A DNA stretch of 64,000 nucleotides, taken from assembly GCA_902168205.1 (NCBI GenBank), contig CABHOK010000002.1, positions 1 through 64,000 of the forward strand. Reading direction: 5' to 3'. Each line of letters begins with the position of its first letter. Within the stretch, counting starts at the first letter, position 1. The position numbers were made by a program, and so were the translations under genes. This DNA comes from an uncultured Chitinophaga sp. (GTDB taxonomy: Bacteria; Bacteroidota; Bacteroidia; Cytophagales; Cyclobacteriaceae). Below are positions 1-64,000 of the stretch, in pieces. The notes under the pieces were generated by a model. That model was given only the letters and a program-made list of their open reading frames with translations, was not told the DNA's origin and did no database searches.

Positions 1-113
1 AGCTTAGCCAATTCCAAAACACTGAACTGGCCACGTTCATAATCTTGAACGACTGTCTGTTTAAATTCTTCGCTAAAAAGACGTCTGTTCGCTAATGTAA
101 TTCGCTTTGTCAT
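1..113 (-). CDS. IS3-type transposase OrfA, N-terminal fragment at window edge
   Basis: Reading the minus strand from an ATG at 113-111 gives 37 open codons that run off the left edge. The protein starts MTKRITLANRRLFSEEFKQT and continues into VVQDYERGQFSVLELAK. The pattern 'SEEFKxxVVxxYExGxxSVxELA' is the first helix-turn-helix of IS3/IS911-type OrfA, which binds the ends of the element. It is too short to assign to a subgroup and may be the start of an intact or a broken element. The call rests on motif resemblance only. Confidence 0.6.
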   Translation of the reverse strand, partial: MTKRITLANRRLFSEEFKQTVVQDYERGQFSVLELAK

Positions 114-153
114 AAGTTAACCTTTTGTGGTCAACCTATTTCAGGGACTGACA
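1..153 (-). mobile_element. Probable end of an IS3-family insertion sequence
   Basis: About 40 bp upstream of the OrfA start, the minus strand begins TGTCAGTCCCTGAAATAGG (153 back to about 135). A TG start and this distance to OrfA fit an IS3-family terminal inverted repeat. The boundary at 153 is inferred, because the other end lies outside the window and no target duplication can be checked. Rightward of 153 the sequence changes to the host repeat words of family A. Confidence 0.4.
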
Positions 154-350
154 GCTGCGAGCCGTGAGCTGGGAGTTGCGAGAAGTTGTCAGACGCTGAC
201 GGCAGCTCCCGTCTGTTAGGCGTTTTTGGGTAAAGTATATCTATACCTCAACGCAATCTTCCTGCAGCCAGTAACCAGAAGCCAGCAGCACTTCTTTTTC
301 TTCTTACTCCTGACTTCTTACTTCTAATCCAGCGACTCGCAGCTCACCGC
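151..350. repeat. Dispersed repeat family A, copy 1 (3' end of cobA)
   Basis: A 200-bp stretch made of recurring words: AGCTGCGAGCCGTGAGCTGG at 152, AGCCAGTAACCAGAAGCCAG at 266, and runs of 'ACTTCTTACT' before 320. Similar words occur at 10980-11145 and 53048-53105. The end of cobA lies inside it: the last codons, giving SCESLD, and the TAG stop are read through these words. Apart from the repeat, 154-323 contains no gene I can support. Confidence 0.6.
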
Positions 351-1103
351 TACTTTCAAACTATCCACCAGGTAGCTCTCATTCACTACGGCTCCGATTA
401 CAATTACTGCTGGTGAGCTGATCTGTTGCTCTTGTGCGAGTGCGGCTATCGATGCAACGGTACCTCTAACAGTTTTTTGCATCGGTGTAGTAGCATATTG
501 AATTACTGCGACTGGCTCGGAAGCAGAGCGTTCCTGCTCAAACAAACGCACTATCTTTTCAAGGTGTGTCATTCCCATCAATATGACCACTGTCGCAGAC
601 GACTGTGCTGCAATCGCTATATCTTTTGACATCTCGCCTGATGAGAGCATACCGGTAATAACCCAGAAGCTTTCATTAACGCCACGTTTTGTTAAAGGTA
701 TACCACACGAAGCCGGGGCAGCCAACGCGCTGGACACACCGGGAATTACTTCTACGTTCACACCGCGTCTCATCGCATACTCCAGTTCTTCGTGGCCGCG
801 TCCGAATACATACGAGTCGCCACCTTTTAAGCGTACTATATTAGCATAGCGTGTTGCGTAGAATACAATAAGTTGATTGATTTCTTCCTGCGAGAATTCC
901 TTTTTACCTTTTCGCTTTCCTACATATACACGTTTGCACGTTGGCTTGGCGAGTTCCAGTAATTCTGCAGAAACCAGTGCATCATAAAGAATCACGTCAG
1001 CATTCCGCAAAGCTTTAATCCCTTTCATGGTGATCAGGTCCGGGTCTCCGGGGCCAGCGCCAACCATCGTAACGGTCGGGGTTTTCTGCATGTTCTCTCG
1101 CAT
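324..1103 (-). CDS. cobA: Uroporphyrinogen-III C-methyltransferase (SUMT)
   Basis: SUMT transfers two methyl groups from S-adenosylmethionine to uroporphyrinogen III, giving precorrin-2, the precursor of siroheme and cobalamin. The N-terminal loop VGAGPGDPDLIT (about 14-25), the VRLKGGDSYVFGRGHEE block (about 90-106) and the IPGVSSALAAPA segment (about 119-130) are the family signatures. At 259 aa it has the length of a stand-alone SUMT, without a fused CysG dehydrogenase domain. It is divergent from nirB, whose product needs siroheme, so the role here is probably siroheme supply. Met5 (codon at 1091) is an equally plausible start. The final residues AVSCESLD lie in a dispersed repeat, so the natural C-terminus may have been altered. 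Confidence 0.93.
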   Translation of the reverse strand: MRENMQKTPTVTMVGAGPGDPDLITMKGIKALRNADVILYDALVSAELLELAKPTCKRVYVGKRKGKKEFSQEEINQLIVFYATRYANIVRLKGGDSYVFGRGHEELEYAMRRGVNVEVIPGVSSALAAPASCGIPLTKRGVNESFWVITGMLSSGEMSKDIAIAAQSSATVVILMGMTHLEKIVRLFEQERSASEPVAVIQYATTPMQKTVRGTVASIAALAQEQQISSPAVIVIGAVVNESYLVDSLKVAVSCESLD

Positions 1104-1218
1104 GTACTTAAAATTTATACGTAATTATACGTAAAATATTCGTGAATATACTTGCTGCTTGAACTTATTTACGTATAATTACTTAAAATTTGGCTTCGAA
1201 ATACTTAAAACGATTGCA
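1104..1218. promoter_or_regulatory. Divergent cobA/nirB promoter with paired TACGTAA sites
   Basis: Contains TACGTAA at 1118-1124 and 1128-1134 (10-bp period) and, in inverted orientation, TTACGTA at 1169-1175 with TTACTTA at 1179-1185. The two halves form one 17-bp module, TACGTAATTATACGTAA at 1118-1134, and an inverted near-copy at 1169-1185. TACTTAA variants lie at 1105 and 1202. The same heptamer clusters before the sensor kinase and narK, which suggests a shared nitrate-responsive operator. NarL family proteins bind 7-bp sites in pairs; assigning these sites to the regulator at 6188-6856 is inference. Confidence 0.7.
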
Positions 1219-3714
1219 ATGAAGAAGAGGATTATCGTAGTAGGAAATGGAATGGTAGGATACAAGTTTTGCGAAAAACTACGTAACCGTTCCACCACTG
1301 TAGACATTGTAGTATACGGAGAAGAACCACGGCCTGCATACGACCGTGTTCACCTGAGTAGCTATTTCTCCGGCTCCACAGCCGAAGACCTGCTCATGGC
1401 ACCAGCCGAATGGTATACCGATAATAATATAGTGTTACATACCGGTGAACTTGTTACCGAGATCAATCGCATCGATAAGACAATTCGTACACATACCGGT
1501 CGCTCTGATAAATATGATTACCTCGTACTGGCTACAGGTTCAAGCGCATTTGTTCCGGCTATAGAAGGAGTAGAACGTCATGGTGTTTTTGTATATCGTA
1601 CAATTGAAGACCTCGTACAGATCACCGAGTATGCAAAAAAAGTAAAGCGTGGTGCTGTGATGGGCGGAGGTTTATTAGGACTCGAAGCCGCCAAAGCATT
1701 GCTTGATCTCGGTCTTGAGACACACGTGGTAGAATTTGCACCACGACTGATGCCGAGACAAATTGATGATGCAGGTTCAGATATACTGGCCGGTAAATTA
1801 TCGCAGTTAGGTATTACTATACATACCGGTAAAAGTACCAAAAAGATAGAAGGCAATGGTAAGTTGGAAGGACTGTTGTTCGCTGATGATACCAAACTCG
1901 ATATTGAAATGCTTGTCATTTCAGCAGGTATCCGTCCGCGCGATGAGCTGGCAAAGGCAACGTTGCTAAATGTTCATCCGCGTGGAGGGATTGTGGTTGA
2001 TGACTATATGCGCACCACCGATGAAAGTATCTTTGCCATCGGTGAAGCAGCTGTCCACAACAACATGGTATACGGACTTGTTGCTCCGGGCTATGATATG
2101 GCCGATATAGTGGCACGTCAGGTTACAGGCGATTCATCCAAATCATTTACCGGCTTTGATATGTCTACCAAACTGAAACTGATTGGTGTAGATGTAGGAA
2201 GCTTCGGTGATCCGTTCTGCGATGCAACACCGCATATACCGATCGTATTCAAGAATAAACACAAAGGCACCTATAAGCGAATCAACATTTCAGAAGACGG
2301 TAAATATTTACTCGGTGGTATACTCATAGGTGATGCAGGCCAGTATAATATACTTCACCAGATGGTGATGAATAAAATGCCGCTTCCTGAAAATCCGGAG
2401 ACACTCATTGTTGGTGGAGGCGGTAAAGCAAATGATGAAGCAGCCGGTGTAAAAGGTTTACCGGATACAGCGCAGATCTGCTCATGCGAAAATATTACCA
2501 AAGGTGCTATTGTAGAACAGGTAACATCCTGCGGTGCGCGAACAATAGACGACCTGAAGAAATCTACCAAGGCGTGTACCGGATGCGGTGGTTGTACACC
2601 GATGGTAAACGACCTGTTGAAAATTACACTGGAATCACTTGGCCATACGGTAAAGAAAACACTCTGCGAACACTTCAACTACACCAGACAAGAGTTGTAT
2701 GATATTATTAAAGTGAAGGGTATCAAAAGCTACGACCAGCTTTTGAATACCCATGGCGCAGGGGATGGTTGTGAAGTATGTAAACCTGCCGTAGCATCGT
2801 TGCTCGCGAGTATCTGGAATGATGTAATTCTGAAAGAAGATACCATCCAGGATTCCAACGATCGCTTCCTGGCAAACATTCAACGAGGCGGTACCTACTC
2901 CGTTGTGCCGCGCATTGCCGGAGGAGAAATTACGCCACAAAAACTTTCGGCTATAGGACGTATCGCGGAGAAGTATAATCTATATACCAAGATCACCGGT
3001 GGACAACGCATTGATATGTTTGGAGCAAGGGTTGATCAGCTCCCGGATATATGGGAAGAATTGATTGCCGAAGGATTTGAAAGTGGGCACGCGTATGGTA
3101 AATCGCTGCGCACAATTAAAAGTTGTGTAGGCTCTACATGGTGTCGTTATGGCGTTCAGGATTCAGTTTCATTCGCGGTGTTTGTAGAAGAACGCTATAA
3201 AGGCTTGCGTGCTCCGCATAAACTCAAAGGTGCCGTATCCGGATGTATCCGCGAATGTGCAGAAGCTCAGTCAAAAGACTTCGGTATTATCGCTACGGAA
3301 AAAGGATGGAACCTGTATGTATGTGGTAACGGAGGCGCAAGACCTCAGCATGCTAAATTACTCGTAGCCGATGTTGATACCGACACCTGCATCAAGTATA
3401 TAGATCGCTTCCTCATGTTCTACATCCGCACCGCTGATCCGCTTACCCGCACAGCAACCTGGCTGAACAAAATGGAAGGTGGCCTTGAGTATCTCTACGA
3501 TGTAGTGGTGAACGATTCTCTGGGTATAGGAGAAGAACTCGAAAGAGACATGGCTGCGTTGATCGCCAACTACCACTGCGAGTGGAAGAAGGTTGTGGAA
3601 GATCCGAAGCTTCGCGCCAAGTTCAAGCACTTTATCAACTCGGAAGAAGAAGATGCCACCATTCAGTATGTTGACATGCGTGGACAAAAAGCTCCGATAG
3701 ACTGGAACAAGTAA
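1219..3714 (+). CDS. nirB: NAD(P)H nitrite reductase, large subunit
   Basis: NirB reduces nitrite to ammonium with NADH in the cytoplasm, with NirD as partner. The order is an FAD domain (VVGNGMVGYKF, about 6-16), an NAD domain (VMGGGLLGLEAAKAL, about 150), two BFD-like 2Fe-2S segments with CSC and CTGCGGC cysteines (about 420-540), then the ferredoxin-like and siroheme/4Fe-4S parts with CVGSTWC and CIREC (C-x5-C, C-x3-C). At 831 aa it is of usual length. An upstream in-frame ATG at 1159 would add 20 residues overlapping the operator region. I chose 1219 because MKKRIIVVGNGMVG is the normal family start. nirD follows 67 bp downstream, and TACGTAA sites precede it. Confidence 0.95.
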   Translation: MKKRIIVVGNGMVGYKFCEKLRNRSTTVDIVVYGEEPRPAYDRVHLSSYFSGSTAEDLLMAPAEWYTDNNIVLHTGELVTEINRIDKTIRTHTGRSDKYDYLVLATGSSAFVPAIEGVERHGVFVYRTIEDLVQITEYAKKVKRGAVMGGGLLGLEAAKALLDLGLETHVVEFAPRLMPRQIDDAGSDILAGKLSQLGITIHTGKSTKKIEGNGKLEGLLFADDTKLDIEMLVISAGIRPRDELAKATLLNVHPRGGIVVDDYMRTTDESIFAIGEAAVHNNMVYGLVAPGYDMADIVARQVTGDSSKSFTGFDMSTKLKLIGVDVGSFGDPFCDATPHIPIVFKNKHKGTYKRINISEDGKYLLGGILIGDAGQYNILHQMVMNKMPLPENPETLIVGGGGKANDEAAGVKGLPDTAQICSCENITKGAIVEQVTSCGARTIDDLKKSTKACTGCGGCTPMVNDLLKITLESLGHTVKKTLCEHFNYTRQELYDIIKVKGIKSYDQLLNTHGAGDGCEVCKPAVASLLASIWNDVILKEDTIQDSNDRFLANIQRGGTYSVVPRIAGGEITPQKLSAIGRIAEKYNLYTKITGGQRIDMFGARVDQLPDIWEELIAEGFESGHAYGKSLRTIKSCVGSTWCRYGVQDSVSFAVFVEERYKGLRAPHKLKGAVSGCIRECAEAQSKDFGIIATEKGWNLYVCGNGGARPQHAKLLVADVDTDTCIKYIDRFLMFYIRTADPLTRTATWLNKMEGGLEYLYDVVVNDSLGIGEELERDMAALIANYHCEWKKVVEDPKLRAKFKHFINSEEEDATIQYVDMRGQKAPIDWNK

Positions 3715-3781
3715 TATAGTTTGTGTAGACAGAAGAAATATATATAGTCAGACGCCCCGAATATTTTGTAAAAAACGATTT

Positions 3782-4165
3782 ATGGAATTACACAACGAGA
3801 TAAAGACATTTACTCCTGCTGCCGAAGCAGAAGTTTCAATATGGTTTAAAGCAGCCCGCGTGGAAGATTTTCCGGAGAATGGCGGAGCATGTGTTAAGTA
3901 TAAAGATATGCAGATCGCGGTGTTCAACTTTACAAGAAGAAACGAGTGGTATGCCTGTCAGAATTTATGTCCGCATAAAATGCAGATGGTACTGTCGCGC
4001 GGTATGATCGGTTCAAAAGATGGCGAACCGAAAGTAGCGTGTCCGTTTCATAAGAAAACTTTTTCACTGAAGTCAGGCGAATGTCTCAATGCTGAAGAGT
4101 GCAACATTGCTGTGTTCCCTGTAAAAGTAGAAGAAGGATATGTACATATAGGTTTTACGCGATAA
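3782..4165 (+). CDS. nirD: Nitrite reductase small subunit (Rieske type)
   Basis: NirD is the small partner of NirB. This copy has a Rieske fold with intact ligands: CPHKMQ (about 63-68) and CPFHKKTF (about 85-92), which give the C-x-H and C-x2-H pairs for a 2Fe-2S cluster. Many enterobacterial NirD proteins have lost these ligands, so the cluster is probably functional here and may carry electrons. The 127-aa length is a little longer than usual because of the N-terminus (HNEIKTFTPAAEAEV). It follows nirB in the same direction and is followed by a terminator hairpin at 4208-4235, so nirBD is likely one unit. Confidence 0.92.
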   Translation: MELHNEIKTFTPAAEAEVSIWFKAARVEDFPENGGACVKYKDMQIAVFNFTRRNEWYACQNLCPHKMQMVLSRGMIGSKDGEPKVACPFHKKTFSLKSGECLNAEECNIAVFPVKVEEGYVHIGFTR

Positions 4166-4255
4166 CAAAGATCTTTCCTTCCAATTCACAAGTTAGGTTA
4201 GTTAGGTAAATGTCAGGTCGCCATGCCTGGCATTTTTCCTTTTAAAGATCTTTGT
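4165..4255 (+). terminator. nirBD terminator inside a 12-bp inverted repeat
   Basis: The inner hairpin AAATGTCAGG (4208-4217) pairs with CCTGGCATTT (4226-4235) and is followed by a pyrimidine-rich tract, as in a Rho-independent terminator. It is bracketed by a perfect inverted repeat, ACAAAGATCTTT at 4165-4176 and AAAGATCTTTGT at 4244-4255. The outer repeat begins at the nirD stop. It would close a long stem around the terminator and might act as an anti-terminator or an operator; this is inference. Confidence 0.65.
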
Positions 4256-4300
4256 AAAACCAGGAGTGCAAACTCACCAAAGTATAATTAGTATTTCACC

Positions 4301-4328
4301 GTATTTATTACGTAAATTTCCTACGTAA
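4301..4328 (+). promoter_or_regulatory. TACGTAA pair abutting the sensor kinase start
   Basis: TACGTAA occurs at 4309-4315 and again at 4322-4328, so the second copy ends at the base before the ATG. The spacing is 13 bp start to start. A regulator bound here would sit over the translation start, which suggests autoregulation of the two-component genes by their own response regulator. Binding is inferred from recurrence of the heptamer at the cobA/nirB and narK promoters. Confidence 0.6.
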
Positions 4329-6182
4329 ATGACCCTGGAATTTAATTCTGAAAGTAAACTGAAATTCAACCGCTTCAGCAAGTTGGGTATGTGGTATATC
4401 CTCGCGCTCAGCGTAATAGCAACCGTATCGATTGTCGGACAATTCCTGATCCAGAATCATTTGGACAATCAGCTTAGCGACTCGCACGTAATTAACGTAG
4501 CCGGTCGTCAGCGTATGATCAGTCAGCGTATTACCAAGTGCGCCTTGTTACTGAAGCCCGTGCAAGACAGCAGTCAGCGTATTGAGATACTCAACGAAAT
4601 GAAAGGCGCTTTACAGCTCTGGACAATTTCACACAACGGTCTTCAAAAAGGAAATGACAGCCTCCGCCTGCCGGGCAATAACAGCACCGCGGTAACGGCC
4701 ATGTTCGATCAGATCAACAGCCACCACTTGGCTATGCGCACGAATGCTGCAGCCATCATTGAGACACTGAGTAAAGATCCGGACGCTTCCTATGATACAC
4801 TCGGACCTTTTATCGAAGGTATATTAGAACATCAGCATGCTTTTCTGGACGGCATGAACGCGATCGTGTTTCAATACGATCATGAAGCCAAACAAAAGAT
4901 CAGTCGCCTGAGCACGTTGGAATATGCACTGCTGATTATATCCATCGTAGTAATTATACTCGAGATACTGTTTGTATTCAGACCAACTGCGTTGCAGGTA
5001 AATAAAACGGTAAATCAACTCATCGCTTCTGAGAAGAATGCCAAGAAACTTTCGAAGGAGATTGGTGCGCTCTATTCATCGCTTGAAAAATCGTACGAAG
5101 AATTATCGCACGTAAATGTGCCGGTCGAAACCCCCAAGATCTATGCGAAGACCGATCGAGGGGGAAATGTAATTTTCATATCCGATCTCTTCACCGAACT
5201 GAGTGGCAGAGAACTATCTCTTAAATCGTCTCCATTGAAAGATCTCTTCCCTGCATCAAACCTGAATGATGAGTGGATGGAAGAAGTGATCGATCAGCTT
5301 TCAGAGGGCAATGCATGGCAGGGTGTAATTCATTACCAGGATCGTAAAGAAAAAGATCGTTGGGCGGACATTATGATCGTGCCGGCACTGAATGAAAAAA
5401 CGGAAGTAGAAGAATGGTTGGTACTGGGTTCCGATATTACATTGCAGAAGCAAGCAGAGAAAAATATACGCGCCAAGAGTAAAGCCGAGATCGAGAAGAA
5501 AATTAATCAGCAGAAATTCCGTTCAGTACTTATTCTCGAAGGGCAGGAGGAAGAACGCAAACGCCTGGCCATGGATATACACGATGGTATAGGACAAATG
5601 CTTACGTCATTGAAATTCCAGATTGAGTCCATCGATCTGAAGCATGATGAAAGTGTAGCACAACATAAATTATCCGAGATACAACAACTCATCAAGCAGG
5701 TAATAAAAGAAGTACGCAGAGTGACGTTCAACCTCAAACCAACGGTGTTGGGCGACTACGGACTACCAGCTGCACTGAACGTTTTCATTCGTGAGATTGG
5801 GAAGTTAACCGATATAGAGTTGGTATATACTATGGAAGGTGACAGTGCTTTCCGCCTGCCGCAAAAAGTGGAGAATAACATTTTCAGAATTATACAGGAA
5901 GCAATCAACAACGCTATAAAATATTCGGAGGCATCGCGCATAGAAGTAAAACTGGAAATGACAGAAGCCGATTTGTTAATAACGGTAAGCGATAATGGCA
6001 AAGGCTTCGATGAAAAACTGGTAGAGGCGCGAAGTGTAAATATAGAGTCGGGCGGAGGATTCTTTAATATGTATGAGCGTACGGAGTATATAAACGGATT
6101 GCTCGATATACGTTCAACGCCCGGATCAGGAACTGCCGTAGTATTACGCGTTCCGGTGAAAACATTGTTAACAGTAGCATAA
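4329..6182 (+). CDS. Nitrate/nitrite-sensor histidine kinase (NarX-like)
   Basis: Membrane sensor kinase of 617 aa. TM1 is about 21-42 and TM2 about 197-222. Between them a PilJ/NarX-type periplasmic domain carries the P-box NVAGRQRMISQRI (56-68), known in NarX/NarQ to bind nitrate. A PAS domain follows (about 270-375), then a HisKA_3 dimerisation segment with the phosphoacceptor in MDIHDGIGQ, and a HATPase_c domain (QEAINNAIKYSEA, DNGKGFDE). HisKA_3 kinases pair with NarL-type regulators, and one starts 5 bp downstream. The intracellular PAS is an extra sensory input compared with NarX. The setting among nitrate genes and the TACGTAA sites before its start support nitrate sensing; the ligand is inferred. 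Confidence 0.88.
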   Translation: MTLEFNSESKLKFNRFSKLGMWYILALSVIATVSIVGQFLIQNHLDNQLSDSHVINVAGRQRMISQRITKCALLLKPVQDSSQRIEILNEMKGALQLWTISHNGLQKGNDSLRLPGNNSTAVTAMFDQINSHHLAMRTNAAAIIETLSKDPDASYDTLGPFIEGILEHQHAFLDGMNAIVFQYDHEAKQKISRLSTLEYALLIISIVVIILEILFVFRPTALQVNKTVNQLIASEKNAKKLSKEIGALYSSLEKSYEELSHVNVPVETPKIYAKTDRGGNVIFISDLFTELSGRELSLKSSPLKDLFPASNLNDEWMEEVIDQLSEGNAWQGVIHYQDRKEKDRWADIMIVPALNEKTEVEEWLVLGSDITLQKQAEKNIRAKSKAEIEKKINQQKFRSVLILEGQEEERKRLAMDIHDGIGQMLTSLKFQIESIDLKHDESVAQHKLSEIQQLIKQVIKEVRRVTFNLKPTVLGDYGLPAALNVFIREIGKLTDIELVYTMEGDSAFRLPQKVENNIFRIIQEAINNAIKYSEASRIEVKLEMTEADLLITVSDNGKGFDEKLVEARSVNIESGGGFFNMYERTEYINGLLDIRSTPGSGTAVVLRVPVKTLLTVA

Positions 6183-6187
6183 ACAGT

Positions 6188-6856
6188 ATGAACAAGATCA
6201 ATATAGTGCTGGCAGACGATCATGTATTGGTACGCAATGGTATAAAAGCGATGCTTGAGTCAGATGCCGATATAGATGTTATAGGCGAAGCCAATAACGG
6301 AGTTGAGGCGCTTGAGACCGCCCGCAGATTACACCCGGATATACTCGTACTCGATATACGCATGCCCGAGATGAACGGTCTCGAAGCCGCTGCTAAACTT
6401 GGCGCATATTCACCTGACACCCGCGCGGTAATTTTATCCATGCACGACTCCGAAGAATATGTACTGCAGGCACTCGATGCCGGTGCGTATGGCTATTTGC
6501 TAAAGGACACAGACCGTAATGAATTTATCAAAGCACTGAAGCAGATATATAACGGCAACAAATATTTCAGTGGTGCTGTATCCAACGTGTTGGCCAACCG
6601 TCTGCTCAATACCAAGCCGTTCACAACAAGTAAGCCTGCCGTTCCGGAACCAGCAGAAGACAGCTATAGTCTTACACGCAAAGAGAAAGAAATTCTTCAA
6701 ATGATTGTTGATGGGAAACAGAATAAACAGATCGCGGAAGCATCCGGTAAAAGTGTTCGTACTATTGAGACACATCGTTTCAACATCATGAAAAAGTTAG
6801 GCGTCAACAACGCGATCGATATGGTAAACAAGGCTGTTAAGGAGAACCTTGTATAA
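6188..6856 (+). CDS. NarL/FixJ-family response regulator
   Basis: A 222-aa regulator with an N-terminal receiver domain and a C-terminal LuxR-type helix-turn-helix. The phosphoacceptor Asp lies in LVLDIRMPEMNG (about 55), with the acidic pair ADDH (about 9-12) and a KDTDR segment supplying the conserved Lys. The HTH (SLTRKEKEILQMIVDGKQNK, then IAEASGKSVRTIETHR) is typical of NarL. It starts 5 bp after the kinase, so the pair is co-transcribed. The proposed job is nitrate-dependent control of the cobA, nirBD and narK units through TACGTAA heptamers. This is the only DNA-binding regulator in the island, but the binding itself is inferred. Confidence 0.9.
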   Translation: MNKINIVLADDHVLVRNGIKAMLESDADIDVIGEANNGVEALETARRLHPDILVLDIRMPEMNGLEAAAKLGAYSPDTRAVILSMHDSEEYVLQALDAGAYGYLLKDTDRNEFIKALKQIYNGNKYFSGAVSNVLANRLLNTKPFTTSKPAVPEPAEDSYSLTRKEKEILQMIVDGKQNKQIAEASGKSVRTIETHRFNIMKKLGVNNAIDMVNKAVKENLV

Positions 6857-6884
6857 ACAAACTTCACGTTGGTGAAAATTACAC

Positions 6885-6906
6885 GCTGAGTAAAAAAATA
6901 CTCAGC
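6885..6906 (+). terminator. Hairpin after the two-component genes
   Basis: GCTGAGTA (6885-6892), a six-A loop, and TACTCAGC (6899-6906) form a perfect 8-bp stem 28 bp after the regulator's stop. There is no clear U tract, so it may be a weak or factor-assisted terminator or an mRNA 3' stabiliser. Confidence 0.5.
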
Positions 6907-7023
6907 ACGTTGTCATTCATCTTCACTGCTTATTTCCATTGTACAGGCGCATCGCCACCGGCATAGTTATTTAATTTCTTACCGGCGAAAACATATGTCT
7001 CACGTAAACAAAAAGGAGGTACT

Positions 7024-7452
7024 ATGGCTATCCTGGAAAAGAATTATGAAGTAGATAATCGTACAGGTCTTAATCACGAAGGTCCTGATGCGAATATACC
7101 CGTACGCAGATTAACAGCAACATCAATCATTGGCGACCGTGTTGAAAATCCTATAGGTGAAAATCTTGGAAAGATCGATAACCTGATGGTGAACCTGCAC
7201 AGCGGCCATATTGAATATGCTGTAATAGACTTCGGCTCGTTCTTGGGAATAGGCGGTAAACTATACGCAATTCCATTTGCAGAACTACGCCTGGATCCCG
7301 ATCGCGAATTGTTTATTCTCAACCGCGATAAGGATTACCTGAAAACAATTCCGGGCTTTGATAAAACTCACTGGCCGGATACCAACGATCACTCTTACTT
7401 TAATGATGTGAATACATATTGGGGTACACCGTATCCAAATTCAAATTATTAA
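7024..7452 (+). CDS. PRC-barrel domain protein
   Basis: A 142-aa soluble protein with a PRC-barrel fold: RRLTATSIIGDRVENPIGEN (about 28-47) opens the barrel and the 'GHIEYAVIDFGSFLGIGGK' stretch (about 60-78) is the conserved core. PRC-barrel proteins serve as small binding modules in photosynthetic reaction centres, RNA processing and stress proteins; no specific substrate can be read from the sequence. It stands alone between a hairpin and a strong terminator. The start is fixed by a near-perfect Shine-Dalgarno AAAGGAGG at about 7013-7020, which is unusual here because most genes in this window lack one, so the mRNA may be highly translated. Confidence 0.85.
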   Translation: MAILEKNYEVDNRTGLNHEGPDANIPVRRLTATSIIGDRVENPIGENLGKIDNLMVNLHSGHIEYAVIDFGSFLGIGGKLYAIPFAELRLDPDRELFILNRDKDYLKTIPGFDKTHWPDTNDHSYFNDVNTYWGTPYPNSNY

Positions 7453-7471
7453 ACGAATTGTGGTCGCATTA

Positions 7472-7502
7472 AAAAAGGACACCGTAAAAAAGTGTCCTTT
7501 TT
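7472..7502. terminator. Rho-independent terminator after the PRC-barrel gene
   Basis: AAAAAGGACAC (7472-7482) pairs with GTGTCCTTTTT (7492-7502) around a 9-base loop. The A-run on one side and the T-run on the other would terminate transcription from both directions, which fits the convergent arrangement with the NIPSNAP gene. Confidence 0.85.
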
Positions 7503-7526
7503 AATTTTATAATCTTTTTGTTTTTA

Positions 7527-7558
7527 TAGATCTTCCAATCTTCTTAATCTTCCAACCT
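7527..7558. repeat. Dispersed repeat family B, copy 1 (3' end of NIPSNAP gene)
   Basis: Read on the minus strand, the words GGTTGGAAGATTAAGAAGAT and TTGGAAGATC start directly after the TAG stop of the NIPSNAP gene. The same 'GGAAGATTnnAAGATTG' vocabulary recurs at 34566-34706 and 40505-40536, each time at a stop codon. Confidence 0.55.
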
Positions 7559-8333
7559 ATATATCGGAATACTCAGTTGGAAACATAAAGTATATATTGA
7601 TCTTCGAAACATTGTTCTGATACTCTTGCATCGAAGAAAGTTTTTTCCATTCCGGATCATTACTGAAAGCCTTCCAATGTTCATCGCGCGATGCCTGGTT
7701 TTCGAAAGATGTCATGTACATCAGGTTGGGCATGCGACCTCCGGACAGCACTTCTCCATAGAACACAGCATTAAAACCAAGGCGTTTGAAAAGTGTTACC
7801 TCGCCACCCTCGTTAAACATCTGTACTTTGTTGTGGTATATTTTCTCGGTGTGTCCTTCGTAGCTTCTTAATTCATATATACGTTCGTTGCGTGGTCCTT
7901 TCAGTGTAGGCACTTCCGGTTGTGGCATATAGCTGAAGGCTTTCAATACAATAGATTGCAGTCGGGTAAACGGAGGCGCGCTATAGGGAGCATCAATATA
8001 ATTTTTACCGGCAGCCAGGTACTGTTTGTCTTTTTGCAATACATCGTGCAGCGATGCAAACTGGTCGAGTGAAGTAAACGGAATTAATACATAAATACGT
8101 TTTCCATAGTACGCCGTATCTTTTTCTACCGGTTTGAATACACCTACTTTATTTATACCTGCCCGGTGCAGTGCCGGTATATAGGCATTCTTAAGATAAT
8201 CATCAATCAGCTTCTCCTGATCGGGCGAGGTAAACTCATAGATCTTGATTTCATAATAAGCACGCTTGGGGGGTGCGGCAAGGCTGATGGTAGCCGTTAC
8301 CATCACGAGGAACATCCAGTTGAGAATCTTCAT
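7557..8333 (-). CDS. Secreted NIPSNAP-family protein
   Basis: The mature part has two NIPSNAP-like ferredoxin-fold repeats. The first begins YYEIKIYEFTSPDQ with YIPALHRAGINKVGVF; the second begins RIYELRSYEGH with FNEGGEVTLFKRLGFNAVFY and ends in the family's WKKLSSM segment. NIPSNAP proteins are dimeric alpha-beta barrel proteins of mostly unknown function. A longer reading starts at 8384, but the codon at 8333 gives MKILNWMFLVMVTATISLA, a good signal peptide, so I use that start (258 aa). The protein is probably periplasmic. It is divergent from the tetR gene with 171 bp between them, so the TetR operator could influence it, although it lies closer to tetR. Confidence 0.82.
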   Translation of the reverse strand: MKILNWMFLVMVTATISLAAPPKRAYYEIKIYEFTSPDQEKLIDDYLKNAYIPALHRAGINKVGVFKPVEKDTAYYGKRIYVLIPFTSLDQFASLHDVLQKDKQYLAAGKNYIDAPYSAPPFTRLQSIVLKAFSYMPQPEVPTLKGPRNERIYELRSYEGHTEKIYHNKVQMFNEGGEVTLFKRLGFNAVFYGEVLSGGRMPNLMYMTSFENQASRDEHWKAFSNDPEWKKLSSMQEYQNNVSKINIYFMFPTEYSDI

Positions 8334-8464
8334 ATTTTTTTGGTTGTGGAAAGTGAAGATATAAAATGTTGGAACGTACGGCACACGACTTGTGATGAAA
8401 GGTAGCGGGTTGATGTAAATACAAGTGGATTTCCAGTTTCATAAAAAAATAATATGGCATATTT

Positions 8465-8494
8465 TATAAATGAATGAACATTCATTTATATTTG
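8465..8494 (+). promoter_or_regulatory. TetR operator overlapping the tetR -7 box
   Basis: Perfect inverted repeat: TATAAATGAATG (8465-8476), spacer AA, then CATTCATTTATA (8479-8490). The core TGAATG-N2-CATTCA is a common TetR-family operator layout. A Bacteroidota -7 box of the TAnnTTTG type, TATATTTG at 8487-8494, overlaps the right arm, so binding should block the promoter. This supports autorepression of the gene starting at 8505. Confidence 0.85.
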
Positions 8495-8504
8495 CCGCAC
8501 TGAA

Positions 8505-9104
8505 ATGAGAACCCGGGACGAACAGAAAGAACTCACGATTCGTGAAAAAGCGCTCGAGATGATCGTAGAGCAAGGCTTTGATGGCTTTAGTATGCAAAAA
8601 CTGGCGAAGGCAGCCAACGTATCGCCAGGTACACTCTATATCTATTTCAAAGATCGCGATGATCTTATCATGAAACTGTGGGAAACTCAGATGAAGAACA
8701 TGAGCGATGCTATACTGTATAACTTCGATCCGGAAGCTTCGTTCGAAGAGGGATTGAGAGTGCAGTGGATGAACCGTGCACGATACCTGATCGAGAATCC
8801 ATTGAGTATGCAATTTATGGAGCAGATAAAATATTCTCCCTATCACCACGTCTCTCTCACCAGGCTGGATAATAATTTCCTGGACATGATGAGGAAGTTT
8901 GCTCATAATGCGATCAAACGGAAAGAGTTGGTGAAGCTGCCGATTGAAGTGTATTGGTCAATGGCTTTTGCTCCACTATATCAGCTGGTAAAGATGCATA
9001 TTACTGGCAGAGGCATGCATAGCGGACCAGAGAAGTTCGTGCTCGATGAGAAGACCATGAATATGACTTTGAAGCTCGTGTTAAAAGCACTCAGACCCAC
9101 GTAG
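8505..9104 (+). CDS. TetR/AcrR-family transcriptional regulator
   Basis: A 199-aa repressor. The N-terminal HTH spans about 10-55: REKALEMIVEQGFDGFSMQK, then LAKAANVSPGTLYIYFKDRD, the classic TetR_N pattern. The C-terminal ligand domain shows no recognisable ligand signature. It is preceded by a perfect operator that overlaps its own -7 box. Downstream in the same direction are a small protein gene and an MFS exporter-type gene, so the regulator probably controls this unit in response to a small molecule carried by the transporter. Confidence 0.93.
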   Translation: MRTRDEQKELTIREKALEMIVEQGFDGFSMQKLAKAANVSPGTLYIYFKDRDDLIMKLWETQMKNMSDAILYNFDPEASFEEGLRVQWMNRARYLIENPLSMQFMEQIKYSPYHHVSLTRLDNNFLDMMRKFAHNAIKRKELVKLPIEVYWSMAFAPLYQLVKMHITGRGMHSGPEKFVLDEKTMNMTLKLVLKALRPT

Positions 9105-9133
9105 CGTTTTGTATTACCAATAACCCCAACCCC

Positions 9134-9361
9134 ATGCAAAACTTACTGACCGATATACTCATCTTCAAAACCAACATCCGCGAGCAGGATATACCTGATA
9201 TCGCAGTGGCCATGTTACTGGAACCCCGCGTTACCAAATGGAGCGTTGATTGTGGTGATGTAGATCGTGTGTTGCGCGTAGAAGCATATCAACTCACAGC
9301 CTGGGAGATGATCGCGCTCGTACAACGGACAGGCTATCGGTGTGAAGAGTTACCGGACTGA
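9134..9361 (+). CDS. Small HMA-like protein without metal cysteines
   Basis: 75 aa, 29 bp after the tetR stop and 41 bp before the MFS gene. The pattern 'ILIFKTNI...VAMLLEP.VTKWSVDCGDVDRVLRVE...EMIALVQRTGYRCEEL' follows the beta-alpha-beta-beta-alpha-beta order of heavy-metal-associated (HMA) domains, including the 'GYxCEEL' end, but the metal-binding CxxC loop is absent (TNIRE occupies that place). The fold assignment is my inference from the pattern. It may be a regulatory or structural relative of copper chaperones. The position between regulator and transporter suggests it belongs to the same operon. Confidence 0.6.
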   Translation: MQNLLTDILIFKTNIREQDIPDIAVAMLLEPRVTKWSVDCGDVDRVLRVEAYQLTAWEMIALVQRTGYRCEELPD

Positions 9362-9402
9362 TTTCAGTTGGTCATTTAGTTTCACTCTCTTAAAAACGAA
9401 GC

Positions 9403-10644
9403 ATGGAGAAAAAGATATTTTCCAAATATGATGTATTTGTGATTGTGATCCTCACGATCCTGCAATTCACCATTGTTCTTGATTTTATGGTGCTCTCTCC
9501 GCTAGGCGCCATACTGATGCCTACCTTGAAAATTACTCCGGCACAATTCGGCATGGTAGTTTCGGCTTATGCATTCAGTGCCGGTATATCCGGACTGTTG
9601 GCGGCCGGCTTTGCCGATAAGTTCGATCGGAAAAAATTACTATTGTTCTTTTATGTTGGTTTTGTATTCGGAACATTTTTATGCGGTATAGCGCCCGACT
9701 ATAATTTCCTGCTTGCAGCGCGAGTAGTGACTGGTATATTTGGTGGTGTAATCAGCTCCATCAGTTACGCGATCATTACCGACCTCTTCCGCATGGAAGT
9801 ACGCGGACGCGTGATGGGCTTTATACAAATGTCGTTTGCCAGCAGTCAGGTATTGGGCCTTCCGTTAGGATTATACCTGGCGAATCTCTGGGGATGGCAT
9901 TCACCGTTCATGCTCATTGTAGGCGTAAGCGTTGTTACCGGTATATTCATTGTACTATATATGAAGCCTGTGAATGCTCACCTGTTTACGCAGGCCCGCG
10001 GCAATGCATTTACACACCTTGGCAAAGTAGTATCAAACCGGAATTACCTGCGTGCATTTGCTGCCACAACATTGCTGGCAACGGGTGGATTTATGCTCAT
10101 GCCTTTTGCGAGTGCATTTAGTGTAAACAATCTCGGTATATCCGTTGATAAACTTCCGATGCTCTATATGTTTACCGGTATATTTTCCATGGCCAGCGGA
10201 CCGCTCATTGGTAAATTGAGTGATTCTGTAGGTAAGTATACCGTGTTCGTTTGGGGAACACTGGTAAGCTGTGTAATAGTGGTGATATATTCTAATTTAG
10301 GTGTCACGCCACTGTGGGCCGTTATCATCGTCAGCATAATTATGTTCATGGCCGTGTCATCCCGTATCATATCATCGTCAGCATTAATGACAGCCGTACC
10401 AGAACCAGCCGACCGGGGAGCATTTATGGGTATAAATTCGTCTGTTCAACAGATATCGGGTGGTATCGCTACATTTATAGCAGGATTGATCGTTATACAA
10501 ACTTCATCCGGTAAACTTGAAAACTACAATATACTAGGTTATACCGTTGTAGGTACCAGCTTAATAACAGCAGCCATGCTGTATTCCATTCACCTGTATG
10601 TAGCACGGAAATCAAAACAGAATTTTCAAAAGGCTGCAGCCTGA
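9403..10644 (+). CDS. MFS transporter, drug:H+ antiporter-1 type
   Basis: 413 aa with about 12 hydrophobic segments. The loop 2-3 signature GFADKFDRKKLLLF (about 67-80) is the MFS A motif, and the second-half equivalent is GKLSDSVGKYTVFVWG (about 266-281). The GIFGGVISSISYAIITDLF segment (about 111-129) lies where the C-like motif of exporters sits. The family includes AraJ-like sugar and drug exporters; the substrate cannot be read. It is likely co-transcribed with tetR and the small gene at 9134, and the perfect hairpin at 10676-10715 follows it. Confidence 0.88.
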   Translation: MEKKIFSKYDVFVIVILTILQFTIVLDFMVLSPLGAILMPTLKITPAQFGMVVSAYAFSAGISGLLAAGFADKFDRKKLLLFFYVGFVFGTFLCGIAPDYNFLLAARVVTGIFGGVISSISYAIITDLFRMEVRGRVMGFIQMSFASSQVLGLPLGLYLANLWGWHSPFMLIVGVSVVTGIFIVLYMKPVNAHLFTQARGNAFTHLGKVVSNRNYLRAFAATTLLATGGFMLMPFASAFSVNNLGISVDKLPMLYMFTGIFSMASGPLIGKLSDSVGKYTVFVWGTLVSCVIVVIYSNLGVTPLWAVIIVSIIMFMAVSSRIISSSALMTAVPEPADRGAFMGINSSVQQISGGIATFIAGLIVIQTSSGKLENYNILGYTVVGTSLITAAMLYSIHLYVARKSKQNFQKAAA

Positions 10645-10675
10645 CGGGTATAGAATAATGCTATAGAACACTAAA

Positions 10676-10715
10676 ACAATAAAGGTATATATGATCGCAT
10701 ATATACCTTTATTGT
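10676..10715. terminator. Perfect 18-bp bidirectional terminator hairpin
   Basis: ACAATAAAGGTATATATG (10676-10693), loop ATCG, and its exact complement at 10698-10715. It lies between the convergent MFS and DUF3820 genes. The stem is AT-rich with A- and T-runs at its base, and no classical U tract follows, so efficiency is uncertain. The perfection of the stem is notable. Confidence 0.7.
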
Positions 10716-10732
10716 ATAATCAATTATCAAAT

Positions 10733-10963
10733 TTACTTTCGGAGCGGATCCAACAGGTACATAAGCCCGTTCGTCTTGATCTCAAAAAGCGTTGCGAGCA
10801 TCATGCCCAATTTACCAGGCGGAAACCCTTCACGCGCAAACCACTCCAGGTAAGATACCGGCAGATCACAAAGCACCGTACCCTTATACTTGCCAAAAGG
10901 CATTCTCATCGAAACAATCCCCCGAAGTATATCCGGATCGGGCACTGCATTTTCTGCTTCCAT
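10733..10963 (-). CDS. DUF3820-family small protein
   Basis: 76 aa. The core 'MPFGKYKGTVLCDLPVSYLEW' with 'FAREGFPPGKLGMMLATLFEI' matches the DUF3820 pattern (MPFGKYKG..L..LP..YL.W....GFP.G.LG..L...YEIK.NGL), a small cytoplasmic family of unknown function, partly annotated as a putative quorum-sensing-regulated virulence factor. 'KTNGLMYLLDPLR' closes it in the usual way. It is a single gene between two repeat or hairpin elements and has no informative neighbours. Confidence 0.85.
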   Translation of the reverse strand: MEAENAVPDPDILRGIVSMRMPFGKYKGTVLCDLPVSYLEWFAREGFPPGKLGMMLATLFEIKTNGLMYLLDPLRK

Positions 10964-10978
10964 AGTTTGAAATAGTTA

Positions 10979-11146
10979 TGAGTTGCGAGCTGCGAGGAAA
11001 GGCTGCTGGTTACTGAAAGTCTTCAGTAATGAATCGTTCACTACTTACTGGCATCACATTACCATCAGAAAAACAACCTGTAGCCAGAAGCCGGCAGCTT
11101 GCAACTTTTTTAATCTCGCAGCTCAAAGCTCGCGGCTCGCAGCTAA
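10979..11146. repeat. Dispersed repeat family A, copy 2 (3' end of TonB receptor)
   Basis: Two repeat-rich parts: GAGTTGCGAGCTGCGAGGAA with CTGCTGGTTACTG (10980-11015), and GTAGCCAGAAGCCGGCAGCT (11080-11099) followed by CTCGCAGCTCAAAGCTCGCG (11115-11134) and GGCTCGCAGCT. The second part begins 3 bp after the TAA stop of the TonB receptor on the minus strand. The words 'GCTGCGAG' and 'CCAGAAGCCxGCAGC' are shared with copy 1. Confidence 0.6.
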
Positions 11147-13504
11147 TTAAAAGTTCCACCTAAACGTAGCACCATAATTGCGCGGGTTGCCAAGGTGAGT
11201 TGCACCAAAGTCGTACGCATAGGAGATGTAGGTTTCGTCACTCAGGTTGCGTCCCCAGAACATCAGTTCAAAGTTACGGAACGCTGCACCGGCACGTGCG
11301 TTAAATATACTATATCCGGATTGTTTGATGTTGTTGGCAAGATCAAAGTATTGTTTGCCAAGATTCATCCATTCTCCACGTGCTATCAGGGTAATGCCGG
11401 ATGATTTCAAAGTATAGCTATACTGTGCGGCAAGCATCGAAGTGTGCTGTGGTGTATAGATCTGGCGGTTGCCATCGAAATTTACCTGTTCACCATTTTG
11501 TGGAAGTACCAGGTCATCATACGTTGCTTTGTTGATACCGGCAGCGTAATCAAGTTGAAGTCCTTTTACCAGTGTTGCTGAAACTTCCAGTTCTGCGCCA
11601 ATGCTGCTGAGTTCACCAGCATTGCGTGTTACCGTAATGGCATCCGGGAGAATGAGTGTCGGTACTTGCGCATCGGTAACTTTAATATAGTAGGCAGCAA
11701 CATTTACCTGCAGGCGATCATTCAGGAATGAATTTTTGAAACCAAGTTCTGCGTTGGTGCTATATTCCGGTTTATAGGCATATAGCGGAGCCTGCGATGG
11801 ATCGGATGACAGCTGTGTTAAACCTCCCGCACGGAATCCGCGACTACTTGTAATATATATAGTGTGATTCGGTGTAGGATGAAACGCAAGACTGAGTTTC
11901 GGAGAGAAAGCACTGAACGATGTTGATGCCGCTGTATCAGGTTGTGTCTCAAATACAGGCTCGTTCATGCCATCGATCAAAAATTCTCCGTGTACATTTT
12001 GCTTCTTCTTTTCATAGTCATAGCGCACGCCGGCGGTCAGGTCAAGTTTATCAGAGAATGCATAGGTTGCCTGTCCGTAGAAAGCTATACCCTTGCTGCT
12101 ACCGTCTGATGTGTTGAGTATCGCGGAGAAAGGCATCGCATTTTCATCGATATAGGCAGCGTCTTCGCCAAAATGTGTTGCCTGCTTAACAGGATTGTCC
12201 TGGTGGAACAAATAAGCTCCGGCTGTCCACTTCAACGGAGAAGTACTTGCCGCTGGCGATGATACTTTAAACTCTTGCGTAAATACCTTTACGTTGTTCC
12301 AGTCTTTGCCATAATCATTAATAATGGTGATGCCATCGATAGGAGAGAAATCGCCATCGATCGGATCATCGTAAATGCGATCGTTAGACTGATATGTAGT
12401 GAGTGAAGAGAAGTTCACCACATCGCCTGCATAGTTAATATTTAAAGAGCTGTTGAATACATTGTCAACCAACGTAGTAGTAGCGTTCTGATTTACTTTG
12501 AAAGGTTCACTCAACGCACCTTCTACTGAGCCTGCCAAAGGAAAGGCACCATCGTTACGATTTATACTGTGCTTTACATTCAGCGTTACTGCCAGTTTCG
12601 AAGTAGCGAGATACTTCAGGTAATAGTTACCGGTAATGTTATACTTCTTGTCGAAGTCAGAATTGTTGAAATCATTTTTGTAGAAACCGGAGTTGGCATC
12701 ATACATGCCGGCTACACCCAGGAAAAGTTTGTTGGCAACCAGTGGCGTGCGAACGCCGAAGCCATAACGCTGCTGGCCATAGTTACCGATGTTGGCTTCA
12801 ACAAAACCGCGCGTAGTATTGCCCGGCTCTTTGGTAATAATGTTGATTACACCAGCCATAGCGTTGCGTCCATACAATGTTCCCTGCGGACCGCGCAGTA
12901 TTTCGATGCGTTCAACATCGAAGAGCTGTGCGATATAGGTGTCCAAACTGAATTGGTTAACACCATCTATATACGTAGCAACTGCCGGATCGTATGAGGT
13001 TGACGTAATGCCGCGGATCGAAGTAACATTTCGGTTATCTCCGGGATTTGATGAAAATACATTCGGAGCTATGGCAGTAATGTCTTTCACGTTCCACAGG
13101 CGATACTCATTTACCTTGCGTGCAGAAAGTGCGCTGATGCTGAACGGTATACGTTGCAGAGGTTCTTCTGTTTTCTGTGCCGTTACCACAACATCGTCAA
13201 GTTGCGTCACCGATTCAGTAAGTGTAATGGACAATGCCGATGCACCGGAAGTTACCGGTTGTTGTATGCTGGCATATCCTACGGCAGAAACAAATAGAGT
13301 ATATTCTCCGGAAGGAACATTGATAATCGTAAAGGCTCCAGATGCATCCGTAACAGCGCCATAATTTGTGTTGAGCAGATGTACCGTAACGCCTTGCAAC
13401 GGCTGTGCGTCACCGTTGGTAATTTTTCCAGATATCTCTCCCTGCGCAAATGCCACACACGATAAGAGTATAATGGATGATAATGTGAGTAATAATCTTT
13501 TCAT
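11147..13504 (-). CDS. TonB-dependent outer-membrane receptor
   Basis: 785 aa. It has a signal peptide (MKRLLLTLSSIILLSCVAFA), a carboxypeptidase-like regulatory domain (about 22-105; GEISGKITNGDAQPLQGVTV), then a plug that starts after 'LDDVVVTAQKTEEPLQRIPF' and carries VERIEILRGPQGTLYGRNAM (about 198-217). A 22-stranded barrel follows, closing with the aromatic end ATFRWNF. The plug type (RIPFSISAL... IAPNVFSSNPGDNRNVTSIRG) resembles siderophore and small-ligand receptors rather than SusC. Ligand unknown. It is divergent from narK, and the gap holds seven or eight TACGTAA-like sites, so it may be nitrate-responsive, for example for iron or molybdenum chelates; that is inference. Confidence 0.9.
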   Translation of the reverse strand: MKRLLLTLSSIILLSCVAFAQGEISGKITNGDAQPLQGVTVHLLNTNYGAVTDASGAFTIINVPSGEYTLFVSAVGYASIQQPVTSGASALSITLTESVTQLDDVVVTAQKTEEPLQRIPFSISALSARKVNEYRLWNVKDITAIAPNVFSSNPGDNRNVTSIRGITSTSYDPAVATYIDGVNQFSLDTYIAQLFDVERIEILRGPQGTLYGRNAMAGVINIITKEPGNTTRGFVEANIGNYGQQRYGFGVRTPLVANKLFLGVAGMYDANSGFYKNDFNNSDFDKKYNITGNYYLKYLATSKLAVTLNVKHSINRNDGAFPLAGSVEGALSEPFKVNQNATTTLVDNVFNSSLNINYAGDVVNFSSLTTYQSNDRIYDDPIDGDFSPIDGITIINDYGKDWNNVKVFTQEFKVSSPAASTSPLKWTAGAYLFHQDNPVKQATHFGEDAAYIDENAMPFSAILNTSDGSSKGIAFYGQATYAFSDKLDLTAGVRYDYEKKKQNVHGEFLIDGMNEPVFETQPDTAASTSFSAFSPKLSLAFHPTPNHTIYITSSRGFRAGGLTQLSSDPSQAPLYAYKPEYSTNAELGFKNSFLNDRLQVNVAAYYIKVTDAQVPTLILPDAITVTRNAGELSSIGAELEVSATLVKGLQLDYAAGINKATYDDLVLPQNGEQVNFDGNRQIYTPQHTSMLAAQYSYTLKSSGITLIARGEWMNLGKQYFDLANNIKQSGYSIFNARAGAAFRNFELMFWGRNLSDETYISYAYDFGATHLGNPRNYGATFRWNF

Positions 13505-13810
13505 TCGATAGTGTTGTTGTAGCGATAATTTTTAATGGGCTGCTATACTACTGTGGAAAAAACTAAGATCAAACCCTATTTCACAGAAGCACATTTCTGT
13601 TCGTCACGAGTGGTAAATCACGTCTCTTTGCCTCCCGATCTGCATAAGTTGCTAATCAATGTTAGCCAGGCACGTAAAAAAGTCGTACGTAGGCCTTATT
13701 TTGCAAACGATTTTTTACGTATATCAATCCTTTTCTGAATATTTTTACGTATTAATACGTAATATATGAAGCCATTTACGTAAGTTTAGTACGTAAATAA
13801 TACGTAAAAA
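13505..13810. promoter_or_regulatory. narK/TonB-receptor intergenic region with a TACGTAA cluster
   Basis: This 306-bp gap holds TACGTA-type sites at 13671 (CACGTAA), 13686, 13715, 13745, 13756, 13777, 13790 and 13801. Those at 13745-13762 form a perfect 18-bp palindrome, TTACGTATTAATACGTAA. The last three are spaced 13 and 11 bp, and the final one ends 3 bp before the narK ATG. The 13505-13670 half shows nothing I can name; a 67-codon open frame there (13535-13738) looks spurious. The cluster is the densest of the three in the window. Confidence 0.7.
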
Positions 13811-15148
13811 ATGGATCAGAACTTACCCGCGGCTAAAGCCACCAAAATCAACCTTCTTGATTTTAAATCGCCCTCCATGCGTGCATTCCATATTACGTGG
13901 ATCACGTTCTTCCTCTGTTTTTTCGGCTGGTTTGGTATTGCACCGCTCATGCCGGTGGTACGCAAAGATCTCGGACTTACACAGGCACAGGTAGGTAACA
14001 TTATTATAGCCTCTGTGTCCATTACCATTTTCGCGCGCCTCGTGTTCGGATGGTTGTGCGATAAGATCGGTCCGCGTATTTGCTATACTATATTATTATT
14101 TGTTGGCTCGGTGCCGGTAATGCTCATTGGTTTGAGCAACAGTTACGAATCGTTTCTCTTGTTCCGTCTTGCCATTGGTGTGATCGGAGCTTCTTTTGTT
14201 ATTACACAATATCATACTTCGGTTATGTTCGCACCCAACGTAGTGGGTACTGCGAATGCAACAGTAGCCGGCTGGGGTAACATGGGCGGAGGTGTTACGC
14301 TGATGGTGATGCCTTTGGTGCTCGCAGCATTTGTAGGTGTAGGCTATACCAGCGAAATAGCATGGCGGTATAGCATGATGGTACCCGGTATAGGATTGTT
14401 CATTATGGGCTTTGTATATTATTTCTGCACACAGGATACACCCGAAGGCAATTTATCGGATCTCCGTAAAAAAGATGCACATTTCAAAGCAAAGAAAGGC
14501 GATGAGAAAGGAAGCTTCCTGAAAGCTCTCAGCGATTACCGCGTATGGATTTTATTTCTTGCTTACGGTGCATGCTTCGGTATAGAGATCACCATTGATA
14601 ATATAGCAACACTATATTTTGTCGATAATTTCAATCTTGGTTTAAGAGAAGCCGGAATCATTGCCGGTACATTTGGTATGATGAACATCTTTGCCCGCGC
14701 ACTCGGAGGTATATTTGGTGATAAGGCCGGTAAAAAGTTTGGTCTCAAAGGACGCATCATCGTGCTTGGTATATTTCTGCTGTTCGAAGGTATAGGCATT
14801 ATGATCTTCTCCACGATGGATGTACTGCCGTGGGCGATTGCTACCATGTTGTTGTTTGCATTGTTCCTCAAGATGTCAAATGGAGCAACGTACTCCGTTG
14901 TTCCTTTCATAAATAAGAAAGCTATAGGAGCGGTGTCTGGAATTGTTGGAGCCGGAGGAAATGTAGGCGCTGTGCTTGCAGGGTTTCTGTTTACATCCAA
15001 CGATGTGTCCTATCGCGATAGTTTGTTCACCATTGGGATAGCGGTTACGGTTGTATCCGTGTTATCACTTGTACTTGGTGCCATGAAGAAACATGAAGAG
15101 GTCAACCAGGTTGAAACACTTGCTGAGCCTGAATTAAAAGCTGCCTAA
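13811..15148 (+). CDS. narK: Nitrate/nitrite MFS transporter
   Basis: 445 aa, 12 predicted membrane segments. The two nitrate signatures are present: GWGNMGGGVTLMVMP (about 155-169, TM5) and GIVGAGGNVGAVLAG (about 378-392, TM11). The MFS loops RLVFGWLCDKIGPR (about 77-90) and RALGGIFGDKAGKKFG are intact. Proteins of this family exchange nitrate and nitrite or import nitrate with protons across the inner membrane. It heads the block narK-porin-nrtABD-reductase and is preceded by the TACGTAA cluster, so it is the likely entry point of nitrate induction. The presence of both NarK and an ABC importer suggests different affinities. Confidence 0.94.
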   Translation: MDQNLPAAKATKINLLDFKSPSMRAFHITWITFFLCFFGWFGIAPLMPVVRKDLGLTQAQVGNIIIASVSITIFARLVFGWLCDKIGPRICYTILLFVGSVPVMLIGLSNSYESFLLFRLAIGVIGASFVITQYHTSVMFAPNVVGTANATVAGWGNMGGGVTLMVMPLVLAAFVGVGYTSEIAWRYSMMVPGIGLFIMGFVYYFCTQDTPEGNLSDLRKKDAHFKAKKGDEKGSFLKALSDYRVWILFLAYGACFGIEITIDNIATLYFVDNFNLGLREAGIIAGTFGMMNIFARALGGIFGDKAGKKFGLKGRIIVLGIFLLFEGIGIMIFSTMDVLPWAIATMLLFALFLKMSNGATYSVVPFINKKAIGAVSGIVGAGGNVGAVLAGFLFTSNDVSYRDSLFTIGIAVTVVSVLSLVLGAMKKHEEVNQVETLAEPELKAA

Positions 15149-15209
15149 CTCACAACCCAGTATATATATAGCGAAGAGTATATAAAGATATAAACCATCA
15201 ACCCTGTAG

Positions 15210-15300
15210 GCACTACCAGGTAGTGCTTGCATAAAAAAGAGAAGTCCCCTTTATGAACTGCGACATTCTTCCAGGGGACTAGTATTTAGTCGAAACTAAA
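15210..15300 (+). promoter_or_regulatory. Three consecutive hairpins in the narK-porin gap
   Basis: GCACTACC-A-GGTAGTGC (15210-15226), then AGTCCCCT (15243-15250) pairing with AGGGGACT (15273-15280) across a 22-base loop, then TTTAGT-CGAA-ACTAAA (15285-15300). All stems are perfect. The first is followed by a short A-rich run rather than U, so it may end narK messages weakly; the others lie in the likely leader of the porin gene. Their number is unusual for a 163-bp gap and suggests RNA-level control or mRNA processing. Confidence 0.55.
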
Positions 15301-15311
15301 CCTTCAAATTT

Positions 15312-16691
15312 ATGTATAAGAAAAATTACTTACCAATTTTAGTTGTGCTTTTTTGCCTGCCGGGCCTGCAGCAGGCGTTTGCGCAATTTACAGTATCAGG
15401 ACAATTGCGCACGCGTACAGAGCTTCGCAACGGTCAGGGTACACTGCAGGTGAAAGATACCGCGCGTGCTTTATTTACATCGCAACGTACGCGCCTCAAC
15501 TTCGGTTATTCAGGCTATCGCTTTAAATTATATGCATCTGTGCAAGATGTACGCGTGTGGGGACAAGATGCTTCTTCCATCAACCGTGTAACAACCGATG
15601 CGAATGATGGGTTTATGCTGCACGAAGCATGGGCTGAGATCAGCCTCGTAGACACCGGTAAAGTAATCAAGAATTTTTCATTGAAGATAGGTCGCCAGGA
15701 ATTGGTATATGATGATGTACGATTACTTGGAAACCTGGACTGGCTGCAGCAGGCAAGAAGACACGATGCTGCGCTTTTAAAATTTGAACACAACGGTTGG
15801 ACAGCACATCTCGGTGCTGCTTACAATCAGAATGCGGAGCGCAAATCAAATACTATATACAACGGAGTGCCTACCGGCTACACAGCCAGTACCAACGGTA
15901 TGGGAGCCATGTATAAATCCATGCAGTTCTTATACCTCGGCCGGAAACATTTCTTTGGCAATTCATCCGTTCTTTTTTTTAAAGATGACTTCAGTAAATT
16001 TCACTATGCCGCAGCGGATGTAAACAAAACAACGCCTATATATGATCGTGGCGTATGGAGCCGCTATACAATGGGGGCGAACCTGTTCGGTACAGCAAAG
16101 CGGAAATTAGGTTTTGCGGTCAGTGCATTCTACCAGGGCGGGAAGTATCGCGAAGGCACTTCACTGAGTGAATACCTGATCTCTGCATCAACACAATATG
16201 CTGTGGGCAGAAAACTAAGCGTTGGTCCGGGTGTTGACATAACTTCCGGTAACAACGGTTCTGATCCTACAAAAAGATTTCAGCGCTTCGATCCGCTCTA
16301 TGGAACGCCGCACAAGTTCTGGGGCTATATGGATTACTTCTACGTGGCCGATGGCTTTGGCGCTAACGGACTTGTGGACTACTATCTGAAAGCGAAGTAT
16401 AAACTGAAAGACAACTTCACCCTTTTCCTCGATGGACATCGCTTTGTGTTACCGACTGCGGTAATAGCGAACGATGGCTCTACCATGAAGAAAAGTTTAG
16501 GTACCGAAATCGACTTTGTATTTAACTATGCTATGACGAAGACGGTGACAATCGAAGGTGGTTATTCAACCATGTTCTCTACTTCAACCATGGCATCTGC
16601 CAAAGTAAAGAACGTTAACCGTGCCGCAGACTTTTCAGACTGGGCATACCTGATGATCTCCATCAAACCTGAATTTACTTTCAAAAACTAA
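15312..16691 (+). CDS. Outer-membrane porin, alginate-export-domain type
   Basis: 459 aa with a signal peptide (MYKKNYLPILVVLFCLPGLQ, cleavage after AFA). The mature protein starts QFTVSGQLRTRTELRNGQGT and continues with 'SQRTRLNFGYSGYRFKLYASVQDVRVWGQ', the typical opening of the alginate-export-like 18-stranded barrel. It ends in WAYLMISIKPEFTFKN, a C-terminal aromatic strand. Such proteins are general or anion channels; in this setting it probably lets nitrate pass the outer membrane. It sits between narK and nrtA, 15 bp before nrtA, and a structured leader precedes it. Substrate assignment is from context only. Confidence 0.82.
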   Translation: MYKKNYLPILVVLFCLPGLQQAFAQFTVSGQLRTRTELRNGQGTLQVKDTARALFTSQRTRLNFGYSGYRFKLYASVQDVRVWGQDASSINRVTTDANDGFMLHEAWAEISLVDTGKVIKNFSLKIGRQELVYDDVRLLGNLDWLQQARRHDAALLKFEHNGWTAHLGAAYNQNAERKSNTIYNGVPTGYTASTNGMGAMYKSMQFLYLGRKHFFGNSSVLFFKDDFSKFHYAAADVNKTTPIYDRGVWSRYTMGANLFGTAKRKLGFAVSAFYQGGKYREGTSLSEYLISASTQYAVGRKLSVGPGVDITSGNNGSDPTKRFQRFDPLYGTPHKFWGYMDYFYVADGFGANGLVDYYLKAKYKLKDNFTLFLDGHRFVLPTAVIANDGSTMKKSLGTEIDFVFNYAMTKTVTIEGGYSTMFSTSTMASAKVKNVNRAADFSDWAYLMISIKPEFTFKN

Positions 16692-16705
16692 AGCGCTGAA
16701 TCACC

Positions 16706-17941
16706 ATGAAAACTTATATAAAAAGAATATATACCCTGCTGCTTCTTCCCATCGCCCTGCTGATGCTTACCTCGGCTATGCCCGTAACCAACGGAGAGGG
16801 TACGGGAAGCCAGGAAGTGATACGACTTGGATTCATTCCCTTAACAGACTGCGCGCCTCTCGTAATGGCAAAAGAACTCGGTTTGTTTGAAAAATATGGT
16901 GTTAAAGTAGAAGTGTCCAAAGAAGCATCGTGGGCAAACGTGCGTGATAAAATACTGACAGGCGAACTCGATGGAGCACACTGTCTCTTCAGCATGCCCT
17001 TCTCGGTATATACCGGTGTAGGCGGTAAAGAAGGTTCGGAGATGAAGATCGCGATGGTGCTGAACAACAACGGACAGGCTATCACTTTGTCAAAAGACTT
17101 TTGTGGCAAGGTAGGTTTCAAGCAAACCAATAAAGTAGCCCCTGTAGTAGCTGCAAAACTCAAAGCCGATAAAGAAGTAACATTCGCGATGACATTTCCC
17201 GGAGGCACGCACGATATATGGTTGCGTTACTGGCTGGCAGCAGCCGGAGTAAGCCAACGTACTTCCAAGATCATAACGATACCACCACCTCAGATGGTTG
17301 CCAATATGAAAGTTGGTAACATGGATGGTTATTGTGTAGGGGAGCCGTGGAATGGTTTAGCCGTGAAACAAAATATAGGCTTCACTGAAATTTCTACACA
17401 GGACATCTGGAAGCATCATCCTGAAAAAGCATTGGTGGTGAATAAAAAATTCAGCGAAGCGAGAAGAGAAGATCTCAAGAACGTAATGAAAGCTGTACTC
17501 GAAGCCTGCAAGTGGCTTGACAACCGCGCGAATCGTAAGAAGGCAGCAGCAATCATTGGTAAACCTCAATATGTAAATGCACCGGCTGATGTGATTGAAG
17601 CACGTTTGATGGGTGACTATAACCTGGGTTGCGACCTTGGTACGCAGATATATACTGATGACTATATGCAGTTCCACCGCAGTGGTGAAACCAATTTGCC
17701 ACGCAAGGGGCATGCTATATGGTTTATGACGCAGTTTGTTCGTTTTGATTATTTGCAGGTAGCTCCAGACTATAAAGCAATAGCAGATAAACTGATTATG
17801 CAGGATCTCTACCTGGAGGTAGCAAAAAGTATGGGTATAAAAGTACCCGCGGACGATATGAAGCCTTTTGTGCTTGCACTGGACAAGGTAACGTTCGATC
17901 CAAACAAGCCGGACGAATATTTGAAACTGGCTAAAAAATAA
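16706..17941 (+). CDS. nrtA: ABC nitrate-binding protein
   Basis: 411 aa, periplasmic. Signature stretches of the NrtA/CmpA/NasF family are present: GFIPLTDCAPLVMAKELGLF (about 43-62), KEASWANVRDKI, GELDGAHCLFSMPF, FPGGTHDIWLRYWLAAAGV, PPPQMVANM and DGYCVGEPWN. The N-terminus is a signal peptide (TLLLLPIALLMLTSAMP) without a lipobox, so it is soluble or signal-anchored. It binds nitrate (or nitrite or bicarbonate in paralogues) and delivers it to NrtB. The neighbouring permease, ATPase and nitrate reductase decide in favour of nitrate over bicarbonate or sulfonate. A strong hairpin between nrtA and nrtB may stabilise this message. Confidence 0.92.
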   Translation: MKTYIKRIYTLLLLPIALLMLTSAMPVTNGEGTGSQEVIRLGFIPLTDCAPLVMAKELGLFEKYGVKVEVSKEASWANVRDKILTGELDGAHCLFSMPFSVYTGVGGKEGSEMKIAMVLNNNGQAITLSKDFCGKVGFKQTNKVAPVVAAKLKADKEVTFAMTFPGGTHDIWLRYWLAAAGVSQRTSKIITIPPPQMVANMKVGNMDGYCVGEPWNGLAVKQNIGFTEISTQDIWKHHPEKALVVNKKFSEARREDLKNVMKAVLEACKWLDNRANRKKAAAIIGKPQYVNAPADVIEARLMGDYNLGCDLGTQIYTDDYMQFHRSGETNLPRKGHAIWFMTQFVRFDYLQVAPDYKAIADKLIMQDLYLEVAKSMGIKVPADDMKPFVLALDKVTFDPNKPDEYLKLAKK

Positions 17942-17950
17942 TTTATAAGA

Positions 17951-17984
17951 AGCGTTGTGCAATCCGGAAGGAGAGCACAACGCT
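17951..17984 (+). promoter_or_regulatory. Intra-operon hairpin between nrtA and nrtB
   Basis: AGCGTTGTGC (17951-17960) and GCACAACGCT (17975-17984) form a perfect 10-bp stem with a 14-base loop, 9 bp after the nrtA stop. No U tract follows. In transporter operons such hairpins protect the 3' end of the binding-protein message and lower expression of the membrane parts; that role is inferred here. Confidence 0.65.
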
Positions 17985-18012
17985 CACAATTATATATCAA
18001 AAATATTTAAAC

Positions 18013-18870
18013 ATGAGAAGAACAATCGCACTAACATTGTCATCAACCCGCGACCTGCTCAGTGGAAATAATGAAATGGGAAATGTAGCGCTGTCAAGGG
18101 TACTGAATATATTGACCGGCCTGTTATTTAATATACTCGGCTTTGGCGTATTGATAGGCATCTGGTATGGCGTAAGTATACTTACCGATAATGCACTGCC
18201 CACACCGGTAGCTACATTTGCTGTATTGTGGGAGATGATCAAAGATCCATTCTATGATTACGGTCCGAATGACAAAGGTATAGGCCTTCAGTTGGCAAGC
18301 TCCATCGTACGTGTATTTACCGGTTTTACGCTGGGTGCTGTGTTTGCTATACCGATGGGACTGTTGATCGGTGCCAGCAGCTTTTGCAAGAAAATGTTTT
18401 ACCCCATCATACAAGTATTAAAGCCTGTATCTCCATTAGCATGGTTCCCGATAGGACTGGTTGTATTTGAATCAGCCGGTATAGCAACCATTTTCATCAT
18501 TTTCATTACATCGCTTTGGCCAACGTTGATCAACACGGCCTTCGGTGTTGCATCTATACCACAGGATCACAAAAATGTAGCGAAAGCATTTGGATTTTCT
18601 ACCTGGAAATATCTCACAAAAGTGTTATTGCCCTATAGCTTTCCGCATATCATTACCGGGCTGCGGTTAAGTATAGGTGTAGCGTGGCTGGTAATTGTAG
18701 CCGGCGAAATGCTCTCCGGAGGACTCGGTATAGGTTTCTTCGTATGGGACAGTTGGAATGCGTTGAGTCTTGAAAAAGTTATCTCCGCCATTCTCATCAT
18801 TGGTATAGTAGGATTACTCCTCGACAAAGGATTCTCCTGGATCGAAAAGAAAGTAACCTACGAATCCTAG
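18013..18870 (+). CDS. nrtB: ABC nitrate transporter permease
   Basis: 285 aa inner-membrane protein with about six membrane segments. The binding-protein-dependent EAA-like loop reads ASIPQDHKNVAKAFGFSTWK, followed by YLTKVLLPYSFPHIITGLRL and SIGVAWLVIVAGEML, as in NrtB/SsuC permeases. The segment KPVSPLAWFPIGLVVF is also characteristic. The N-terminal 20 residues are polar and may be replaced by a start at Met22. It lies between nrtA and nrtD in the same direction, so it forms the channel of the nitrate importer, probably as a homodimer. No separate nrtC is present. Confidence 0.92.
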   Translation: MRRTIALTLSSTRDLLSGNNEMGNVALSRVLNILTGLLFNILGFGVLIGIWYGVSILTDNALPTPVATFAVLWEMIKDPFYDYGPNDKGIGLQLASSIVRVFTGFTLGAVFAIPMGLLIGASSFCKKMFYPIIQVLKPVSPLAWFPIGLVVFESAGIATIFIIFITSLWPTLINTAFGVASIPQDHKNVAKAFGFSTWKYLTKVLLPYSFPHIITGLRLSIGVAWLVIVAGEMLSGGLGIGFFVWDSWNALSLEKVISAILIIGIVGLLLDKGFSWIEKKVTYES

Positions 18871-18910
18871 CATAAACACGTACACACGTGCCAACTTAAA
18901 CATGTAAAAC

Positions 18911-19720
18911 ATGATTTCGATTCAAAATATAGAAATATCATTCAACACACCGAGAGGTAAATTCACCGCGGTGAAAGATATAAACCTTGATATAGCGCAG
19001 GGAGAGATCGTATCCATCATTGGTCATTCCGGTTGTGGTAAATCAACAATCCTCAATGCCATCAGCGGTATGCTGTTCCCTACCAAAGGAAAAGTATTGC
19101 TGAACAACTCGGAAGTAAAGGGACCGGGACCTGATCGTGGCATCGTATTTCAAAATTACTCTTTGCTTCCATGGCTTACCGTTGAGGAAAATGTATACCA
19201 GGCAGTAGATGCTGCGTTGGCAGGCAAGCCTACATCGGAGAAACATGAACTGGTCGCTAAATACCTGCGCATGGTAAACCTGTGGGAGCACCGTGAAAAA
19301 TATCCGAAGCAGATCTCCGGTGGTATGAAGCAGCGTACGGCTATAGCACGTGCCTTTGCTATCGACCCGAGTGTATTGTTACTCGATGAACCTTTTGGTG
19401 CGCTCGATGCACTCACAAAAGGATCGTTGCACATTGAGTTACTCAAGATGTGGAACCTTACACAGCAAAGCAAAACGATTGTGATGGTAACGCACGATAT
19501 AGAGGAAGCTATATTTCTGTCGGATCGTATTGTTGTGATGAACAACGGACCGGCCGCAACGATTCGCGAGATTGAAGAAGTGAATTTACCGCGACCACGC
19601 AACAAGAAAGAAATTGTAAACCTGGAAGAGTATAAAATTATACGCGAACGTCTTCTGAACCTGCTGATGGACAAGGTGGAGATTGACGAGAAAGATTTTT
19701 ACAAAGAGAAGGCAGCCTGA
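18911..19720 (+). CDS. nrtD: ABC nitrate transporter ATPase
   Basis: 269 aa ATP-binding subunit. Walker A is GHSGCGKST (about 39-47), the Q-loop FQNYSLLPWLTVEENV (about 81-96), the signature ISGGMKQR, Walker B LLLDEPFGALD, and the H-switch MVTHDIEEAIF. The PWLTVEENV and PFGALDALT forms are usual for the nitrate/sulfonate/taurine family. The short C-terminal tail lacks the NrtA-like regulatory domain that cyanobacterial NrtC carries. It follows nrtB by 40 bp and precedes the nitrate reductase by 55 bp, so the operon couples uptake directly to reduction. Confidence 0.93.
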   Translation: MISIQNIEISFNTPRGKFTAVKDINLDIAQGEIVSIIGHSGCGKSTILNAISGMLFPTKGKVLLNNSEVKGPGPDRGIVFQNYSLLPWLTVEENVYQAVDAALAGKPTSEKHELVAKYLRMVNLWEHREKYPKQISGGMKQRTAIARAFAIDPSVLLLDEPFGALDALTKGSLHIELLKMWNLTQQSKTIVMVTHDIEEAIFLSDRIVVMNNGPAATIREIEEVNLPRPRNKKEIVNLEEYKIIRERLLNLLMDKVEIDEKDFYKEKAA

Positions 19721-19775
19721 TGCCCGGCAGAGCTTCCGTAAGCAAGCACAAATTAATATATAAAAGTTTTCAACT

Positions 19776-22700
19776 GTGACCAGACGACCTGAAGAAAGTT
19801 TTAAGACAACCTGTTCCTATTGTGGTGTAGGATGTGGCATGGTGGTGAAGAAAGACCGTAGAGGAAAAATTACGGTGGAAGGTGATAAAGATCACCCGGT
19901 GAATAAAGGTATGCTTTGTTCGAAGGGAATGAATCTTCACTATGCCATGCAAGACCGAAGCGATCGCCTTTTGTACCCGGAGATGCGCTATAGCAGGAGT
20001 CACCCGTATCAGCGCGTCACGTGGGACCAGGCGATACAACGGGCGGCCGCAGTTTTCAAATCCATCACGCAAACCTATGGACCAGACTCCGTAGGTTTCT
20101 ACGTTTCAGGTCAGTGTCTCACAGAAGAATATTATGTTGTTAATAAACTTGTAAAAGGATTTTTAGGCACCAATAATATTGATACCAACTCGCGTCTGTG
20201 CATGAGCAGTGCCGTGGCAGGTTATGCAAAAACATTAGGTGAGGATTCCGTTCCGGTTTCGTACGAAGATATAGAGTTGGCAGATTGCTTTCTGATAGCA
20301 GGCGCGAACCCGGCATGGTGCCACCCGATTCTCTTCAGAAGAATAGAAGCACACAAGCAGGCCAATCCCGATGTGAAAATCATTGTAGTGGATCCGCGCA
20401 AAACACAGACTTGCGCATTGGCCGATCTTCATTTGCAGATTACACCCGGTACAGATATATACCTGTATAATGCTATAGCCCGTATATTGATTGAGAACGG
20501 AGAAGTGGATTATGACTTCATCAGCAGGCACACCGAAGATTTTGAAAAATACCGCGATTCTGTTTTCAAATATACTGTTGAAGAAGCTGCACTGAATTGT
20601 GACGTACCGGTAAATGATATACACACAGCTGCTTCCTATATAGCTGCATCGAAAGGATTTCTTACACTCTGGGCCATGGGACTTAACCAGAGTGTGATTG
20701 GTGTTAATAAAAATATAGCACTCATCAGTCTCAACCTCATCACCGGTCACATCGGTAAACCCGGTTCAGGACCATTCTCATTAACCGGACAACCCAACGC
20801 AATGGGCGGACGGGAAGTTGGTGGACTGGCTACGATGTTAGCGGCACACCGCTCGTATGCAAACCCAAAACATCGCGAAGAAGTTGCTGCCTTCTGGGGC
20901 GTACCATCACTCTCTGAAAAGCCGGGACTTACTGCCACACAAATGATCGAAGCGCTGGAGCGTGGCGATCTGAAAGCGATCTGGATTATTTGTACCAACC
21001 CATTGGTAAGTTTACCAGACTCCAGGCGTGTAGAGGCTGCGTTGAAGAAAGCGCGCTTTGTAGTGGTGCAGGATATATCGCGCAAGTCTGATACCGTTGA
21101 ATTTGCGGATTTGATTCTGCCGGCGGCAGGACATTTTGAGAAAGAAGGAACGATGACGAACTCGGAGCGAAGAGTAAGTCTTCTGAACAAAGTAGTGGAC
21201 GCACCGGGTGAAGCGTTACCCGATGTAGATATACTTTGTCGTTTTGCCAATGAAATGGGCTTCTCCGGATTTAACTATACATCCGTTGGTGATATATATG
21301 AAGAACATGCACGTCTTACCAAAGGAACCAACCTCGATGTAAGCGGGCTCACGTATCAATACTTAAAGGAAGAAGGAACTGTGCAGTGGCCGGTGCCAGA
21401 GAAAGGTCATAAAGGTACACCGCGTCTTTTTGCCGATCACCAGTTCTTTACACCTTCGCGCAAAGCTAAATTTCATGCGCTCGATGATCCGCAGAATTTA
21501 TCAGAGCCGGTAACGAAAGACCTTCCGTTGATCCTCACAACGGGACGTATACGCGACCAATGGCATACGATGACGAAGACAGGTAAAGTAAATAAACTTC
21601 GTCAGCATATTGATAAACCTTTTGTAGAGATACACCCGCACGATGCCATGCTTCGTAACATCAGTGACGGAGATATCGTGGAGGTTGATAACTTCCGCGG
21701 CTCGGTTCGTGTGAGTGCCCGGGTAACGGAAGATGTTAAGAAGGGGGTGATCTTTATCCCGATGCACTGGGGAAAGATATTGCAGAAAGATTTAGGTCGC
21801 GCAAACAATTTGACCAGCGACCTGGTGGACCCGGTGTCTAAAGAACCAGATTTTAAATTCTCTGCGGTTGAAGTCCGTAAGTATGAAAAACCAGTAGAGA
21901 AAATTATAGTAGTAGGTGCGGGTGCTGCATCGTATCGCTTCCTGCAAAGTTACCGTGCGCTGAACCAACGTGATGAACTGCATGTGTTTTCGAAAGAGAA
22001 AGATCCGTTCTACAACCGCGTATTATTACCGGAGTATGTGAATGAGACACTGTCGTGGGAGCGCCTTCAAAAATTTCAGTCCGGAGAGTTTGAAGAACTA
22101 AATGCAACCCTGCATAACGAGAACGAGATTGTCATGATCAACCGTACACAACAATATGTGGTGGATGTTCATGGTAAAAAACATTTATACGATAAACTTA
22201 TACTGGCCACCGGAAGCCGTGCCTTTATTCCGAAGGAAGCACCGGTACATTTGCCCGGTGTATTTACCATGCGCACGCGCAGAGACGCAGATGAACTGAA
22301 AAAGTTTCTGAAGCCTGAAGGACATGTGTTGATCATTGGTGGTGGATTGCTGGGGCTTGAACTTGCAGCATCGCTTCGCGAGATGAATGTAAATACTTCT
22401 ATCATCCAGTTGAGCGGTCGCCTGATGGAGCGTCAGTTGGACAACCTTTCGGGACAACTCCTGTTGGAGTTTGTAGAAGAGATTGATATTCGCGTTTACC
22501 TGAACGACCAGGTTGAAAGCGTGGAGTCGTTGAATGATGCAACGGGAAGGCTGGCTGCTTTTTTAAAGAGCGGTAAAACATTGCAGGTAGATGCCGTGGT
22601 ATATGCAGTAGGTACAAGGCCCAACATAGAATTTGCGACCGAAGCCGGAGTAGAAAGCGCACGCGGTATAGTTGTGAACGACTATATGCAAAGCAGCGAC

Positions 22701-23303
22701 CCTGCTATATTTGCTATGGGCGAGATTGCAGAACACCGTGGTAAGCTACTCGGTATAACTTCTGCAGCCGAACAACAGGCCGATGTGCTGGCGCGTTATC
22801 TCAATGGCGATGTGCAGAGTACATACGAAGGTTCTGTGCCGATGAACATTCTGAAGTTCTCCAATCTTGATCTCTGCTCGATCGGTATAGCAGAGGTGCC
22901 GGTAAATAGCGAAGGCTACGATGAGATTCTGTTCATAGATAAATCGATGCGATACTATAAGAAGTGTATCGTAAAAGATGATAAACTGGTAGGCGCTGTG
23001 TTGGTAGGTGATAAGTCGGAGTTTGCTGATTTCAAAATGTTGATTGAAAGTCAGATCGAATTATCGGAGAGGCGACTGCAGCTTTTACGTTCCGGTAAAA
23101 AGACAGAGCCGATGCTCGGTAAATTAGTATGTTCGTGCAACCAGGTGGGCGAAGGTAATATTCGTAAACTGATACAAGGCGGTTGCCGTTCGTTACCCAC
23201 ACTTTGCCAGACTTCGGGTGCCGGTATGGGCTGCGGAAGTTGTAAGCCGGAAATTCAACGTTTGCTGAAAGAAGAGGAAGTGGCGGTGAAGCAGAAAGCT
23301 TAA
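19776..23303 (+). CDS. nasC: Assimilatory nitrate reductase fused to NADH flavoprotein module
   Basis: 1175 aa with a GTG start. Residues about 1-680 are a Mo-bis-MGD nitrate reductase: 4Fe-4S site CSYCGVGCG with a fourth Cys in MLCSKGM, the probable Mo ligand Cys in SRLCMSSAV, and a C-terminal cofactor-binding domain starting LILTTGRIRDQWHTMTKTGK. From about 700 an FAD/NAD module follows (IIVVGAGAASYRFLQ, VLIIGGGLLGLELAASL) and then a BFD 2Fe-2S domain (CSCNQVGEGN...CGSCKPEI). In Bacillus and Klebsiella the electron-transfer flavoprotein NasB is separate. Here catalysis and NAD(P)H oxidation are one chain, so it should reduce nitrate to nitrite in the cytoplasm by itself. It follows nrtD by 55 bp; nitrite then goes to NirBD. 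Confidence 0.92.
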   Translation: MTRRPEESFKTTCSYCGVGCGMVVKKDRRGKITVEGDKDHPVNKGMLCSKGMNLHYAMQDRSDRLLYPEMRYSRSHPYQRVTWDQAIQRAAAVFKSITQTYGPDSVGFYVSGQCLTEEYYVVNKLVKGFLGTNNIDTNSRLCMSSAVAGYAKTLGEDSVPVSYEDIELADCFLIAGANPAWCHPILFRRIEAHKQANPDVKIIVVDPRKTQTCALADLHLQITPGTDIYLYNAIARILIENGEVDYDFISRHTEDFEKYRDSVFKYTVEEAALNCDVPVNDIHTAASYIAASKGFLTLWAMGLNQSVIGVNKNIALISLNLITGHIGKPGSGPFSLTGQPNAMGGREVGGLATMLAAHRSYANPKHREEVAAFWGVPSLSEKPGLTATQMIEALERGDLKAIWIICTNPLVSLPDSRRVEAALKKARFVVVQDISRKSDTVEFADLILPAAGHFEKEGTMTNSERRVSLLNKVVDAPGEALPDVDILCRFANEMGFSGFNYTSVGDIYEEHARLTKGTNLDVSGLTYQYLKEEGTVQWPVPEKGHKGTPRLFADHQFFTPSRKAKFHALDDPQNLSEPVTKDLPLILTTGRIRDQWHTMTKTGKVNKLRQHIDKPFVEIHPHDAMLRNISDGDIVEVDNFRGSVRVSARVTEDVKKGVIFIPMHWGKILQKDLGRANNLTSDLVDPVSKEPDFKFSAVEVRKYEKPVEKIIVVGAGAASYRFLQSYRALNQRDELHVFSKEKDPFYNRVLLPEYVNETLSWERLQKFQSGEFEELNATLHNENEIVMINRTQQYVVDVHGKKHLYDKLILATGSRAFIPKEAPVHLPGVFTMRTRRDADELKKFLKPEGHVLIIGGGLLGLELAASLREMNVNTSIIQLSGRLMERQLDNLSGQLLLEFVEEIDIRVYLNDQVESVESLNDATGRLAAFLKSGKTLQVDAVVYAVGTRPNIEFATEAGVESARGIVVNDYMQSSDPAIFAMGEIAEHRGKLLGITSAAEQQADVLARYLNGDVQSTYEGSVPMNILKFSNLDLCSIGIAEVPVNSEGYDEILFIDKSMRYYKKCIVKDDKLVGAVLVGDKSEFADFKMLIESQIELSERRLQLLRSGKKTEPMLGKLVCSCNQVGEGNIRKLIQGGCRSLPTLCQTSGAGMGCGSCKPEIQRLLKEEEVAVKQKA

Positions 23304-23420
23304 TGCCGGAGGGCTATAATTATTGCTGCGCACGATTTTAAGACCCGCCAGACGAAAACTTTGTAAATTTATACTTGAATAAGAAGGCATACAGTTATAA
23401 TGCCGCAAGCTTGACAGGGA

Positions 23421-24872
23421 ATGGAAACCAAAAAGAGTGATTTAATACGGGCCTTTGTAAAAGGAGGAATTCTATCGCCAGCAGATTTGCTGAAGATCAT
23501 GGACATCTCCCAGGATCTGGGAAATGGTTTTGTACTCTTCGGCTCGCGACAGGACATCATGTTTCCTTCCAACGGTGCAGATGAAAAAATGATCGATCAC
23601 GCTTTTCGTGATATTCATTTCGATTATGAGTTGGGCAGCGATCAGTCGGTATATCAAAATATAGTAAGCTCATATATAGCGGTAAATGTTGTTGAGACTA
23701 CCAACTGGGTAAAGGAAGATACGTACCATTTCGTTATCGACAACTTTGACTATAAGCCGAAAATCAAAATCAACATTGTTGACCCGGTGCAAAGTATAGT
23801 TCCGTTGTTTACCGGTGAACTGAACTTTATCGCTTCACGCGAAGAAAATTACTGGTACTTATACATTCGTGATCCACGCAAGGGTAACATCGTGGAGAGC
23901 TGGCCGAAACTGATCTTCAGCCAGGACGTAGCGAAGGTGTCCAAAGCATTGGAAGAACTCATCCTGAATTTTCAACCTTTTGGTATAGATGAGTTGTTTG
24001 TAATTCTGCAAGGGAAGATGCGCATTAACTATCGTGCCATTGCGGAGAAACTGAAGTACCCCGACAGTACATTTCCATACTACGAAGGATTGAACGCCAT
24101 GCTCAACAATCAATACTGGTTGGGTTTATACTGGCGCAACAATCAATATGATATAGATTTCATGAGCGCAGCCTGCCGGTTGTGCCAGGAAACTAATGTT
24201 GGTAAGATCAACATCATTCCGTGGAAAGCTTTTATCATCAAAGGTATAAAAGCATCCGATCGCATTCGCTGGGAAAAGCTCATGGGTAAATTTGGTATCA
24301 ACGGGCGACACTCCTCATTGGAATTGAACTGGCATTTACCGGTAATTGATGCAGATGCGCTTGAGTTGAAACGCTTCCTTGTTCGTGAACTTGATCAGCA
24401 GGATATATCTACGCACGGTCTTACGTTTACGATCAAGATGAAACGAGATAGCTTCCTTTTTACATCCATTGTGATCGAACGCAATAAATCACTCGAGGCA
24501 AGCGAGCGGTATAATATACTTTATGCGAAAGATTTTAATCCGAACAAGATTGCATACCTCACGTACGCGCGCGATGTAAAGAAAGAAATTATACCGGCAT
24601 TGCTCATTGAGCTGAGTAAGATGTACTATCGTCAGCTCAACCCGGAACGCGAGAAGCAAGCCGAGAAGAACAAGGAGGAAAAAACAGGAACCGTTGCTTC
24701 CAGTTACCAATGCAGCAACTGTCTTTCTATATATGATAAAAGGTATGGTGATGCGCTCGCGAACATTCCTCCGGGTATTTCCTTCGAAGACCTTCCGGAA
24801 AGCTATACCTGCCACGTGTGCGATACACCGAAAAAGTATTTCGTTCCGATGACGATCTCGGTAAAGACATAG
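23421..24872 (+). CDS. Siroheme-less NiR/SiR-like protein with C-terminal rubredoxin
   Basis: 483 aa. The N-terminal part shows the ferredoxin-like half-domain of nitrite/sulfite reductases (LIRAFVKGGILSPADLLKIM with GNGFVLFGSRQDIMF), and a second half begins near ACRLCQETNVGKINIIPWKA. The C-x5-C and C-x3-C siroheme/4Fe-4S cysteines are absent; only Cys259 and Cys262 occur before the end. Residues about 425-475 are a rubredoxin: CSNC, then PPGISFEDLPESY and CHVC, with Asn in place of the usual Gly after the first CxxC pair. So it probably binds one iron and carries single electrons on a reductase-like scaffold. It follows the nitrate reductase by 117 bp and likely donates to or docks on the nitrate or nitrite enzyme; that is inference. 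Confidence 0.78.
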   Translation: METKKSDLIRAFVKGGILSPADLLKIMDISQDLGNGFVLFGSRQDIMFPSNGADEKMIDHAFRDIHFDYELGSDQSVYQNIVSSYIAVNVVETTNWVKEDTYHFVIDNFDYKPKIKINIVDPVQSIVPLFTGELNFIASREENYWYLYIRDPRKGNIVESWPKLIFSQDVAKVSKALEELILNFQPFGIDELFVILQGKMRINYRAIAEKLKYPDSTFPYYEGLNAMLNNQYWLGLYWRNNQYDIDFMSAACRLCQETNVGKINIIPWKAFIIKGIKASDRIRWEKLMGKFGINGRHSSLELNWHLPVIDADALELKRFLVRELDQQDISTHGLTFTIKMKRDSFLFTSIVIERNKSLEASERYNILYAKDFNPNKIAYLTYARDVKKEIIPALLIELSKMYYRQLNPEREKQAEKNKEEKTGTVASSYQCSNCLSIYDKRYGDALANIPPGISFEDLPESYTCHVCDTPKKYFVPMTISVKT

Positions 24873-24912
24873 CACTCATGCTATAGCTTTTAGCTAACAT
24901 GTACTGTTAAGT

Positions 24913-26685
24913 TTATACCGATTTTAAAAGCTCCTCCCGGTATTTGGTAAGTATACTGGATTTGGACACAAAGCCCATATACTGACGATTGTCTACTACA
25001 GGTAAATTCCACTGGTTAGTCTCATCGAATTTTTTCAGAATGCTGTGCAGACTTTCATTCGGATGAATGGCAGCCTGTGGTGCCGTCATTAAGTCTTTTA
25101 CAAAAACTTTGTCGTATTGATCGTGTTTGAAGATGATGTTACGCACGTTGTCCAGAAAGACGAGTCCCTTCAACTCACCGTTACTCAACACAGGGAATAT
25201 ATTTCGCTTGGAGCCTGAAATGACTTTCACCAGTTCCTGTAAAGAAGCGTCCGGTTCAATGGTTGAGAAATTGGTTTCGATCAGTTCGGTAAGGTCGAGT
25301 CGGCTGAGCAAATGCTTGTCGCGATCTTCAACTGGTGTCTTTAATTTATTGGAAAGCTTTTTAGCTTCCATCGAAAGTGGTTCGAAGTAATTTACCACAG
25401 TAATGCTGATGGCTGAGACAAGCATGAGCGGTATCATCAATTCATAACCACCGGTAATTTCTGCGATAAGAAATATAGCAGTGAGCGGAGCATAGAAAAC
25501 ACCACTCAGCATACCTGCCATGGCTACCAGTGTAAAATTGGTTTCCGGTATATAGGCTATACCCAGCATGTTAACGATGCGGGCAAACACATAACCAATA
25601 TAGGCACCCATAAAAAGAGACGGACCAAAGCTTCCGCCATTGCCGCCACTGCCAATCGTAAGCGCTGCTGCTATACATTTAAGGAATGCCAGGCAACCCA
25701 GAAAAATGAGCAGGCTATATTCAGACGAAATAAATTTTTGAATAACACTGTTTTGAGTCAGTTCATCTGCATGCAGGTTTGCGACTGTCTTGATTGTCTC
25801 ATATCCTTCACCGAATAGCGGTGGAAACAAAAGCAGTAACACCGAGAGAAGAATGCCCCCCGTGAGAACACGTACCCAGATATTGCTGACCAATTTAATT
25901 TTGGCATCGATCCATTCAAACGTACGTGCATAGTATAATGCCAGGAACCCGGTTAGTATACCCAGCAGTATATAAAACGGAACGTTGTGATAGTTGAAAG
26001 GCTGCTGCAATGCAAAGGAAAGAATGACACCCTGGGCCAGTATAATTTTTGACAAGAGGGCGCCAGACGCCGCTGCGATGATCAGCGGTATAAATGCAGA
26101 AGCACTTACATCGGTGAGCAACACTTCTACGGCAAAAAGCACTCCGGCAATGGGAGAGTTAAAAGCTGCAGATATACCGGCAGCCGCACCGCAGGCAAGT
26201 AAAATTGTTTTTTCCTTGTACGATAAATTATATACCCGGCCATAGTTCGAGCCAATCGCTGCACCAGTCGATACCATGGGTGACTCCAACCCTGTGGAAC
26301 CTCCAAAACCTACCGTAAGTGCTGACGTGATGAGGTGAGTATACATCTGACTGGAAGGAAGTATACTTGATTTTTTGGTGATGGCATATACAATCTCTGC
26401 ACTGCCCTTTCGAAAGTGGCCGCGTAAAAAGCGCTGAACATAAAATACGGCAAGCCCTATACCGATTACCGGGAAGAGCGTGAATAAAAAGAACTCCTCA
26501 TAATTATGGGAGTAATATGTAACAATGCTTTCGATGCTGTGTACAAAATACTTGAGGACAATAGCGGCAAGTCCGGAAGAGAGACCTACAATTATACTGG
26601 ACAGGATGAAGAAATGACGGGGAGATAGTGTATCGTGAATGTAAAGGTTGAGGCGTTTGACAATGTTGTGTATATTCTTAATCAT
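24913..26685 (-). CDS. ClC-family chloride channel/antiporter with CBS pair
   Basis: 590 aa. The membrane part (about 1-425) has the ClC landmarks: GFGGSTGLESPMVSTGAAIG (about 127-146, containing the gating Glu in GLESP), and GSGGNGGSFGPSLFMGA (the GxFxP region). The cytoplasmic part has two CBS motifs (about 470-585; SLQELVKVISGSKRNIFPVL and SILKKFDETNQWNLPVVDN), which commonly bind nucleotides. The presence of the gating Glu fits H+/Cl- exchange or a gated channel. It is convergent with the rubredoxin gene and lies 51 bp downstream of the phnZ-like gene on the same strand, but has no obvious link to phosphonates. Confidence 0.92.
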   Translation of the reverse strand: MIKNIHNIVKRLNLYIHDTLSPRHFFILSSIIVGLSSGLAAIVLKYFVHSIESIVTYYSHNYEEFFLFTLFPVIGIGLAVFYVQRFLRGHFRKGSAEIVYAITKKSSILPSSQMYTHLITSALTVGFGGSTGLESPMVSTGAAIGSNYGRVYNLSYKEKTILLACGAAAGISAAFNSPIAGVLFAVEVLLTDVSASAFIPLIIAAASGALLSKIILAQGVILSFALQQPFNYHNVPFYILLGILTGFLALYYARTFEWIDAKIKLVSNIWVRVLTGGILLSVLLLLFPPLFGEGYETIKTVANLHADELTQNSVIQKFISSEYSLLIFLGCLAFLKCIAAALTIGSGGNGGSFGPSLFMGAYIGYVFARIVNMLGIAYIPETNFTLVAMAGMLSGVFYAPLTAIFLIAEITGGYELMIPLMLVSAISITVVNYFEPLSMEAKKLSNKLKTPVEDRDKHLLSRLDLTELIETNFSTIEPDASLQELVKVISGSKRNIFPVLSNGELKGLVFLDNVRNIIFKHDQYDKVFVKDLMTAPQAAIHPNESLHSILKKFDETNQWNLPVVDNRQYMGFVSKSSILTKYREELLKSV

Positions 26686-26736
26686 TTCACTCTTGTAAAA
26701 GCTCCAAGATAGGAAATGATTCAGGGAAGCAAAACG

Positions 26737-27297
26737 CTATTGAGATAATACTGCGAGCGCTTTCTTCTTAAGCGCATCCATATCGGTAATCGGTATATGC
26801 ATCTCCTTGGCCAGCTCGTCCCACCTGCGCATACGGATGCTTACTTCAAACAACGGATCATGCTCGAAGGCATTCGCTTCTTCAGCAAGCATAACACCAC
26901 CCTGGTATTCGAGTGTCTTTTTACTGGCTTCACTTAGTTGTTCATAGTATTCAGGATACTTGAAGGTGAGGTAACGTTTCGCCTGTACATGATTTTCCAC
27001 AAGTCGCGCTATGCGCTCCGGAAATCCCTTCGACCGTAAATAATCACCACCAATCTTTTCGTGACTCTTTATACCATAGCCACCCATGTTGTTATCGGCC
27101 TGGATCATTACACAGATGTGTCCTATATCGTGAAAGAATGCCGCGAGTATAACTTCATCATCGTATCCTTCCTGTATAGCCAGGTCAGCCGCCTGCGACA
27201 TGTGCTCCAGCTGCGATACAGGCTCTCCGATATAATCCGCATCACCATACTTTTGATAGAGCCCGAAAACTTCTTCGATAACAGCCGGTATATTCAT
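26737..27297 (-). CDS. PhnZ-like HD-domain di-iron phosphonate oxygenase
   Basis: 186 aa. In characterised PhnZ a mixed-valence di-iron HD oxygenase cleaves the C-P bond of 1-hydroxy-2-aminoethylphosphonate to glycine and phosphate. The ligands match in spacing: His32, the HD pair His56-Asp57 (FFHDIGH), His79 (KSHEK), His103 (ENHVQAKRY) and a late Asp in RRWDEL. Tyr22 and Glu25 in YIGEPVSQLEH correspond to the substrate-gating Tyr24 and Glu27 of PhnZ. It is divergent from the phosphonatase-like hydrolase with 126 bp between them. No PhnY hydroxylase is in the window, so its substrate must come from elsewhere or differ; the family (TIGR03276-type) is tied to phosphonate degradation. Confidence 0.85.
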   Translation of the reverse strand: MNIPAVIEEVFGLYQKYGDADYIGEPVSQLEHMSQAADLAIQEGYDDEVILAAFFHDIGHICVMIQADNNMGGYGIKSHEKIGGDYLRSKGFPERIARLVENHVQAKRYLTFKYPEYYEQLSEASKKTLEYQGGVMLAEEANAFEHDPLFEVSIRMRRWDELAKEMHIPITDMDALKKKALAVLSQ

Positions 27298-27423
27298 AAG
27301 GGTAAGATTTATACCGAAGGTAAGAAGATATGTATTATCATCGCATTAAGTTTCTGTGTTTCGTTTTGAACGGTGATACAGGAATAGGACAAGTACTTTA
27401 TCTTTCTCACAAAAAATGAAACT

Positions 27424-28116
27424 ATGGCTATTGAACTGGTAGTATTCGACCTGGCAGGAACAACCGTGAAAGATAATAAAGATGTACACCGCGTATTGCA
27501 GCAGGCACTTCAACAGCACGATGTTATTATCTCCATTGAAGATGCCAACGATGTTATGGGGATTCCGAAACCTGTAGCCATCGAGCAGTTGTTGCGTAAA
27601 CGCTATACCGGAACGAAGTCCATCACTGAAAACTGGATCGATGAGATACACCGCATATTTGTTCAGCAGATGATCGATTTTTATAAATATGATTCATCGG
27701 TAGGTGAGAAAGACGGGACAAGCGATACGTTTCGAATGTTGAAGGAGAGGAAACTGAAGGTAGTGGTGGACACTGGTTTCGACCGACCGATAACTACACC
27801 TTTGCTGGATCGTCTTGGTTGGCAAAAAGCAAATCTCATCGATGCGAGTGTTACCAGCGATGAGGTACCGCGTGGCAGACCTTATCCGGATATGATCTTT
27901 CGCGCGATGGAACTTACAGGTGTACGCGATGCACGTGCTGTTGCTAAAGTTGGTGATACAGCTTCCGATCTTCAGGAGGGAAATGCAGCCGGTTGTTCAC
28001 TGGTGATTGGTGTTACGACAGGAGCCTTTTCGCGCGAGCAACTTTTAAAAGAGAAACATACACATCTCGTCAGTAGCTTACTGGATATACCTGAAATTAT
28101 AGCACAGCACTTTTGA
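27424..28116 (+). CDS. Phosphonatase-like HAD hydrolase (TIGR03351 type)
   Basis: 230 aa. Instead of the usual DxDxT, the first motif is DLAGTTVKD (Asp9), as in phosphonoacetaldehyde hydrolase PhnX. A cap-domain Lys in MGIPKPVAIEQ (about residue 47) sits where PhnX forms its Schiff base with the aldehyde. Motif 3 has Arg (RGRPYPDMIF) in place of Lys, and VGDTASDLQEG is motif 4. These features define the clade of phosphonatase-like enzymes that occur without PhnW and with FAD oxidases. It should release phosphate from phosphonoacetaldehyde or a hydroxylated analogue in the cytoplasm. A FAD oxidase of the partner family is at 33444. A TTATCTTTC element about 20 bp upstream may be the -7 box. 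Confidence 0.87.
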   Translation: MAIELVVFDLAGTTVKDNKDVHRVLQQALQQHDVIISIEDANDVMGIPKPVAIEQLLRKRYTGTKSITENWIDEIHRIFVQQMIDFYKYDSSVGEKDGTSDTFRMLKERKLKVVVDTGFDRPITTPLLDRLGWQKANLIDASVTSDEVPRGRPYPDMIFRAMELTGVRDARAVAKVGDTASDLQEGNAAGCSLVIGVTTGAFSREQLLKEKHTHLVSSLLDIPEIIAQHF

Positions 28117-28141
28117 TGTTTCGTTAAGTAAATGTTAACTT

Positions 28142-28164
28142 CATGTTAATCAACTTTTAACATG
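28142..28164 (+). promoter_or_regulatory. Inverted repeat over the 28167 gene start
   Basis: CATGTTAA (28142-28149) and TTAACATG (28157-28164) flank a 7-base spacer directly before the GTG start. A further ATGTTAAC lies about 10 bp upstream. It could be an operator or a translation-occluding stem. Confidence 0.4.
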
Positions 28165-28166
28165 AG

Positions 28167-28751
28167 GTGAAGCACACTATACTAGTTTGGCTGATCTTGT
28201 TTACTGTTGGTAAACTTGCAGCATACGATCGTGAATGGTATACCGGAGCCATAGTATTACAGACACAAGAGGTGCTAACCGGTGCAATTGGTATAGAGCC
28301 GGAGCATGGTATTGTGCTACACAAGCAAGGTGACCAGGTATATATATACCCTGCGCACCGTGTTCAATCGCTTCATTTCTTTGATAGCAAGGCAAACATC
28401 AACCGGAAGTATATATCGCTGCAGCATGGAACGTGGAGGCGTTGCCATTTATATGAAGTGGTTGTGAAAGGATCAGTCACTATCGTGCGCAGGGAGAAAC
28501 GCAATATATCTCCTGTATATTCGGATGCAGATAGTTTTATCTACTATATCTATACGGAAGGTGAGTTGGTACAGCTCCGTTCATTTCGCAAACAAATATA
28601 CCCGGCCCTTCTGCAGGCGGGAGGTGTTCAGTTCTCGATGTTTGTGCTTGAACAGCATTTGAACCCGAATGATGACGCACACGCCATCCGCATGGTGCAG
28701 TATTACAATGCGCTTGTGCTGAGTGATGAGACACTCGCCACCAAACGCTGA
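28167..28751 (+). CDS. Exported protein of unknown function
   Basis: 194 aa, not recognised. It begins with a short signal peptide (MKHTILVWLILFTVGKLAAY) read from a GTG start; the nearby ATG at 28162 leads into an immediate stop. The mature part is beta-rich with many Tyr residues (EWYTGAIVLQTQEVLTGAIG, HGIVLHKQGDQVYIYPAHRV), reminiscent of small Cytophagales periplasmic proteins. It follows the phosphonatase-like gene by 50 bp in the same direction and converges on the GAF/Cache sensor, with only 20 bp between the stops. It may be co-transcribed with the hydrolase, but no role in phosphonate use can be read from the sequence. Confidence 0.65.
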   Translation: MKHTILVWLILFTVGKLAAYDREWYTGAIVLQTQEVLTGAIGIEPEHGIVLHKQGDQVYIYPAHRVQSLHFFDSKANINRKYISLQHGTWRRCHLYEVVVKGSVTIVRREKRNISPVYSDADSFIYYIYTEGELVQLRSFRKQIYPALLQAGGVQFSMFVLEQHLNPNDDAHAIRMVQYYNALVLSDETLATKR

Positions 28752-28771
28752 TCAATCCTGAATTATATAGT

Positions 28772-31051
28772 TTACGCGCCTTTACGCAGATCGTTGATGC
28801 GTGTAGAGGCTTCCTCTTCTTCCATCGTAGAAAGAATCATCCAGTGAACGTCCGGTATATTCAGCGGTGCAAATGCATTGAGCATCTCCACGTTATGCTT
28901 GTTCTTCTCAATCGTGGTTCCGGTTTCTCCGTGCAGGCCGCTTTCCACAGATTTGAGTTTTATACTCTCCAGCAATATACTGGTATTCATTTTATCGATC
29001 TGCCGGATAATATTCTCATTATACCCGATCCGCTTGAGTCCGTTCAGATACTTCCGTTTATCTTCCAGTAACTGACGCGCTACCGAACGCAATTTGTAAT
29101 CGCTGCCGATAAGCAGTGTCTCACCGCTTTCGCCAAGTCCGTCATCGCGCCAGTTGTTATCACCGGTAAGAATCTGGTTTATCTTGTTGATCGGCATCTG
29201 GAACACGAGTATCCCCACCTTTTCATCGCCATCATATATAGGGCATGCTATAAACGATGCCGGTGTACGATACGATGGATCATACGGTTCAAAGTCTTCC
29301 AGCTTTACAAAGTCTTTATCGGTACTTTGAATCGCTTCTTTCACCACGCGACCAAAGTTCGTTTGATTATAGAGCCCTGTAACAAGACTGGTAGCAAAAT
29401 CAATTTCTTTAAACACACTATATACCATATCGCCTGTAACAGGATCGATGAGGAATATATCATAGTACCCGAATTTCTCGAGGTAGCTGCGCATTACCGG
29501 ATGGTAGTACGCGTGTATCTTGCTATACTCGCTGCCATCACCGGCATCGTCCAGTAATGATTTCTGGCCGGTAGGATGGGGGTTGTTTGATATATAGTGA
29601 TACTGTAAAATATCAGCTTGTACTTCCTTCGGGAAATAATGTTCCACACGTTCCAGTTGATCGGTGTTCTCTTTCAGGCGTGGTATAAATTCATCGGCAT
29701 AGTATCGCTGCAGGTTTGCTTTCATCGCTTGCAGTTCCTCGTCCGTTACACCCTGCTGTATGGCGGCAAAAGTTTTCCGGAATGACTTTACTGCATCGAT
29801 GATCATTTTATTTTCCGAGAACGTACGGATCTGATTGCGGATAATGTCGAAGTAATATTCTACGTTACGTTTCTTGGTAGAGTTAATGGACTTGAGCTGA
29901 TCAAATTTGGATTGATGGTTGAGCTCAGTCAATTGCTGGAACAATGCATTGTATTTCCGGCTGATCTCTTCCTGCGTAGCCTGCAGTTCTTCCTGGTTCT
30001 GCCGAAGCTCTTCTTCCTGCGCGCGCAGGTTTTCAGCTTGCTGATGCGATTCGTCCAGCAGGCGTTGTGTATGTTCGTTGGTACGGAATGAAAGTATAGT
30101 ATGTGCTATATTTTCCCCGATCTTTTCTACAAAGGCAATCTCGTGCGGCTGAAATGTTTTGAACGATGCAAGCTCTACGATACCGACTACATCTTCATTT
30201 ACTTTTAACGGTACGATCAGCAGGTTGCGCGGATTGGCTTCACCAAGTCCGGAAGTGATGCGTACAAAATCATCCGGTACTTCCTTCAGATATATAGTTT
30301 GTCTTTCGAGAAATGTCTGGCCGATGAGACCTTCACCGAGCGAAACCTTCTTTGTAAGATATTTAGTGCGGTTGAAAGCATAGCATGCCATCATCTCCAG
30401 GTATTGATCCCCGGTCTCGGAATCATTCAATACAAATATGGCACCCTGGTTTGCCTGCAGCAGATTTACCAGGTTCTTGGTAATGTCGTGTACCAGTGCA
30501 TCAATCTTTTTATTCGAGCGAAGAACTTCCACGAAGCGCGCGAGTCCATCGGTTGTCCAATTGCGTTTTTGATCCTCTTCTTTTACAACACGCAAGTTAT
30601 CTTTCAGTTTCAGCAGCGCATGTCCAAGCTGGTCATCATCACTCTCCGGCTGATACGATACTTCAAGGTTTCCGTTTCTGATTTCTTCTGCAAAATTGGT
30701 TTTATGTACCAGGTCGCTTTTCAGTGTGCCCAGCGATGAGGCTATATCTGCCAGTTCATCACGCCCGGTAACGGTGGCGTTGGTTCTGAATTTACCCGAG
30801 GCGAGGTCGGCGATTGTCTCATGTATCCCGAAAATCCGTGCTCGTGTCTTTTTAATGAAGGAAGCGAGGAGCATGCAGTACCCCACCAGCAGCAACACAG
30901 CGATGCCGGTGACCACGAGTTTTTCTGTAGCAAGTTTTTCGGTATTCCGTGTGGTGACGTAGACGAGGAGAATGATCACTAACAAAACGGGGGTCAACGA
31001 TAGCGACAAGAGTTTCCACTGGAACTGCCGCTTCTTTGGAATTATAGACAT
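28772..31051 (-). CDS. Membrane HAMP-GAF-Cache sensor without an output domain
   Basis: 759 aa. Two membrane segments near the N-terminus (about 14-33 and 43-65) are followed by a HAMP-like region (about 67-145), a GAF domain (about 165-320), a Gln/Glu-rich coiled coil (about 330-395) and a large C-terminal domain with the double-Cache pattern (FGYYDIFLIDPVTGDMVYSV; SFIACPIYDGDEKVGILVFQ). No histidine kinase, GGDEF, cyclase or methyl-accepting output is visible. With the only membrane segments at the N-terminus, the Cache part should lie in the cytoplasm, although Cache domains are usually extracytoplasmic. It is convergent with the 28167 gene. Ligand and partner are unknown. Confidence 0.75.
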   Translation of the reverse strand: MSIIPKKRQFQWKLLSLSLTPVLLVIILLVYVTTRNTEKLATEKLVVTGIAVLLLVGYCMLLASFIKKTRARIFGIHETIADLASGKFRTNATVTGRDELADIASSLGTLKSDLVHKTNFAEEIRNGNLEVSYQPESDDDQLGHALLKLKDNLRVVKEEDQKRNWTTDGLARFVEVLRSNKKIDALVHDITKNLVNLLQANQGAIFVLNDSETGDQYLEMMACYAFNRTKYLTKKVSLGEGLIGQTFLERQTIYLKEVPDDFVRITSGLGEANPRNLLIVPLKVNEDVVGIVELASFKTFQPHEIAFVEKIGENIAHTILSFRTNEHTQRLLDESHQQAENLRAQEEELRQNQEELQATQEEISRKYNALFQQLTELNHQSKFDQLKSINSTKKRNVEYYFDIIRNQIRTFSENKMIIDAVKSFRKTFAAIQQGVTDEELQAMKANLQRYYADEFIPRLKENTDQLERVEHYFPKEVQADILQYHYISNNPHPTGQKSLLDDAGDGSEYSKIHAYYHPVMRSYLEKFGYYDIFLIDPVTGDMVYSVFKEIDFATSLVTGLYNQTNFGRVVKEAIQSTDKDFVKLEDFEPYDPSYRTPASFIACPIYDGDEKVGILVFQMPINKINQILTGDNNWRDDGLGESGETLLIGSDYKLRSVARQLLEDKRKYLNGLKRIGYNENIIRQIDKMNTSILLESIKLKSVESGLHGETGTTIEKNKHNVEMLNAFAPLNIPDVHWMILSTMEEEEASTRINDLRKGA

Positions 31052-31163
31052 TTGAGATACTGAATTAACCCTTCAAAATACAAAAATTATAGCTGTTGGC
31101 GGGCACAAATAAAATTTTTTTAAAAGAATGGATAAAGAAAGTTTTACGCTTTAACATACGCCC

Positions 31164-32489
31164 TTAGTACATGCGTTTGTGTTTAAAGTGGAAGTAGAGC
31201 ATGGAACCGGCAATCAGAAGTGTGCCGGCCGCGGAGATAATATAGCCTGAATAGATAAAGACCTTGAGCCAGCTCACCGATGCATAGCCGAACTCTTTGA
31301 AGAAAAGTATACTGACGCTCCCCAGATAGCCAAACGAATCGGCCACATACATAATGAATCCAACGGTGCCGATATATTGAAAGGCCGCAATGAGCCGGTC
31401 GAAAAAGATACTGTTGAAAGGAACATAACCCATATAAAGACCGAGACCGATCAGGATCATCCATACCGGCGGTGTGATGATGTGTTGCTCGAACAGGAAT
31501 GTACTGATGCCAATTAGGATCATGCCGGCTATGATAATTACGTGATTGATCATGAGCGCCAGTTGATTGTTCCGTATGATCATGATACTGCCCATAATTA
31601 TAAGTACGGCAATGGATACGGGTACTTCGGTAGCCGTAAAGATTTCGGGCGAATTGCCATAGCCTAATGTCTTCCATACCTCCGCTGAAAAGTTATCCCT
31701 GAAATCGCGAAAGATGGTAAGCAACATATAGCCGAGTACAAACAGAATTATACCCGGTAAAAATGTAGTGATGAATTTTTTTCGTTCAGATAAGTCCATG
31801 GGTTGCCGGCGGGTTCGCAGTTGTTCGTCCCGTGCAGAAGGCGGAGGAACTTTATCGAGCAGGTATAAAAACACGAGTAACGGTATACTATAGATGCAGC
31901 ACGTAACAAAAGGCATCCACGTTTCCGATACACCCCAGTCGCGTATCAGATAGGCCCCGGTAGAACGACACAGGCCTGAGGAAAAAATGAAACTTACGGA
32001 AAGCGAGGCCCCCAGTACTTCTGTCATTCTTCTTCCTTCGAGATAACCGAATACCATGCCCCAGATCATACCCAACGGTAAACCATTGGTGAAAAGGAAA
32101 ATGATATTATAGGGAGCTGGCGTTATAGCGAAGAGCAACCACGAAGCACCGGCTATACTCACTAGAATTAATATACCAACCGAGCGAGAATGTGCTTTTA
32201 ATTCTGAGATCACTTTGATACCGATGAATTTAGACATGCCATAGCCCACCACCTGGAAAATTACCAGCCATACTTTATAGCTTACACCGGCATAGAAAAT
32301 TCCTTCGAACGAAGCTGCTGCAAAAGTTTTCCGAAATGCATACACACAGGTATATAAACAGAATGCAGCAATAGAGGTATAGATGGTGAACCAGAAACCA
32401 TTGGCCTGCCGAAGCCACTGTGTTATAGGATGCTCACCGGAGGATGATACCTTGCTCGTTGTAGCGGAAAGATTGCCAGCGGCCTTCAT
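31164..32489 (-). CDS. DUF5690-family MFS-like permease
   Basis: 441 aa, about 12 membrane segments (for example IYTSIAAFCLYTCVYAFRKT at about 36-55, then VWLVIFQVVGYGMSKFIGIK). The YAFRKTFAA stretch with the later VFGYLEGRRMTEVLGASLSV resembles DUF5690, a Bacteroidota permease family related to organophosphate transporters. The first codons overlap the PHP gene by 56 bp, so the two are translationally coupled. Its position between phosphonate-related genes suggests it imports a phosphonate or its product, but the substrate is not shown. Few alternative starts exist before the first membrane segment, so the overlap is probably real. Confidence 0.78.
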   Translation of the reverse strand: MKAAGNLSATTSKVSSSGEHPITQWLRQANGFWFTIYTSIAAFCLYTCVYAFRKTFAAASFEGIFYAGVSYKVWLVIFQVVGYGMSKFIGIKVISELKAHSRSVGILILVSIAGASWLLFAITPAPYNIIFLFTNGLPLGMIWGMVFGYLEGRRMTEVLGASLSVSFIFSSGLCRSTGAYLIRDWGVSETWMPFVTCCIYSIPLLVFLYLLDKVPPPSARDEQLRTRRQPMDLSERKKFITTFLPGIILFVLGYMLLTIFRDFRDNFSAEVWKTLGYGNSPEIFTATEVPVSIAVLIIMGSIMIIRNNQLALMINHVIIIAGMILIGISTFLFEQHIITPPVWMILIGLGLYMGYVPFNSIFFDRLIAAFQYIGTVGFIMYVADSFGYLGSVSILFFKEFGYASVSWLKVFIYSGYIISAAGTLLIAGSMLYFHFKHKRMY

Positions 32490-33282
32490 GCAAAATGGTT
32501 AAAGTTTTAAATCCGATTTGGTTTAACAAAACAGCCGTGTTGGCAAACTGGTTAACGAGGTCATCGGGGTGATGTGCATCGCTGCTCAGGGTAACAGGTA
32601 TATTTTTCTGAAGTATATATTCGAGTATACGCGGCCCGGGATAGGTAGTAGAAGATTTTTTCTGATAGATTCCGCGGGTGTTTACTTCAATGATGGCTCC
32701 GCTTGCGGCAATGGTATCAATCGTTCGTTTTACTTCGTGTTGATACCACGCATCGTTTTCATTAAAAAGTTTGCTGTCTATATTCTGTATCTTGATCTTG
32801 TCGAGGTGTCCTACAACGGTAGGGCAGGCGGTCGCGATCATTTCGCGGGTAAGTTCATAGTAACGTACCAGTGTATCACGAATGTTGTTTTTGAAAATCT
32901 TTTCATAACCCTCCTGGAAGAATGCGTGCGTACCATCAATCTCCCAGCGTGTTCCATCCGGCAGCTGATCAACAAAGTGAACAGAGCCAACGGTATAGTC
33001 AAGTTTATCGCGGAAATCATTCGGTGAAATCACCCCGGGTATAAAATCGATCTCAAGACTGGTATATATTTCCGTGCGCGAATCTTTTTTGAAGGCATTT
33101 ACTTCGTGCAGGTAGGCATCAAGACTTTCAGGTTTCATGCACCACTTGCAGGGAAACGGTAATGGAGCATGTGATGAAAGACCAAGACTGATCATATTCA
33201 GTTCTTCAGCCTTGCGGATGTAATCCTGTATCGGACCTTTACCATCACAGTATGCGTTGTGTGTATGAAAATTAGACCACAT
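32434..33282 (-). CDS. PHP-domain phosphoesterase (histidinol-phosphatase-like)
   Basis: 282 aa, with the PHP metal motifs NFHTHNAYCDG (about 4-14), SSHAPLPFP, GSVHFVD, GHLDKIK and SDAHHP, the set of a trinuclear-metal phosphatase of the HisK type. The start MWSNFHTHNAYCDGKG is the usual N-terminus. In many bacteria this family removes phosphate from histidinol phosphate. No his genes are near; here it overlaps the DUF5690 permease and is divergent from the FAD oxidase, so a role on phosphonate- or phosphate-ester intermediates is possible. The activity on a particular substrate cannot be told from the sequence. Confidence 0.83.
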   Translation of the reverse strand: MWSNFHTHNAYCDGKGPIQDYIRKAEELNMISLGLSSHAPLPFPCKWCMKPESLDAYLHEVNAFKKDSRTEIYTSLEIDFIPGVISPNDFRDKLDYTVGSVHFVDQLPDGTRWEIDGTHAFFQEGYEKIFKNNIRDTLVRYYELTREMIATACPTVVGHLDKIKIQNIDSKLFNENDAWYQHEVKRTIDTIAASGAIIEVNTRGIYQKKSSTTYPGPRILEYILQKNIPVTLSSDAHHPDDLVNQFANTAVLLNQIGFKTLTILHEGRWQSFRYNEQGIILR

Positions 33283-33366
33283 ATACAGGTTTAGCGTTCA
33301 AAGTTTATTGTTAAATGTTGCAAGAAAAACAATAAAGCGCAACCTTAACAAAATGATAAACCTGGT

Positions 33367-33409
33367 GATGGATCGTAAATCCATCCAAACATCAACCTTT
33401 GATGCAGAA
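33367..33409 (+). promoter_or_regulatory. FAD oxidase promoter with palindrome and shared 15-bp block
   Basis: The block ACCTTTGATGCAGAA (33395-33409) is identical to 35511-35525 before susC. Its first part looks like a degenerate TAnnTTTG -7 box. Just upstream, GATGGAT (33367-33373) and ATCCATC (33379-33385) flank CGTAA, a likely operator. This suggests that oxidase and susC are co-regulated. Confidence 0.55.
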
Positions 33410-33443
33410 CAAAAATTTTGAAGAAGACTATAATTAACTGACT

Positions 33444-34568
33444 ATGGATCGCTCAGCAGATATTGCTATTGTAGGTGGAGGCATCGTAGGACTCGCGCAT
33501 GCCTATATGGCACTTCGTAAAGGCTATAAGGTTGTTTTATTTGAACGGGAACAATTTGCTGTGGGCGCTTCGGTTCGGAACTTCGGACTGGTGTGGCCGA
33601 TCGGACAGCAGCCCGGTGTTGGTCTGGACCGTGCGTTGCGGGCGCGTCAGCACTGGCACGAAGTAGCGGCACAAGCCGGGTTCTGGATAAAGTCTAATGG
33701 ATCATTACACCTCGCTTACCATGAGGATGAATGGAGTGTGTTGCAAGAGTTCATGGAACTTTACAAAGACACAGGCTATCAATGTCGTTTGCTGAATGCA
33801 TCGGAGGTGGTGGACAAATCTCCGGTAGTTCGTAAAGACAACCTATATGGCGGCTTGTGGAGTGAGACCGAGGGAACAGTATATGCACGCGAAGCCATTC
33901 GAAGAATACCGTTGTGGCTGCAGGAGAAATACGGGTTGATACTGCGCTTCGGACATGTAGTAACGGAAGTTGATGTGCCGCATATAAAGACCGCGCGTGA
34001 AAGCTGGCGTGCCGAAAAAGTATTGATATGCAGTGGTGCTGATTTTGAGACACTATATCCGGCTATATATGATCAACACCCGCTGTCCAAGTGTAAGCTG
34101 CAAATGATGAAGGCCGTAACGGAAAAGCCTGTGAGCATAGGCCCTACGTTGTGTGCCGGTCTCACGCTACGCCATTACGCTGCCTTTGGAAAATGCCCGT
34201 CACTGAAAAAACTCGATGCCCGTTACGATCAGCAATCCGAAGAATTTAAAAAGCATGGTATACATGTATTACTGGCCCAGAACGAAGCCGGTGAACTGAT
34301 TATAGGAGACTCGCATCATTACAGCAAAACCGTAGAACCTTTCGACTCCGAACATGTCAATGATGTTATCATCAATTATCTGAATTCCTTTACCAACCTC
34401 GGCAACTTAAAAATTACCGAACGCTGGCACGGTATATATCCCAAGTTACAAGGAAATATCAGTCTCGTAGTAGAGCCCGAACCCAACGTAACCATCATCA
34501 ACGGCCTCGGAGGCGCAGGCATGTCGTTGAGCTTTGGCCTCGCGGAGGAAATTATTGAAAGATTGTGA
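33444..34568 (+). CDS. FAD-dependent oxidoreductase, TIGR03364 type (aminophosphonate oxidase)
   Basis: 374 aa. The dinucleotide fold IAIVGGGIVGLAHAYMALRK (about 7-26) opens a DAO-type flavoprotein, and SVRNFGLVWPIGQQPG (about 44-59) is characteristic of the subclass associated with phosphonatase-like hydrolases. NGLGGAGMSLSFGLAEEI (about 352-369) closes the FAD site. The expected reaction is oxidative deamination of an aminophosphonate, such as 2-aminoethylphosphonate, its N-methyl form or a hydroxy form, to the aldehyde that the HAD enzyme at 27424 would hydrolyse. It sits beside a PHP gene and before the XRE regulator. The exact substrate is not readable. Its last codons (ERL) and stop fall in a family B repeat. 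Confidence 0.82.
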   Translation: MDRSADIAIVGGGIVGLAHAYMALRKGYKVVLFEREQFAVGASVRNFGLVWPIGQQPGVGLDRALRARQHWHEVAAQAGFWIKSNGSLHLAYHEDEWSVLQEFMELYKDTGYQCRLLNASEVVDKSPVVRKDNLYGGLWSETEGTVYAREAIRRIPLWLQEKYGLILRFGHVVTEVDVPHIKTARESWRAEKVLICSGADFETLYPAIYDQHPLSKCKLQMMKAVTEKPVSIGPTLCAGLTLRHYAAFGKCPSLKKLDARYDQQSEEFKKHGIHVLLAQNEAGELIIGDSHHYSKTVEPFDSEHVNDVIINYLNSFTNLGNLKITERWHGIYPKLQGNISLVVEPEPNVTIINGLGGAGMSLSFGLAEEIIERL

Positions 34569-34706
34569 AAATTTAAAAATTGGAAGATTCAAAGATTGGA
34601 AGATTGAAAATTGGATTGTCTTTAATAAATTTTTCAATCTTACAATTTTCTAATCTTCTAATTCCCCTAATCTTCCAATCTTCCAATTTTACAATCTTAC
34701 AATTTC
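34566..34706. repeat. Dispersed repeat family B, copy 2 (between convergent genes)
   Basis: The gap is nearly all GATTGGAAGATT-type words: ATTGGAAGATTCAAAGATTG at 34579 and GGAAGATTGAAAATTGG, then their inverted forms CTAATCTTCCAATCTTCCAA (34667-34686). The two halves could pair as a long stem between the oxidase and the XRE gene. Both stop codons lie within these words (AGATTGTGAAAATT, and AATTGTAAGATTG on the minus strand). Confidence 0.65.
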
Positions 34707-35275
34707 GAAGAGATGAAGTATAGCACGAGCATCACTACCTTCTTCTTCGAGCGGTTTATGGGGAGGTGGGGTACGGTTGCATCGAAATATATAGAGTCAC
34801 CTTCTTCAAGTATAATTACTTCGTTGTTGATGTGATATTCACAGTTTCCGCTGATGATATATTTGAACTCGTAGCCATCGGTGGTGGTAGGTTTGCCGGT
34901 AGCGCCTGGTTCAAGCGTCAGCAGTACCGATTCCATCGTGCAGTTCGTAACGTTTTGTGACAGTATAAATTGGTAATTGAATCCGTGGCGGCCTTCACGT
35001 TCCATCGGTGTATAGGCATCTTTCTTTACCAGCAGGTAATCTTTACCGTTGCTCAATACCATGTCCTGAAAGAATTCTTTCAACGAGATGTCAAGCGATT
35101 GAATGATACTGACAAATACCGGGAGCGAAGGAACGGTACGCGAGTTTTCTACTTTGGACAGCAGTCCTTTACTTACATTGGAGCGTGTGGCGAGTTGTTG
35201 TATGGTGAGATTCTTTTCGAGTCGTGTGGCTCGTATTTTTTGTGCTATGCGCGATACAACTTCATTGTCGATCAT
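34697..35275 (-). CDS. XRE-cupin transcriptional regulator
   Basis: 192 aa. The N-terminal HTH_3 domain (about 10-64; RLEKNLTIQQLATRSNVSKG, then LLSKVENSRTVPSLPVFVSI) is joined to a C-terminal cupin (about 110-185; LTLEPGATGKPTTTDGYEFK, DGYEFKYIISGNCEYHINNE). Such MerR-free XRE-cupin proteins control amino-acid, polyamine or phosphonate metabolism and sense small ligands with the cupin. It is divergent from susC with 336 bp between them and convergent with the FAD oxidase. A TGTTTAC/GTAAACA palindrome lies directly upstream of its own start, so it is likely autoregulated and may control the oxidase and susCD. Confidence 0.9.
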   Translation of the reverse strand: MIDNEVVSRIAQKIRATRLEKNLTIQQLATRSNVSKGLLSKVENSRTVPSLPVFVSIIQSLDISLKEFFQDMVLSNGKDYLLVKKDAYTPMEREGRHGFNYQFILSQNVTNCTMESVLLTLEPGATGKPTTTDGYEFKYIISGNCEYHINNEVIILEEGDSIYFDATVPHLPINRSKKKVVMLVLYFISSKL

Positions 35276-35611
35276 ACCAGGGAATGTTTACTGATTGTAA
35301 ACATATAAAATATCCCATCGTTGTTGAACCGTGCGAAAATCGCTGTTGGCATTTATTAAATCAATGTTACCTACCGAAACGGTTGTCACAGGTATATTTC
35401 GGGGTTTCGTATTTGTAAATCCTGATTTCGTTAATAGAAGTTTCATTTCTTGTCAGAAAGTTTAATTCATACGTAACGTTTGTCTAAACGCTACTTTAAT
35501 CAGAATACTCACCTTTGATGCAGAATTTTAAGTGCATGCTATACCTATAGTGTATATACCTATATATAGGCCGTGCACCTGTGGATTAACAACCCCTAAC
35601 CCTTTAAACGT
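35276..35611. promoter_or_regulatory. Divergent XRE/susC regulatory region
   Basis: This 336-bp gap holds ATGTTTAC (35284-35291) and GTAAACAT (35297-35304), a likely XRE operator. Next to susC there is CGTTT-GTCT-AAACG (35477-35490) and the block ACCTTTGATGCAGAA (35511-35525), identical to the oxidase promoter. A single TACGTAA is at 35470, probably chance. The 35530-35575 stretch is a run of TATACCTATAG-like words with no clear meaning. The middle part (35310-35460) shows nothing else. Confidence 0.55.
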
Positions 35612-38600
35612 ATGAATCAAACTCTACTGAAGAATTCAAATTCTTTAGGAACAGCACTGAGCCGCGCATCGCTTATACTGGCCGCGTGGCTTTTTGCTTT
35701 AGGTGCGTATGCACAGACAACCGTTTCCGGTCGCATTACCTCCGGTGAAGACTCTTCACCGCTGCCCGGAGTGAACATCCTGGTAAAAGGAACATCCATC
35801 GGAACGATATCCGATGTTGAAGGCCGGTATAGTATAAATGCGCCTTCGACTGATGCTACCCTTGTATTTTCTTTTGTAGGCTATATCTCGCAGGAAGTTC
35901 CGCTTGCCGGAAGAACTTCTGTAGATATAGTATTGGCAACCGATGCCACCCAACTTTCTGAAGTAGTGGTTACTGCGTTGGGTATTGAAAAAGACAAAGC
36001 TAAAGTTGGTTACGCCGTTCAGGATGTAAAAGGTTCAGACCTGGTAAAGGCAAGAGAACCCAACCCGGTTAACTCCCTGGTAGGAAAAGTGGCCGGTTTA
36101 ACAGTTGCTCCGTCTGCAGAAATACTGGGCGCTCCGCAATTATACCTGCGCGGTAAGAAGCCTTTGTTTGTTGTTGATGGTGTACCGATCCAGTCGGATA
36201 CCTGGAACATCAGTGCCGATGATATTGAAAGCTATACGGTATTAAAAGGACCAGCAGCCTCTGCGTTGTACGGTTCACGCGGTATGTATGGTGCTATTCA
36301 AATTACCACGAAACGCGGTTCAAAAGACAAGCGTGGTTTTTCGGTAGAGTTCAATTCTTCTACCATGGTGGAGAATGGTTTTCTTACTATACCGAAAGTA
36401 CAAAGCGAGTATGGTCCTGGCGATCACGGTAAATATGCGTTTGGCAATGGTAAAGGCGGAGGAAAGAATGACTCTGACTATGATATCTGGGGACCTAAAT
36501 TTGAAGGACAGCTGATCCCTCAATACGATGGCGAATATACTCCGGGTACGGAATATACTACTACGTTTGCCGATGGTACAACCTATACCGGTAATATAAG
36601 ACCTACACAGTGGGTAGCGCGCGGTAAAGATAACCTGCAACGCTTTCTGCAAACCGGAGTTGTGGCAACCAACAACCTGGCGGTATCAACTTCCGGAGAG
36701 AATCACGATCTTCGTTTTTCTTACTCGCACAACTATCAGCGCGGACTCGTGCCGAACACGGATCTCAATGCCGATAACTTTAATATAGCGGCCGGAGTAA
36801 ATCTCTCTCCGAAAATCAAATTCGAATCCAACATCAACTACAACCGTCAGTACACCGAAAATATACCCGATGTGAACTACGGTCCGAACAGTATGATCTA
36901 TAACATTATTCTGTGGGGCGGTGCTGATTGGGATGTTGACGACATGAAGCAAATATGGCAACCTGGTAAAGAAGGTATCCAGCAGGTATATGCAGAATAT
37001 ACCCGCTATAACAACCCGTGGTTTCTGGCGAAGTACTGGTTAAGAGGACACTACAAGACCGATGTATATGGCTATATGTCATTGAAAGCTGAAATCGCTC
37101 CCGGACTTGAAGTAATGGGACGCACGCAGATCAATACGTATGATCTTCTGCGCACAGAGAAATTCCCATACTCGGCAACTGTATACGGACGCGAACAGGC
37201 AAAAGGTGATTACCGCGAAGACAAGCGTCAGCTCTTCGAGAATAACACTGATATCATGCTGACGTTCGACAAGAACATCACGCCTGATTTTACACTCAAG
37301 GCTTCACTCGGTGGTAACCTGCGTACGTTTACTTACCGTTCAAGCTATACCACAACGGACTACCTGAGCGTTCCCGGTCTTTACAACTTTACAAACTCAC
37401 TGAACCCGATCCGTGCGTATAACTTCAATTCTACCATGCAGGTGGGTAGCGGTTATGGCTATATCGATCTTGACTATCAAAACTTCCTGGCATTGTCCCT
37501 AACAGGTCGTATGGATAAACAGTCTACTTTGCCAAAAGGAAACAATTCGTTCTTCTATCCATCGGCTTCGTTGAGTGCTATACTTTCGGAAAAAATTTCT
37601 TTACCGGAGGTTATATCATTCCTGAAAGTAAGAGGATCGTATGCCCGCGTGGGTGGTGCCCTTACAACGTCTACCATTGCTCCGTCCTATATATACTCAG
37701 GCGATGGACAGAGTCCGTTGGGATACGGTGCTGAATACTATACTCCTTACGATGGACCAAGCTTCGTAAATACAGAAGCATATCGTGGCGGTAAACTATT
37801 CAATAATATACCAGGGGCATACTATAGCGATCGTCTGTCGAATGAAAACCTGGAACCATCATTCAGTTCTACATGGGAAACCGGATTGGACATCAAGTTT
37901 TTACAGAACCGTTTAGGATTTGACGTAGCCTACTTCCAGAGTCTGGATGGTCCGGGTATATTTAACAAGCAGATATCTGAAACCAGTGGTTATACAACCA
38001 TCGTGTCTAATGGTATAAAAACACTTCGCAAAGGTTGGGAAGTTACCATCAGCGGTACGCCTATACAAACCAACGAAGGTTTCACCTGGAATGTATTGGT
38101 GAACGGATCAACCTATAAAGAGTACCTGAATGAAATTGCTCCGGGCATCGATCGTATTGAAGCGAGCTTCTTCAATGGAAGTATAAATGGTAACAACAGC
38201 TTTATATACAAGGGAGATCGCATCGATAAATACTATGGTGAAGTGTTTCTGAAAGATCAACAGGGAAATCTGATCAACGATGATAGCGGAAGACCGATTG
38301 CCAATCCTATACCACAATATCTCGGTAATCTTAATCCTGATCTGGTGTGGGGTATCAACAACAAGTTCAGCTATAAAAATATCAGCTTCAGCTTCCAGTT
38401 TGACGGACGCATCGGTGGTAAGATTGTTGACTACGTACAACGTCAGACGTATCGCGGTGGTCGCCACATCAATACAACTGAAGGTGCTATGGGCGAAGCC
38501 CGCTACCAGGATTACCTGGGTAACAAATCGTGGGTTGGTCCTGGCGTAAGTGTAGCGGGTGGAAACATCCAGACCGATGATAACGGTAACATCATTAACT

Positions 38601-38929
38601 ACGATGAGTTACAATTTACACCGAATACAACGGCTACATTTTTACAAGACTGGATCAGTCGCTATTACTCAAAAGAAGAAGCTAACCTCGTGAGCCGTTC
38701 GTATGCCAAGCTGCGAGAAGTAGTAGTAACCTATAATTTCCCTTCTGCTATGTTGGAGCGTACGTTTATCCGCAATGCATCGGTATCACTGATAGCACGT
38801 AACCTGCTATACTTTGCAGAACGTAAAGATCTTGATATCGATCAGTACGGTAACAACCTGTCGGGGTATTCCACCTTGCAGACACCTACTACAAGACGTT
38901 ACGGTATAAACATCAACATCACTTTCTAA
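35612..38929 (+). CDS. SusC/RagA-type TonB-linked outer-membrane transporter
   Basis: 1105 aa, the normal length of SusC proteins. A signal peptide ends around residue 35, followed by a carboxypeptidase-like regulatory domain (TTVSGRITSGEDSSPLPGVN, about 36-115), a SusC-type plug (LSEVVVTALGIEKDKAKVGY, then LKGPAASALYGSRGMYGAIQ at about 210-230) and a barrel ending in RRYGININITF. SusC proteins form the barrel of an outer-membrane pair with SusD and take up oligomers such as glycans or peptides. susD starts 10 bp after it. The neighbouring phosphonate enzymes suggest an aminophosphonate-bearing molecule as cargo, but carbohydrate specificity cannot be excluded. Confidence 0.93.
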   Translation: MNQTLLKNSNSLGTALSRASLILAAWLFALGAYAQTTVSGRITSGEDSSPLPGVNILVKGTSIGTISDVEGRYSINAPSTDATLVFSFVGYISQEVPLAGRTSVDIVLATDATQLSEVVVTALGIEKDKAKVGYAVQDVKGSDLVKAREPNPVNSLVGKVAGLTVAPSAEILGAPQLYLRGKKPLFVVDGVPIQSDTWNISADDIESYTVLKGPAASALYGSRGMYGAIQITTKRGSKDKRGFSVEFNSSTMVENGFLTIPKVQSEYGPGDHGKYAFGNGKGGGKNDSDYDIWGPKFEGQLIPQYDGEYTPGTEYTTTFADGTTYTGNIRPTQWVARGKDNLQRFLQTGVVATNNLAVSTSGENHDLRFSYSHNYQRGLVPNTDLNADNFNIAAGVNLSPKIKFESNINYNRQYTENIPDVNYGPNSMIYNIILWGGADWDVDDMKQIWQPGKEGIQQVYAEYTRYNNPWFLAKYWLRGHYKTDVYGYMSLKAEIAPGLEVMGRTQINTYDLLRTEKFPYSATVYGREQAKGDYREDKRQLFENNTDIMLTFDKNITPDFTLKASLGGNLRTFTYRSSYTTTDYLSVPGLYNFTNSLNPIRAYNFNSTMQVGSGYGYIDLDYQNFLALSLTGRMDKQSTLPKGNNSFFYPSASLSAILSEKISLPEVISFLKVRGSYARVGGALTTSTIAPSYIYSGDGQSPLGYGAEYYTPYDGPSFVNTEAYRGGKLFNNIPGAYYSDRLSNENLEPSFSSTWETGLDIKFLQNRLGFDVAYFQSLDGPGIFNKQISETSGYTTIVSNGIKTLRKGWEVTISGTPIQTNEGFTWNVLVNGSTYKEYLNEIAPGIDRIEASFFNGSINGNNSFIYKGDRIDKYYGEVFLKDQQGNLINDDSGRPIANPIPQYLGNLNPDLVWGINNKFSYKNISFSFQFDGRIGGKIVDYVQRQTYRGGRHINTTEGAMGEARYQDYLGNKSWVGPGVSVAGGNIQTDDNGNIINYDELQFTPNTTATFLQDWISRYYSKEEANLVSRSYAKLREVVVTYNFPSAMLERTFIRNASVSLIARNLLYFAERKDLDIDQYGNNLSGYSTLQTPTTRRYGININITF

Positions 38930-38939
38930 TTCACGCATC

Positions 38940-40511
38940 ATGAAAAATATACGATACTTACTGGCACTTGCCTTCCTGGTGATATTTACCCGATGCCAGG
39001 ATTTTGATGAGATCGAAAAGAATCCGAACCAGACTATTACGGCACCTCCGTCATTGATATTAACCGGTATACAAAACGATATGCTGGAAGATCCGTGGTC
39101 ACTTGAACACCGCTGGAATCAATACTGGTGCTGCAATTATAATTACTATGGTAATAATGAGTATAGCTGGACCAATGCTACGCTGAAGTTTCAGACATTG
39201 AAAAATGTTTTGAAGATGGAAGAGGAAGCTCTGAATACAGGCGCGAAAGCACTCAACCCATATTCAGCGCTTGGTAAATTTTTCCGTGCCTACTTCTATG
39301 TACGCATGACGCAGCAGGTAGGCGATCTGCCGCTGGAAGAAGCGTTGCAGGGATTGGAGAATACAACTCCTGCTTATGCTACACAGAAAGATATATACCT
39401 GAAAGCACTGGAATGGCTGGAAGGAGCCAACAATGACCTGGCTTCATTGATCGCAGCAGGTACTCCGGCACCAACGTCTCCCCTGGGAGATATATTCGCC
39501 GGAGATATATACCTCGGTAACAGTCTGCAGGCGTGGCAGAAAATTGTAAATGCATTTACGCTGCGTGTGCTGATCAGCCTGAGCAAGAAAGAAAGCGATG
39601 CTGATCTGAATATCAAAAACCGTTTCAATGCTATTGTCTCAAACCCGGCCAAGTATCCGTTGCTGGCGAGTGCAGCTGATAATTTGCAGATATACTATAA
39701 CGGTTCAACCAGTTTATACCCAACCAACCCGGGCAGCCGTGGTCTTGATAAAGGCCGTTATAATATGGCTGAGATGTATGTAAAAACGTTGACAGACCTG
39801 GAAGATCCGCGCGTGTTTGTAACGTGTAATCCTGCGGAAGCAAAATTAAAAGCAGGTATAGCGTTTGACAGTTTTGATGCGTATGTAGGAGCAAGCTCAG
39901 CAGAAAGTCTTGACGACATGTCATCAAAAGCGGGTAAAGGTGAATACTCGTATGCCAACCAGTTACGTTACTACGGTACGTATGCTGGTCCTGAACCTGC
40001 GCTGATGTTAGGATATGCTGAGCAGAACTTTGCGATAGCAGAAGCGATCAACCGCGGATGGATCACCGGTGATGCAGCAACGTATTATAACAACGGGATC
40101 ATCGCTTCCATGGAAGTATATGGTATAAAGGACGGATCATCCCTGAAGGTAACAACCGCGGATGATGTTGTGTTGGGTGAAGTTATACCATCGGTTACTG
40201 ACTACCTGGATAACGCTGCAGTAAAGTATGCCGGTAACAATGCAACCGGACTTACGCAGATACTCACACAAAAGTATCTTGCCTTCTTCCAGAACTCTGG
40301 ACTGGAAGCATACTATAACCAGCGCAGAACCGGTATACCTGCCTTCGCAGAAGGGACGGGTACTGGTAACAACGGTGTAATTCCGAAACGCTGGTTATAC
40401 CCAAGCTCGGAAGAGACAACCAACTCCGAGAATCTGGACAAAGCTATACAAAGTCAGTTCGGAGCGATGGGTGATAGCAAGAATGCGGAGATCTATATAA
40501 TTAAGGATTGA
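38940..40511 (+). CDS. SusD/RagB-family surface lipoprotein
   Basis: 523 aa. The signal peptide ends in a lipobox (VIFTRC, Cys19), so it is anchored to the outer membrane. The N-terminal TPR-like helices (WSLEHRWNQYWCCNYNYYGN, then LGKFFRAYFYVRMTQQVGDL at about 112-131) and the late RRTGIPAFAEG segment fit the SusD-like_2 type, which usually works with amino-acid or small ligand receptors as well as glycans. It starts 10 bp after susC, so the two form one unit. Its last codons and TGA stop merge into a family B repeat. A terminator-like hairpin at 40561-40585 follows. Confidence 0.92.
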   Translation: MKNIRYLLALAFLVIFTRCQDFDEIEKNPNQTITAPPSLILTGIQNDMLEDPWSLEHRWNQYWCCNYNYYGNNEYSWTNATLKFQTLKNVLKMEEEALNTGAKALNPYSALGKFFRAYFYVRMTQQVGDLPLEEALQGLENTTPAYATQKDIYLKALEWLEGANNDLASLIAAGTPAPTSPLGDIFAGDIYLGNSLQAWQKIVNAFTLRVLISLSKKESDADLNIKNRFNAIVSNPAKYPLLASAADNLQIYYNGSTSLYPTNPGSRGLDKGRYNMAEMYVKTLTDLEDPRVFVTCNPAEAKLKAGIAFDSFDAYVGASSAESLDDMSSKAGKGEYSYANQLRYYGTYAGPEPALMLGYAEQNFAIAEAINRGWITGDAATYYNNGIIASMEVYGIKDGSSLKVTTADDVVLGEVIPSVTDYLDNAAVKYAGNNATGLTQILTQKYLAFFQNSGLEAYYNQRRTGIPAFAEGTGTGNNGVIPKRWLYPSSEETTNSENLDKAIQSQFGAMGDSKNAEIYIIKD

Positions 40512-40536
40512 AAGATTAGAAGATTGAAGTATTAAA
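40505..40536. repeat. Dispersed repeat family B, copy 3 (3' end of susD)
   Basis: GGATTGAAAGATTAGAAGAT followed by TGAAGTATTAAAG. The susD stop (TGA in GGATTGAAAG) lies inside it, giving the C-terminal IIKD. Confidence 0.55.
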
Positions 40537-40560
40537 GATAAAAGCTTAAGCTTTAGAATT

Positions 40561-40592
40561 CAGCCCGGGTAAATACTCGGGTTGTTTTCTTT
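40561..40592 (+). terminator. susCD terminator
   Basis: CAGCCCGGGTA (40561-40571) pairs, with G-U wobbles, with TACTCGGGTTG (40574-40584), and a T-rich tract (TTTTCTTT) follows. This matches a Rho-independent terminator 50 bp after the susD stop, so the hydrolase gene at 40734 probably has its own promoter. Confidence 0.75.
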
Positions 40593-40733
40593 ATAACAAA
40601 TCACATTTTTTTTAAGGTCAGCACTTGCCGGATTAAAGAAATTATAACCTGCATCATACTTGCGTCATTATTCTATAACAGTAGTATAAATCTATACTCA
40701 TCATGAGGTAATACTGTTGTTGCATCTTCGTGC

Positions 40734-41858
40734 ATGTTTAAAAGGTTTTTGCAGTGTTGTCTGGTTGGTTGTTGTTCCTGCGTGTTTGCGCAGGAACGCC
40801 AGACAGAAAACCTGGTACTCGTAACCCTTGATGGTTTCCGTTGGATTGAATTGTTTGAAGGTGCAGACTCTGCTTTAATATATAGTAAAGATTTTGTGCA
40901 CGATAGGAATGTTGTGAGTCAGTTTTGGGATGCATCTCCCGTTGTGCGAAGAGAGAAACTCTTGCCATTTTTCTGGAAGGTGATTGGCGTTGAAGGACAG
41001 TTATACGGCAACCGTAATTTTGGTAATCGTGTAAATTGTGCCAACCCGTATTGGTTCTCGTACCCCGGCTATAGCGAAATGCTCGTGGGCTTTGTTGACA
41101 AACGCATCAAATCCAACAACAAAATCGCGAATCCAAACTATACCGTGCTGAACTATATATATGATCAGCCGGCTTTCACCAACCGCGTTGCCGTATTTTC
41201 TACGTGGGATGTTATCCCGGCCGTTGTGCGCGAGCAATCTTCCGGTATATATACCAATGGAGGTGAGGAAAGCGCAAGCGGTGCGATGTTGTCTGAACAG
41301 GAAAAACTCCTTAACGATTTACAACGCGTTGTAAAAAATCCATATGGCGCGCGGTACGATGCTTTTACTTTTCAGTATGGCGTTGAGTATTTGAAGCGGG
41401 CTCGTCCGCGGGTACTTTTCATCAGTCTCGATGAAACCGATGAACACGGACATGGCGGCCGATATGATGAATATCTGAAAGCAGCACATCGCACCGATGA
41501 CATGATTGGTAGACTATGGAACTGGATCCAGTCAGACGAACAGTATAAGAATAAAACAACGTTACTCATCACTACCGACCACGGTCGTGGATATGCCGGT
41601 AAAAAAGGTTGGAAAGGTCATGGAAGGCTAATTGCCGGGTCGAGTCAGATGTGGTTTGCTGTGATTGGTCCGGATACACCTGCACTCGGTGAAATGAAAA
41701 ACGAAGGACAGTATTTTCAAAAACAAATTGCCAAAACAGCAGGAGCTTTCCTCGGATTGCATTATGAAAATGTAGAGCCGGTAGGAGAGGTTGTGGAGAG
41801 TATGTTTATTCCCGAACTGCTCTCCGATAATCATGCCACCATACGCAGTAAAAAATAA
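40734..41858 (+). CDS. Secreted alkaline-phosphatase-superfamily hydrolase
   Basis: 374 aa with a signal peptide rich in Cys (MFKRFLQCCLVGCCSCVFAQ). The metal site begins LVTLDGFRWIEL (about 29-40), the candidate nucleophile is a Ser in NPYWFSYPGYSEML (about 102-115), and later ligands lie in SLDETDEHGHGG and TTDHGRG. The family covers type I phosphodiesterases, phosphatases, sulfatases and phosphonoacetate hydrolase. Placement after the SusCD pair suggests it cuts phosphate or phosphonate from lipids or glycans outside the inner membrane before uptake. It could also be an ordinary nucleotide pyrophosphatase. A terminator follows it. Confidence 0.83.
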   Translation: MFKRFLQCCLVGCCSCVFAQERQTENLVLVTLDGFRWIELFEGADSALIYSKDFVHDRNVVSQFWDASPVVRREKLLPFFWKVIGVEGQLYGNRNFGNRVNCANPYWFSYPGYSEMLVGFVDKRIKSNNKIANPNYTVLNYIYDQPAFTNRVAVFSTWDVIPAVVREQSSGIYTNGGEESASGAMLSEQEKLLNDLQRVVKNPYGARYDAFTFQYGVEYLKRARPRVLFISLDETDEHGHGGRYDEYLKAAHRTDDMIGRLWNWIQSDEQYKNKTTLLITTDHGRGYAGKKGWKGHGRLIAGSSQMWFAVIGPDTPALGEMKNEGQYFQKQIAKTAGAFLGLHYENVEPVGEVVESMFIPELLSDNHATIRSKK

Positions 41859-41881
41859 AGCAGGATTGTAGGCCCTGCTTT
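41857..41881. terminator. Terminator between convergent genes
   Basis: AAAGCAGG (41857-41864) and CCTGCTTT (41874-41881) pair around a 9-base loop, with AT-rich flanks (ATAAAG..., ...TTTATATA). It can stop transcription from both sides, between the secreted hydrolase and the exported protein at 41903. Confidence 0.7.
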
Positions 41882-41902
41882 ATATATAGATTGTACTATG
41901 GT

Positions 41903-42532
41903 TTAGAAAGGACTCTTCTCAAGTTTGGCATCAGCCGGTATCGTAAATAATTTAGCGTCCAGTGTCATTGGCTTTACTTCTGTTGCTACACTTTCGAGTG
42001 AGAATTGAGGTGTCTCAATGGTCATCTTCAAAGGCAGCGCCTGTGTACGCGAAATATATTCGTAGAAGTTCTGATACTTGAAGTTGGTGAACAACTTCGC
42101 ATCCGCTTTCAGCTTCGAGCTATAATAATACTTCTGCACACCTGATTTACAGGTGAGAGTTATTTCATCGCAGGTATAGCCCAATATTTCCGTTGCTGCT
42201 TTTTTGATATCGGCTTTAATAACGGCATCCGGATTAGAAGCGGCATCAATCCAGTATATCGACTCAGAGCTCGCTAATTTATTATAGAGCTTGTTGTCTT
42301 TGTTAACATATATCTGCCATTGGAAGTAACTACCGCTGGTAGCGATCTTATAATTTCCACTTTTTACAAAGTAATCCTGTTTGCCTCCCATCATGGCCGT
42401 GAGTTGCTCATCGGTTACATTGGGTAGTTTGCTTTTGTACTTGTTTTCGTAAATGATTTTTCCCTCAAACGGCTGCGCCACAGCAGCAGCTTGTAAAAAC
42501 AGAAAGCCGATGATAAAAAATAGTTGCCTCAT
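41903..42532 (-). CDS. Exported protein, DUF4412/LolA-like fold suspected
   Basis: 209 aa. A signal peptide (MRQLFFIIGFLFLQAAAVAQ) leads into PFEGKIIYENKYKSKL and later AATEILGYTCDEITLTCKSG, a beta-rich order seen in DUF4412 and related periplasmic lipid- or protein-binding proteins of Bacteroidota. The GYTC segment is the most conserved feature of this group. I cannot name a ligand. It lies 21 bp downstream of the cyclase gene on the same strand, so the two are probably co-transcribed. Confidence 0.72.
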   Translation of the reverse strand: MRQLFFIIGFLFLQAAAVAQPFEGKIIYENKYKSKLPNVTDEQLTAMMGGKQDYFVKSGNYKIATSGSYFQWQIYVNKDNKLYNKLASSESIYWIDAASNPDAVIKADIKKAATEILGYTCDEITLTCKSGVQKYYYSSKLKADAKLFTNFKYQNFYEYISRTQALPLKMTIETPQFSLESVATEVKPMTLDAKLFTIPADAKLEKSPF

Positions 42533-42553
42533 GTATATATAGATTAAAAATGG

Positions 42554-43456
42554 TTATTGGTTTATCGCTTTTAATTTTGCCATGGCACGTACCGGAAATG
42601 TACCTACGCCTTTAAACTTAGGCGGCACAGCACTGAATGTAAAATCGTCATCCGGTAAAAGCGATAAGTTGCACAGGTGTTCTACGATCAGTATTTCGGC
42701 TCCTAACAACGTAGTGTGTACCGGTCGGCTTTTGCCACGCGTGTCGTCAATGTTGTGCGAGTCTATACCCACGAGCTTTACATTACAATCGCGCAGGTAT
42801 TCCGCAGCTTCTTTGGTAACGAACGGATGGTTCTCGTAATACTTCTCGGTATTCCAATGAGCATCGCCCCACCCTGTATGGATCAGTACGGCACGATTTC
42901 GTATCTCGTAATTTTTCACATGATCTACCGTAACGGCAAGTGTCTGCGTGTAGGGCACCCGTATTACAACGGCGGGCAGATCCGCGAAAGCTTCCAAGGC
43001 TACTTCCGAAAGATCTTTTCCATGTTCGAACCGGTGAAACGGACAATCGATATACGTTCCCGTGTTCGTAACCATTTCTATTTTTCCAATCTGGAACTGT
43101 GCTCCTTCATCGTAAAACTTTTTTGAATCTTCACGGCTCAGGTAGTCGCATACGATAGGAGCGGGAAGTCCTTTATAAGTAACGAGTCCGTGTTCAATGG
43201 TATGACTCAGGTCTACGAACAGACTCTTGGCTTTGTCTGCGTTAAAAGGTTTTCGCTTGTGAGGTTCCGAGATAATTTCCTTGTTCAGAATCTTTGTCTC
43301 GCCAACCATCAGCAGGCGCATGTCCTGCACCAGGTAGTCGGCTAGTTCTCGGTCAGCGATGTCATCACCGGCAATATCGAGCCGGAAGTCTTCGCCTTTT
43401 ATTCCACCGCCGTTGGTGAAGTAAATTTCGAAATCGAATTTAACGCGTTTGGTCAT
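42554..43456 (-). CDS. Cyclase-family (COG1878) hydrolase with N-terminal extension and altered metal motif
   Basis: 300 aa. From about residue 80 it follows the kynurenine-formamidase/isatin-hydrolase fold (LFVDLSHTIEHGLVTYKGLP). The metal motif of that family, HxGTHxDxPxH, reads NTGTYIDCPFH (131-141), so both early His ligands are replaced by Asn131 and Tyr135, while Asp137 and His141 remain. Residues 1-75 form an extra domain (FEIYFTNGGGIKGEDFRLDI). The enzyme may use another metal site or have lost catalysis. A gene for an exported protein follows 21 bp downstream. Enzymes of this family hydrolyse cyclic amides or formamides; the substrate here is unknown. Confidence 0.78.
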   Translation of the reverse strand: MTKRVKFDFEIYFTNGGGIKGEDFRLDIAGDDIADRELADYLVQDMRLLMVGETKILNKEIISEPHKRKPFNADKAKSLFVDLSHTIEHGLVTYKGLPAPIVCDYLSREDSKKFYDEGAQFQIGKIEMVTNTGTYIDCPFHRFEHGKDLSEVALEAFADLPAVVIRVPYTQTLAVTVDHVKNYEIRNRAVLIHTGWGDAHWNTEKYYENHPFVTKEAAEYLRDCNVKLVGIDSHNIDDTRGKSRPVHTTLLGAEILIVEHLCNLSLLPDDDFTFSAVPPKFKGVGTFPVRAMAKLKAINQ

Positions 43457-43639
43457 TCGTAAAATGAAAAAAATGTTAACAATAATTAATAGTAGCCATA
43501 TCGTAATTGTCCCAATAATGTTTCATTTCGCATCAAATTACTGCATCTGCATCGTATTTATGTCGGTTATGCAGTTACGTTACCCCATCTAAAATTTAAA
43601 CTGTTGCGAGTCAGACATAGAGAGTGCGGTAAAAAAGGC

Positions 43640-43647
43640 TATCTTTG
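43640..43647 (+). promoter_or_regulatory. typA promoter -7 element
   Basis: TATCTTTG (43640-43647) is an exact TAnnTTTG box, the -7 consensus of Bacteroidota. It lies 37 bp before the typA ATG, so a start of transcription just downstream fits. No well-spaced TTG -33 box is evident. Confidence 0.6.
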
Positions 43648-43684
43648 CGCCTCAATTCAAGAAAAACGAGGAATTTGAGGATTT

Positions 43685-45496
43685 ATGGACGTTAACAAGA
43701 TCAGGAACATCGCGATTATTGCCCACGTAGACCACGGTAAAACCACTTTGGTGGATAAGCTGCTCATGGCTGGTAAACTTTTTAAAGACCATGAGAACCC
43801 TGGTGAGCTGATCATGGACAGCAACGACCTGGAGCGTGAGCGTGGTATTACTATTCTTGCCAAGAACGTTTCAGTTCGCTACAAAGATTACAAAATCAAC
43901 GTAATCGATACACCGGGTCACAGTGACTTTGGTGGTGAAGTAGAACGTGTACTCAACATGGCCGATGGCTGTTTGTTGCTGGTAGATGCGTTTGAAGGCC
44001 CCATGCCACAAACCCGTTTCGTATTACAGAAAGCATTACAACTTGGTCTCAAACCAATTGTTGTTGTTAATAAAGTTGATAAAAAGAACTGTACTCCGGA
44101 TGAAGTACATGAGCAGGTTTTCGAACTCATGTTCCAGCTGGATGCAAACGAAGATCAGCTCGACTTCCCAGCCTTCTATGGTTCGGCAAAGCAAGGCTGG
44201 ATGAGTACAGACTGGAAAACTCCTACCGACAGCATTACTCCGCTGCTCGATGGTATTATTCAATATATACCGGCTCCGAAAGTTGAAGAAGGTGCTACGC
44301 AGATGCTGATCACTTCGCTTGAATACTCTTCGTATATCGGTCGTGTTGCGATCGGTCGTGTACACCGCGGATCGATCAAAGCTGGTCAGCCGATCGTGTT
44401 GATCAAACGTGAAAGTCATACACTAGTAAAATCACGTATCAAAGATTTATATGTTTTCGAAGGTTTCGAAAAACAAAAAGTAGACGAAGTAAAAGCCGGT
44501 GAAATCTGTGCACTGGTAGGATTGGAAGGGTTCGAAATCGGTGATACCGTAGCGGATCCTGAAAAGCCGGAAGCAATGAAGGCTATATCTATTGATGAGC
44601 CTACAATGAGCATGCTCTTTACCATTAACAACTCACCGTTCTATGGTAAGGAAGGTAAATTTGTTACGTCTCGTCACATTAAGGAAAGACTTGATAAAGA
44701 ATTAGAGAAGAACCTGGCACTTCGCGTAGGCGATACTGGTTCGGCTGATTCATTCATGGTGTTTGGTCGTGGTGTACTACACTTGTCTGTACTCATTGAG
44801 ACCATGCGCAGAGAAGGTTACGAATTACAGATCGGGCAGCCTCAGGTAATTTTCAAAGAGGTTGACGGTGTGAAGAGCGAGCCTGTGGAAGAGTTGACAA
44901 TCGACCTTCCGGAGACTGATGCCGGTAAAGCGATTGAGACTGTATCACAACGCAAAGGTGAAATGCTGAATATGGAACCGAAGGGCGATCGCATGATCCT
45001 GAAGTTTACCATTCCTTCACGCGGTATCATTGGTCTGCGCAACTATTTATTGAACGTAACGGCTGGTGAAGCTATTGTTACTCACCGCTTCCTGGAATAT
45101 CAACCTTACAAAGGTGAAATACCTGGACGTATCAACGGTTCGTTGATCGTAATGGAGCAAGGTGAAGCCATTGCCTACAGCTTGAACAACCTGCAGGATC
45201 GTGGTAAATTCTTTATTGATCCAGGAGAGCCTGTATACGAAGGTCAGGTAATTGGTGAACACAGCCGCAGCGGTGACCTTGTGATAAACGTTACCAAAAC
45301 CAAGAAGCTCACCAACATGCGTGCTTCGGGTGCTGACGAAAAAATGCGCATTGCACCTCCGGTGAAATTCTCATTGGAAGAAGCATTGGAATATATTCAG
45401 TCAGATGAATATGTAGAAGTGACACCTAAATCTATTCGTTTACGTAAAATCTACTTGAATGAGACCGATCGTAAACGCTTTGGAAAACAGTCATAA
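43685..45496 (+). CDS. typA: Ribosome-associated GTPase TypA/BipA
   Basis: 603 aa translational GTPase that binds the 70S ribosome and acts in cold and stress adaptation. G1 is AHVDHGKTT (about 12-20), switch II DTPGHSDFGGEVER (about 75-88), G4 NKVDK (about 123-127). The EF-G-like domains and a C-terminal BipA domain (RKIYLNETDRKRFGK near the end) are complete. The -7 box at 43640 and the TPR gene 4 bp after the stop define a two-gene unit. All parts look intact and of usual length. Confidence 0.96.
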   Translation: MDVNKIRNIAIIAHVDHGKTTLVDKLLMAGKLFKDHENPGELIMDSNDLERERGITILAKNVSVRYKDYKINVIDTPGHSDFGGEVERVLNMADGCLLLVDAFEGPMPQTRFVLQKALQLGLKPIVVVNKVDKKNCTPDEVHEQVFELMFQLDANEDQLDFPAFYGSAKQGWMSTDWKTPTDSITPLLDGIIQYIPAPKVEEGATQMLITSLEYSSYIGRVAIGRVHRGSIKAGQPIVLIKRESHTLVKSRIKDLYVFEGFEKQKVDEVKAGEICALVGLEGFEIGDTVADPEKPEAMKAISIDEPTMSMLFTINNSPFYGKEGKFVTSRHIKERLDKELEKNLALRVGDTGSADSFMVFGRGVLHLSVLIETMRREGYELQIGQPQVIFKEVDGVKSEPVEELTIDLPETDAGKAIETVSQRKGEMLNMEPKGDRMILKFTIPSRGIIGLRNYLLNVTAGEAIVTHRFLEYQPYKGEIPGRINGSLIVMEQGEAIAYSLNNLQDRGKFFIDPGEPVYEGQVIGEHSRSGDLVINVTKTKKLTNMRASGADEKMRIAPPVKFSLEEALEYIQSDEYVEVTPKSIRLRKIYLNETDRKRFGKQS

Positions 45497-45499
45497 CAA

Positions 45500-46345
45500 A
45501 TGATAAAAAGTATATCGCGACTCATCACCATGCTTATGGTGATGAGTTCTTTTTTTGTAGCCGGCCAGGCAAAAGTAAATGAAGCCGCAGCCTGGGAAAC
45601 GTATGCTGATACACTGGCATCCCGCGAAGATTTTGCAGGTGCTATTAAACTGTACAACAATATCATCGAGAAATCGGGATTGAAACAGGACGATGATTAT
45701 AGTGTATTGTACAAACGTGCCTATGCATACTTTGGTGCACAGGATTTTACAAATGCGTTGAAAGATATAAATCAATACCTGCAACGCATACCGGATCCAC
45801 AGGCAAAATTACTGCGCATATACATTAATCAGGGACTCGGTGATCATAAAGCACAGCTTGCCGACCTCGATGATTTTCTCAAGCAGAGTCCGGGTAATCC
45901 TGAAATCATCCGCTTTCGCGCTTCGGTGTTAATGGATGCCGGAGAGTATAAAGAAGCACAGCGAGACCTGAAGAGCTTATTGACTCAGCGAGCTGATCCG
46001 GAAATTGAATCGTTTCTAGGGTTGACATACTATTACCTCGGCAACCTGGATAGCGCCATGATTGTGTTTGATCGCGTGATCAAACAGGAGCCTTCTCTTT
46101 TACAACCCTACCTCTATGCTGGATCGCTGTGTATAGAAGAAGGTGCGTATGCATTAGCGTTAGTGTATATCAATAAAGGTTTACAGGTTGATCCAACCAA
46201 TACAACATTGCTATTCTACAAAGGAGTAGCACTGACTGAGACCGACAAACTCGAAGAAGGTTGTCGCTGCTTACGCAAAGCCTTCGAAGCCGGCTTCGAT
46301 GATGCCGCGGATTATCTGAAAGAGTATTGCTACGGAGCGGACTAA
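45500..46345 (+). CDS. Exported TPR-repeat protein
   Basis: 281 aa. A signal peptide (ISRLITMLMVMSSFFVAGQA) is followed by several tetratricopeptide repeats, for example YADTLASREDFAGAIKLYNN, ALKDINQYLQRIPDPQAKLL and LGNLDSAMIVFDRVIKQEPS, to the end (GCRCLRKAFEAGFDDAADYL). TPRs mediate protein-protein contacts; the protein is probably periplasmic or outer-membrane attached. It starts 4 bp after typA and is co-transcribed, but the link to the GTPase may be only positional. A family C repeat follows its stop. Confidence 0.85.
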   Translation: MIKSISRLITMLMVMSSFFVAGQAKVNEAAAWETYADTLASREDFAGAIKLYNNIIEKSGLKQDDDYSVLYKRAYAYFGAQDFTNALKDINQYLQRIPDPQAKLLRIYINQGLGDHKAQLADLDDFLKQSPGNPEIIRFRASVLMDAGEYKEAQRDLKSLLTQRADPEIESFLGLTYYYLGNLDSAMIVFDRVIKQEPSLLQPYLYAGSLCIEEGAYALALVYINKGLQVDPTNTTLLFYKGVALTETDKLEEGCRCLRKAFEAGFDDAADYLKEYCYGAD

Positions 46346-46351
46346 ATACAG

Positions 46352-46428
46352 GTCCCGCAGAAGGCGCAGATTTGCGCAGATAAATGCATTTAAAATTCTG
46401 CGTACATCTGCGTCCTCTGTGGGAAATC
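46352..46428. repeat. Palindromic repeat family C, copy 1
   Basis: Arm CCCGCAGAAGGCGCAGATTT (46354-46373), centre GATAAATGCATTTAAAATTC, arm CTGCGTACATCTGCGTCCTC (46399-46418) ending in TGTGGGA. The arms pair imperfectly as one large hairpin. The element begins right at the GNAT stop on the minus strand and about 8 bp after the TPR stop. A second copy is at 46879-46957. Confidence 0.65.
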
Positions 46429-46861
46429 AAAGTGCTTTCACGAACGCAACAATCCTGTTAGCTTCTTCGAAGCCGCATTGTTTGTGAAAATTCTGGCTGG
46501 TTATATTGGAGATCTCTGTATCGGAGGCTAATTCACGGCATCCTTTTTCGCGTGCCCATTCTTCTGCCCGCTGCACTAGCGCTATACCTATATGCTGCTT
46601 TCTATACTGCTCTTTCACAAAGATCGCTTCGATATACGCCACAGGAGAAGAGGAGGTACCTTCAACATAATCGTTACGAAGCGATAGCTCTACAAAACCA
46701 ATTACTTCATTCTTCTCTTCGCAAATATAGAGGGCATGATCGGATGATCCGTGGTTCGCTTTGAACTCACCGAGAAGTATATTTTCATCTTCTGACGGCC
46801 ATAGCATAGCAGCGAGTTGAGCTATAGCAGGAAAATCTTCTTGGGAGGCAACTCTGATCAT
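46427..46861 (-). CDS. AAC(6')-like GNAT acetyltransferase
   Basis: 144 aa. The pattern MLWPSEDENILLGEF, SLRNDYVEGTSSSPVAYIEA, EQYRKQHIGIALVQRAEEWA, GCRELASDTEISNITSQNFH and GFEEANRIVAFVKAL follows aminoglycoside 6'-N-acetyltransferases of the AAC(6')-I type in order and length. The 'RKQHIGIAL' segment is the acetyl-CoA loop, in the Q/RxxGxG/A position, here with His-Ile in place of the usual Gly-x. Whether it modifies an antibiotic or another amine is unknown. It is flanked on both sides by palindromic repeats, which could reflect past transfer. Confidence 0.78.
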   Translation of the reverse strand: MIRVASQEDFPAIAQLAAMLWPSEDENILLGEFKANHGSSDHALYICEEKNEVIGFVELSLRNDYVEGTSSSPVAYIEAIFVKEQYRKQHIGIALVQRAEEWAREKGCRELASDTEISNITSQNFHKQCGFEEANRIVAFVKAL

Positions 46862-46878
46862 CGTGAAAAAAAATCAAA

Positions 46879-46957
46879 CCCGGCAGAAATCGCAAATAGA
46901 CGCAGAAATTTAAAATGCATTTATCTGCGTACGTCTGCATCCTCTGCGGGAAATAAA
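46879..46957. repeat. Palindromic repeat family C, copy 2
   Basis: Arm CGGCAGAAATCGCAAATAGA (46881-46900), centre AATTTAAAATGCATTTATCT, arm GCGTACGTCTGCATCCTCTG (46928-46947) ending in CGGGAAAT. On the minus strand the outer arm ATTTCCCGCAGAGG starts about 5 bp after the mutase stop. Arms run in the same direction as copy 1, while the centre is inverted relative to it. Confidence 0.65.
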
Positions 46958-46959
46958 AA

Positions 46960-49900
46960 CTACATATTTCGTCTATACTGCCCACCTACCTCGAAGAGCG
47001 CTTTTGTGATTTGTCCGAGTGAGCACACTTTAGTGGCTTCCATCAGCTCTTCAAATATATTCTTGTTCTGAATTGCAGCTTGCTGCACACGCTCCAGCAT
47101 CATCGCAGATTTTTTATCTTGGAAAGCGTTCAGATTGCGTAACATTTTTATCTGGTACTCTTTCTCTTCGGTTGTAGCACGAATTACTTCCTGTGGTATA
47201 ATTGTAGGTGAGCCTTTCGAACTTAAGAACGTATTCACACCAATGATCGGATACTCACCGGTATGTTTTAGTGTCTCGTAGTATAAACTCTCCTCCTGTA
47301 TCTTGCCGCGCTGGTACATGGTTTCCATCGCACCGAGTACACCACCGCGTTCAGTAATGCGATCGAACTCCGAAAGCACAGCTTCTTCTACCAGGTCGGT
47401 TAATTCTTCAATGATGAATGATCCCTGCAAAGGATTTTCATTCTTCGCCAATCCTAATTCCTTGTTGATGATAAGCTGTATCGCCATTGCTCTGCGCACA
47501 CTCTCTTCGGTAGGTGTTGTTATAGCCTCATCGTAAGCATTGGTGTGAAGCGAGTTACAGTTATCATAGATCGCATAGAGCGCCTGCAACGTGGTGCGTA
47601 TATCATTGAAGTCAATCTCCTGCGCGTGCAGCGAGCGACCCGAAGTCTGGATATGATACTTGAGCATCTGCGAGCGGGCATTGGCTCCGTATTTATTCTT
47701 CATCGCCTTGGCCCACAACCTGCGGGCTACACGCCCGATAACAGCGTACTCCGGATCAATGCCGTTGCTGAAGAAGAACGACAGGTTCGGAGCAAAATCG
47801 TTAATGTTCATGCCGCGACTCAGGTAATACTCTACATACGTAAAACCGTTCGCCAGCGTAAAGGCTAACTGTGTAATAGGGTTCGCGCCCGCTTCAGCGA
47901 TGTGATATCCTGAAATAGATACCGAGTAGAAATTCCGTACGTTCTTGTCGATGAAGTATTGCTGTACATCGCCCATCAAACGCAACGCAAACTCGGTTGA
48001 AAATATACACGTGTTTTGTGCCTGGTCTTCTTTGAGTATATCGGCCTGAACTGTGCCCCGTACTTGAGACAATGTTTCGGCTTTGATCTTGCTATATATA
48101 TCAGCAGGTAATACCTGGTCTCCGGTTACGCCTAGTAACATCAATCCTAAACCATCATTGCCTTTAGGCAGTGTTCCCTGGTAGGAGGGGCGTTCACCTT
48201 CGTGTGCTGTATACAGGTCATTGATCTTATTTTTGACTTCTTCCTCCAGACCATTCCGTTTGATATATAGTTCGCACTGCTGATCGATCGCAGCGTTCAT
48301 AAAATATCCCAACAGCATCGGAGCCGGACCGTTGATCGTCATGGATACCGATGTCTTTGGATCTGCCAGGTTAAAGCCACTATATAATTTCTTGGCATCG
48401 TCCAGGCAGCAGATGCTAACTCCGGAGTTACCAATCTTTCCATAGATATCGGGTCTGTAATCAGGATCATTACCGTAGAGCGTTACCGAATCAAACGCGG
48501 TGGATAAACGCTTCGCAGGCATCGCTATACTTACATAGTGAAATCTGCGGTTCGTTCGCTCAGGTCCGCCTTCACCGGCAAACATACGGGTGGGGTCTTC
48601 GCCTTCGCGTTTGAAAGGATATATACCGGCTGTATATGGAAATTCACCCGGTACATTTTCCTGCAAGTTCCATTGCAGTAGTTCTCCCCACGCTTCATAT
48701 TTAGGGAGCGATACTTTCGGAATCTGTAAATGCGAAAGCGATTCGGAATGTGTTTGTATACCAAGTTCCTTATCTCGCACCTTAAACTTGAAAAGTGGTC
48801 CTTTATACTGTAGTGTTTTCTGTTTCCACTCTTCAATCAATTTGTAGTTCTTCGGATCGAGGTTGAGTTTCAGTTTTTCGTACTGTTCTTGTAATCCTTT
48901 TACAAGACGATCTTTATCTTCAACAGAAGACTGTTGTATTGTCTCAATCGATACTTTTATAGCATACAGCTTCTGTGCAATAGCTGCCTGATCTTTTACC
49001 CAGCCATCGTAGTTCCGGTTGTTCTCGGATATTTCACTGAGGTAACGTGTACGATGCGGAGGTATAACAAAAATCTTCTCCGACATTTCTCGCGTGATCT
49101 CGAACGTGGATTGGAGTGAAGCTCCGGTCTTCTCTACAATCGTATCAAGTATATATTTGTAGAGTTGATTGGTACCCGGATCGTTAAACTGTGAAGCGAT
49201 GGTTCCGAACACCGGCATGTCTTCTACCTTGCTCGTCCAGCGCTGGTGGTTGCGTTGATATTGTTTCTTGACATCGCGCAGTGCATCGAGGGCACCGCGT
49301 TTATCAAATTTATTCAACGCTATAACATCAGCGAAGTCCAGCATGTCGATCTTTTCCAACTGCGTGGCAGCACCGTATTCAGGAGTCATTACATAGAGCG
49401 ATACATCACTGTGGTCCAGTATCTCCGTGTCGCTTTGTCCTATACCGGAAGTTTCAAGAATGATGAGATCATATCCTGCAGCCTTAAGTACTTGTATAGC
49501 TTCTTTTACATACGCAGAGAGCGCAAGGTTACTTTGACGCGTAGCAAGTGATCGCATGAACACCCGCGAGTTGTTGATCGCATTCATACGGATACGATCT
49601 CCAAGCAGTGCCCCTCCTGTTTTCCGTTTGGAAGGATCGACAGAGACTATGCCTACTGTTTTATCTTTGAAGTCAATCAGGAATCTTCTTACCAATTCAT
49701 CTACCATAGAAGATTTACCCGCGCCCCCTGTTCCGGTTATACCCAGTACGGGAGCTTTTGATGTCGCTGCTTGTTGGTTGATAGCCTCAAATATACTCTT
49801 GTGTTTATCGTAGTAATTTTCGGCAGCAGAAATGAGCTGCGCAATAGGTACATGATTTTTTGTATTCAGTGATGCTATAGCATGCTCAACGTTGAGACCG

Positions 49901-50421
49901 GTGGGGTAATCACTTTTCTCTACGAGATCGTTGATCATTCCCTGAAGTCCTAAAGCACGACCATCATCGGGAGAATATATACGGGTAATGCCGTAGTCCA
50001 TCAGTTCCTTGATCTCTTCGGGAAGAATCACTCCGCCACCGCCACCAAATATCTTGATGTGACCTGCACCTTTCTCCTGCAACAAGTCATACATATACTT
50101 GAAGTATTCGTTGTGTCCGCCCTGGTAGCTGGTCATGGCAATAGCCTGCGCATCTTCCTGTATCGCGGTGTTAACAACTTCCTCAACACTGCGGTCGTGA
50201 CCAAGGTGTATCACTTCACAACCTGTGGCCTGAATAATTCTGCGCATGATGTTAATAGCAGCGTCATGACCATCGAACAGACTCGCGGCTGTAACAATGC
50301 GGACTTTGTTCTTGGGCTTGTAAGGCTCTGGTGCGGCATGTCCGGCTAAGGACGTTTTGTGATCGTTTTTAGCGGGTGAAATAGCTTCCGTGCTCATTTG
50401 CAATGGTATTCGATTGCTCAA
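46960..50421 (-). CDS. icmF: Fused isobutyryl-CoA mutase (B12- and G-protein-containing)
   Basis: 1153 aa. The N-terminus is a cobalamin-binding domain with [13 protein letters not shown] (the His ligand in DGHD) and IFGGGGGVI; then a MeaB-like GTPase ([20 protein letters not shown], about 223-242; [20 protein letters not shown]); then the large acyl-CoA mutase barrel. The order is that of IcmF, which interconverts isobutyryl- and butyryl-CoA with adenosylcobalamin, the G domain protecting the cofactor. A start at Met9 (codon at 50397) is equally likely. It is a single gene between the GNAT gene and a divergent permease. It depends on B12, as does EutBC in the same window. Confidence 0.9.
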
Positions 50422-50519
50422 AAATACACAGAACCGCGATAATCCCTAACACTTATTAGGAGAACGTTGACTTGGTCTCTTTCTTGTAACCTTTGGACGG
50501 TTCCGCGGTATTTGCTGTG

Positions 50520-50548
50520 GTCACCGCTGTGATTTTGCATACGGTGAC
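50520..50548 (+). promoter_or_regulatory. Inverted repeat before the FtsX-type permease
   Basis: GTCACCG (50520-50526) and CGGTGAC (50542-50548) flank a TGATTTTGC segment that resembles a -7 box. A repressor bound here would cover the promoter of the gene at 50612. Confidence 0.45.
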
Positions 50549-50611
50549 GCAACTAAATTCCGAAAACAATCATCCTGTTAACGAGAACAGTTTTATCAAA
50601 ACCAACCCCGT

Positions 50612-53044
50612 ATGTTCAAAAATTATATCACCCTTGCCTTCCGAAATCTTTTCAAACGGAAATTGTATTCCTTCATCAACATCGCTGGCCTGGCTATAGG
50701 CGTAGCGGTTTGCCTGGTAATTTTAAAGTATGTTGACTTTGAGTTGAGCTATGATAACTACCATCAGAACTCCGCTAATATTTACCGTACGGTAACGTCA
50801 ACCTATACCAACGGAGAGTTTCGCGGTGCAGGACCACTCTCGGGCTATGCGCAGGGACCATTGTTGGTTGAAGATATACCGGAAGTGAAAACATACGTAC
50901 GCACGCATCCCATGTACGGTGGTGCCGTGGTGAGCAATGAGGCAGGCGGTAGTGATTCAAAACGGTTTCACGAAGAGAGTATACAGTTTGTAGACTCAAC
51001 GTTCTTTGATGTATTTACCTATCATGCTTTTGCCGGAAATTTATCGGCAGCACTGGATAAACCTAATTCGGTAGTGCTTACGGAAACTGCTGCCAGAAAA
51101 TATTTTAATAGCCTGGATGTAGTCGGAAAAAGTCTGACCGTTTCCGGTGGTTGGGCAGATGGTGAATACCAGGTAACTGCGGTAATTGAAGATGTTCCTG
51201 AAAACTCGCATTTCCCTTTCGACTTTCTCTTTTCATTTCAGAACATCATGCAGAATGGACAGTATAAAAATGATAATGGATGGGGATGGTATAACTTCGT
51301 AACGTACGTTGAATTACAGGCTGGTGCTGATCCGAAAGAAGTTGAAAAGAAACTTCCTCCCTTCATTGAAAAATACCAGGGTAAAGACCTGGCGCAATCC
51401 AACAGTAAACAGGTATTGACTTTTCAACCCATTCGGGATATACATTTAACACCGGGCTTCAACAATGAGTCAAGCTCAACGATGAGTGTTAATACGATAT
51501 ATTTCTTTATCGTTATTTCGATTTTTATTCTGGCGATAGCGTGGGTGAACTATATAAACCTGTCTACTGCGCGGGCGATAGAACGTGCGCGTGAAGTAGG
51601 CATCAAGAAAGCTATAGGTGCATTCCGTACTCAACTTATAACACAATTCATTTTTGAATCGGTGCTGGTAAATTTTATTGGTATTGTACTCGCAGTGTTA
51701 CTGGCGTTGATACTATTGCCTGTATTGGGCGATATTGTAGGAAAAGATTTTGCATTTGATTTTACCGATGTGAGACTATGGGGCATATTGCTGATACTCT
51801 TTGTTACCGGTTCGCTGGTGTCGGGCGCTTATCCTGCCTTTGTGCTTTCATCGTTCAATACCACGACCGTGTTGAAAGGTGGCGTGGATAAAGTTACCGG
51901 AGGCTTTTCGTTACGCAAGGCATTGGTTGTATTTCAGTTTGTGGCATCATTGATATTGATAGCTGGTACATTTGCTATATACCGTCAGCTGATGTTTATG
52001 CGCAGCCAGGACAAAGGGTTTGACATGGAGCAGATGCTCGTGTTTAACGGCCCGAGCGTTATCAGCAATCATGAGACAGCGCAGGAGAGTCTGATCACGT
52101 TGAAGAATGAAATCAAAAAGATAGCCGCTGTCCAGAATGTAGCAACGTCTGCATCTATACCCGGTGGAGGATTTAACTGGGGAACCGGTATGCGTAAAGA
52201 CGGAACAGATGAGAATCAAAGCAAGAGTGGTAATGTTGCGTGGGTTGATCCGGATTTTTTAGCTACTTACGGAATGGAGCTTGCTTCCGGAAGACAATGG
52301 GATGGTGATCGTGAATCAGACCGTCAGGCTGTATTGGTAAACGAAGCTGCACTGAAGGCTTTCGGTCTGGGCGATGCAGAGCACGCACTGGAAGAACGAA
52401 TTATATTAGGTGATGACACGGTAAATATACTCGGTGTACTGAAGAACTATCATTGGAACTCTCTCAAGAGCGAACATATACCTATTCTGCTGGCGCATGA
52501 TAAAATTTCACGCAGACATTATTCGGTAAGATTATCCGGAAATATACCAGACGCTATCAAGCAGATTGAAGCGAAATATAGCGAAGTATTTCCCGGCAAT
52601 CCGTTTGACTATTATTTCCTTGATGACTTCTTCGATAAACAATATAAAGACGATCAGCAATTCGGAAAGATCTTCAGTATGTTTGCCGGACTCGCTATTG
52701 TTATTGCCTGCCTCGGACTCTGGGGACTTGCCAGCTTTACTACAACGCAGAAGTTACGCGAAATCAGTATTCGAAAAGTATTGGGTGCCTCAACTTCTAG
52801 TATCATGTCGCTTTTATCAAGCCAGTTTATGAAGCTGGTATTGATCGCTACCATTATTGCTATACCGATAACCTGGTATGGTATAGATCGCTGGCTGGGA
52901 GGTTTCGCCTTCCACATCGATCTCACCTGGGATTTGTTCGTAGTGCCCGGAGTTATACTGGCCATCATTGCATTGGCCACGGTGAGTATTCACATTTTGC
53001 GAGGTGCAGGTACAAACCCTGCGAAGATACTCCGATCTGAATAA
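50612..53044 (+). CDS. MacB/FtsX-type ABC transporter permease
   Basis: 810 aa, with a large periplasmic MacB_PCD part and FtsX domains. The N-terminus YITLAFRNLFKRKLYSFINI is followed by the first membrane segment (AGLAIGVAVCLVIL). Three more segments lie near 285-420 (IYFFIVISIFILAIAWVNYI), and the final four-helix set follows LRGAG-type endings; the REVGIKKAIGA and LREISIRKVLGAS motifs are coupling helices of this family. It lacks its own ATPase, which must be elsewhere. Such permeases export peptides, lipoproteins or toxins. It converges on eutC across only 15 bp. Confidence 0.88.
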   Translation: MFKNYITLAFRNLFKRKLYSFINIAGLAIGVAVCLVILKYVDFELSYDNYHQNSANIYRTVTSTYTNGEFRGAGPLSGYAQGPLLVEDIPEVKTYVRTHPMYGGAVVSNEAGGSDSKRFHEESIQFVDSTFFDVFTYHAFAGNLSAALDKPNSVVLTETAARKYFNSLDVVGKSLTVSGGWADGEYQVTAVIEDVPENSHFPFDFLFSFQNIMQNGQYKNDNGWGWYNFVTYVELQAGADPKEVEKKLPPFIEKYQGKDLAQSNSKQVLTFQPIRDIHLTPGFNNESSSTMSVNTIYFFIVISIFILAIAWVNYINLSTARAIERAREVGIKKAIGAFRTQLITQFIFESVLVNFIGIVLAVLLALILLPVLGDIVGKDFAFDFTDVRLWGILLILFVTGSLVSGAYPAFVLSSFNTTTVLKGGVDKVTGGFSLRKALVVFQFVASLILIAGTFAIYRQLMFMRSQDKGFDMEQMLVFNGPSVISNHETAQESLITLKNEIKKIAAVQNVATSASIPGGGFNWGTGMRKDGTDENQSKSGNVAWVDPDFLATYGMELASGRQWDGDRESDRQAVLVNEAALKAFGLGDAEHALEERIILGDDTVNILGVLKNYHWNSLKSEHIPILLAHDKISRRHYSVRLSGNIPDAIKQIEAKYSEVFPGNPFDYYFLDDFFDKQYKDDQQFGKIFSMFAGLAIVIACLGLWGLASFTTTQKLREISIRKVLGASTSSIMSLLSSQFMKLVLIATIIAIPITWYGIDRWLGGFAFHIDLTWDLFVVPGVILAIIALATVSIHILRGAGTNPAKILRSE

Positions 53045-53105
53045 GCTTCAGGACGCTGGCTACTGGTTTCCGGAGGAGGGAAGCTGGTGGCCGGCAGCTC
53101 CTGAT
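53045..53105. repeat. Dispersed repeat family A, copy 3 (3' end of eutC)
   Basis: GACGCTGGCTACTGGTTTCC (53052-53071), GGAGGAGGGAAGCTGGTGGC and CGGCAGCTCC. The words match the 'GCTGGTTACTG' and 'CCGGCAGC' forms of copy 2. The last 14 codons and stop of eutC (SGAAGHQLPSSGNQ) are read from this stretch. Confidence 0.6.
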
Positions 53106-53857
53106 AAAATACTGTTATCCTTTAATTCCACACCCGACAATTTAAGTCGTAAAGCTTCCTGAGCAAGATATACTATTTTAGTAGCAGCGTCTGTATATAC
53201 CAATCCCTCCGGACGTATATTGCTGATGCAGTTGCGTGATTCATCCGTTAATCCAACGGATGGGTTATACGTTATATAGGCCCCCATGCTGTCGGGTGAT
53301 GTCAGTCCGGGACGTTCACCAATCAGGATCACAACAATTTTAGCGCAGAGCAGTTGTCCTATCGCATCACCAATCGCTACACGCGCTTGTTCAACAATGC
53401 ATAGCGGAGCAAGGGTAATCGCTGCACCTCGCAATGCAGCTATCGTATTTTGCAAGACGGGTATAGCATGACGATTGATGGCGGTGGCCGATAATCCATC
53501 GGCAAGTACAAATGCTACATCGGATGGATTATGTTCGATAGCAGTCAACGTATTTACAGATGTAGTGTCTAATCTTCTGCCACGATCGGGCCGCTTTAAA
53601 TACTCTTCGCGGTTGGTAACAGCACTTTTAAGATGGTATATGGGGAGGTCGAATGATTCGAGTGCTGTATGTAAAGCATGAACATCAAGCGATGAGTATA
53701 CAGCATCGCGTGCATGCGCGTGGGCCAGTTTGAAATTGAGCGCCTCTTGCAATGGAACTGAAACACCGGTTCTCCCCAGGGCAATTCGCGCTGCGGTTAA
53801 GGATTGCAGGGATTGCCAGGGATCCGCTATTACTGCTGATTTCTTTTCGGGAGTCAT
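53060..53857 (-). CDS. eutC: Ethanolamine ammonia-lyase small subunit
   Basis: 265 aa. EutC pairs with EutB to form the B12-dependent lyase that converts ethanolamine to acetaldehyde and ammonia. The segments LTAARIALGRTGVSVPLQEA, NFKLAHAHARDAV, NPSDVAFVLADGLSATAI and LIGERPGLTSPDSMGAYITY are family landmarks, as are SNIRPEGL and AQEALRLKLSGVELKD. The tail after that point (NSILSGAAGHQLPSSGNQ) goes beyond the conserved core and lies in a family A repeat. Its partner gene eutB is about 4.6 kb away with unrelated genes between, although the two are usually adjacent. It also converges on the permease gene. Confidence 0.92.
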   Translation of the reverse strand: MTPEKKSAVIADPWQSLQSLTAARIALGRTGVSVPLQEALNFKLAHAHARDAVYSSLDVHALHTALESFDLPIYHLKSAVTNREEYLKRPDRGRRLDTTSVNTLTAIEHNPSDVAFVLADGLSATAINRHAIPVLQNTIAALRGAAITLAPLCIVEQARVAIGDAIGQLLCAKIVVILIGERPGLTSPDSMGAYITYNPSVGLTDESRNCISNIRPEGLVYTDAATKIVYLAQEALRLKLSGVELKDNSILSGAAGHQLPSSGNQ

Positions 53858-53946
53858 TCGTCTCGACTAAAAAAATAAAGTTACTATATAGTTTCGATTT
53901 TATATTTCATTATATCACTTTTAGTAGTATCGATTCGGACAAGCCA

Positions 53947-54426
53947 ATGAAGCACTCAGAACTTGTGACACTACGATTCAGGAAAGCCGTTCGTGACGAT
54001 GTATCGTTCATCGTGCAACTTCTGGCAAATGATAAACTCGGAGCAAAACGAGAGGACTATCATAATCCGTTGCCCGAAGTATACTATACGGCTTTCGATA
54101 AGATCGATGCTGATGCTAATCAACAGTTAATTGTTGTGGAGAATGATGCTGCTGAAATTATAGGTACACTGCAATTGAGCTTTCTTCAGTATCTAACGTA
54201 TCGCGGAGGTATCCGTGTACAGATTGAAGCCGTTCGTGTGCGTGAAGATATGCGTGGTGCCGGCATTGGCCAGCAAATTTTTGAATGGGCTATTGAGCAC
54301 GCGCGAAAAGCGGGTGCACACATGGTGCAATTAACTACTGATAAAGAGCGTCCGGAAGCGATTCAGTTCTATCAGAAACTCGGTTTCAAGCCATCGCATG
54401 AGGGAATGAAATTGCACCTGGTATAA
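53947..54426 (+). CDS. GNAT-family N-acetyltransferase
   Basis: 159 aa. The GNAT core is clear: TLRFRKAVRDDVSFIVQLLA (about 8-27), IEAVRVREDMRGAGIGQQIF (about 101-120, the acetyl-CoA loop RGAGIG) and GAHMVQLTTDKERPEAIQFY with QKLGFKPSHEGMK. A longer open frame begins at 53752, but that part overlaps eutC on the other strand and does not look like a GNAT N-terminus, so I choose the ATG at 53947. The substrate is unknown. It is divergent from eutC with 89 bp between the starts. Confidence 0.86.
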   Translation: MKHSELVTLRFRKAVRDDVSFIVQLLANDKLGAKREDYHNPLPEVYYTAFDKIDADANQQLIVVENDAAEIIGTLQLSFLQYLTYRGGIRVQIEAVRVREDMRGAGIGQQIFEWAIEHARKAGAHMVQLTTDKERPEAIQFYQKLGFKPSHEGMKLHLV

Positions 54427-54550
54427 TTGTACTATAAATCTTACTAAAATATTACGTGCTATATAATAACAGTCTATCCATATCAAACTTTTCCTGTTTT
54501 TGAATCATCTTTAGCACGGAATTCATTCTACCTGTAGGATTCTTGTATTT

Positions 54551-55474
54551 ATGAAATTGAGATTAACTGTAGTCTTTGTCTCGCTGATATGTAGTTTCAA
54601 TACATTCGCTAACGAGCTCTGGAAAAAAGATTATTCGAAAATTGATTCTATTGCTAAGGCTGTTGAACCGAGGCGCAATCTTAAAAAGCTGGTATCAGAA
54701 CTCACCGACCATTGTCATAACGATGTCAGTAAATATAGGTCTATATTTACCTGGGTAGCCCATCATATCGAGTATGATCTGGAAGCATTGCGCAAGCCTG
54801 CGCTAAGAGAAACAGACCCGGAGAAAATCATCAAACGCGGCAAAGCTGTGTGTGCGGGGTATAGCAGTTTGTTCAAAACACTTTGTGAACAGGCAGGTCT
54901 GGAGTGTGTAACCATTACAGGTTGGGCAAAAGAAAGGACATTAATCGGAAAGGATTTTCCTAACAAAACAAATCATGCGTGGAGCGCTATACGAATTGAA
55001 AATGAATGGTATTTGTGTGATGTAACGTGGGCGGCCGGGAATACTACTGAAGAGAAACAAGTATTTACGTTTGAGTTCAATGATTCTTATTTCTGTACAC
55101 CTCCGGAGTTGTTTGCGTATTGTCACTTTCCCGAGGATAAGCAATGGTTTTTAGGTGGAAAAGTTTCGAAGAAGAAGTTTATGGAGCGTCCGCATTTTTA
55201 CTCAGGATCAATCCGCTACAAGATTCAGGATGTGGAGTCTGATGACGGAACAATAAAGTATAGGAATGGAGATAGTATCGATTTTCAATTCTCTACTGAT
55301 GTGCCCGACCCGGAGATTACGATATGCTGGGCCGGTGACAAATTCTCTAAAAGTATAGCATACGAAAAGAAAGGCGATACAATAACGTTTCGATGCATGC
55401 CCAATAGATATGTGCCCTTTTTGTACATTTATTTAAACAGCAAAGCAATACTTGGGTATAAAATAGTTAAGTAG
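54551..55474 (+). CDS. Exported transglutaminase-like protein
   Basis: 307 aa. A signal peptide (LTVVFVSLICSFNTFANELW) leads to a transglutaminase/protease-like domain: VCAGYSSLFKTLCEQAGLEC (about 101-120, nucleophile Cys in AVCAGYSS), KTNHAWSAIRIENEWYLCDV (catalytic His) and TWAAGN near the Asp (CDVTW). These proteins cleave or cross-link peptide bonds. The C-terminal third (about 190-307) is beta-rich and lacks a match I know. It precedes the cytochrome c gene in the same direction. The membership in a functional unit is uncertain. Confidence 0.82.
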   Translation: MKLRLTVVFVSLICSFNTFANELWKKDYSKIDSIAKAVEPRRNLKKLVSELTDHCHNDVSKYRSIFTWVAHHIEYDLEALRKPALRETDPEKIIKRGKAVCAGYSSLFKTLCEQAGLECVTITGWAKERTLIGKDFPNKTNHAWSAIRIENEWYLCDVTWAAGNTTEEKQVFTFEFNDSYFCTPPELFAYCHFPEDKQWFLGGKVSKKKFMERPHFYSGSIRYKIQDVESDDGTIKYRNGDSIDFQFSTDVPDPEITICWAGDKFSKSIAYEKKGDTITFRCMPNRYVPFLYIYLNSKAILGYKIVK

Positions 55475-55525
55475 ATTGTCGGTCAATTTTCTGTATATAC
55501 AACTGACATAAAAATTGCAATACAC

Positions 55526-55984
55526 ATGCAAAGTCTTGATACAGCACGTAAACTGGCAAATGTTATCGCGGTGCTTACACTTGGACTTTTTGCATTTACA
55601 TTTATAGCCAGCGATGAATTTAGTAATACCGATCAATTTGGTTGTGCTACTTTGGCCACAGAAGTATGTGACACACGCGATATAGAAACCATGAGCGGTC
55701 TTAGAGGTTATACCATTTTCAGAAGCAATTGTATGGCCTGTCATCGGCTGAACCAAAAGCTGATAGGGCCAGCGTTGAGTTATAGTATTCAAGTACGTGA
55801 TTCCGTTTGGCTTGGAAAAATGATCAGGAATGCGAATGACTTGATAAAGTCGGGTGATACACTGGCTATAACGGTATATAATGAATACAATCAACTGCCG
55901 CATACTTCATTTGAGGGATTTAGCGATGAAGAGCTGAACGATCTGATTGACTACCTGAAGCAGGCAAGTGAAGAGTCGATGTAA
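55526..55984 (+). CDS. Mono-heme cytochrome c, distal Met not evident
   Basis: 152 aa, exported or anchored by an N-terminal hydrophobic stretch (ANVIAVLTLGLFAFTFIA). The heme site is CMACH (69-73), with RGYTIFRSNCMACHRLNQKL and IGPALS fitting class I cytochromes. The usual distal Met motif near the C-terminus is replaced by NQLPHTSFEGFSDEEL, so a Met in the expected place is missing and the His of LPHTSF may serve. It could act as an electron carrier or as a sensor. It follows the transglutaminase gene by about 50 bp and converges with the lipoprotein gene. Confidence 0.82.
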   Translation: MQSLDTARKLANVIAVLTLGLFAFTFIASDEFSNTDQFGCATLATEVCDTRDIETMSGLRGYTIFRSNCMACHRLNQKLIGPALSYSIQVRDSVWLGKMIRNANDLIKSGDTLAITVYNEYNQLPHTSFEGFSDEELNDLIDYLKQASEESM

Positions 55985-55998
55985 TGGACTGATATATA

Positions 55999-56604
55999 CT
56001 AAAAAGTATACTCGATGCCGTTCACGAACGCCTTCTTTAAAACCTTTACTTGCCACATGCTTGTTGTACCTACACAGCCTATACCTGGTGCCAGGTAGAC
56101 GGTACTCTCCTCGTCAACAATCATGGGCACGTCATAAAAGTATCCTTTACACTCCGGTATTTCTTTTTCGCCAATCTCGACTGTTGTATAAAAACTTTCG
56201 ACGGTCGCCCTATCACCGAAATTACTTTTGAAAGACCATTGGTCACCGTGGCTCGCAAAAAGCCTATATAAGTTTTCTTCGTTCTCCCAACCTGTTCTCC
56301 AGCAATAGACATAACCATTGTTATCGATGTGATAGTAAGCAGTGTCATAGTGAATACTGGCCGATACGGCAAGCGGTCCGCCAACTACTTCATAATAGCG
56401 ATCACCATTTCGCTTTATGGTGGTTCGTACATATTCGCGTCTTATATACGATGACTTATAGGTAACAACTTCGTAATCCCAATAATTACCGACTCGTAGT
56501 GGAAGGTATGAATTCGTTTCTATGATGCCGTCTTTTTCATCTTCGGTGCAAGCGAGAAAAAGCAAGGCCATGCAGGCGACTGACAACAAGTATCGAAAAC
56601 TCAT
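55999..56604 (-). CDS. Lipoprotein of unknown function
   Basis: 201 aa. A lipobox (LLFLAC, Cys about 19) gives a probable outer-membrane lipoprotein. The mature part SYLPLRVGNYWDYEVVTYKS, with HYDTAYYHIDNNGYVYCWRT, belongs to a common Cytophagales type of small beta-rich lipoproteins with a 'LxxGNYWxYE' opening, but I cannot name a function. It is convergent with the cytochrome c gene and lies about 100 bp downstream of the next lipoprotein gene on the same strand. Confidence 0.75.
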   Translation of the reverse strand: MSFRYLLSVACMALLFLACTEDEKDGIIETNSYLPLRVGNYWDYEVVTYKSSYIRREYVRTTIKRNGDRYYEVVGGPLAVSASIHYDTAYYHIDNNGYVYCWRTGWENEENLYRLFASHGDQWSFKSNFGDRATVESFYTTVEIGEKEIPECKGYFYDVPMIVDEESTVYLAPGIGCVGTTSMWQVKVLKKAFVNGIEYTF

Positions 56605-56702
56605 GGGACAGGGTTTGTAATACAGACACGAACATCTCCTGTAAAGTTGTAAGCCTGGAATTAATCTTATGTTACGAGTATACTGGCAGCGGCAGTCCAG
56701 GT

Positions 56703-57674
56703 TTATTTTTTTACTGAAAACTTATCCACCGCCATAATTAAACTTTGCATATCCTGGTGAATGGAGCGTATGGTGGATTGAAGCTGGTTCAGCATCGATG
56801 CACGGGTATGCAGCCGGTCAGCATTATAGAGTCCTCCTTGCTTGAAATATAGTGCTACTGTTTTATCTGAAACCTTGTTGATCAGTTCGAATGCGATCCA
56901 ACGTTTTTTTATACTTTGTACCAATGAGATTGTGTGGCTGTTGCTGAAACTTTTCTCATTTAAGACATACCATGTGAATGGAGAGTATATTTCAGAGTGC
57001 AGGGGTTGAAACCAGATGTCTCCCAGTATATTTCTGCTGAAGTCCATTTGAATTTCTTTGCCGGATGTATCAAGCAGCAGAGCACCCAGTGCCGCAGCAG
57101 CAAGGCCACCACTTAAACTGACAGCATCTTGTGTATCGTCATTACTTACAGCCACGGCAGCAACTGTCACCGCTGCCCCAAGTATAACGGATGCTCCTGT
57201 GAGGACTGTATTTCTTTTCCGATTTATACCGTCCAGGTAGTTGGCCAGTTGATCGGCACGTTCGCCTTCACAATCCAGCTCGGCCGCAATCCCTTCTATT
57301 TCAGCAGAAGCCACCAACAATCTGTTTTGAATGATTGTTACAGTGTGTTCAACTTGGAATGTACGCTGAATGGATGAATCCTTCTGAAGTGATAATAATT
57401 GCTGAGTAAAGGGAAGTATACCCATGGCATTCGCCATCTGAATATCGTGATCGTTAAGTATATTTTTAATCTGGGGATTGCGCTGTAATAATGAATCAAT
57501 GTTGGTTAGTGGCAGGTATGTTATATCGTACGAATAGCTTGTAGCAGGTGCGCAGTATGTACTTTGTACAATGAGGGGCGCGTGACGAACAACGCGTAGA
57601 CTGCTGCAGGACGTCATCATGATAGCTATGATAACAGCAGTGATTAGCAAGCGAAGGTTTCTGGGTATATGCAT
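56703..57674 (-). CDS. Predicted lipoprotein of unknown function
   Basis: 323 aa. Lipobox MMTSC (Cys about 23). A Gly/Ala/Val-rich stretch (about 155-200; TVLTGASVILGAAVTVAAVA, then AAAALGALLL) could be one or two membrane-spanning or glycine-zipper segments, as in lipoproteins that insert into membranes. The N-terminal part contains coiled-coil-like stretches (VASAEIEGIAAELDCEGERA), the rest is not recognised. It lies between another lipoprotein gene and the PAS-kinase fragment on the minus strand. Confidence 0.65.
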   Translation of the reverse strand: MHIPRNLRLLITAVIIAIMMTSCSSLRVVRHAPLIVQSTYCAPATSYSYDITYLPLTNIDSLLQRNPQIKNILNDHDIQMANAMGILPFTQQLLSLQKDSSIQRTFQVEHTVTIIQNRLLVASAEIEGIAAELDCEGERADQLANYLDGINRKRNTVLTGASVILGAAVTVAAVAVSNDDTQDAVSLSGGLAAAALGALLLDTSGKEIQMDFSRNILGDIWFQPLHSEIYSPFTWYVLNEKSFSNSHTISLVQSIKKRWIAFELINKVSDKTVALYFKQGGLYNADRLHTRASMLNQLQSTIRSIHQDMQSLIMAVDKFSVKK

Positions 57675-57769
57675 GTCCTTCCATCCGTATTTCTTAAGAT
57701 GCAGAAGCTATGCAAAAGTCACAGTTACTCCCAGGAGACTATATATTGGTTTGTGTCCAATCCGAATCT

Positions 57770-58429
57770 TTAATTGTCGACCGAATGTTGATTGATCTCG
57801 TGAATTACCTCGTCCAGCTTGATGACGGTTCGTTTGAGACAGGTAATAATTTCTTTTGAGAAGCTGCCATCGAAATGATCGTGTTCGATCAATTGAATCA
57901 ATCCGAGAATAGTGGCAACGGGTCCGCGCAACTCATGACTGTTTTTATACGATATGATATCGAGTTTATCGAGTTGTATTTCGATTTTCTCGCGCAGGTC
58001 CATTACCTCACCAACGTCTGATGCCATGGTGAGTACAGTCTTCGGTTTGTTGTGTTCATCTAGTCGCAGCACAGCAATGCGCAATTGTATATATTGATAA
58101 ACGCTATCCTTGCGCAATACGCGTATCGTGCATTCTTTGAACGGAGCTTCAGGTTCGTTGAATAGTGATTCAAAAGTATTCAACTGGATCATCCGGTCGT
58201 CAGGATGAACAATCTTCTCAAACAGATTTCTGCTTAGTGTAAAAAACTCTTCTTCGGTATATCCCAAATGCTGCGATGTCCACTCGCTGGTGCAGATCAA
58301 CTCTCTGTTCTGAACATCTACTACTTCAATACTTACAGGCGATATTTTACAGAGCTTGCTGAAGATCAGTTCATCATCATCTTGCATAGGAGTAGGGTTG
58401 GGATCGGTGGTAGCATGAAGATAAGACAT
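57770..58429 (-). CDS. PAS plus HisKA protein lacking an ATPase domain
   Basis: 219 aa. A PAS domain (about 25-140; SPVSIEVVDVQNRELICTSE, LGYTEEEFFTLSRNLFEKIV) is followed by a dimerisation helix with the phosphoacceptor motif NSHELRGPVATILGLIQLIE (about 168-187). The frame ends at SVDN without any HATPase_c domain, and the next gene is unrelated. So it cannot autophosphorylate alone; it may act as a phosphotransfer partner, a dominant partner of a full kinase, or be a remnant. It lies 40 bp after eutB on the same strand, so co-expression with ethanolamine use is possible. Confidence 0.8.
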   Translation of the reverse strand: MSYLHATTDPNPTPMQDDDELIFSKLCKISPVSIEVVDVQNRELICTSEWTSQHLGYTEEEFFTLSRNLFEKIVHPDDRMIQLNTFESLFNEPEAPFKECTIRVLRKDSVYQYIQLRIAVLRLDEHNKPKTVLTMASDVGEVMDLREKIEIQLDKLDIISYKNSHELRGPVATILGLIQLIEHDHFDGSFSKEIITCLKRTVIKLDEVIHEINQHSVDN

Positions 58430-58468
58430 TTACCCAGCAGATGACAGTGTACTTTCGGTTATTTTACT

Positions 58469-59845
58469 TTACCACTTTTCCTGTAGCAGCGGATGTGATG
58501 CCGGTACGGATATCAGATTCCCGGCAGGATCCATAATCTCCTGTCGCTGTAACCAGCTTTCAAATTCGGGTGCTGCACGAAGTCCTAATACTTTACGGAT
58601 ATAGAGTGCATCGTGAAAAGAAGTTGATTGATAGTTCAGCATAATGTCATCAGCGCCCGGCACACCCATGATATAGTTACATCCCGCTACACCGAGCAGT
58701 GTGAGTAAATTATCCATGTCATCCTGATCAGCTTCGGCATGATTGGTATAGCAAATGTCCATGCCCATGGGCAGGCCCAACAGCTTCGCGCAGAAATGAT
58801 CTTCCAATGCTGCACGAATGATCTGCTTACCGTCAAATAAATATTCCGGACCTATAAATCCGACAACAGAATTTACCAGCAATGGATTGAACTTCCGGGC
58901 CACAGCATAAGCACGCGCTTCACAGGTTTGCTGATCCACACCGTCATGGGCATTTGCTGAAAGCGAACTTCCCTGTCCGGTCTCAAAGTACATTACATTA
59001 TTACCCATGGTACCGCGTTGCAACGAAAGCGTTGCTTCGTACGCCTCCTGCAACATGGATAGTGATATACCAAAGCTCTTGTTTGTTTTCTCGGTTCCTC
59101 CGACGGACTGAAAAGTAAGATCTACCGGGGCGCCATTTTCCAGTAGCCTGAGCGTTGTGGTAACATGGCATAGTATACAGGATTGTACGGGTATAGTAAA
59201 ACGCTCGCGTACATGATCGATCATCTTCAACAATGCCGATACAGTTGCAGGATTGTCGGTTGCCGGATTAATGCCAATAACAGCATCACCACTTCCATAG
59301 AGTAATCCATCCAGCAGACTTGCCGCTATACCTTTCAAGTCGTCAGTTGGATGGTTGGGTTGCAGCCGCGTGGAGAGACGTCCTTTCAACCCAATGGTAT
59401 TTCGAAAGCGCGTTACGACTTCGCATTTGGCAGCAACGGTAATCAGGTCTTGATTACGCATGATTTTGGACACTGCGGCTGTCATCTCTGGAGTAAACCC
59501 GTTCGCGATTGCTTGCAATGTTTTTGTGTCAGCTAAGTCGGAGAGAAGCCAGTCGCGCAACTCACCAACGGTAAGGCTACTGATTGACTGGAATGCAGCT
59601 TTGTCATGTGAATCAATGATAAGCCTGGTTACTTCATCAGTCTCGTATGGAATAACGACCTCGTCCAGAAATCTTTTTAACGGAACATCTGCCAGTGCCA
59701 GTTGTGCAGCTACACGTTCCTCGTAGCGTTCTGCGGCCAATTCTGCCAATGCATCGCCAGATCGAAACGGAGACGCTTTGGCAAGCAACATCCGAAGGTT
59801 GTCAAATGTATAGGTGAGATTCCGTATAGTATAGCGATAGGCCAT
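58469..59845 (-). CDS. eutB: Ethanolamine ammonia-lyase large subunit
   Basis: 458 aa, the usual length. EutB carries the adenosylcobalamin- and ethanolamine-binding TIM barrel. Landmarks are RLQPNHPTDDLKGIAASLLD (about 160-180), GDAVIGINPATDNPATVSAL, QSCILCHVTTTLRLLENGAP, ETGQGSSLSANAHDGVDQQT and MGMDICYTNHAEADQDDMDN with GVPGADDIMLNYQSTSFHDA. Product acetaldehyde and ammonia stay in the cytoplasm. The permease gene ends 6 bp upstream, so they are co-transcribed; the small subunit eutC lies far downstream. No microcompartment shell or acetaldehyde dehydrogenase genes are seen nearby. Confidence 0.96.
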   Translation of the reverse strand: MAYRYTIRNLTYTFDNLRMLLAKASPFRSGDALAELAAERYEERVAAQLALADVPLKRFLDEVVIPYETDEVTRLIIDSHDKAAFQSISSLTVGELRDWLLSDLADTKTLQAIANGFTPEMTAAVSKIMRNQDLITVAAKCEVVTRFRNTIGLKGRLSTRLQPNHPTDDLKGIAASLLDGLLYGSGDAVIGINPATDNPATVSALLKMIDHVRERFTIPVQSCILCHVTTTLRLLENGAPVDLTFQSVGGTEKTNKSFGISLSMLQEAYEATLSLQRGTMGNNVMYFETGQGSSLSANAHDGVDQQTCEARAYAVARKFNPLLVNSVVGFIGPEYLFDGKQIIRAALEDHFCAKLLGLPMGMDICYTNHAEADQDDMDNLLTLLGVAGCNYIMGVPGADDIMLNYQSTSFHDALYIRKVLGLRAAPEFESWLQRQEIMDPAGNLISVPASHPLLQEKW

Positions 59846-59851
59846 ATACCT

Positions 59852-61207
59852 TCAGTTGGTTTCGGTTGAAGGAATTAAGTCGGGATCATTCACAGGAATC
59901 GTATCTTTTTTCTTCCAGGCAAACAGTATTGCGGTAATGCCGAATCCGATCATGAATAATATACTCAGCCAGAAGTTATAGTATATAATCGCCACCAGGC
60001 ATAGACACGATAATACCAGGGCGATGCCGGGAAAATATGGATACAACGGTGCTCGTACCGGACGTTCGAGCATGGGTTCTTTTTTACGCAAAGCAAACAG
60101 GCTTAGCATACTGATAATATACATCACTACCGCTCCTAATCCGGAGAGGATAATCAGTTTATCGGTTGTGCCGGAGTATAGCGCCAGTATACCTATAATT
60201 CCTCCGGCTATTAATGCCCAATGCGGTGTTTGATAGCGCTTGTTCACGTTGGAAAGTACAGGCGGCAGAAAACCACTGCGCGCCATGGCAAATATTTGTC
60301 GTGAGTAACTGATGATAATACCATGGAACGATGCTACTAATCCAAATAGTCCTATACCGGCAAATAACTTGGTGATGCTATTGTCTTTGCCGAGCACCTG
60401 TCCAATCGTTTCGGGTAGAGGGTAGTCAATTACCGAGAGCATTTGCCAATCGGCAGCGCCCCCTGAAAGAATCATGACACCGAGTGCCAGGAGCATGAGC
60501 GTAAGAATTCCGGATATATAGCCAATGGGTATATTTCGATTAGGATCTTTTACTTCCTCTGCCACCATGGCTACCCCTTCAATGGCCAGGTAAAACCAGA
60601 CAGCGAATGGAAGTGCAGCGAATACACCCATCCAGTTTATAGGAGTGGCGTTCCTGATAAAATTCTCAGTTTCGAAATGAGGAGCAACGATTCCCATAAA
60701 AATGAGCAGCTCCACAACAGCAAGTAAGGTTACAATCAATGAGAATATGGCCGATTCTTTTATTCCCAGCATATTGATCAAGGTAAAAAGTATATAGCAG
60801 CCTACGGCAGTATATAAAGTCGGAACAGACGGATAAATAAAGTGAACGTAACTCCCGAGCGCAAAAGCAATGGCTGGTGTAGCCAGCAGGAATTCAATGA
60901 GTGTAGCGTATCCGGCTATCAATCCTCCCCACGGACCGAAAGCCCGAAGTGAATAAGCGAACGGACCTCCCGCCTGCGGTATAGCTGTGGTGAGTTCCGT
61001 GAAGCTGAAAATGAATGTGATGTACATTACAGAAATGACGAGTGTGGCGATGAGGAATCCGATTGTACCGGCTACACCCCATCCATAGTTCCAGCCGAAG
61101 TACTCTCCGGAGATAACGAGTCCAACGGCCAGTGCCCACAGGTGTATCGGGCGAAGCGCTTTTTTTAATGCTACTTTTTCAGGTGAGGAGTGGTTCATAT
61201 AAGCCAA
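59852..61207 (-). CDS. eat: Ethanolamine permease (APC family, Eat type)
   Basis: 451 aa, about 12 membrane segments. The N-terminus LRPIHLWALAVGLVISGEYF with GWNYGWGVAGTIGFL is characteristic of the ethanolamine permease family in the amino-acid/polyamine superfamily, and the 'AIPQAGGPFAYSLRAFGPWG' stretch (about 75-94) is the conserved substrate region. It is six bases upstream of eutB on the same strand, so it very likely imports ethanolamine for the lyase. Met4 could also be the start. Some close relatives transport other amines, so the symbol is given on the basis of context and motif. Confidence 0.88.
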   Translation of the reverse strand: MAYMNHSSPEKVALKKALRPIHLWALAVGLVISGEYFGWNYGWGVAGTIGFLIATLVISVMYITFIFSFTELTTAIPQAGGPFAYSLRAFGPWGGLIAGYATLIEFLLATPAIAFALGSYVHFIYPSVPTLYTAVGCYILFTLINMLGIKESAIFSLIVTLLAVVELLIFMGIVAPHFETENFIRNATPINWMGVFAALPFAVWFYLAIEGVAMVAEEVKDPNRNIPIGYISGILTLMLLALGVMILSGGAADWQMLSVIDYPLPETIGQVLGKDNSITKLFAGIGLFGLVASFHGIIISYSRQIFAMARSGFLPPVLSNVNKRYQTPHWALIAGGIIGILALYSGTTDKLIILSGLGAVVMYIISMLSLFALRKKEPMLERPVRAPLYPYFPGIALVLSCLCLVAIIYYNFWLSILFMIGFGITAILFAWKKKDTIPVNDPDLIPSTETN

Positions 61208-61353
61208 TGTACTAAAACACGGGCATCGTGTATATATACAAGTTGTTGTTTTTTGAGGAGTCCTTGATGAAAAGTTCCCTCTTTCGATTGCAGAGAAAAC
61301 TCCATAAAAGACTTTTTTGGGTTGGCATCAAATTTTTCAGGCATTTATAACAA

Positions 61354-61581
61354 ATGATTACCACTATGAACAAAGTATACTATAAGGGCCAGGCCTACGA
61401 TTTTAAAATGAACCGACTGACTTCAGGTCAGCGTCATTATTCTCTTTATAAAGACGGTTTGTTGACGCATTCTGTGATGGAAGACGATCTGGACAAGCGA
61501 ACCATTGTATCGTTTATACTGGACGCGTATTATAAAAGCATTAGCGAGCCGCAGCCTACCTTCCTGCAATTGTTAAAATGA
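61354..61581 (+). CDS. Small protein of unknown function
   Basis: 75 aa, not recognised. It is mostly soluble, basic near the start (MNKVYYKGQAYDFKMNRLTS), with no signal peptide or Cys pattern, and ends LQLLK. Codon use is ordinary for the window. It is divergent from the ethanolamine permease with 146 bp between the starts. No role can be stated. Confidence 0.55.
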   Translation: MITTMNKVYYKGQAYDFKMNRLTSGQRHYSLYKDGLLTHSVMEDDLDKRTIVSFILDAYYKSISEPQPTFLQLLK

Positions 61582-61594
61582 TTTGTAGAAATTA

Positions 61595-61756
61595 ATGCGC
61601 AGTGTTATGGAACGCAGTGACGATTTTGATATGATAGCATCCAAAGAAGGAGAGAATACTATAGCTGTAAAGAGAACGAAGTTATATCTGCCACTGCTAT
61701 CCTATAATATTTCACTTATGTTTTTTAAGGTGGTGAAAATATTCTTTCAGATATAG
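61595..61756 (+). CDS. Candidate small protein (53 aa)
   Basis: An open frame of 53 codons starts MRSVMERSDDFDMIASKEGE and ends YNISLMFFKVVKIFFQI. It has a polar N-terminal half and a hydrophobic C-terminal helix, so it could be a small membrane protein. No Shine-Dalgarno or homologue is known to me, and the region may simply be non-coding. It lies between the 75-aa protein and the stress protein. Confidence 0.22.
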   Translation: MRSVMERSDDFDMIASKEGENTIAVKRTKLYLPLLSYNISLMFFKVVKIFFQI

Positions 61757-61858
61757 ATCTTTTGCAGACGGAATATCCTGCTGTGGAGGTCGCGATAATC
61801 ACACACACTCACATTCCTGTTGATAGCAGTGTCCGAAGCTTATATAAAAACAATGCTT

Positions 61859-62713
61859 ATGAAAAAAATTCTTGTTCCAACTGATCTGTCTCCTGTTGCT
61901 GAGCTTGGTTTGAAGCTCGCGGTGGAGATTGCGAAACGCTCCGATGCTGTTATCAGCCTGGTGAATTTTACCCGACACCCGATCGGAGAAAGTTTTTCTG
62001 CTACAGGTGATATAAATCTGAAAGTAGATGAAGAGGCTAATCTATATACGGTACAACTGCTGCATGCTACCAAACAAAAAATGGAAGATCTTGCCGCACG
62101 CTATAGTATAGGAAATGTTATGATAGCTTCTTCTATTGTGGATGATGATTTCAAATCCGGTATTGATGAGTATCTGAAAAGTGAAAATATAGATCTCATT
62201 GTGATGGGTACGTCTGGTGAAGAGAATGTAAAAGAGATATTCACGGGAAATCATACCGAACAGGCTATCATGGTTTCGTCATGCCCGGTAATTTCTGTTC
62301 GTGATGGTTTCCGGATCGAGCAGTTCACAAATATAGTGGCGGCTGTAGACATAATTCCGGGTAACGAAAGTGCCCGTGGTTTGGAGACGCTCAGGCTGCT
62401 GGCAAAATACTTCGATGCACATATACACCTCGTGCATGTTCATGATACAGCGTCTGATAATAAAATTATACAATCAGAATATTTTAATCAGATGGCCCGA
62501 ATCGCCAACCTGGAAAATTTCTCTGTTACTATCCTGGAAGGAAATGATCCTGCGGAACGGATAATCGATTTTGCCCGTCAGGTAAGTGCCGGATTGATTA
62601 CAGTTCTAAAAAATAGTGGTAGTGGATTCAGATTATTCTCCCATCATTTTTCTGACAGAGTAGTGAAGGAAGTGGGCCGTCCGGTGTTCACCGTGAACCT
62701 TCATAACACATAG
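61859..62713 (+). CDS. Universal stress protein, tandem two-domain
   Basis: About 284 aa from the ATG at 61859. Two UspA domains: the first begins KKILVPTDLSPVAELGLKLA and ends with DLIVMGTSGEENVKEIF (about 125-145), containing the ATP-loop-like G-x-S-G-x9-G region; the second begins FTNIVAAVDIIPGNESARGL. USP proteins support survival under starvation or respiratory stress and bind ATP. The longer reading from 61820 begins with a TTG and is less likely; MKKILVPTDLS is the normal family start, and the ATG two codons earlier (61853) is an alternative. A strong terminator follows. Confidence 0.87.
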   Translation: MKKILVPTDLSPVAELGLKLAVEIAKRSDAVISLVNFTRHPIGESFSATGDINLKVDEEANLYTVQLLHATKQKMEDLAARYSIGNVMIASSIVDDDFKSGIDEYLKSENIDLIVMGTSGEENVKEIFTGNHTEQAIMVSSCPVISVRDGFRIEQFTNIVAAVDIIPGNESARGLETLRLLAKYFDAHIHLVHVHDTASDNKIIQSEYFNQMARIANLENFSVTILEGNDPAERIIDFARQVSAGLITVLKNSGSGFRLFSHHFSDRVVKEVGRPVFTVNLHNT

Positions 62714-62741
62714 ATCGTACCTGATACGTAACGAATACTGA

Positions 62742-62785
62742 AAGAGGCGAATCTGCGAAATTTGAGCAGATTCGCCTCTTTTTTA
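62742..62785 (+). terminator. Strong Rho-independent terminator
   Basis: AAGAGGCGAATCTGC (62742-62756) and GCAGATTCGCCTCTT (62766-62780) form a perfect 15-bp stem around a 9-base loop, followed by TTTTT. It ends the stress-protein message and isolates the adhesin gene. Confidence 0.93.
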
Positions 62786-62960
62786 CTTTTACTTTTTGAA
62801 TACGGAGTAGTTGCTATGTAAAAATACGGACATGCTAATCCATGAAGAACCTATATACGTATAACTATATGCACTGACCTTTCAAACCAAACATCGAGCG
62901 TAACTTTCGCGGTAAAAATAGATTGGTTTAATCAAAACATTCTGGCAACAGAAATCACGC

Positions 62961-64000
62961 ATGAAAAAAGGTATGTTTGAGGGACCTAAGAAGGTGATCA
63001 GTGTCAACGGGTTCGTAGCGTTGAGAAAAGTTTGTCTTCTTTTACTTTTCGCTTCTATTGGTTATACCACCTTTGGTCAAAGGTACTGGGTGGCAACTAC
63101 GGCATCAAACTGGAATAACGCTGCGAACTGGTCAACAACTTCAGGTGGAACAGGCGGAGCTTCTGTTCCCGGAGCCGGAGTAGCGGCTATATTTAACGGT
63201 AGCGGTACAGGAAATTGTACACTGGATATGGCACCCACCATTGGAAGTATATCCGTCAGTGGATATACCGGTACTATAAATCTGAATGGAAACAGTCTGA
63301 CTATCTCCGGTTCAACCGCTTTAACATTTTCTTCCGGCACGATAAGCAATAGCGGAGCAACAGCTTCAGTAGTATTAAGTACCACGAGTTCAGCTACCTT
63401 TAATGGCACGACTATATCTCCCAATATTACGGGAACAGCTGGTAGTATTACATTTAGCGGTGGTTCAACATTCGGGGGAACGGTAACGCTTTCCGCAGCG
63501 AATATACTTTTAAACGGAACTACCAGTTCTGTCAATACATTCAATGGTACCACTACACTTACTAAGACTGGTACAGGCAATGACTTAGGTACGGGAGGAA
63601 ACAGGTTTAACGGCACCACATCATTGATCAATACAGCCACAAGTGGAACCTTTGAGACAGCCAATAACTACTATGATATTTTCAATGGCAACCTTACGCT
63701 TACATGTTCTAATTCCGGTGCAGGGATTCCAATCGCTGATGGTTCGGCCGGTAATCAGTTTAATGGTAATATAGTTGTAAATTCCTCTGGTGCAGATATC
63801 AGTTTCTGTAATGGTTCAACGTCAGCGACTGCAACTTTAGCAGAAGGTAAAACAATCACGGCCGGTACGTTCACTGCCGGTGGACTTTATTTAAGAAGGT
63901 TTACGCAAGGAACAACGGCCGCAGGCACTGCTCAAACAATAACGTTAACCGGTACGGGTAATCTTGTGATTGGCCCCACGTCAACTTTCAATGGAAGTGT
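62961..64000 (+). CDS. Giant beta-strand-repeat adhesin, 5' part (cut by window edge)
   Basis: An open frame from the ATG at 62961 runs without stop to the end, 346 codons. The N-terminus has a signal peptide (LRKVCLLLLFASIGYTTFGQ), then RYWVATTASNWNNAANWSTT with GGASVPGAG, and further on Gly/Thr/Ser/Asn-rich repeats such as FNGTTISPNITG, NRFNGTTSLINTATSG and 'LTLTCSNSGAGIP'. This is the pattern of secreted Bacteroidota beta-helix or adhesin proteins, often delivered by the type IX system, whose C-terminal sorting domain would lie outside the window. The open minus frame at 63077-63664 is its shadow. Met5 is a possible alternative start. Confidence 0.8.
   Translation, partial: MKKGMFEGPKKVISVNGFVALRKVCLLLLFASIGYTTFGQRYWVATTASNWNNAANWSTTSGGTGGASVPGAGVAAIFNGSGTGNCTLDMAPTIGSISVSGYTGTINLNGNSLTISGSTALTFSSGTISNSGATASVVLSTTSSATFNGTTISPNITGTAGSITFSGGSTFGGTVTLSAANILLNGTTSSVNTFNGTTTLTKTGTGNDLGTGGNRFNGTTSLINTATSGTFETANNYYDIFNGNLTLTCSNSGAGIPIADGSAGNQFNGNIVVNSSGADISFCNGSTSATATLAEGKTITAGTFTAGGLYLRRFTQGTTAAGTAQTITLTGTGNLVIGPTSTFNGS

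Follow-up and report, generated by a model that had tools for sequence, protein, structure and literature searches.

A putative aminophosphonate-utilization locus of Bacteroidota with a SusCD pair and a proposed DUF5690 permease

Related systems for aminophosphonates

Aminophosphonates are organic molecules with a carbon-phosphorus bond, apparently degraded for phosphate by the locus described here. The closest described catabolic system, the PbfD-PhnX route of AEP or N-methyl-AEP degradation, pairs a TIGR03364 oxidase with a phosphonatase and does without PhnW; the relevant part of PMC10590968 establishes the chemistry of the PbfD family biochemically. Our locus has the same pairing, likewise without PhnW. 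Unlike the route as presented in that part of the source, its hydrolase is a PhnX-like, TIGR03351-type form, and the two enzymes are joined to SusCD, DUF5690, an HD oxygenase and an XRE-cupin regulator. The string "Bacteroid-" is absent from the main text of PMC10590968. With the PhnY-PhnZ oxidative pathway the locus has in common a PhnZ-type HD oxygenase with a YxxE loop and diiron ligands; unlike that pathway, it has no PhnY hydroxylase among the genes assigned by family matches within the locus, and in the surveyed loci HD and PbfA seem to substitute for one another. As with AepP and the GlpT/SLC37 antiporters, insofar as the excerpted text of PMC8316502 describes them, DUF5690 has an MFS fold, a best structural match to SLC37 and a proposed role in AEP uptake, whereas by sequence it is a separate family. 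A P. putida BIRD-1 triple transporter mutant is described in the same paper.

The literature found says little on phosphonate uptake by Bacteroidota and deals with SusCD chiefly in connection with glycans. A passage of PMC8115612 does mention SusCD beside phosphonate genes, for the PusCD phosphate utilization systems of Flavobacterium, of which induction on phosphate depletion is a mark (PMC8812569 also came up for PusCD), which weakens the suggestion of a preliminary description that a SusCD system for phosphonates would be new. In contrast to our locus, those passages of PMC8115612 assign PusCD neither a phosphonate substrate nor a permease family or an operator, and, unlike the Flavobacterium systems they concern, the present loci are spread over several families. 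No closer precedent than PMC8115612 was present among the matches listed in the literature searches. The enzymes are already known; what is new is the recurrent system, the candidate operator and the likely permease. With its dedicated SusCD, its candidate operator and a candidate permease drawn from a domain of unknown function, the recurrent locus opens the steps of phosphonate uptake to direct testing. Genome surveys of the phosphorus cycle also gain a marker, DUF5690 together with PbfD or PhnW, for loci overlooked when PhnW or C-P lyase is the sole query.

Gene content and degradative enzymes

The gene set occupies 15 kb of the window (the whole stretch of 64,000 nucleotides that was analyzed) in the genome of a Bacteroidota bacterium (7.3 Mb, 99.47% complete). 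Every named gene is an open reading frame at the coordinates listed here; the gene content and positions of the preliminary description were thus borne out exactly, family matches were found, and its interpretation held in part. We consider it likely that the locus is an outer-membrane-to-cytoplasm system for aminophosphonate utilization, in which SusCD and DUF5690 serve uptake, PbfD/HAD and HD serve degradation, and an XRE-cupin protein exerts control. A secreted alkaline-phosphatase (AP)-superfamily hydrolase would trim ester-linked AEP or hydroxy-AEP units outside the cell, SusCD would bind and import the trimmed product, and DUF5690, as an SLC37/GlpT-like permease, would move it over the inner membrane. 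The PbfD-type oxidase is expected to convert AEP or N-methyl-AEP to phosphonoacetaldehyde, from which the PhnX-like HAD protein is expected to free phosphate and acetaldehyde; in parallel, the HD oxygenase is expected to turn (R)-1-hydroxy-2-aminoethylphosphonate ((R)-hydroxy-AEP) into glycine and phosphate. The enzymes and two accompanying genes are:

33444..34568, + strand: PbfD-type FAD oxidase (TIGR03364, 438 bits, above the cut-off of 285.1)
27424..28116, + strand: PhnX-like HAD hydrolase (TIGR03351, 213.9 bits, cut-off 218.9)
26737..27297, - strand: PhnZ-type HD-domain oxygenase (TIGR03276, 217.3 bits, cut-off 214.6)
32434..33282, - strand: PHP-domain phosphoesterase of the HisJ family (TIGR01856, 119 bits), overlapping the DUF5690 gene
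28167..28751, + strand: small protein, secreted as judged by eye

The co-location of genes around the oxidase is more than chance. Within about 10 kb of the oxidase gene in this genome and its relatives (n=17 loci, two of them, L038 and L039, cut by contig ends), HAD was present at 15/17 loci, DUF5690 at 13/17, an XRE-cupin gene at 12/17, and both SusC and SusD at 10/17. Related gene sets were found again in other Bacteroidota families with rearranged gene orders; culturable relatives with the locus include Mucilaginibacter lappiensis, Zobellia uliginosa and Fulvivirga kasyanovii. The PHP gene lies in 16/73 phosphonate-linked and 3/45 unlinked DUF5690 loci; the small protein, which had no match in searches of the family libraries, was seen in 11 loci near HAD and DUF5690 genes. 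Profile searches of the whole genome gave no match to PhnJ of C-P lyase and only sub-cut-off matches to PhnW (best 56.4 bits, cut-off 360.8) and PEP mutase (best 73.2 bits, cut-off 319.55).

The preliminary description had postulated catabolism by oxidation to an aldehyde followed by hydrolysis, and family chemistry and conserved residues support this. In the HAD protein, D9-x-A-G-T, Lys49, R152, D178 and D182 are unchanged in 19/19 aligned homologues. We take DxAGT to be the nucleophile motif, and the lysine the cap lysine, of PhnX-like phosphonatases; the K49 column corresponds to the lysine that reads R in chain 2ioh and presumably acts through a Schiff base. The aminophosphonate role that had been called a proposal for the oxidase and HAD families stands, although that wording is dated, since the oxidase family is biochemically known from the relevant part of PMC10590968.

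The HAD protein falls 5 bits short of the TIGR03351 cut-off and is therefore filed as PhnX-like rather than as a member. The same shortfall would fit a reading in which the substrate of the oxidase, HAD and HD proteins lies outside the AEP-type phosphonates. We consider this very improbable, given that the active-site residues of both HAD and HD are kept and that sister loci combine the same partners with PhnW and PbfA, which act on AEP and (R)-hydroxy-AEP. There PhnW (TIGR02326, 452-588 bits in 8/8 tested) takes the place of PbfD or stands alongside it, which points to AEP; these loci carry DUF5690, and some also XRE-cupin and SusCD.

The closest solved relative of the HD protein is PhnZ (4mlm, E 1.1e-44). 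A YxxE loop together with an H..HD..H..H..D ligand motif defines PhnZ-type HD oxygenases (PMC8177086), and in the protein of the window Y22/E25 of the loop and H32, H56-D57, H79, H103 and D160 are invariant in 15/15 aligned homologues. Among the phosphonate-linked DUF5690 loci, HD was present in 32/73 and PbfA in 9/73, and the two never occurred together (0/73). Rather than adding a step to the oxidase-HAD chain, the HD protein probably processes (R)-hydroxy-AEP alongside it. This compound is a substrate of PhnZ as well as of PbfA.

SusCD, secreted hydrolase and DUF5690

The proposed uptake genes are:

35612..38929, + strand: SusC TonB-dependent transporter (TIGR04056, 490 bits, cut-off 368.25)
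38940..40511, + strand: SusD-like surface protein, SusD-like_2 (PF12771, 203 bits; also placed by tree)
40734..41858, + strand: AP-superfamily hydrolase with a signal-like N-terminus by eye (PF01663, 37 bits; weak Phosphodiest and Sulfatase matches)
31164..32489, - strand: proposed MFS-fold permease, DUF5690 (PF18943, 547.8 bits)

The pair has the defining arrangement of SusCD, a TIGR04056 SusC followed by SusD. With unlinked DUF5690 loci (n=45) as the background, SusC and SusD were near 42/73 phosphonate-linked loci compared to 3/45 unlinked ones. They were absent within 9.5 kb at the other 31/73, or at 20/56 loci where both flanks reach at least 7 kb, and five further loci gave a weaker SusC-profile match only, one of these (L100) being a TonB receptor of another type. 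In the tree, the SusD of the window fell into a supported clade of 24 SusDs whose members all come from phosphonate loci. Of the 12 close homologues from a separate SusD scan, made without a phosphonate-gene anchor, 9 adjoin phosphonate genes; for two of these the HD protein is the only such neighbour.

Because of this linkage and the phosphonate-only SusD clade, the association is not incidental, and the place that the preliminary description gave to SusCD within the system is upheld by the pair being linked in relatives. That SusCD is an ordinary glycan locus adjoining a phosphonate cluster by chance is improbable: SusCD pairs are abundant in such genomes, with at least 25 SusC in this one, but the linkage, the reappearance in several families under altered gene orders and the presence of the palindrome described below before enzyme genes in other genomes all speak against it. 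No glycoside hydrolase occurred among the genes run against the family libraries, which took in a minority of the unlabelled neighbours.

A weightier alternative, though still an unlikely one, is that SusCD and the secreted hydrolase form a general module for taking up organophosphates (phosphodiesters or lipid head groups), with the phosphonate enzymes processing part of the intake. SusCD occurs with the same hydrolase family and without phosphonate genes in three genomes (G065, G341 and G329), so that its cargo may be organophosphates more broadly; repeated neighbours in the surveyed loci include metallophosphoesterases, PF04185 phosphoesterases and a phospholipase C; and Flavobacterium PusCD systems adjoin mono- and diesterases in a passage of PMC8115612. 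Against this stand the SusD clade and the independent SusD scan. We favor an aminophosphonate-dedicated SusCD, and infer from linkage, phylogeny and a common operator that it imports the aminophosphonate product.

The hydrolase gene was present in 44/73 phosphonate-linked and 6/45 unlinked DUF5690 loci, and F108-S109-Y-P-G-Y is invariant in 13/13 aligned proteins. A sequence search returned no solved relative at E 0.01. Foldseek matched its model (pLDDT 78.1) to YejM, LtaS, sulfatases and NPPs with TM about 0.4; as these matches are at superfamily level only, we left the substrate unassigned. The protein is possibly a phosphodiesterase or a phosphonate-ester hydrolase.

We found no mention of DUF5690 in the literature searched. 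The family occurs together with TIGR03364 in 21/296 genomes, as against 29 and 23 for either alone (Fisher 1e-23), and 45/118 DUF5690 loci are without HAD, PbfD or PhnW. Its sequence had no significant match to any PDB chain. For the AlphaFold2 model (pLDDT 89.3), the five top PDB matches were all SLC37, with sialin, NorA and GLUT scoring close behind and GlpT (1pw4) at rank 46. In a profile match to GlpT that is not significant (probability 2.5%), the invariant R53 aligns with GlpT R45, and R261/R264 lie near, but outside, the R269 column; we take R45 and R269 to be the phosphate-binding arginines of GlpT. Fold and context lead us to propose DUF5690 as the aminophosphonate importer of the inner membrane. 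We also lean, with some reserve, towards a broader reading: that DUF5690 is a new aminophosphonate permease family with an organophosphate-antiporter fold. Combined with an XRE-cupin regulator that reads TGTTTACT-N3-AGTAAACA and a SusCD clade of its own, the family would define a Bacteroidota-wide locus harvesting AEP and hydroxy-AEP from lipids or glycans.

XRE-cupin regulator and DNA elements

The regulatory gene and the DNA elements (no strand assigned) are:

34697..35275, - strand: XRE-cupin transcription regulator (HTH_3 and Cupin_2)
35285..35303: operator-like palindrome TGTTTACTGATTGTAAACA in the xre/susC gap, 9 bp before the XRE start codon
28198..28216: operator-like palindrome TGTTTACTGTTGGTAAACT, 32 bp inside the gene for the small secreted protein
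28142..28164: inverted repeat CATGTTAA-N7-TTAACATG between HAD and the small secreted protein (sequence and relatives)
33394..33402: element AACCTTTGA upstream of pbfD (alignment of relatives)
35510..35518: element CACCTTTGA upstream of susC, common to the pbfD promoter region

The XRE-cupin gene was found in 44/73 phosphonate-linked and 4/45 unlinked DUF5690 loci. Exact GTTTAC-N5-GTAAAC has two sites in the 7.3-Mb genome, both within the locus, and the core of the palindrome inside the small secreted gene is kept in three other loci (L030, L031 and L032). Other genomes carry near-copies in front of susC, xre, HAD, DUF5690, pbfD or hydrolase genes. These observations are consistent with TGTTTAC-N5-GTAAACA being a candidate operator, which the XRE-cupin protein would bind, thereby governing the uptake and degradation genes. 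One mismatch adds four other genome sites, three of them inside open frames. With two mismatches, the 19-base palindrome has 55 genome sites compared to 28 for the reversed control, and hence we did not use these sites as evidence. A palindrome at each enzyme gene of the window was ruled out: none, at up to 3 mismatches, precedes HAD, DUF5690 or pbfD.

Lastly, a 15-base repeat, ACCTTTGATGCAGAA, precedes both pbfD and susC and is reduced to ACCTTTGA in relatives. The reduced form stands before susC in 6/6 aligned relatives, and before pbfD it is exact in 3/5, with one mismatch in a fourth. Instead of an operator, the ACCTTTGATGCAGAA repeat may represent a promoter element.

Gene content and conserved residues

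All genes named in the preliminary description were recovered as open frames, correctly placed and matching the assigned families. Against a TIGR03364 cut-off of 285.1, the PbfD-type oxidase scored 438 bits; the HD protein reached 217.3 bits with TIGR03276 (cut-off 214.6) and the DUF5690 protein 547.8 bits with its family. The PhnX-like HAD protein (213.9 bits) fell slightly below the TIGR03351 cut-off of 218.9. SusC, a SusD-like_2 protein, an XRE-cupin protein, a PHP/HisJ protein and an alkaline-phosphatase-superfamily protein make up the rest of the gene set. Three genes are referred to below:

28167-28751, small secreted protein (secretion judged by eye) of no known family, accompanying the gene set in 11 loci
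28772-31051, sensor-like gene (759 aa), with recognisable counterparts in just three same-genus loci
40734-41858, secreted hydrolase of the alkaline phosphatase superfamily, with a signal-like N-terminus (judged by eye)

The sensor-like gene was left out of the proposed system because of its narrow occurrence. A genome-wide search found no PhnJ of the C-P lyase, and neither PhnW nor PEP mutase had a match above cut-off anywhere in the genome.

The DxAGT motif, R152, D178, D182 and a lysine of the HAD protein, all of which we take to be catalytic residues, are invariant across 19 aligned homologues, and the lysine aligns with the PhnX residue that is changed to R in chain 2ioh. In the HD protein, the YxxE loop and the H..HD..H..H..D ligands, features reported for PhnZ and TmpB (excerpt of PMC8177086), are invariant across 15 homologues. 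TIGR03364 is the annotation of PbfD1, and PbfD enzymes produce phosphonoacetaldehyde from N-methyl-AEP and 2-aminoethylphosphonate (AEP) (excerpt of PMC10590968).

Recurrence of the locus and its linkage to SusCD

TIGR03364 was present in 17 of 59 genomes, own genome counted. Within ~10 kb of these 17 oxidases, two of whose loci (L038 and L039) are truncated at the end of a contig, we found HAD in 15, DUF5690 in 13, XRE-cupin in 12, both SusC and SusD in 10, and the HD protein in eight. In a set of 296 genomes from the phylum, 29 carry DUF5690 and 23 carry TIGR03364, with 21 having the two together (Fisher 1e-23); 15 of these 21 pairs lie at most 1.2 kb apart, two more within 10 kb, and four are distant or on different contigs. 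The locus is patchy even inside the genus, since three same-genus genomes (G002, G003, G006) had no oxidase at the threshold used. A locus identical to that of a named record identifies one same-class genome as Zobellia uliginosa, which assigns the window to Bacteroidota. DUF5690 also adjoins PbfD and a weaker HAD match in two Caulobacteraceae loci (L194, whose oxidase scored 425.7 bits against TIGR03364, and L204). Single loci of Parachryseolinea silvisoli (L125) and Dawidia soli (L127) keep the XRE-cupin gene, DUF5690 and a chloride-channel neighbour (~9100-13100); oxidase, HAD, HD and SusCD were not found in the examined stretch, and both are possibly remnants.

The preliminary description had proposed a comparative neighbourhood survey, and SusCD proved to be linked in relatives. 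Of 118 non-redundant DUF5690 loci, comprising earlier loci and named GTDB-genome loci (best 80 of 386), 73 had HAD, PbfD or PhnW nearby (linked) and 45 did not (unlinked); SusC and SusD both lay within 9.5 kb in 42/73 linked versus 3/45 unlinked loci (Fisher 7e-9), and in 36/56 versus 2/29 among loci whose flanks each extend 7 kb or more. We built a tree (quick method, midpoint root) from 44 SusDs of phosphonate loci plus 23 paralogues. On it two label changes suffice, against a mean of 19.5 for shuffled labels; two paralogues were placed among the phosphonate-locus SusDs, and the window SusD falls inside a clade of 24 (SH-aLRT 100), all from phosphonate loci. Because the tree set had been picked with a profile built from the window SusD family, a second SusD search was run blind to neighbours. 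At 290 bits or more, 9 of 12 non-self homologues lay beside phosphonate genes (in genomes G046 and G156 the HD protein is the sole such gene, with XRE-cupin also in G156); the others are in G065, G308 and G324. None of the eight next-tier homologues fetched (140-226 bits) lay beside phosphonate genes, and two of them are accompanied by the same secreted hydrolase family; three other SusDs with scores in about this range (G347, G107 and G259) are situated in phosphonate loci.

A SusCD system for phosphonates had been considered new. SusCD adjoining phosphonate genes has been mentioned before (excerpt of PMC8115612), so this kind of system is known and that claim is weakened. Among the literature matches listed, none described the recurrent locus as a whole, the palindrome treated below, any function of DUF5690 or the dedicated clade of SusDs.

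Three loci (L267, L272, L273) have SusCD adjoining the same secreted hydrolase family and no recognised phosphonate gene, which suggests a broader organophosphate module. Three others (L100, L101, L109) lack a recognised SusD and carry a ~955-aa TonB receptor near DUF5690 (463-511 bits with the SusC profile; 484 bits against TIGR01782 in L100).

Probable substrates, possible extracellular steps and the candidate permease

PhnW was found beside DUF5690 in sister loci (TIGR02326, 452-588 bits, cut-off 400.8; 8/8 tested proteins). L141, L146, L151 and L177 also carry SusCD, to which L151 and L177 add XRE-cupin. PbfD is also present in 4 of the 15 PhnW loci among the 118; PhnW therefore mostly substitutes for PbfD and sometimes joins it. 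PbfA, the (R)-hydroxy-AEP ammonia-lyase, was recognised in two of three tested proteins (NF049939, 715 and 700 bits). Among the 73 linked loci, 32 have the HD protein, nine PbfA and none both (Fisher 0.004), an exclusion that common ancestry and the PhnW background (7/9 PbfA loci) may partly explain. Together, PhnW in sister loci and the PbfA/HD pattern point to AEP and (R)-hydroxy-AEP as probable substrates.

Metallophosphoesterases, beta-propeller PF04185 phosphoesterases and phosphocholine phospholipase C, families named from identified representatives, recur in linked loci (7, 9, 13 and 5 loci). These enzymes and the secreted hydrolases would be compatible with lipid head-group release. 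In L268 (genome G156), a GlpQ-like phosphodiesterase (by eye; 13593-14417) follows XRE-cupin, HD and SusCD genes.

The AlphaFold2 model of DUF5690 is confident (pLDDT 89.3). Its top five PDB matches are SLC37 glucose-6-phosphate transporters, followed by sialin, with GlpT at rank 46; the predicted preference for SLC37 is only modest because other MFS proteins score closely behind. A sequence search against solved structures gave no match and the match to a GlpT profile was not significant; in that non-significant alignment, invariant R53 falls on GlpT R45, a phosphate-binding arginine. AepP, a known AEP permease, is also GlpT-like (excerpt of PMC8316502). Our literature search found no paper on DUF5690.

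A candidate operator for the XRE-cupin protein

The sequence TGTTTACTGATTGTAAACA is situated nine bases upstream of the XRE start codon. The palindrome core GTTTAC-N5-GTAAAC has exactly two copies in the 7.3 Mb genome, 7 kb apart at window positions 28199 (32 bp inside the small secreted gene) and 35286, and a reversed control pattern has zero exact sites there. Both copies are kept in three same-genus relatives. We scanned the regions ahead of cluster genes at 45 XRE-cupin loci, near relatives among them (117,191 bases in total), for each of the 4096 six-base arms at six spacings. This palindrome ranked first (24/45 loci with at most one mismatch, nine exact), and the runners-up (23 loci) were shifted versions of it. 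Allowing 8-base arms and up to three mismatches gave 42 sites, of which 36, spread over 25 loci, lay upstream of cluster genes, against a mean of 2.0 and a maximum of 11 for 335 permuted arms. Across genomes such sites are found ahead of the xre, susC, HAD, DUF5690, pbfD or hydrolase gene, and two Mucilaginibacter loci have them ahead of both susC and HAD; in the window, the 8-base-arm search found none ahead of HAD, DUF5690 or pbfD. We infer that the XRE-cupin protein would bind this palindrome.

Four further sites with one mismatch occur in the genome, three of them inside open frames. The remaining one (locus L280 on contig C9; site at 6976, genes 7090-11382) lies ~100 bp ahead of a TonB-receptor-like gene, after which comes a GlpQ-like glycerophosphodiesterase (both assigned by eye); this regulator may have its second target here. 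Directly ahead of the small secreted gene, at 28142-28164, is a perfect 8-base inverted repeat (CATGTTAA/TTAACATG), which is also found in L030 and L032 and, with different spacing, in L112.
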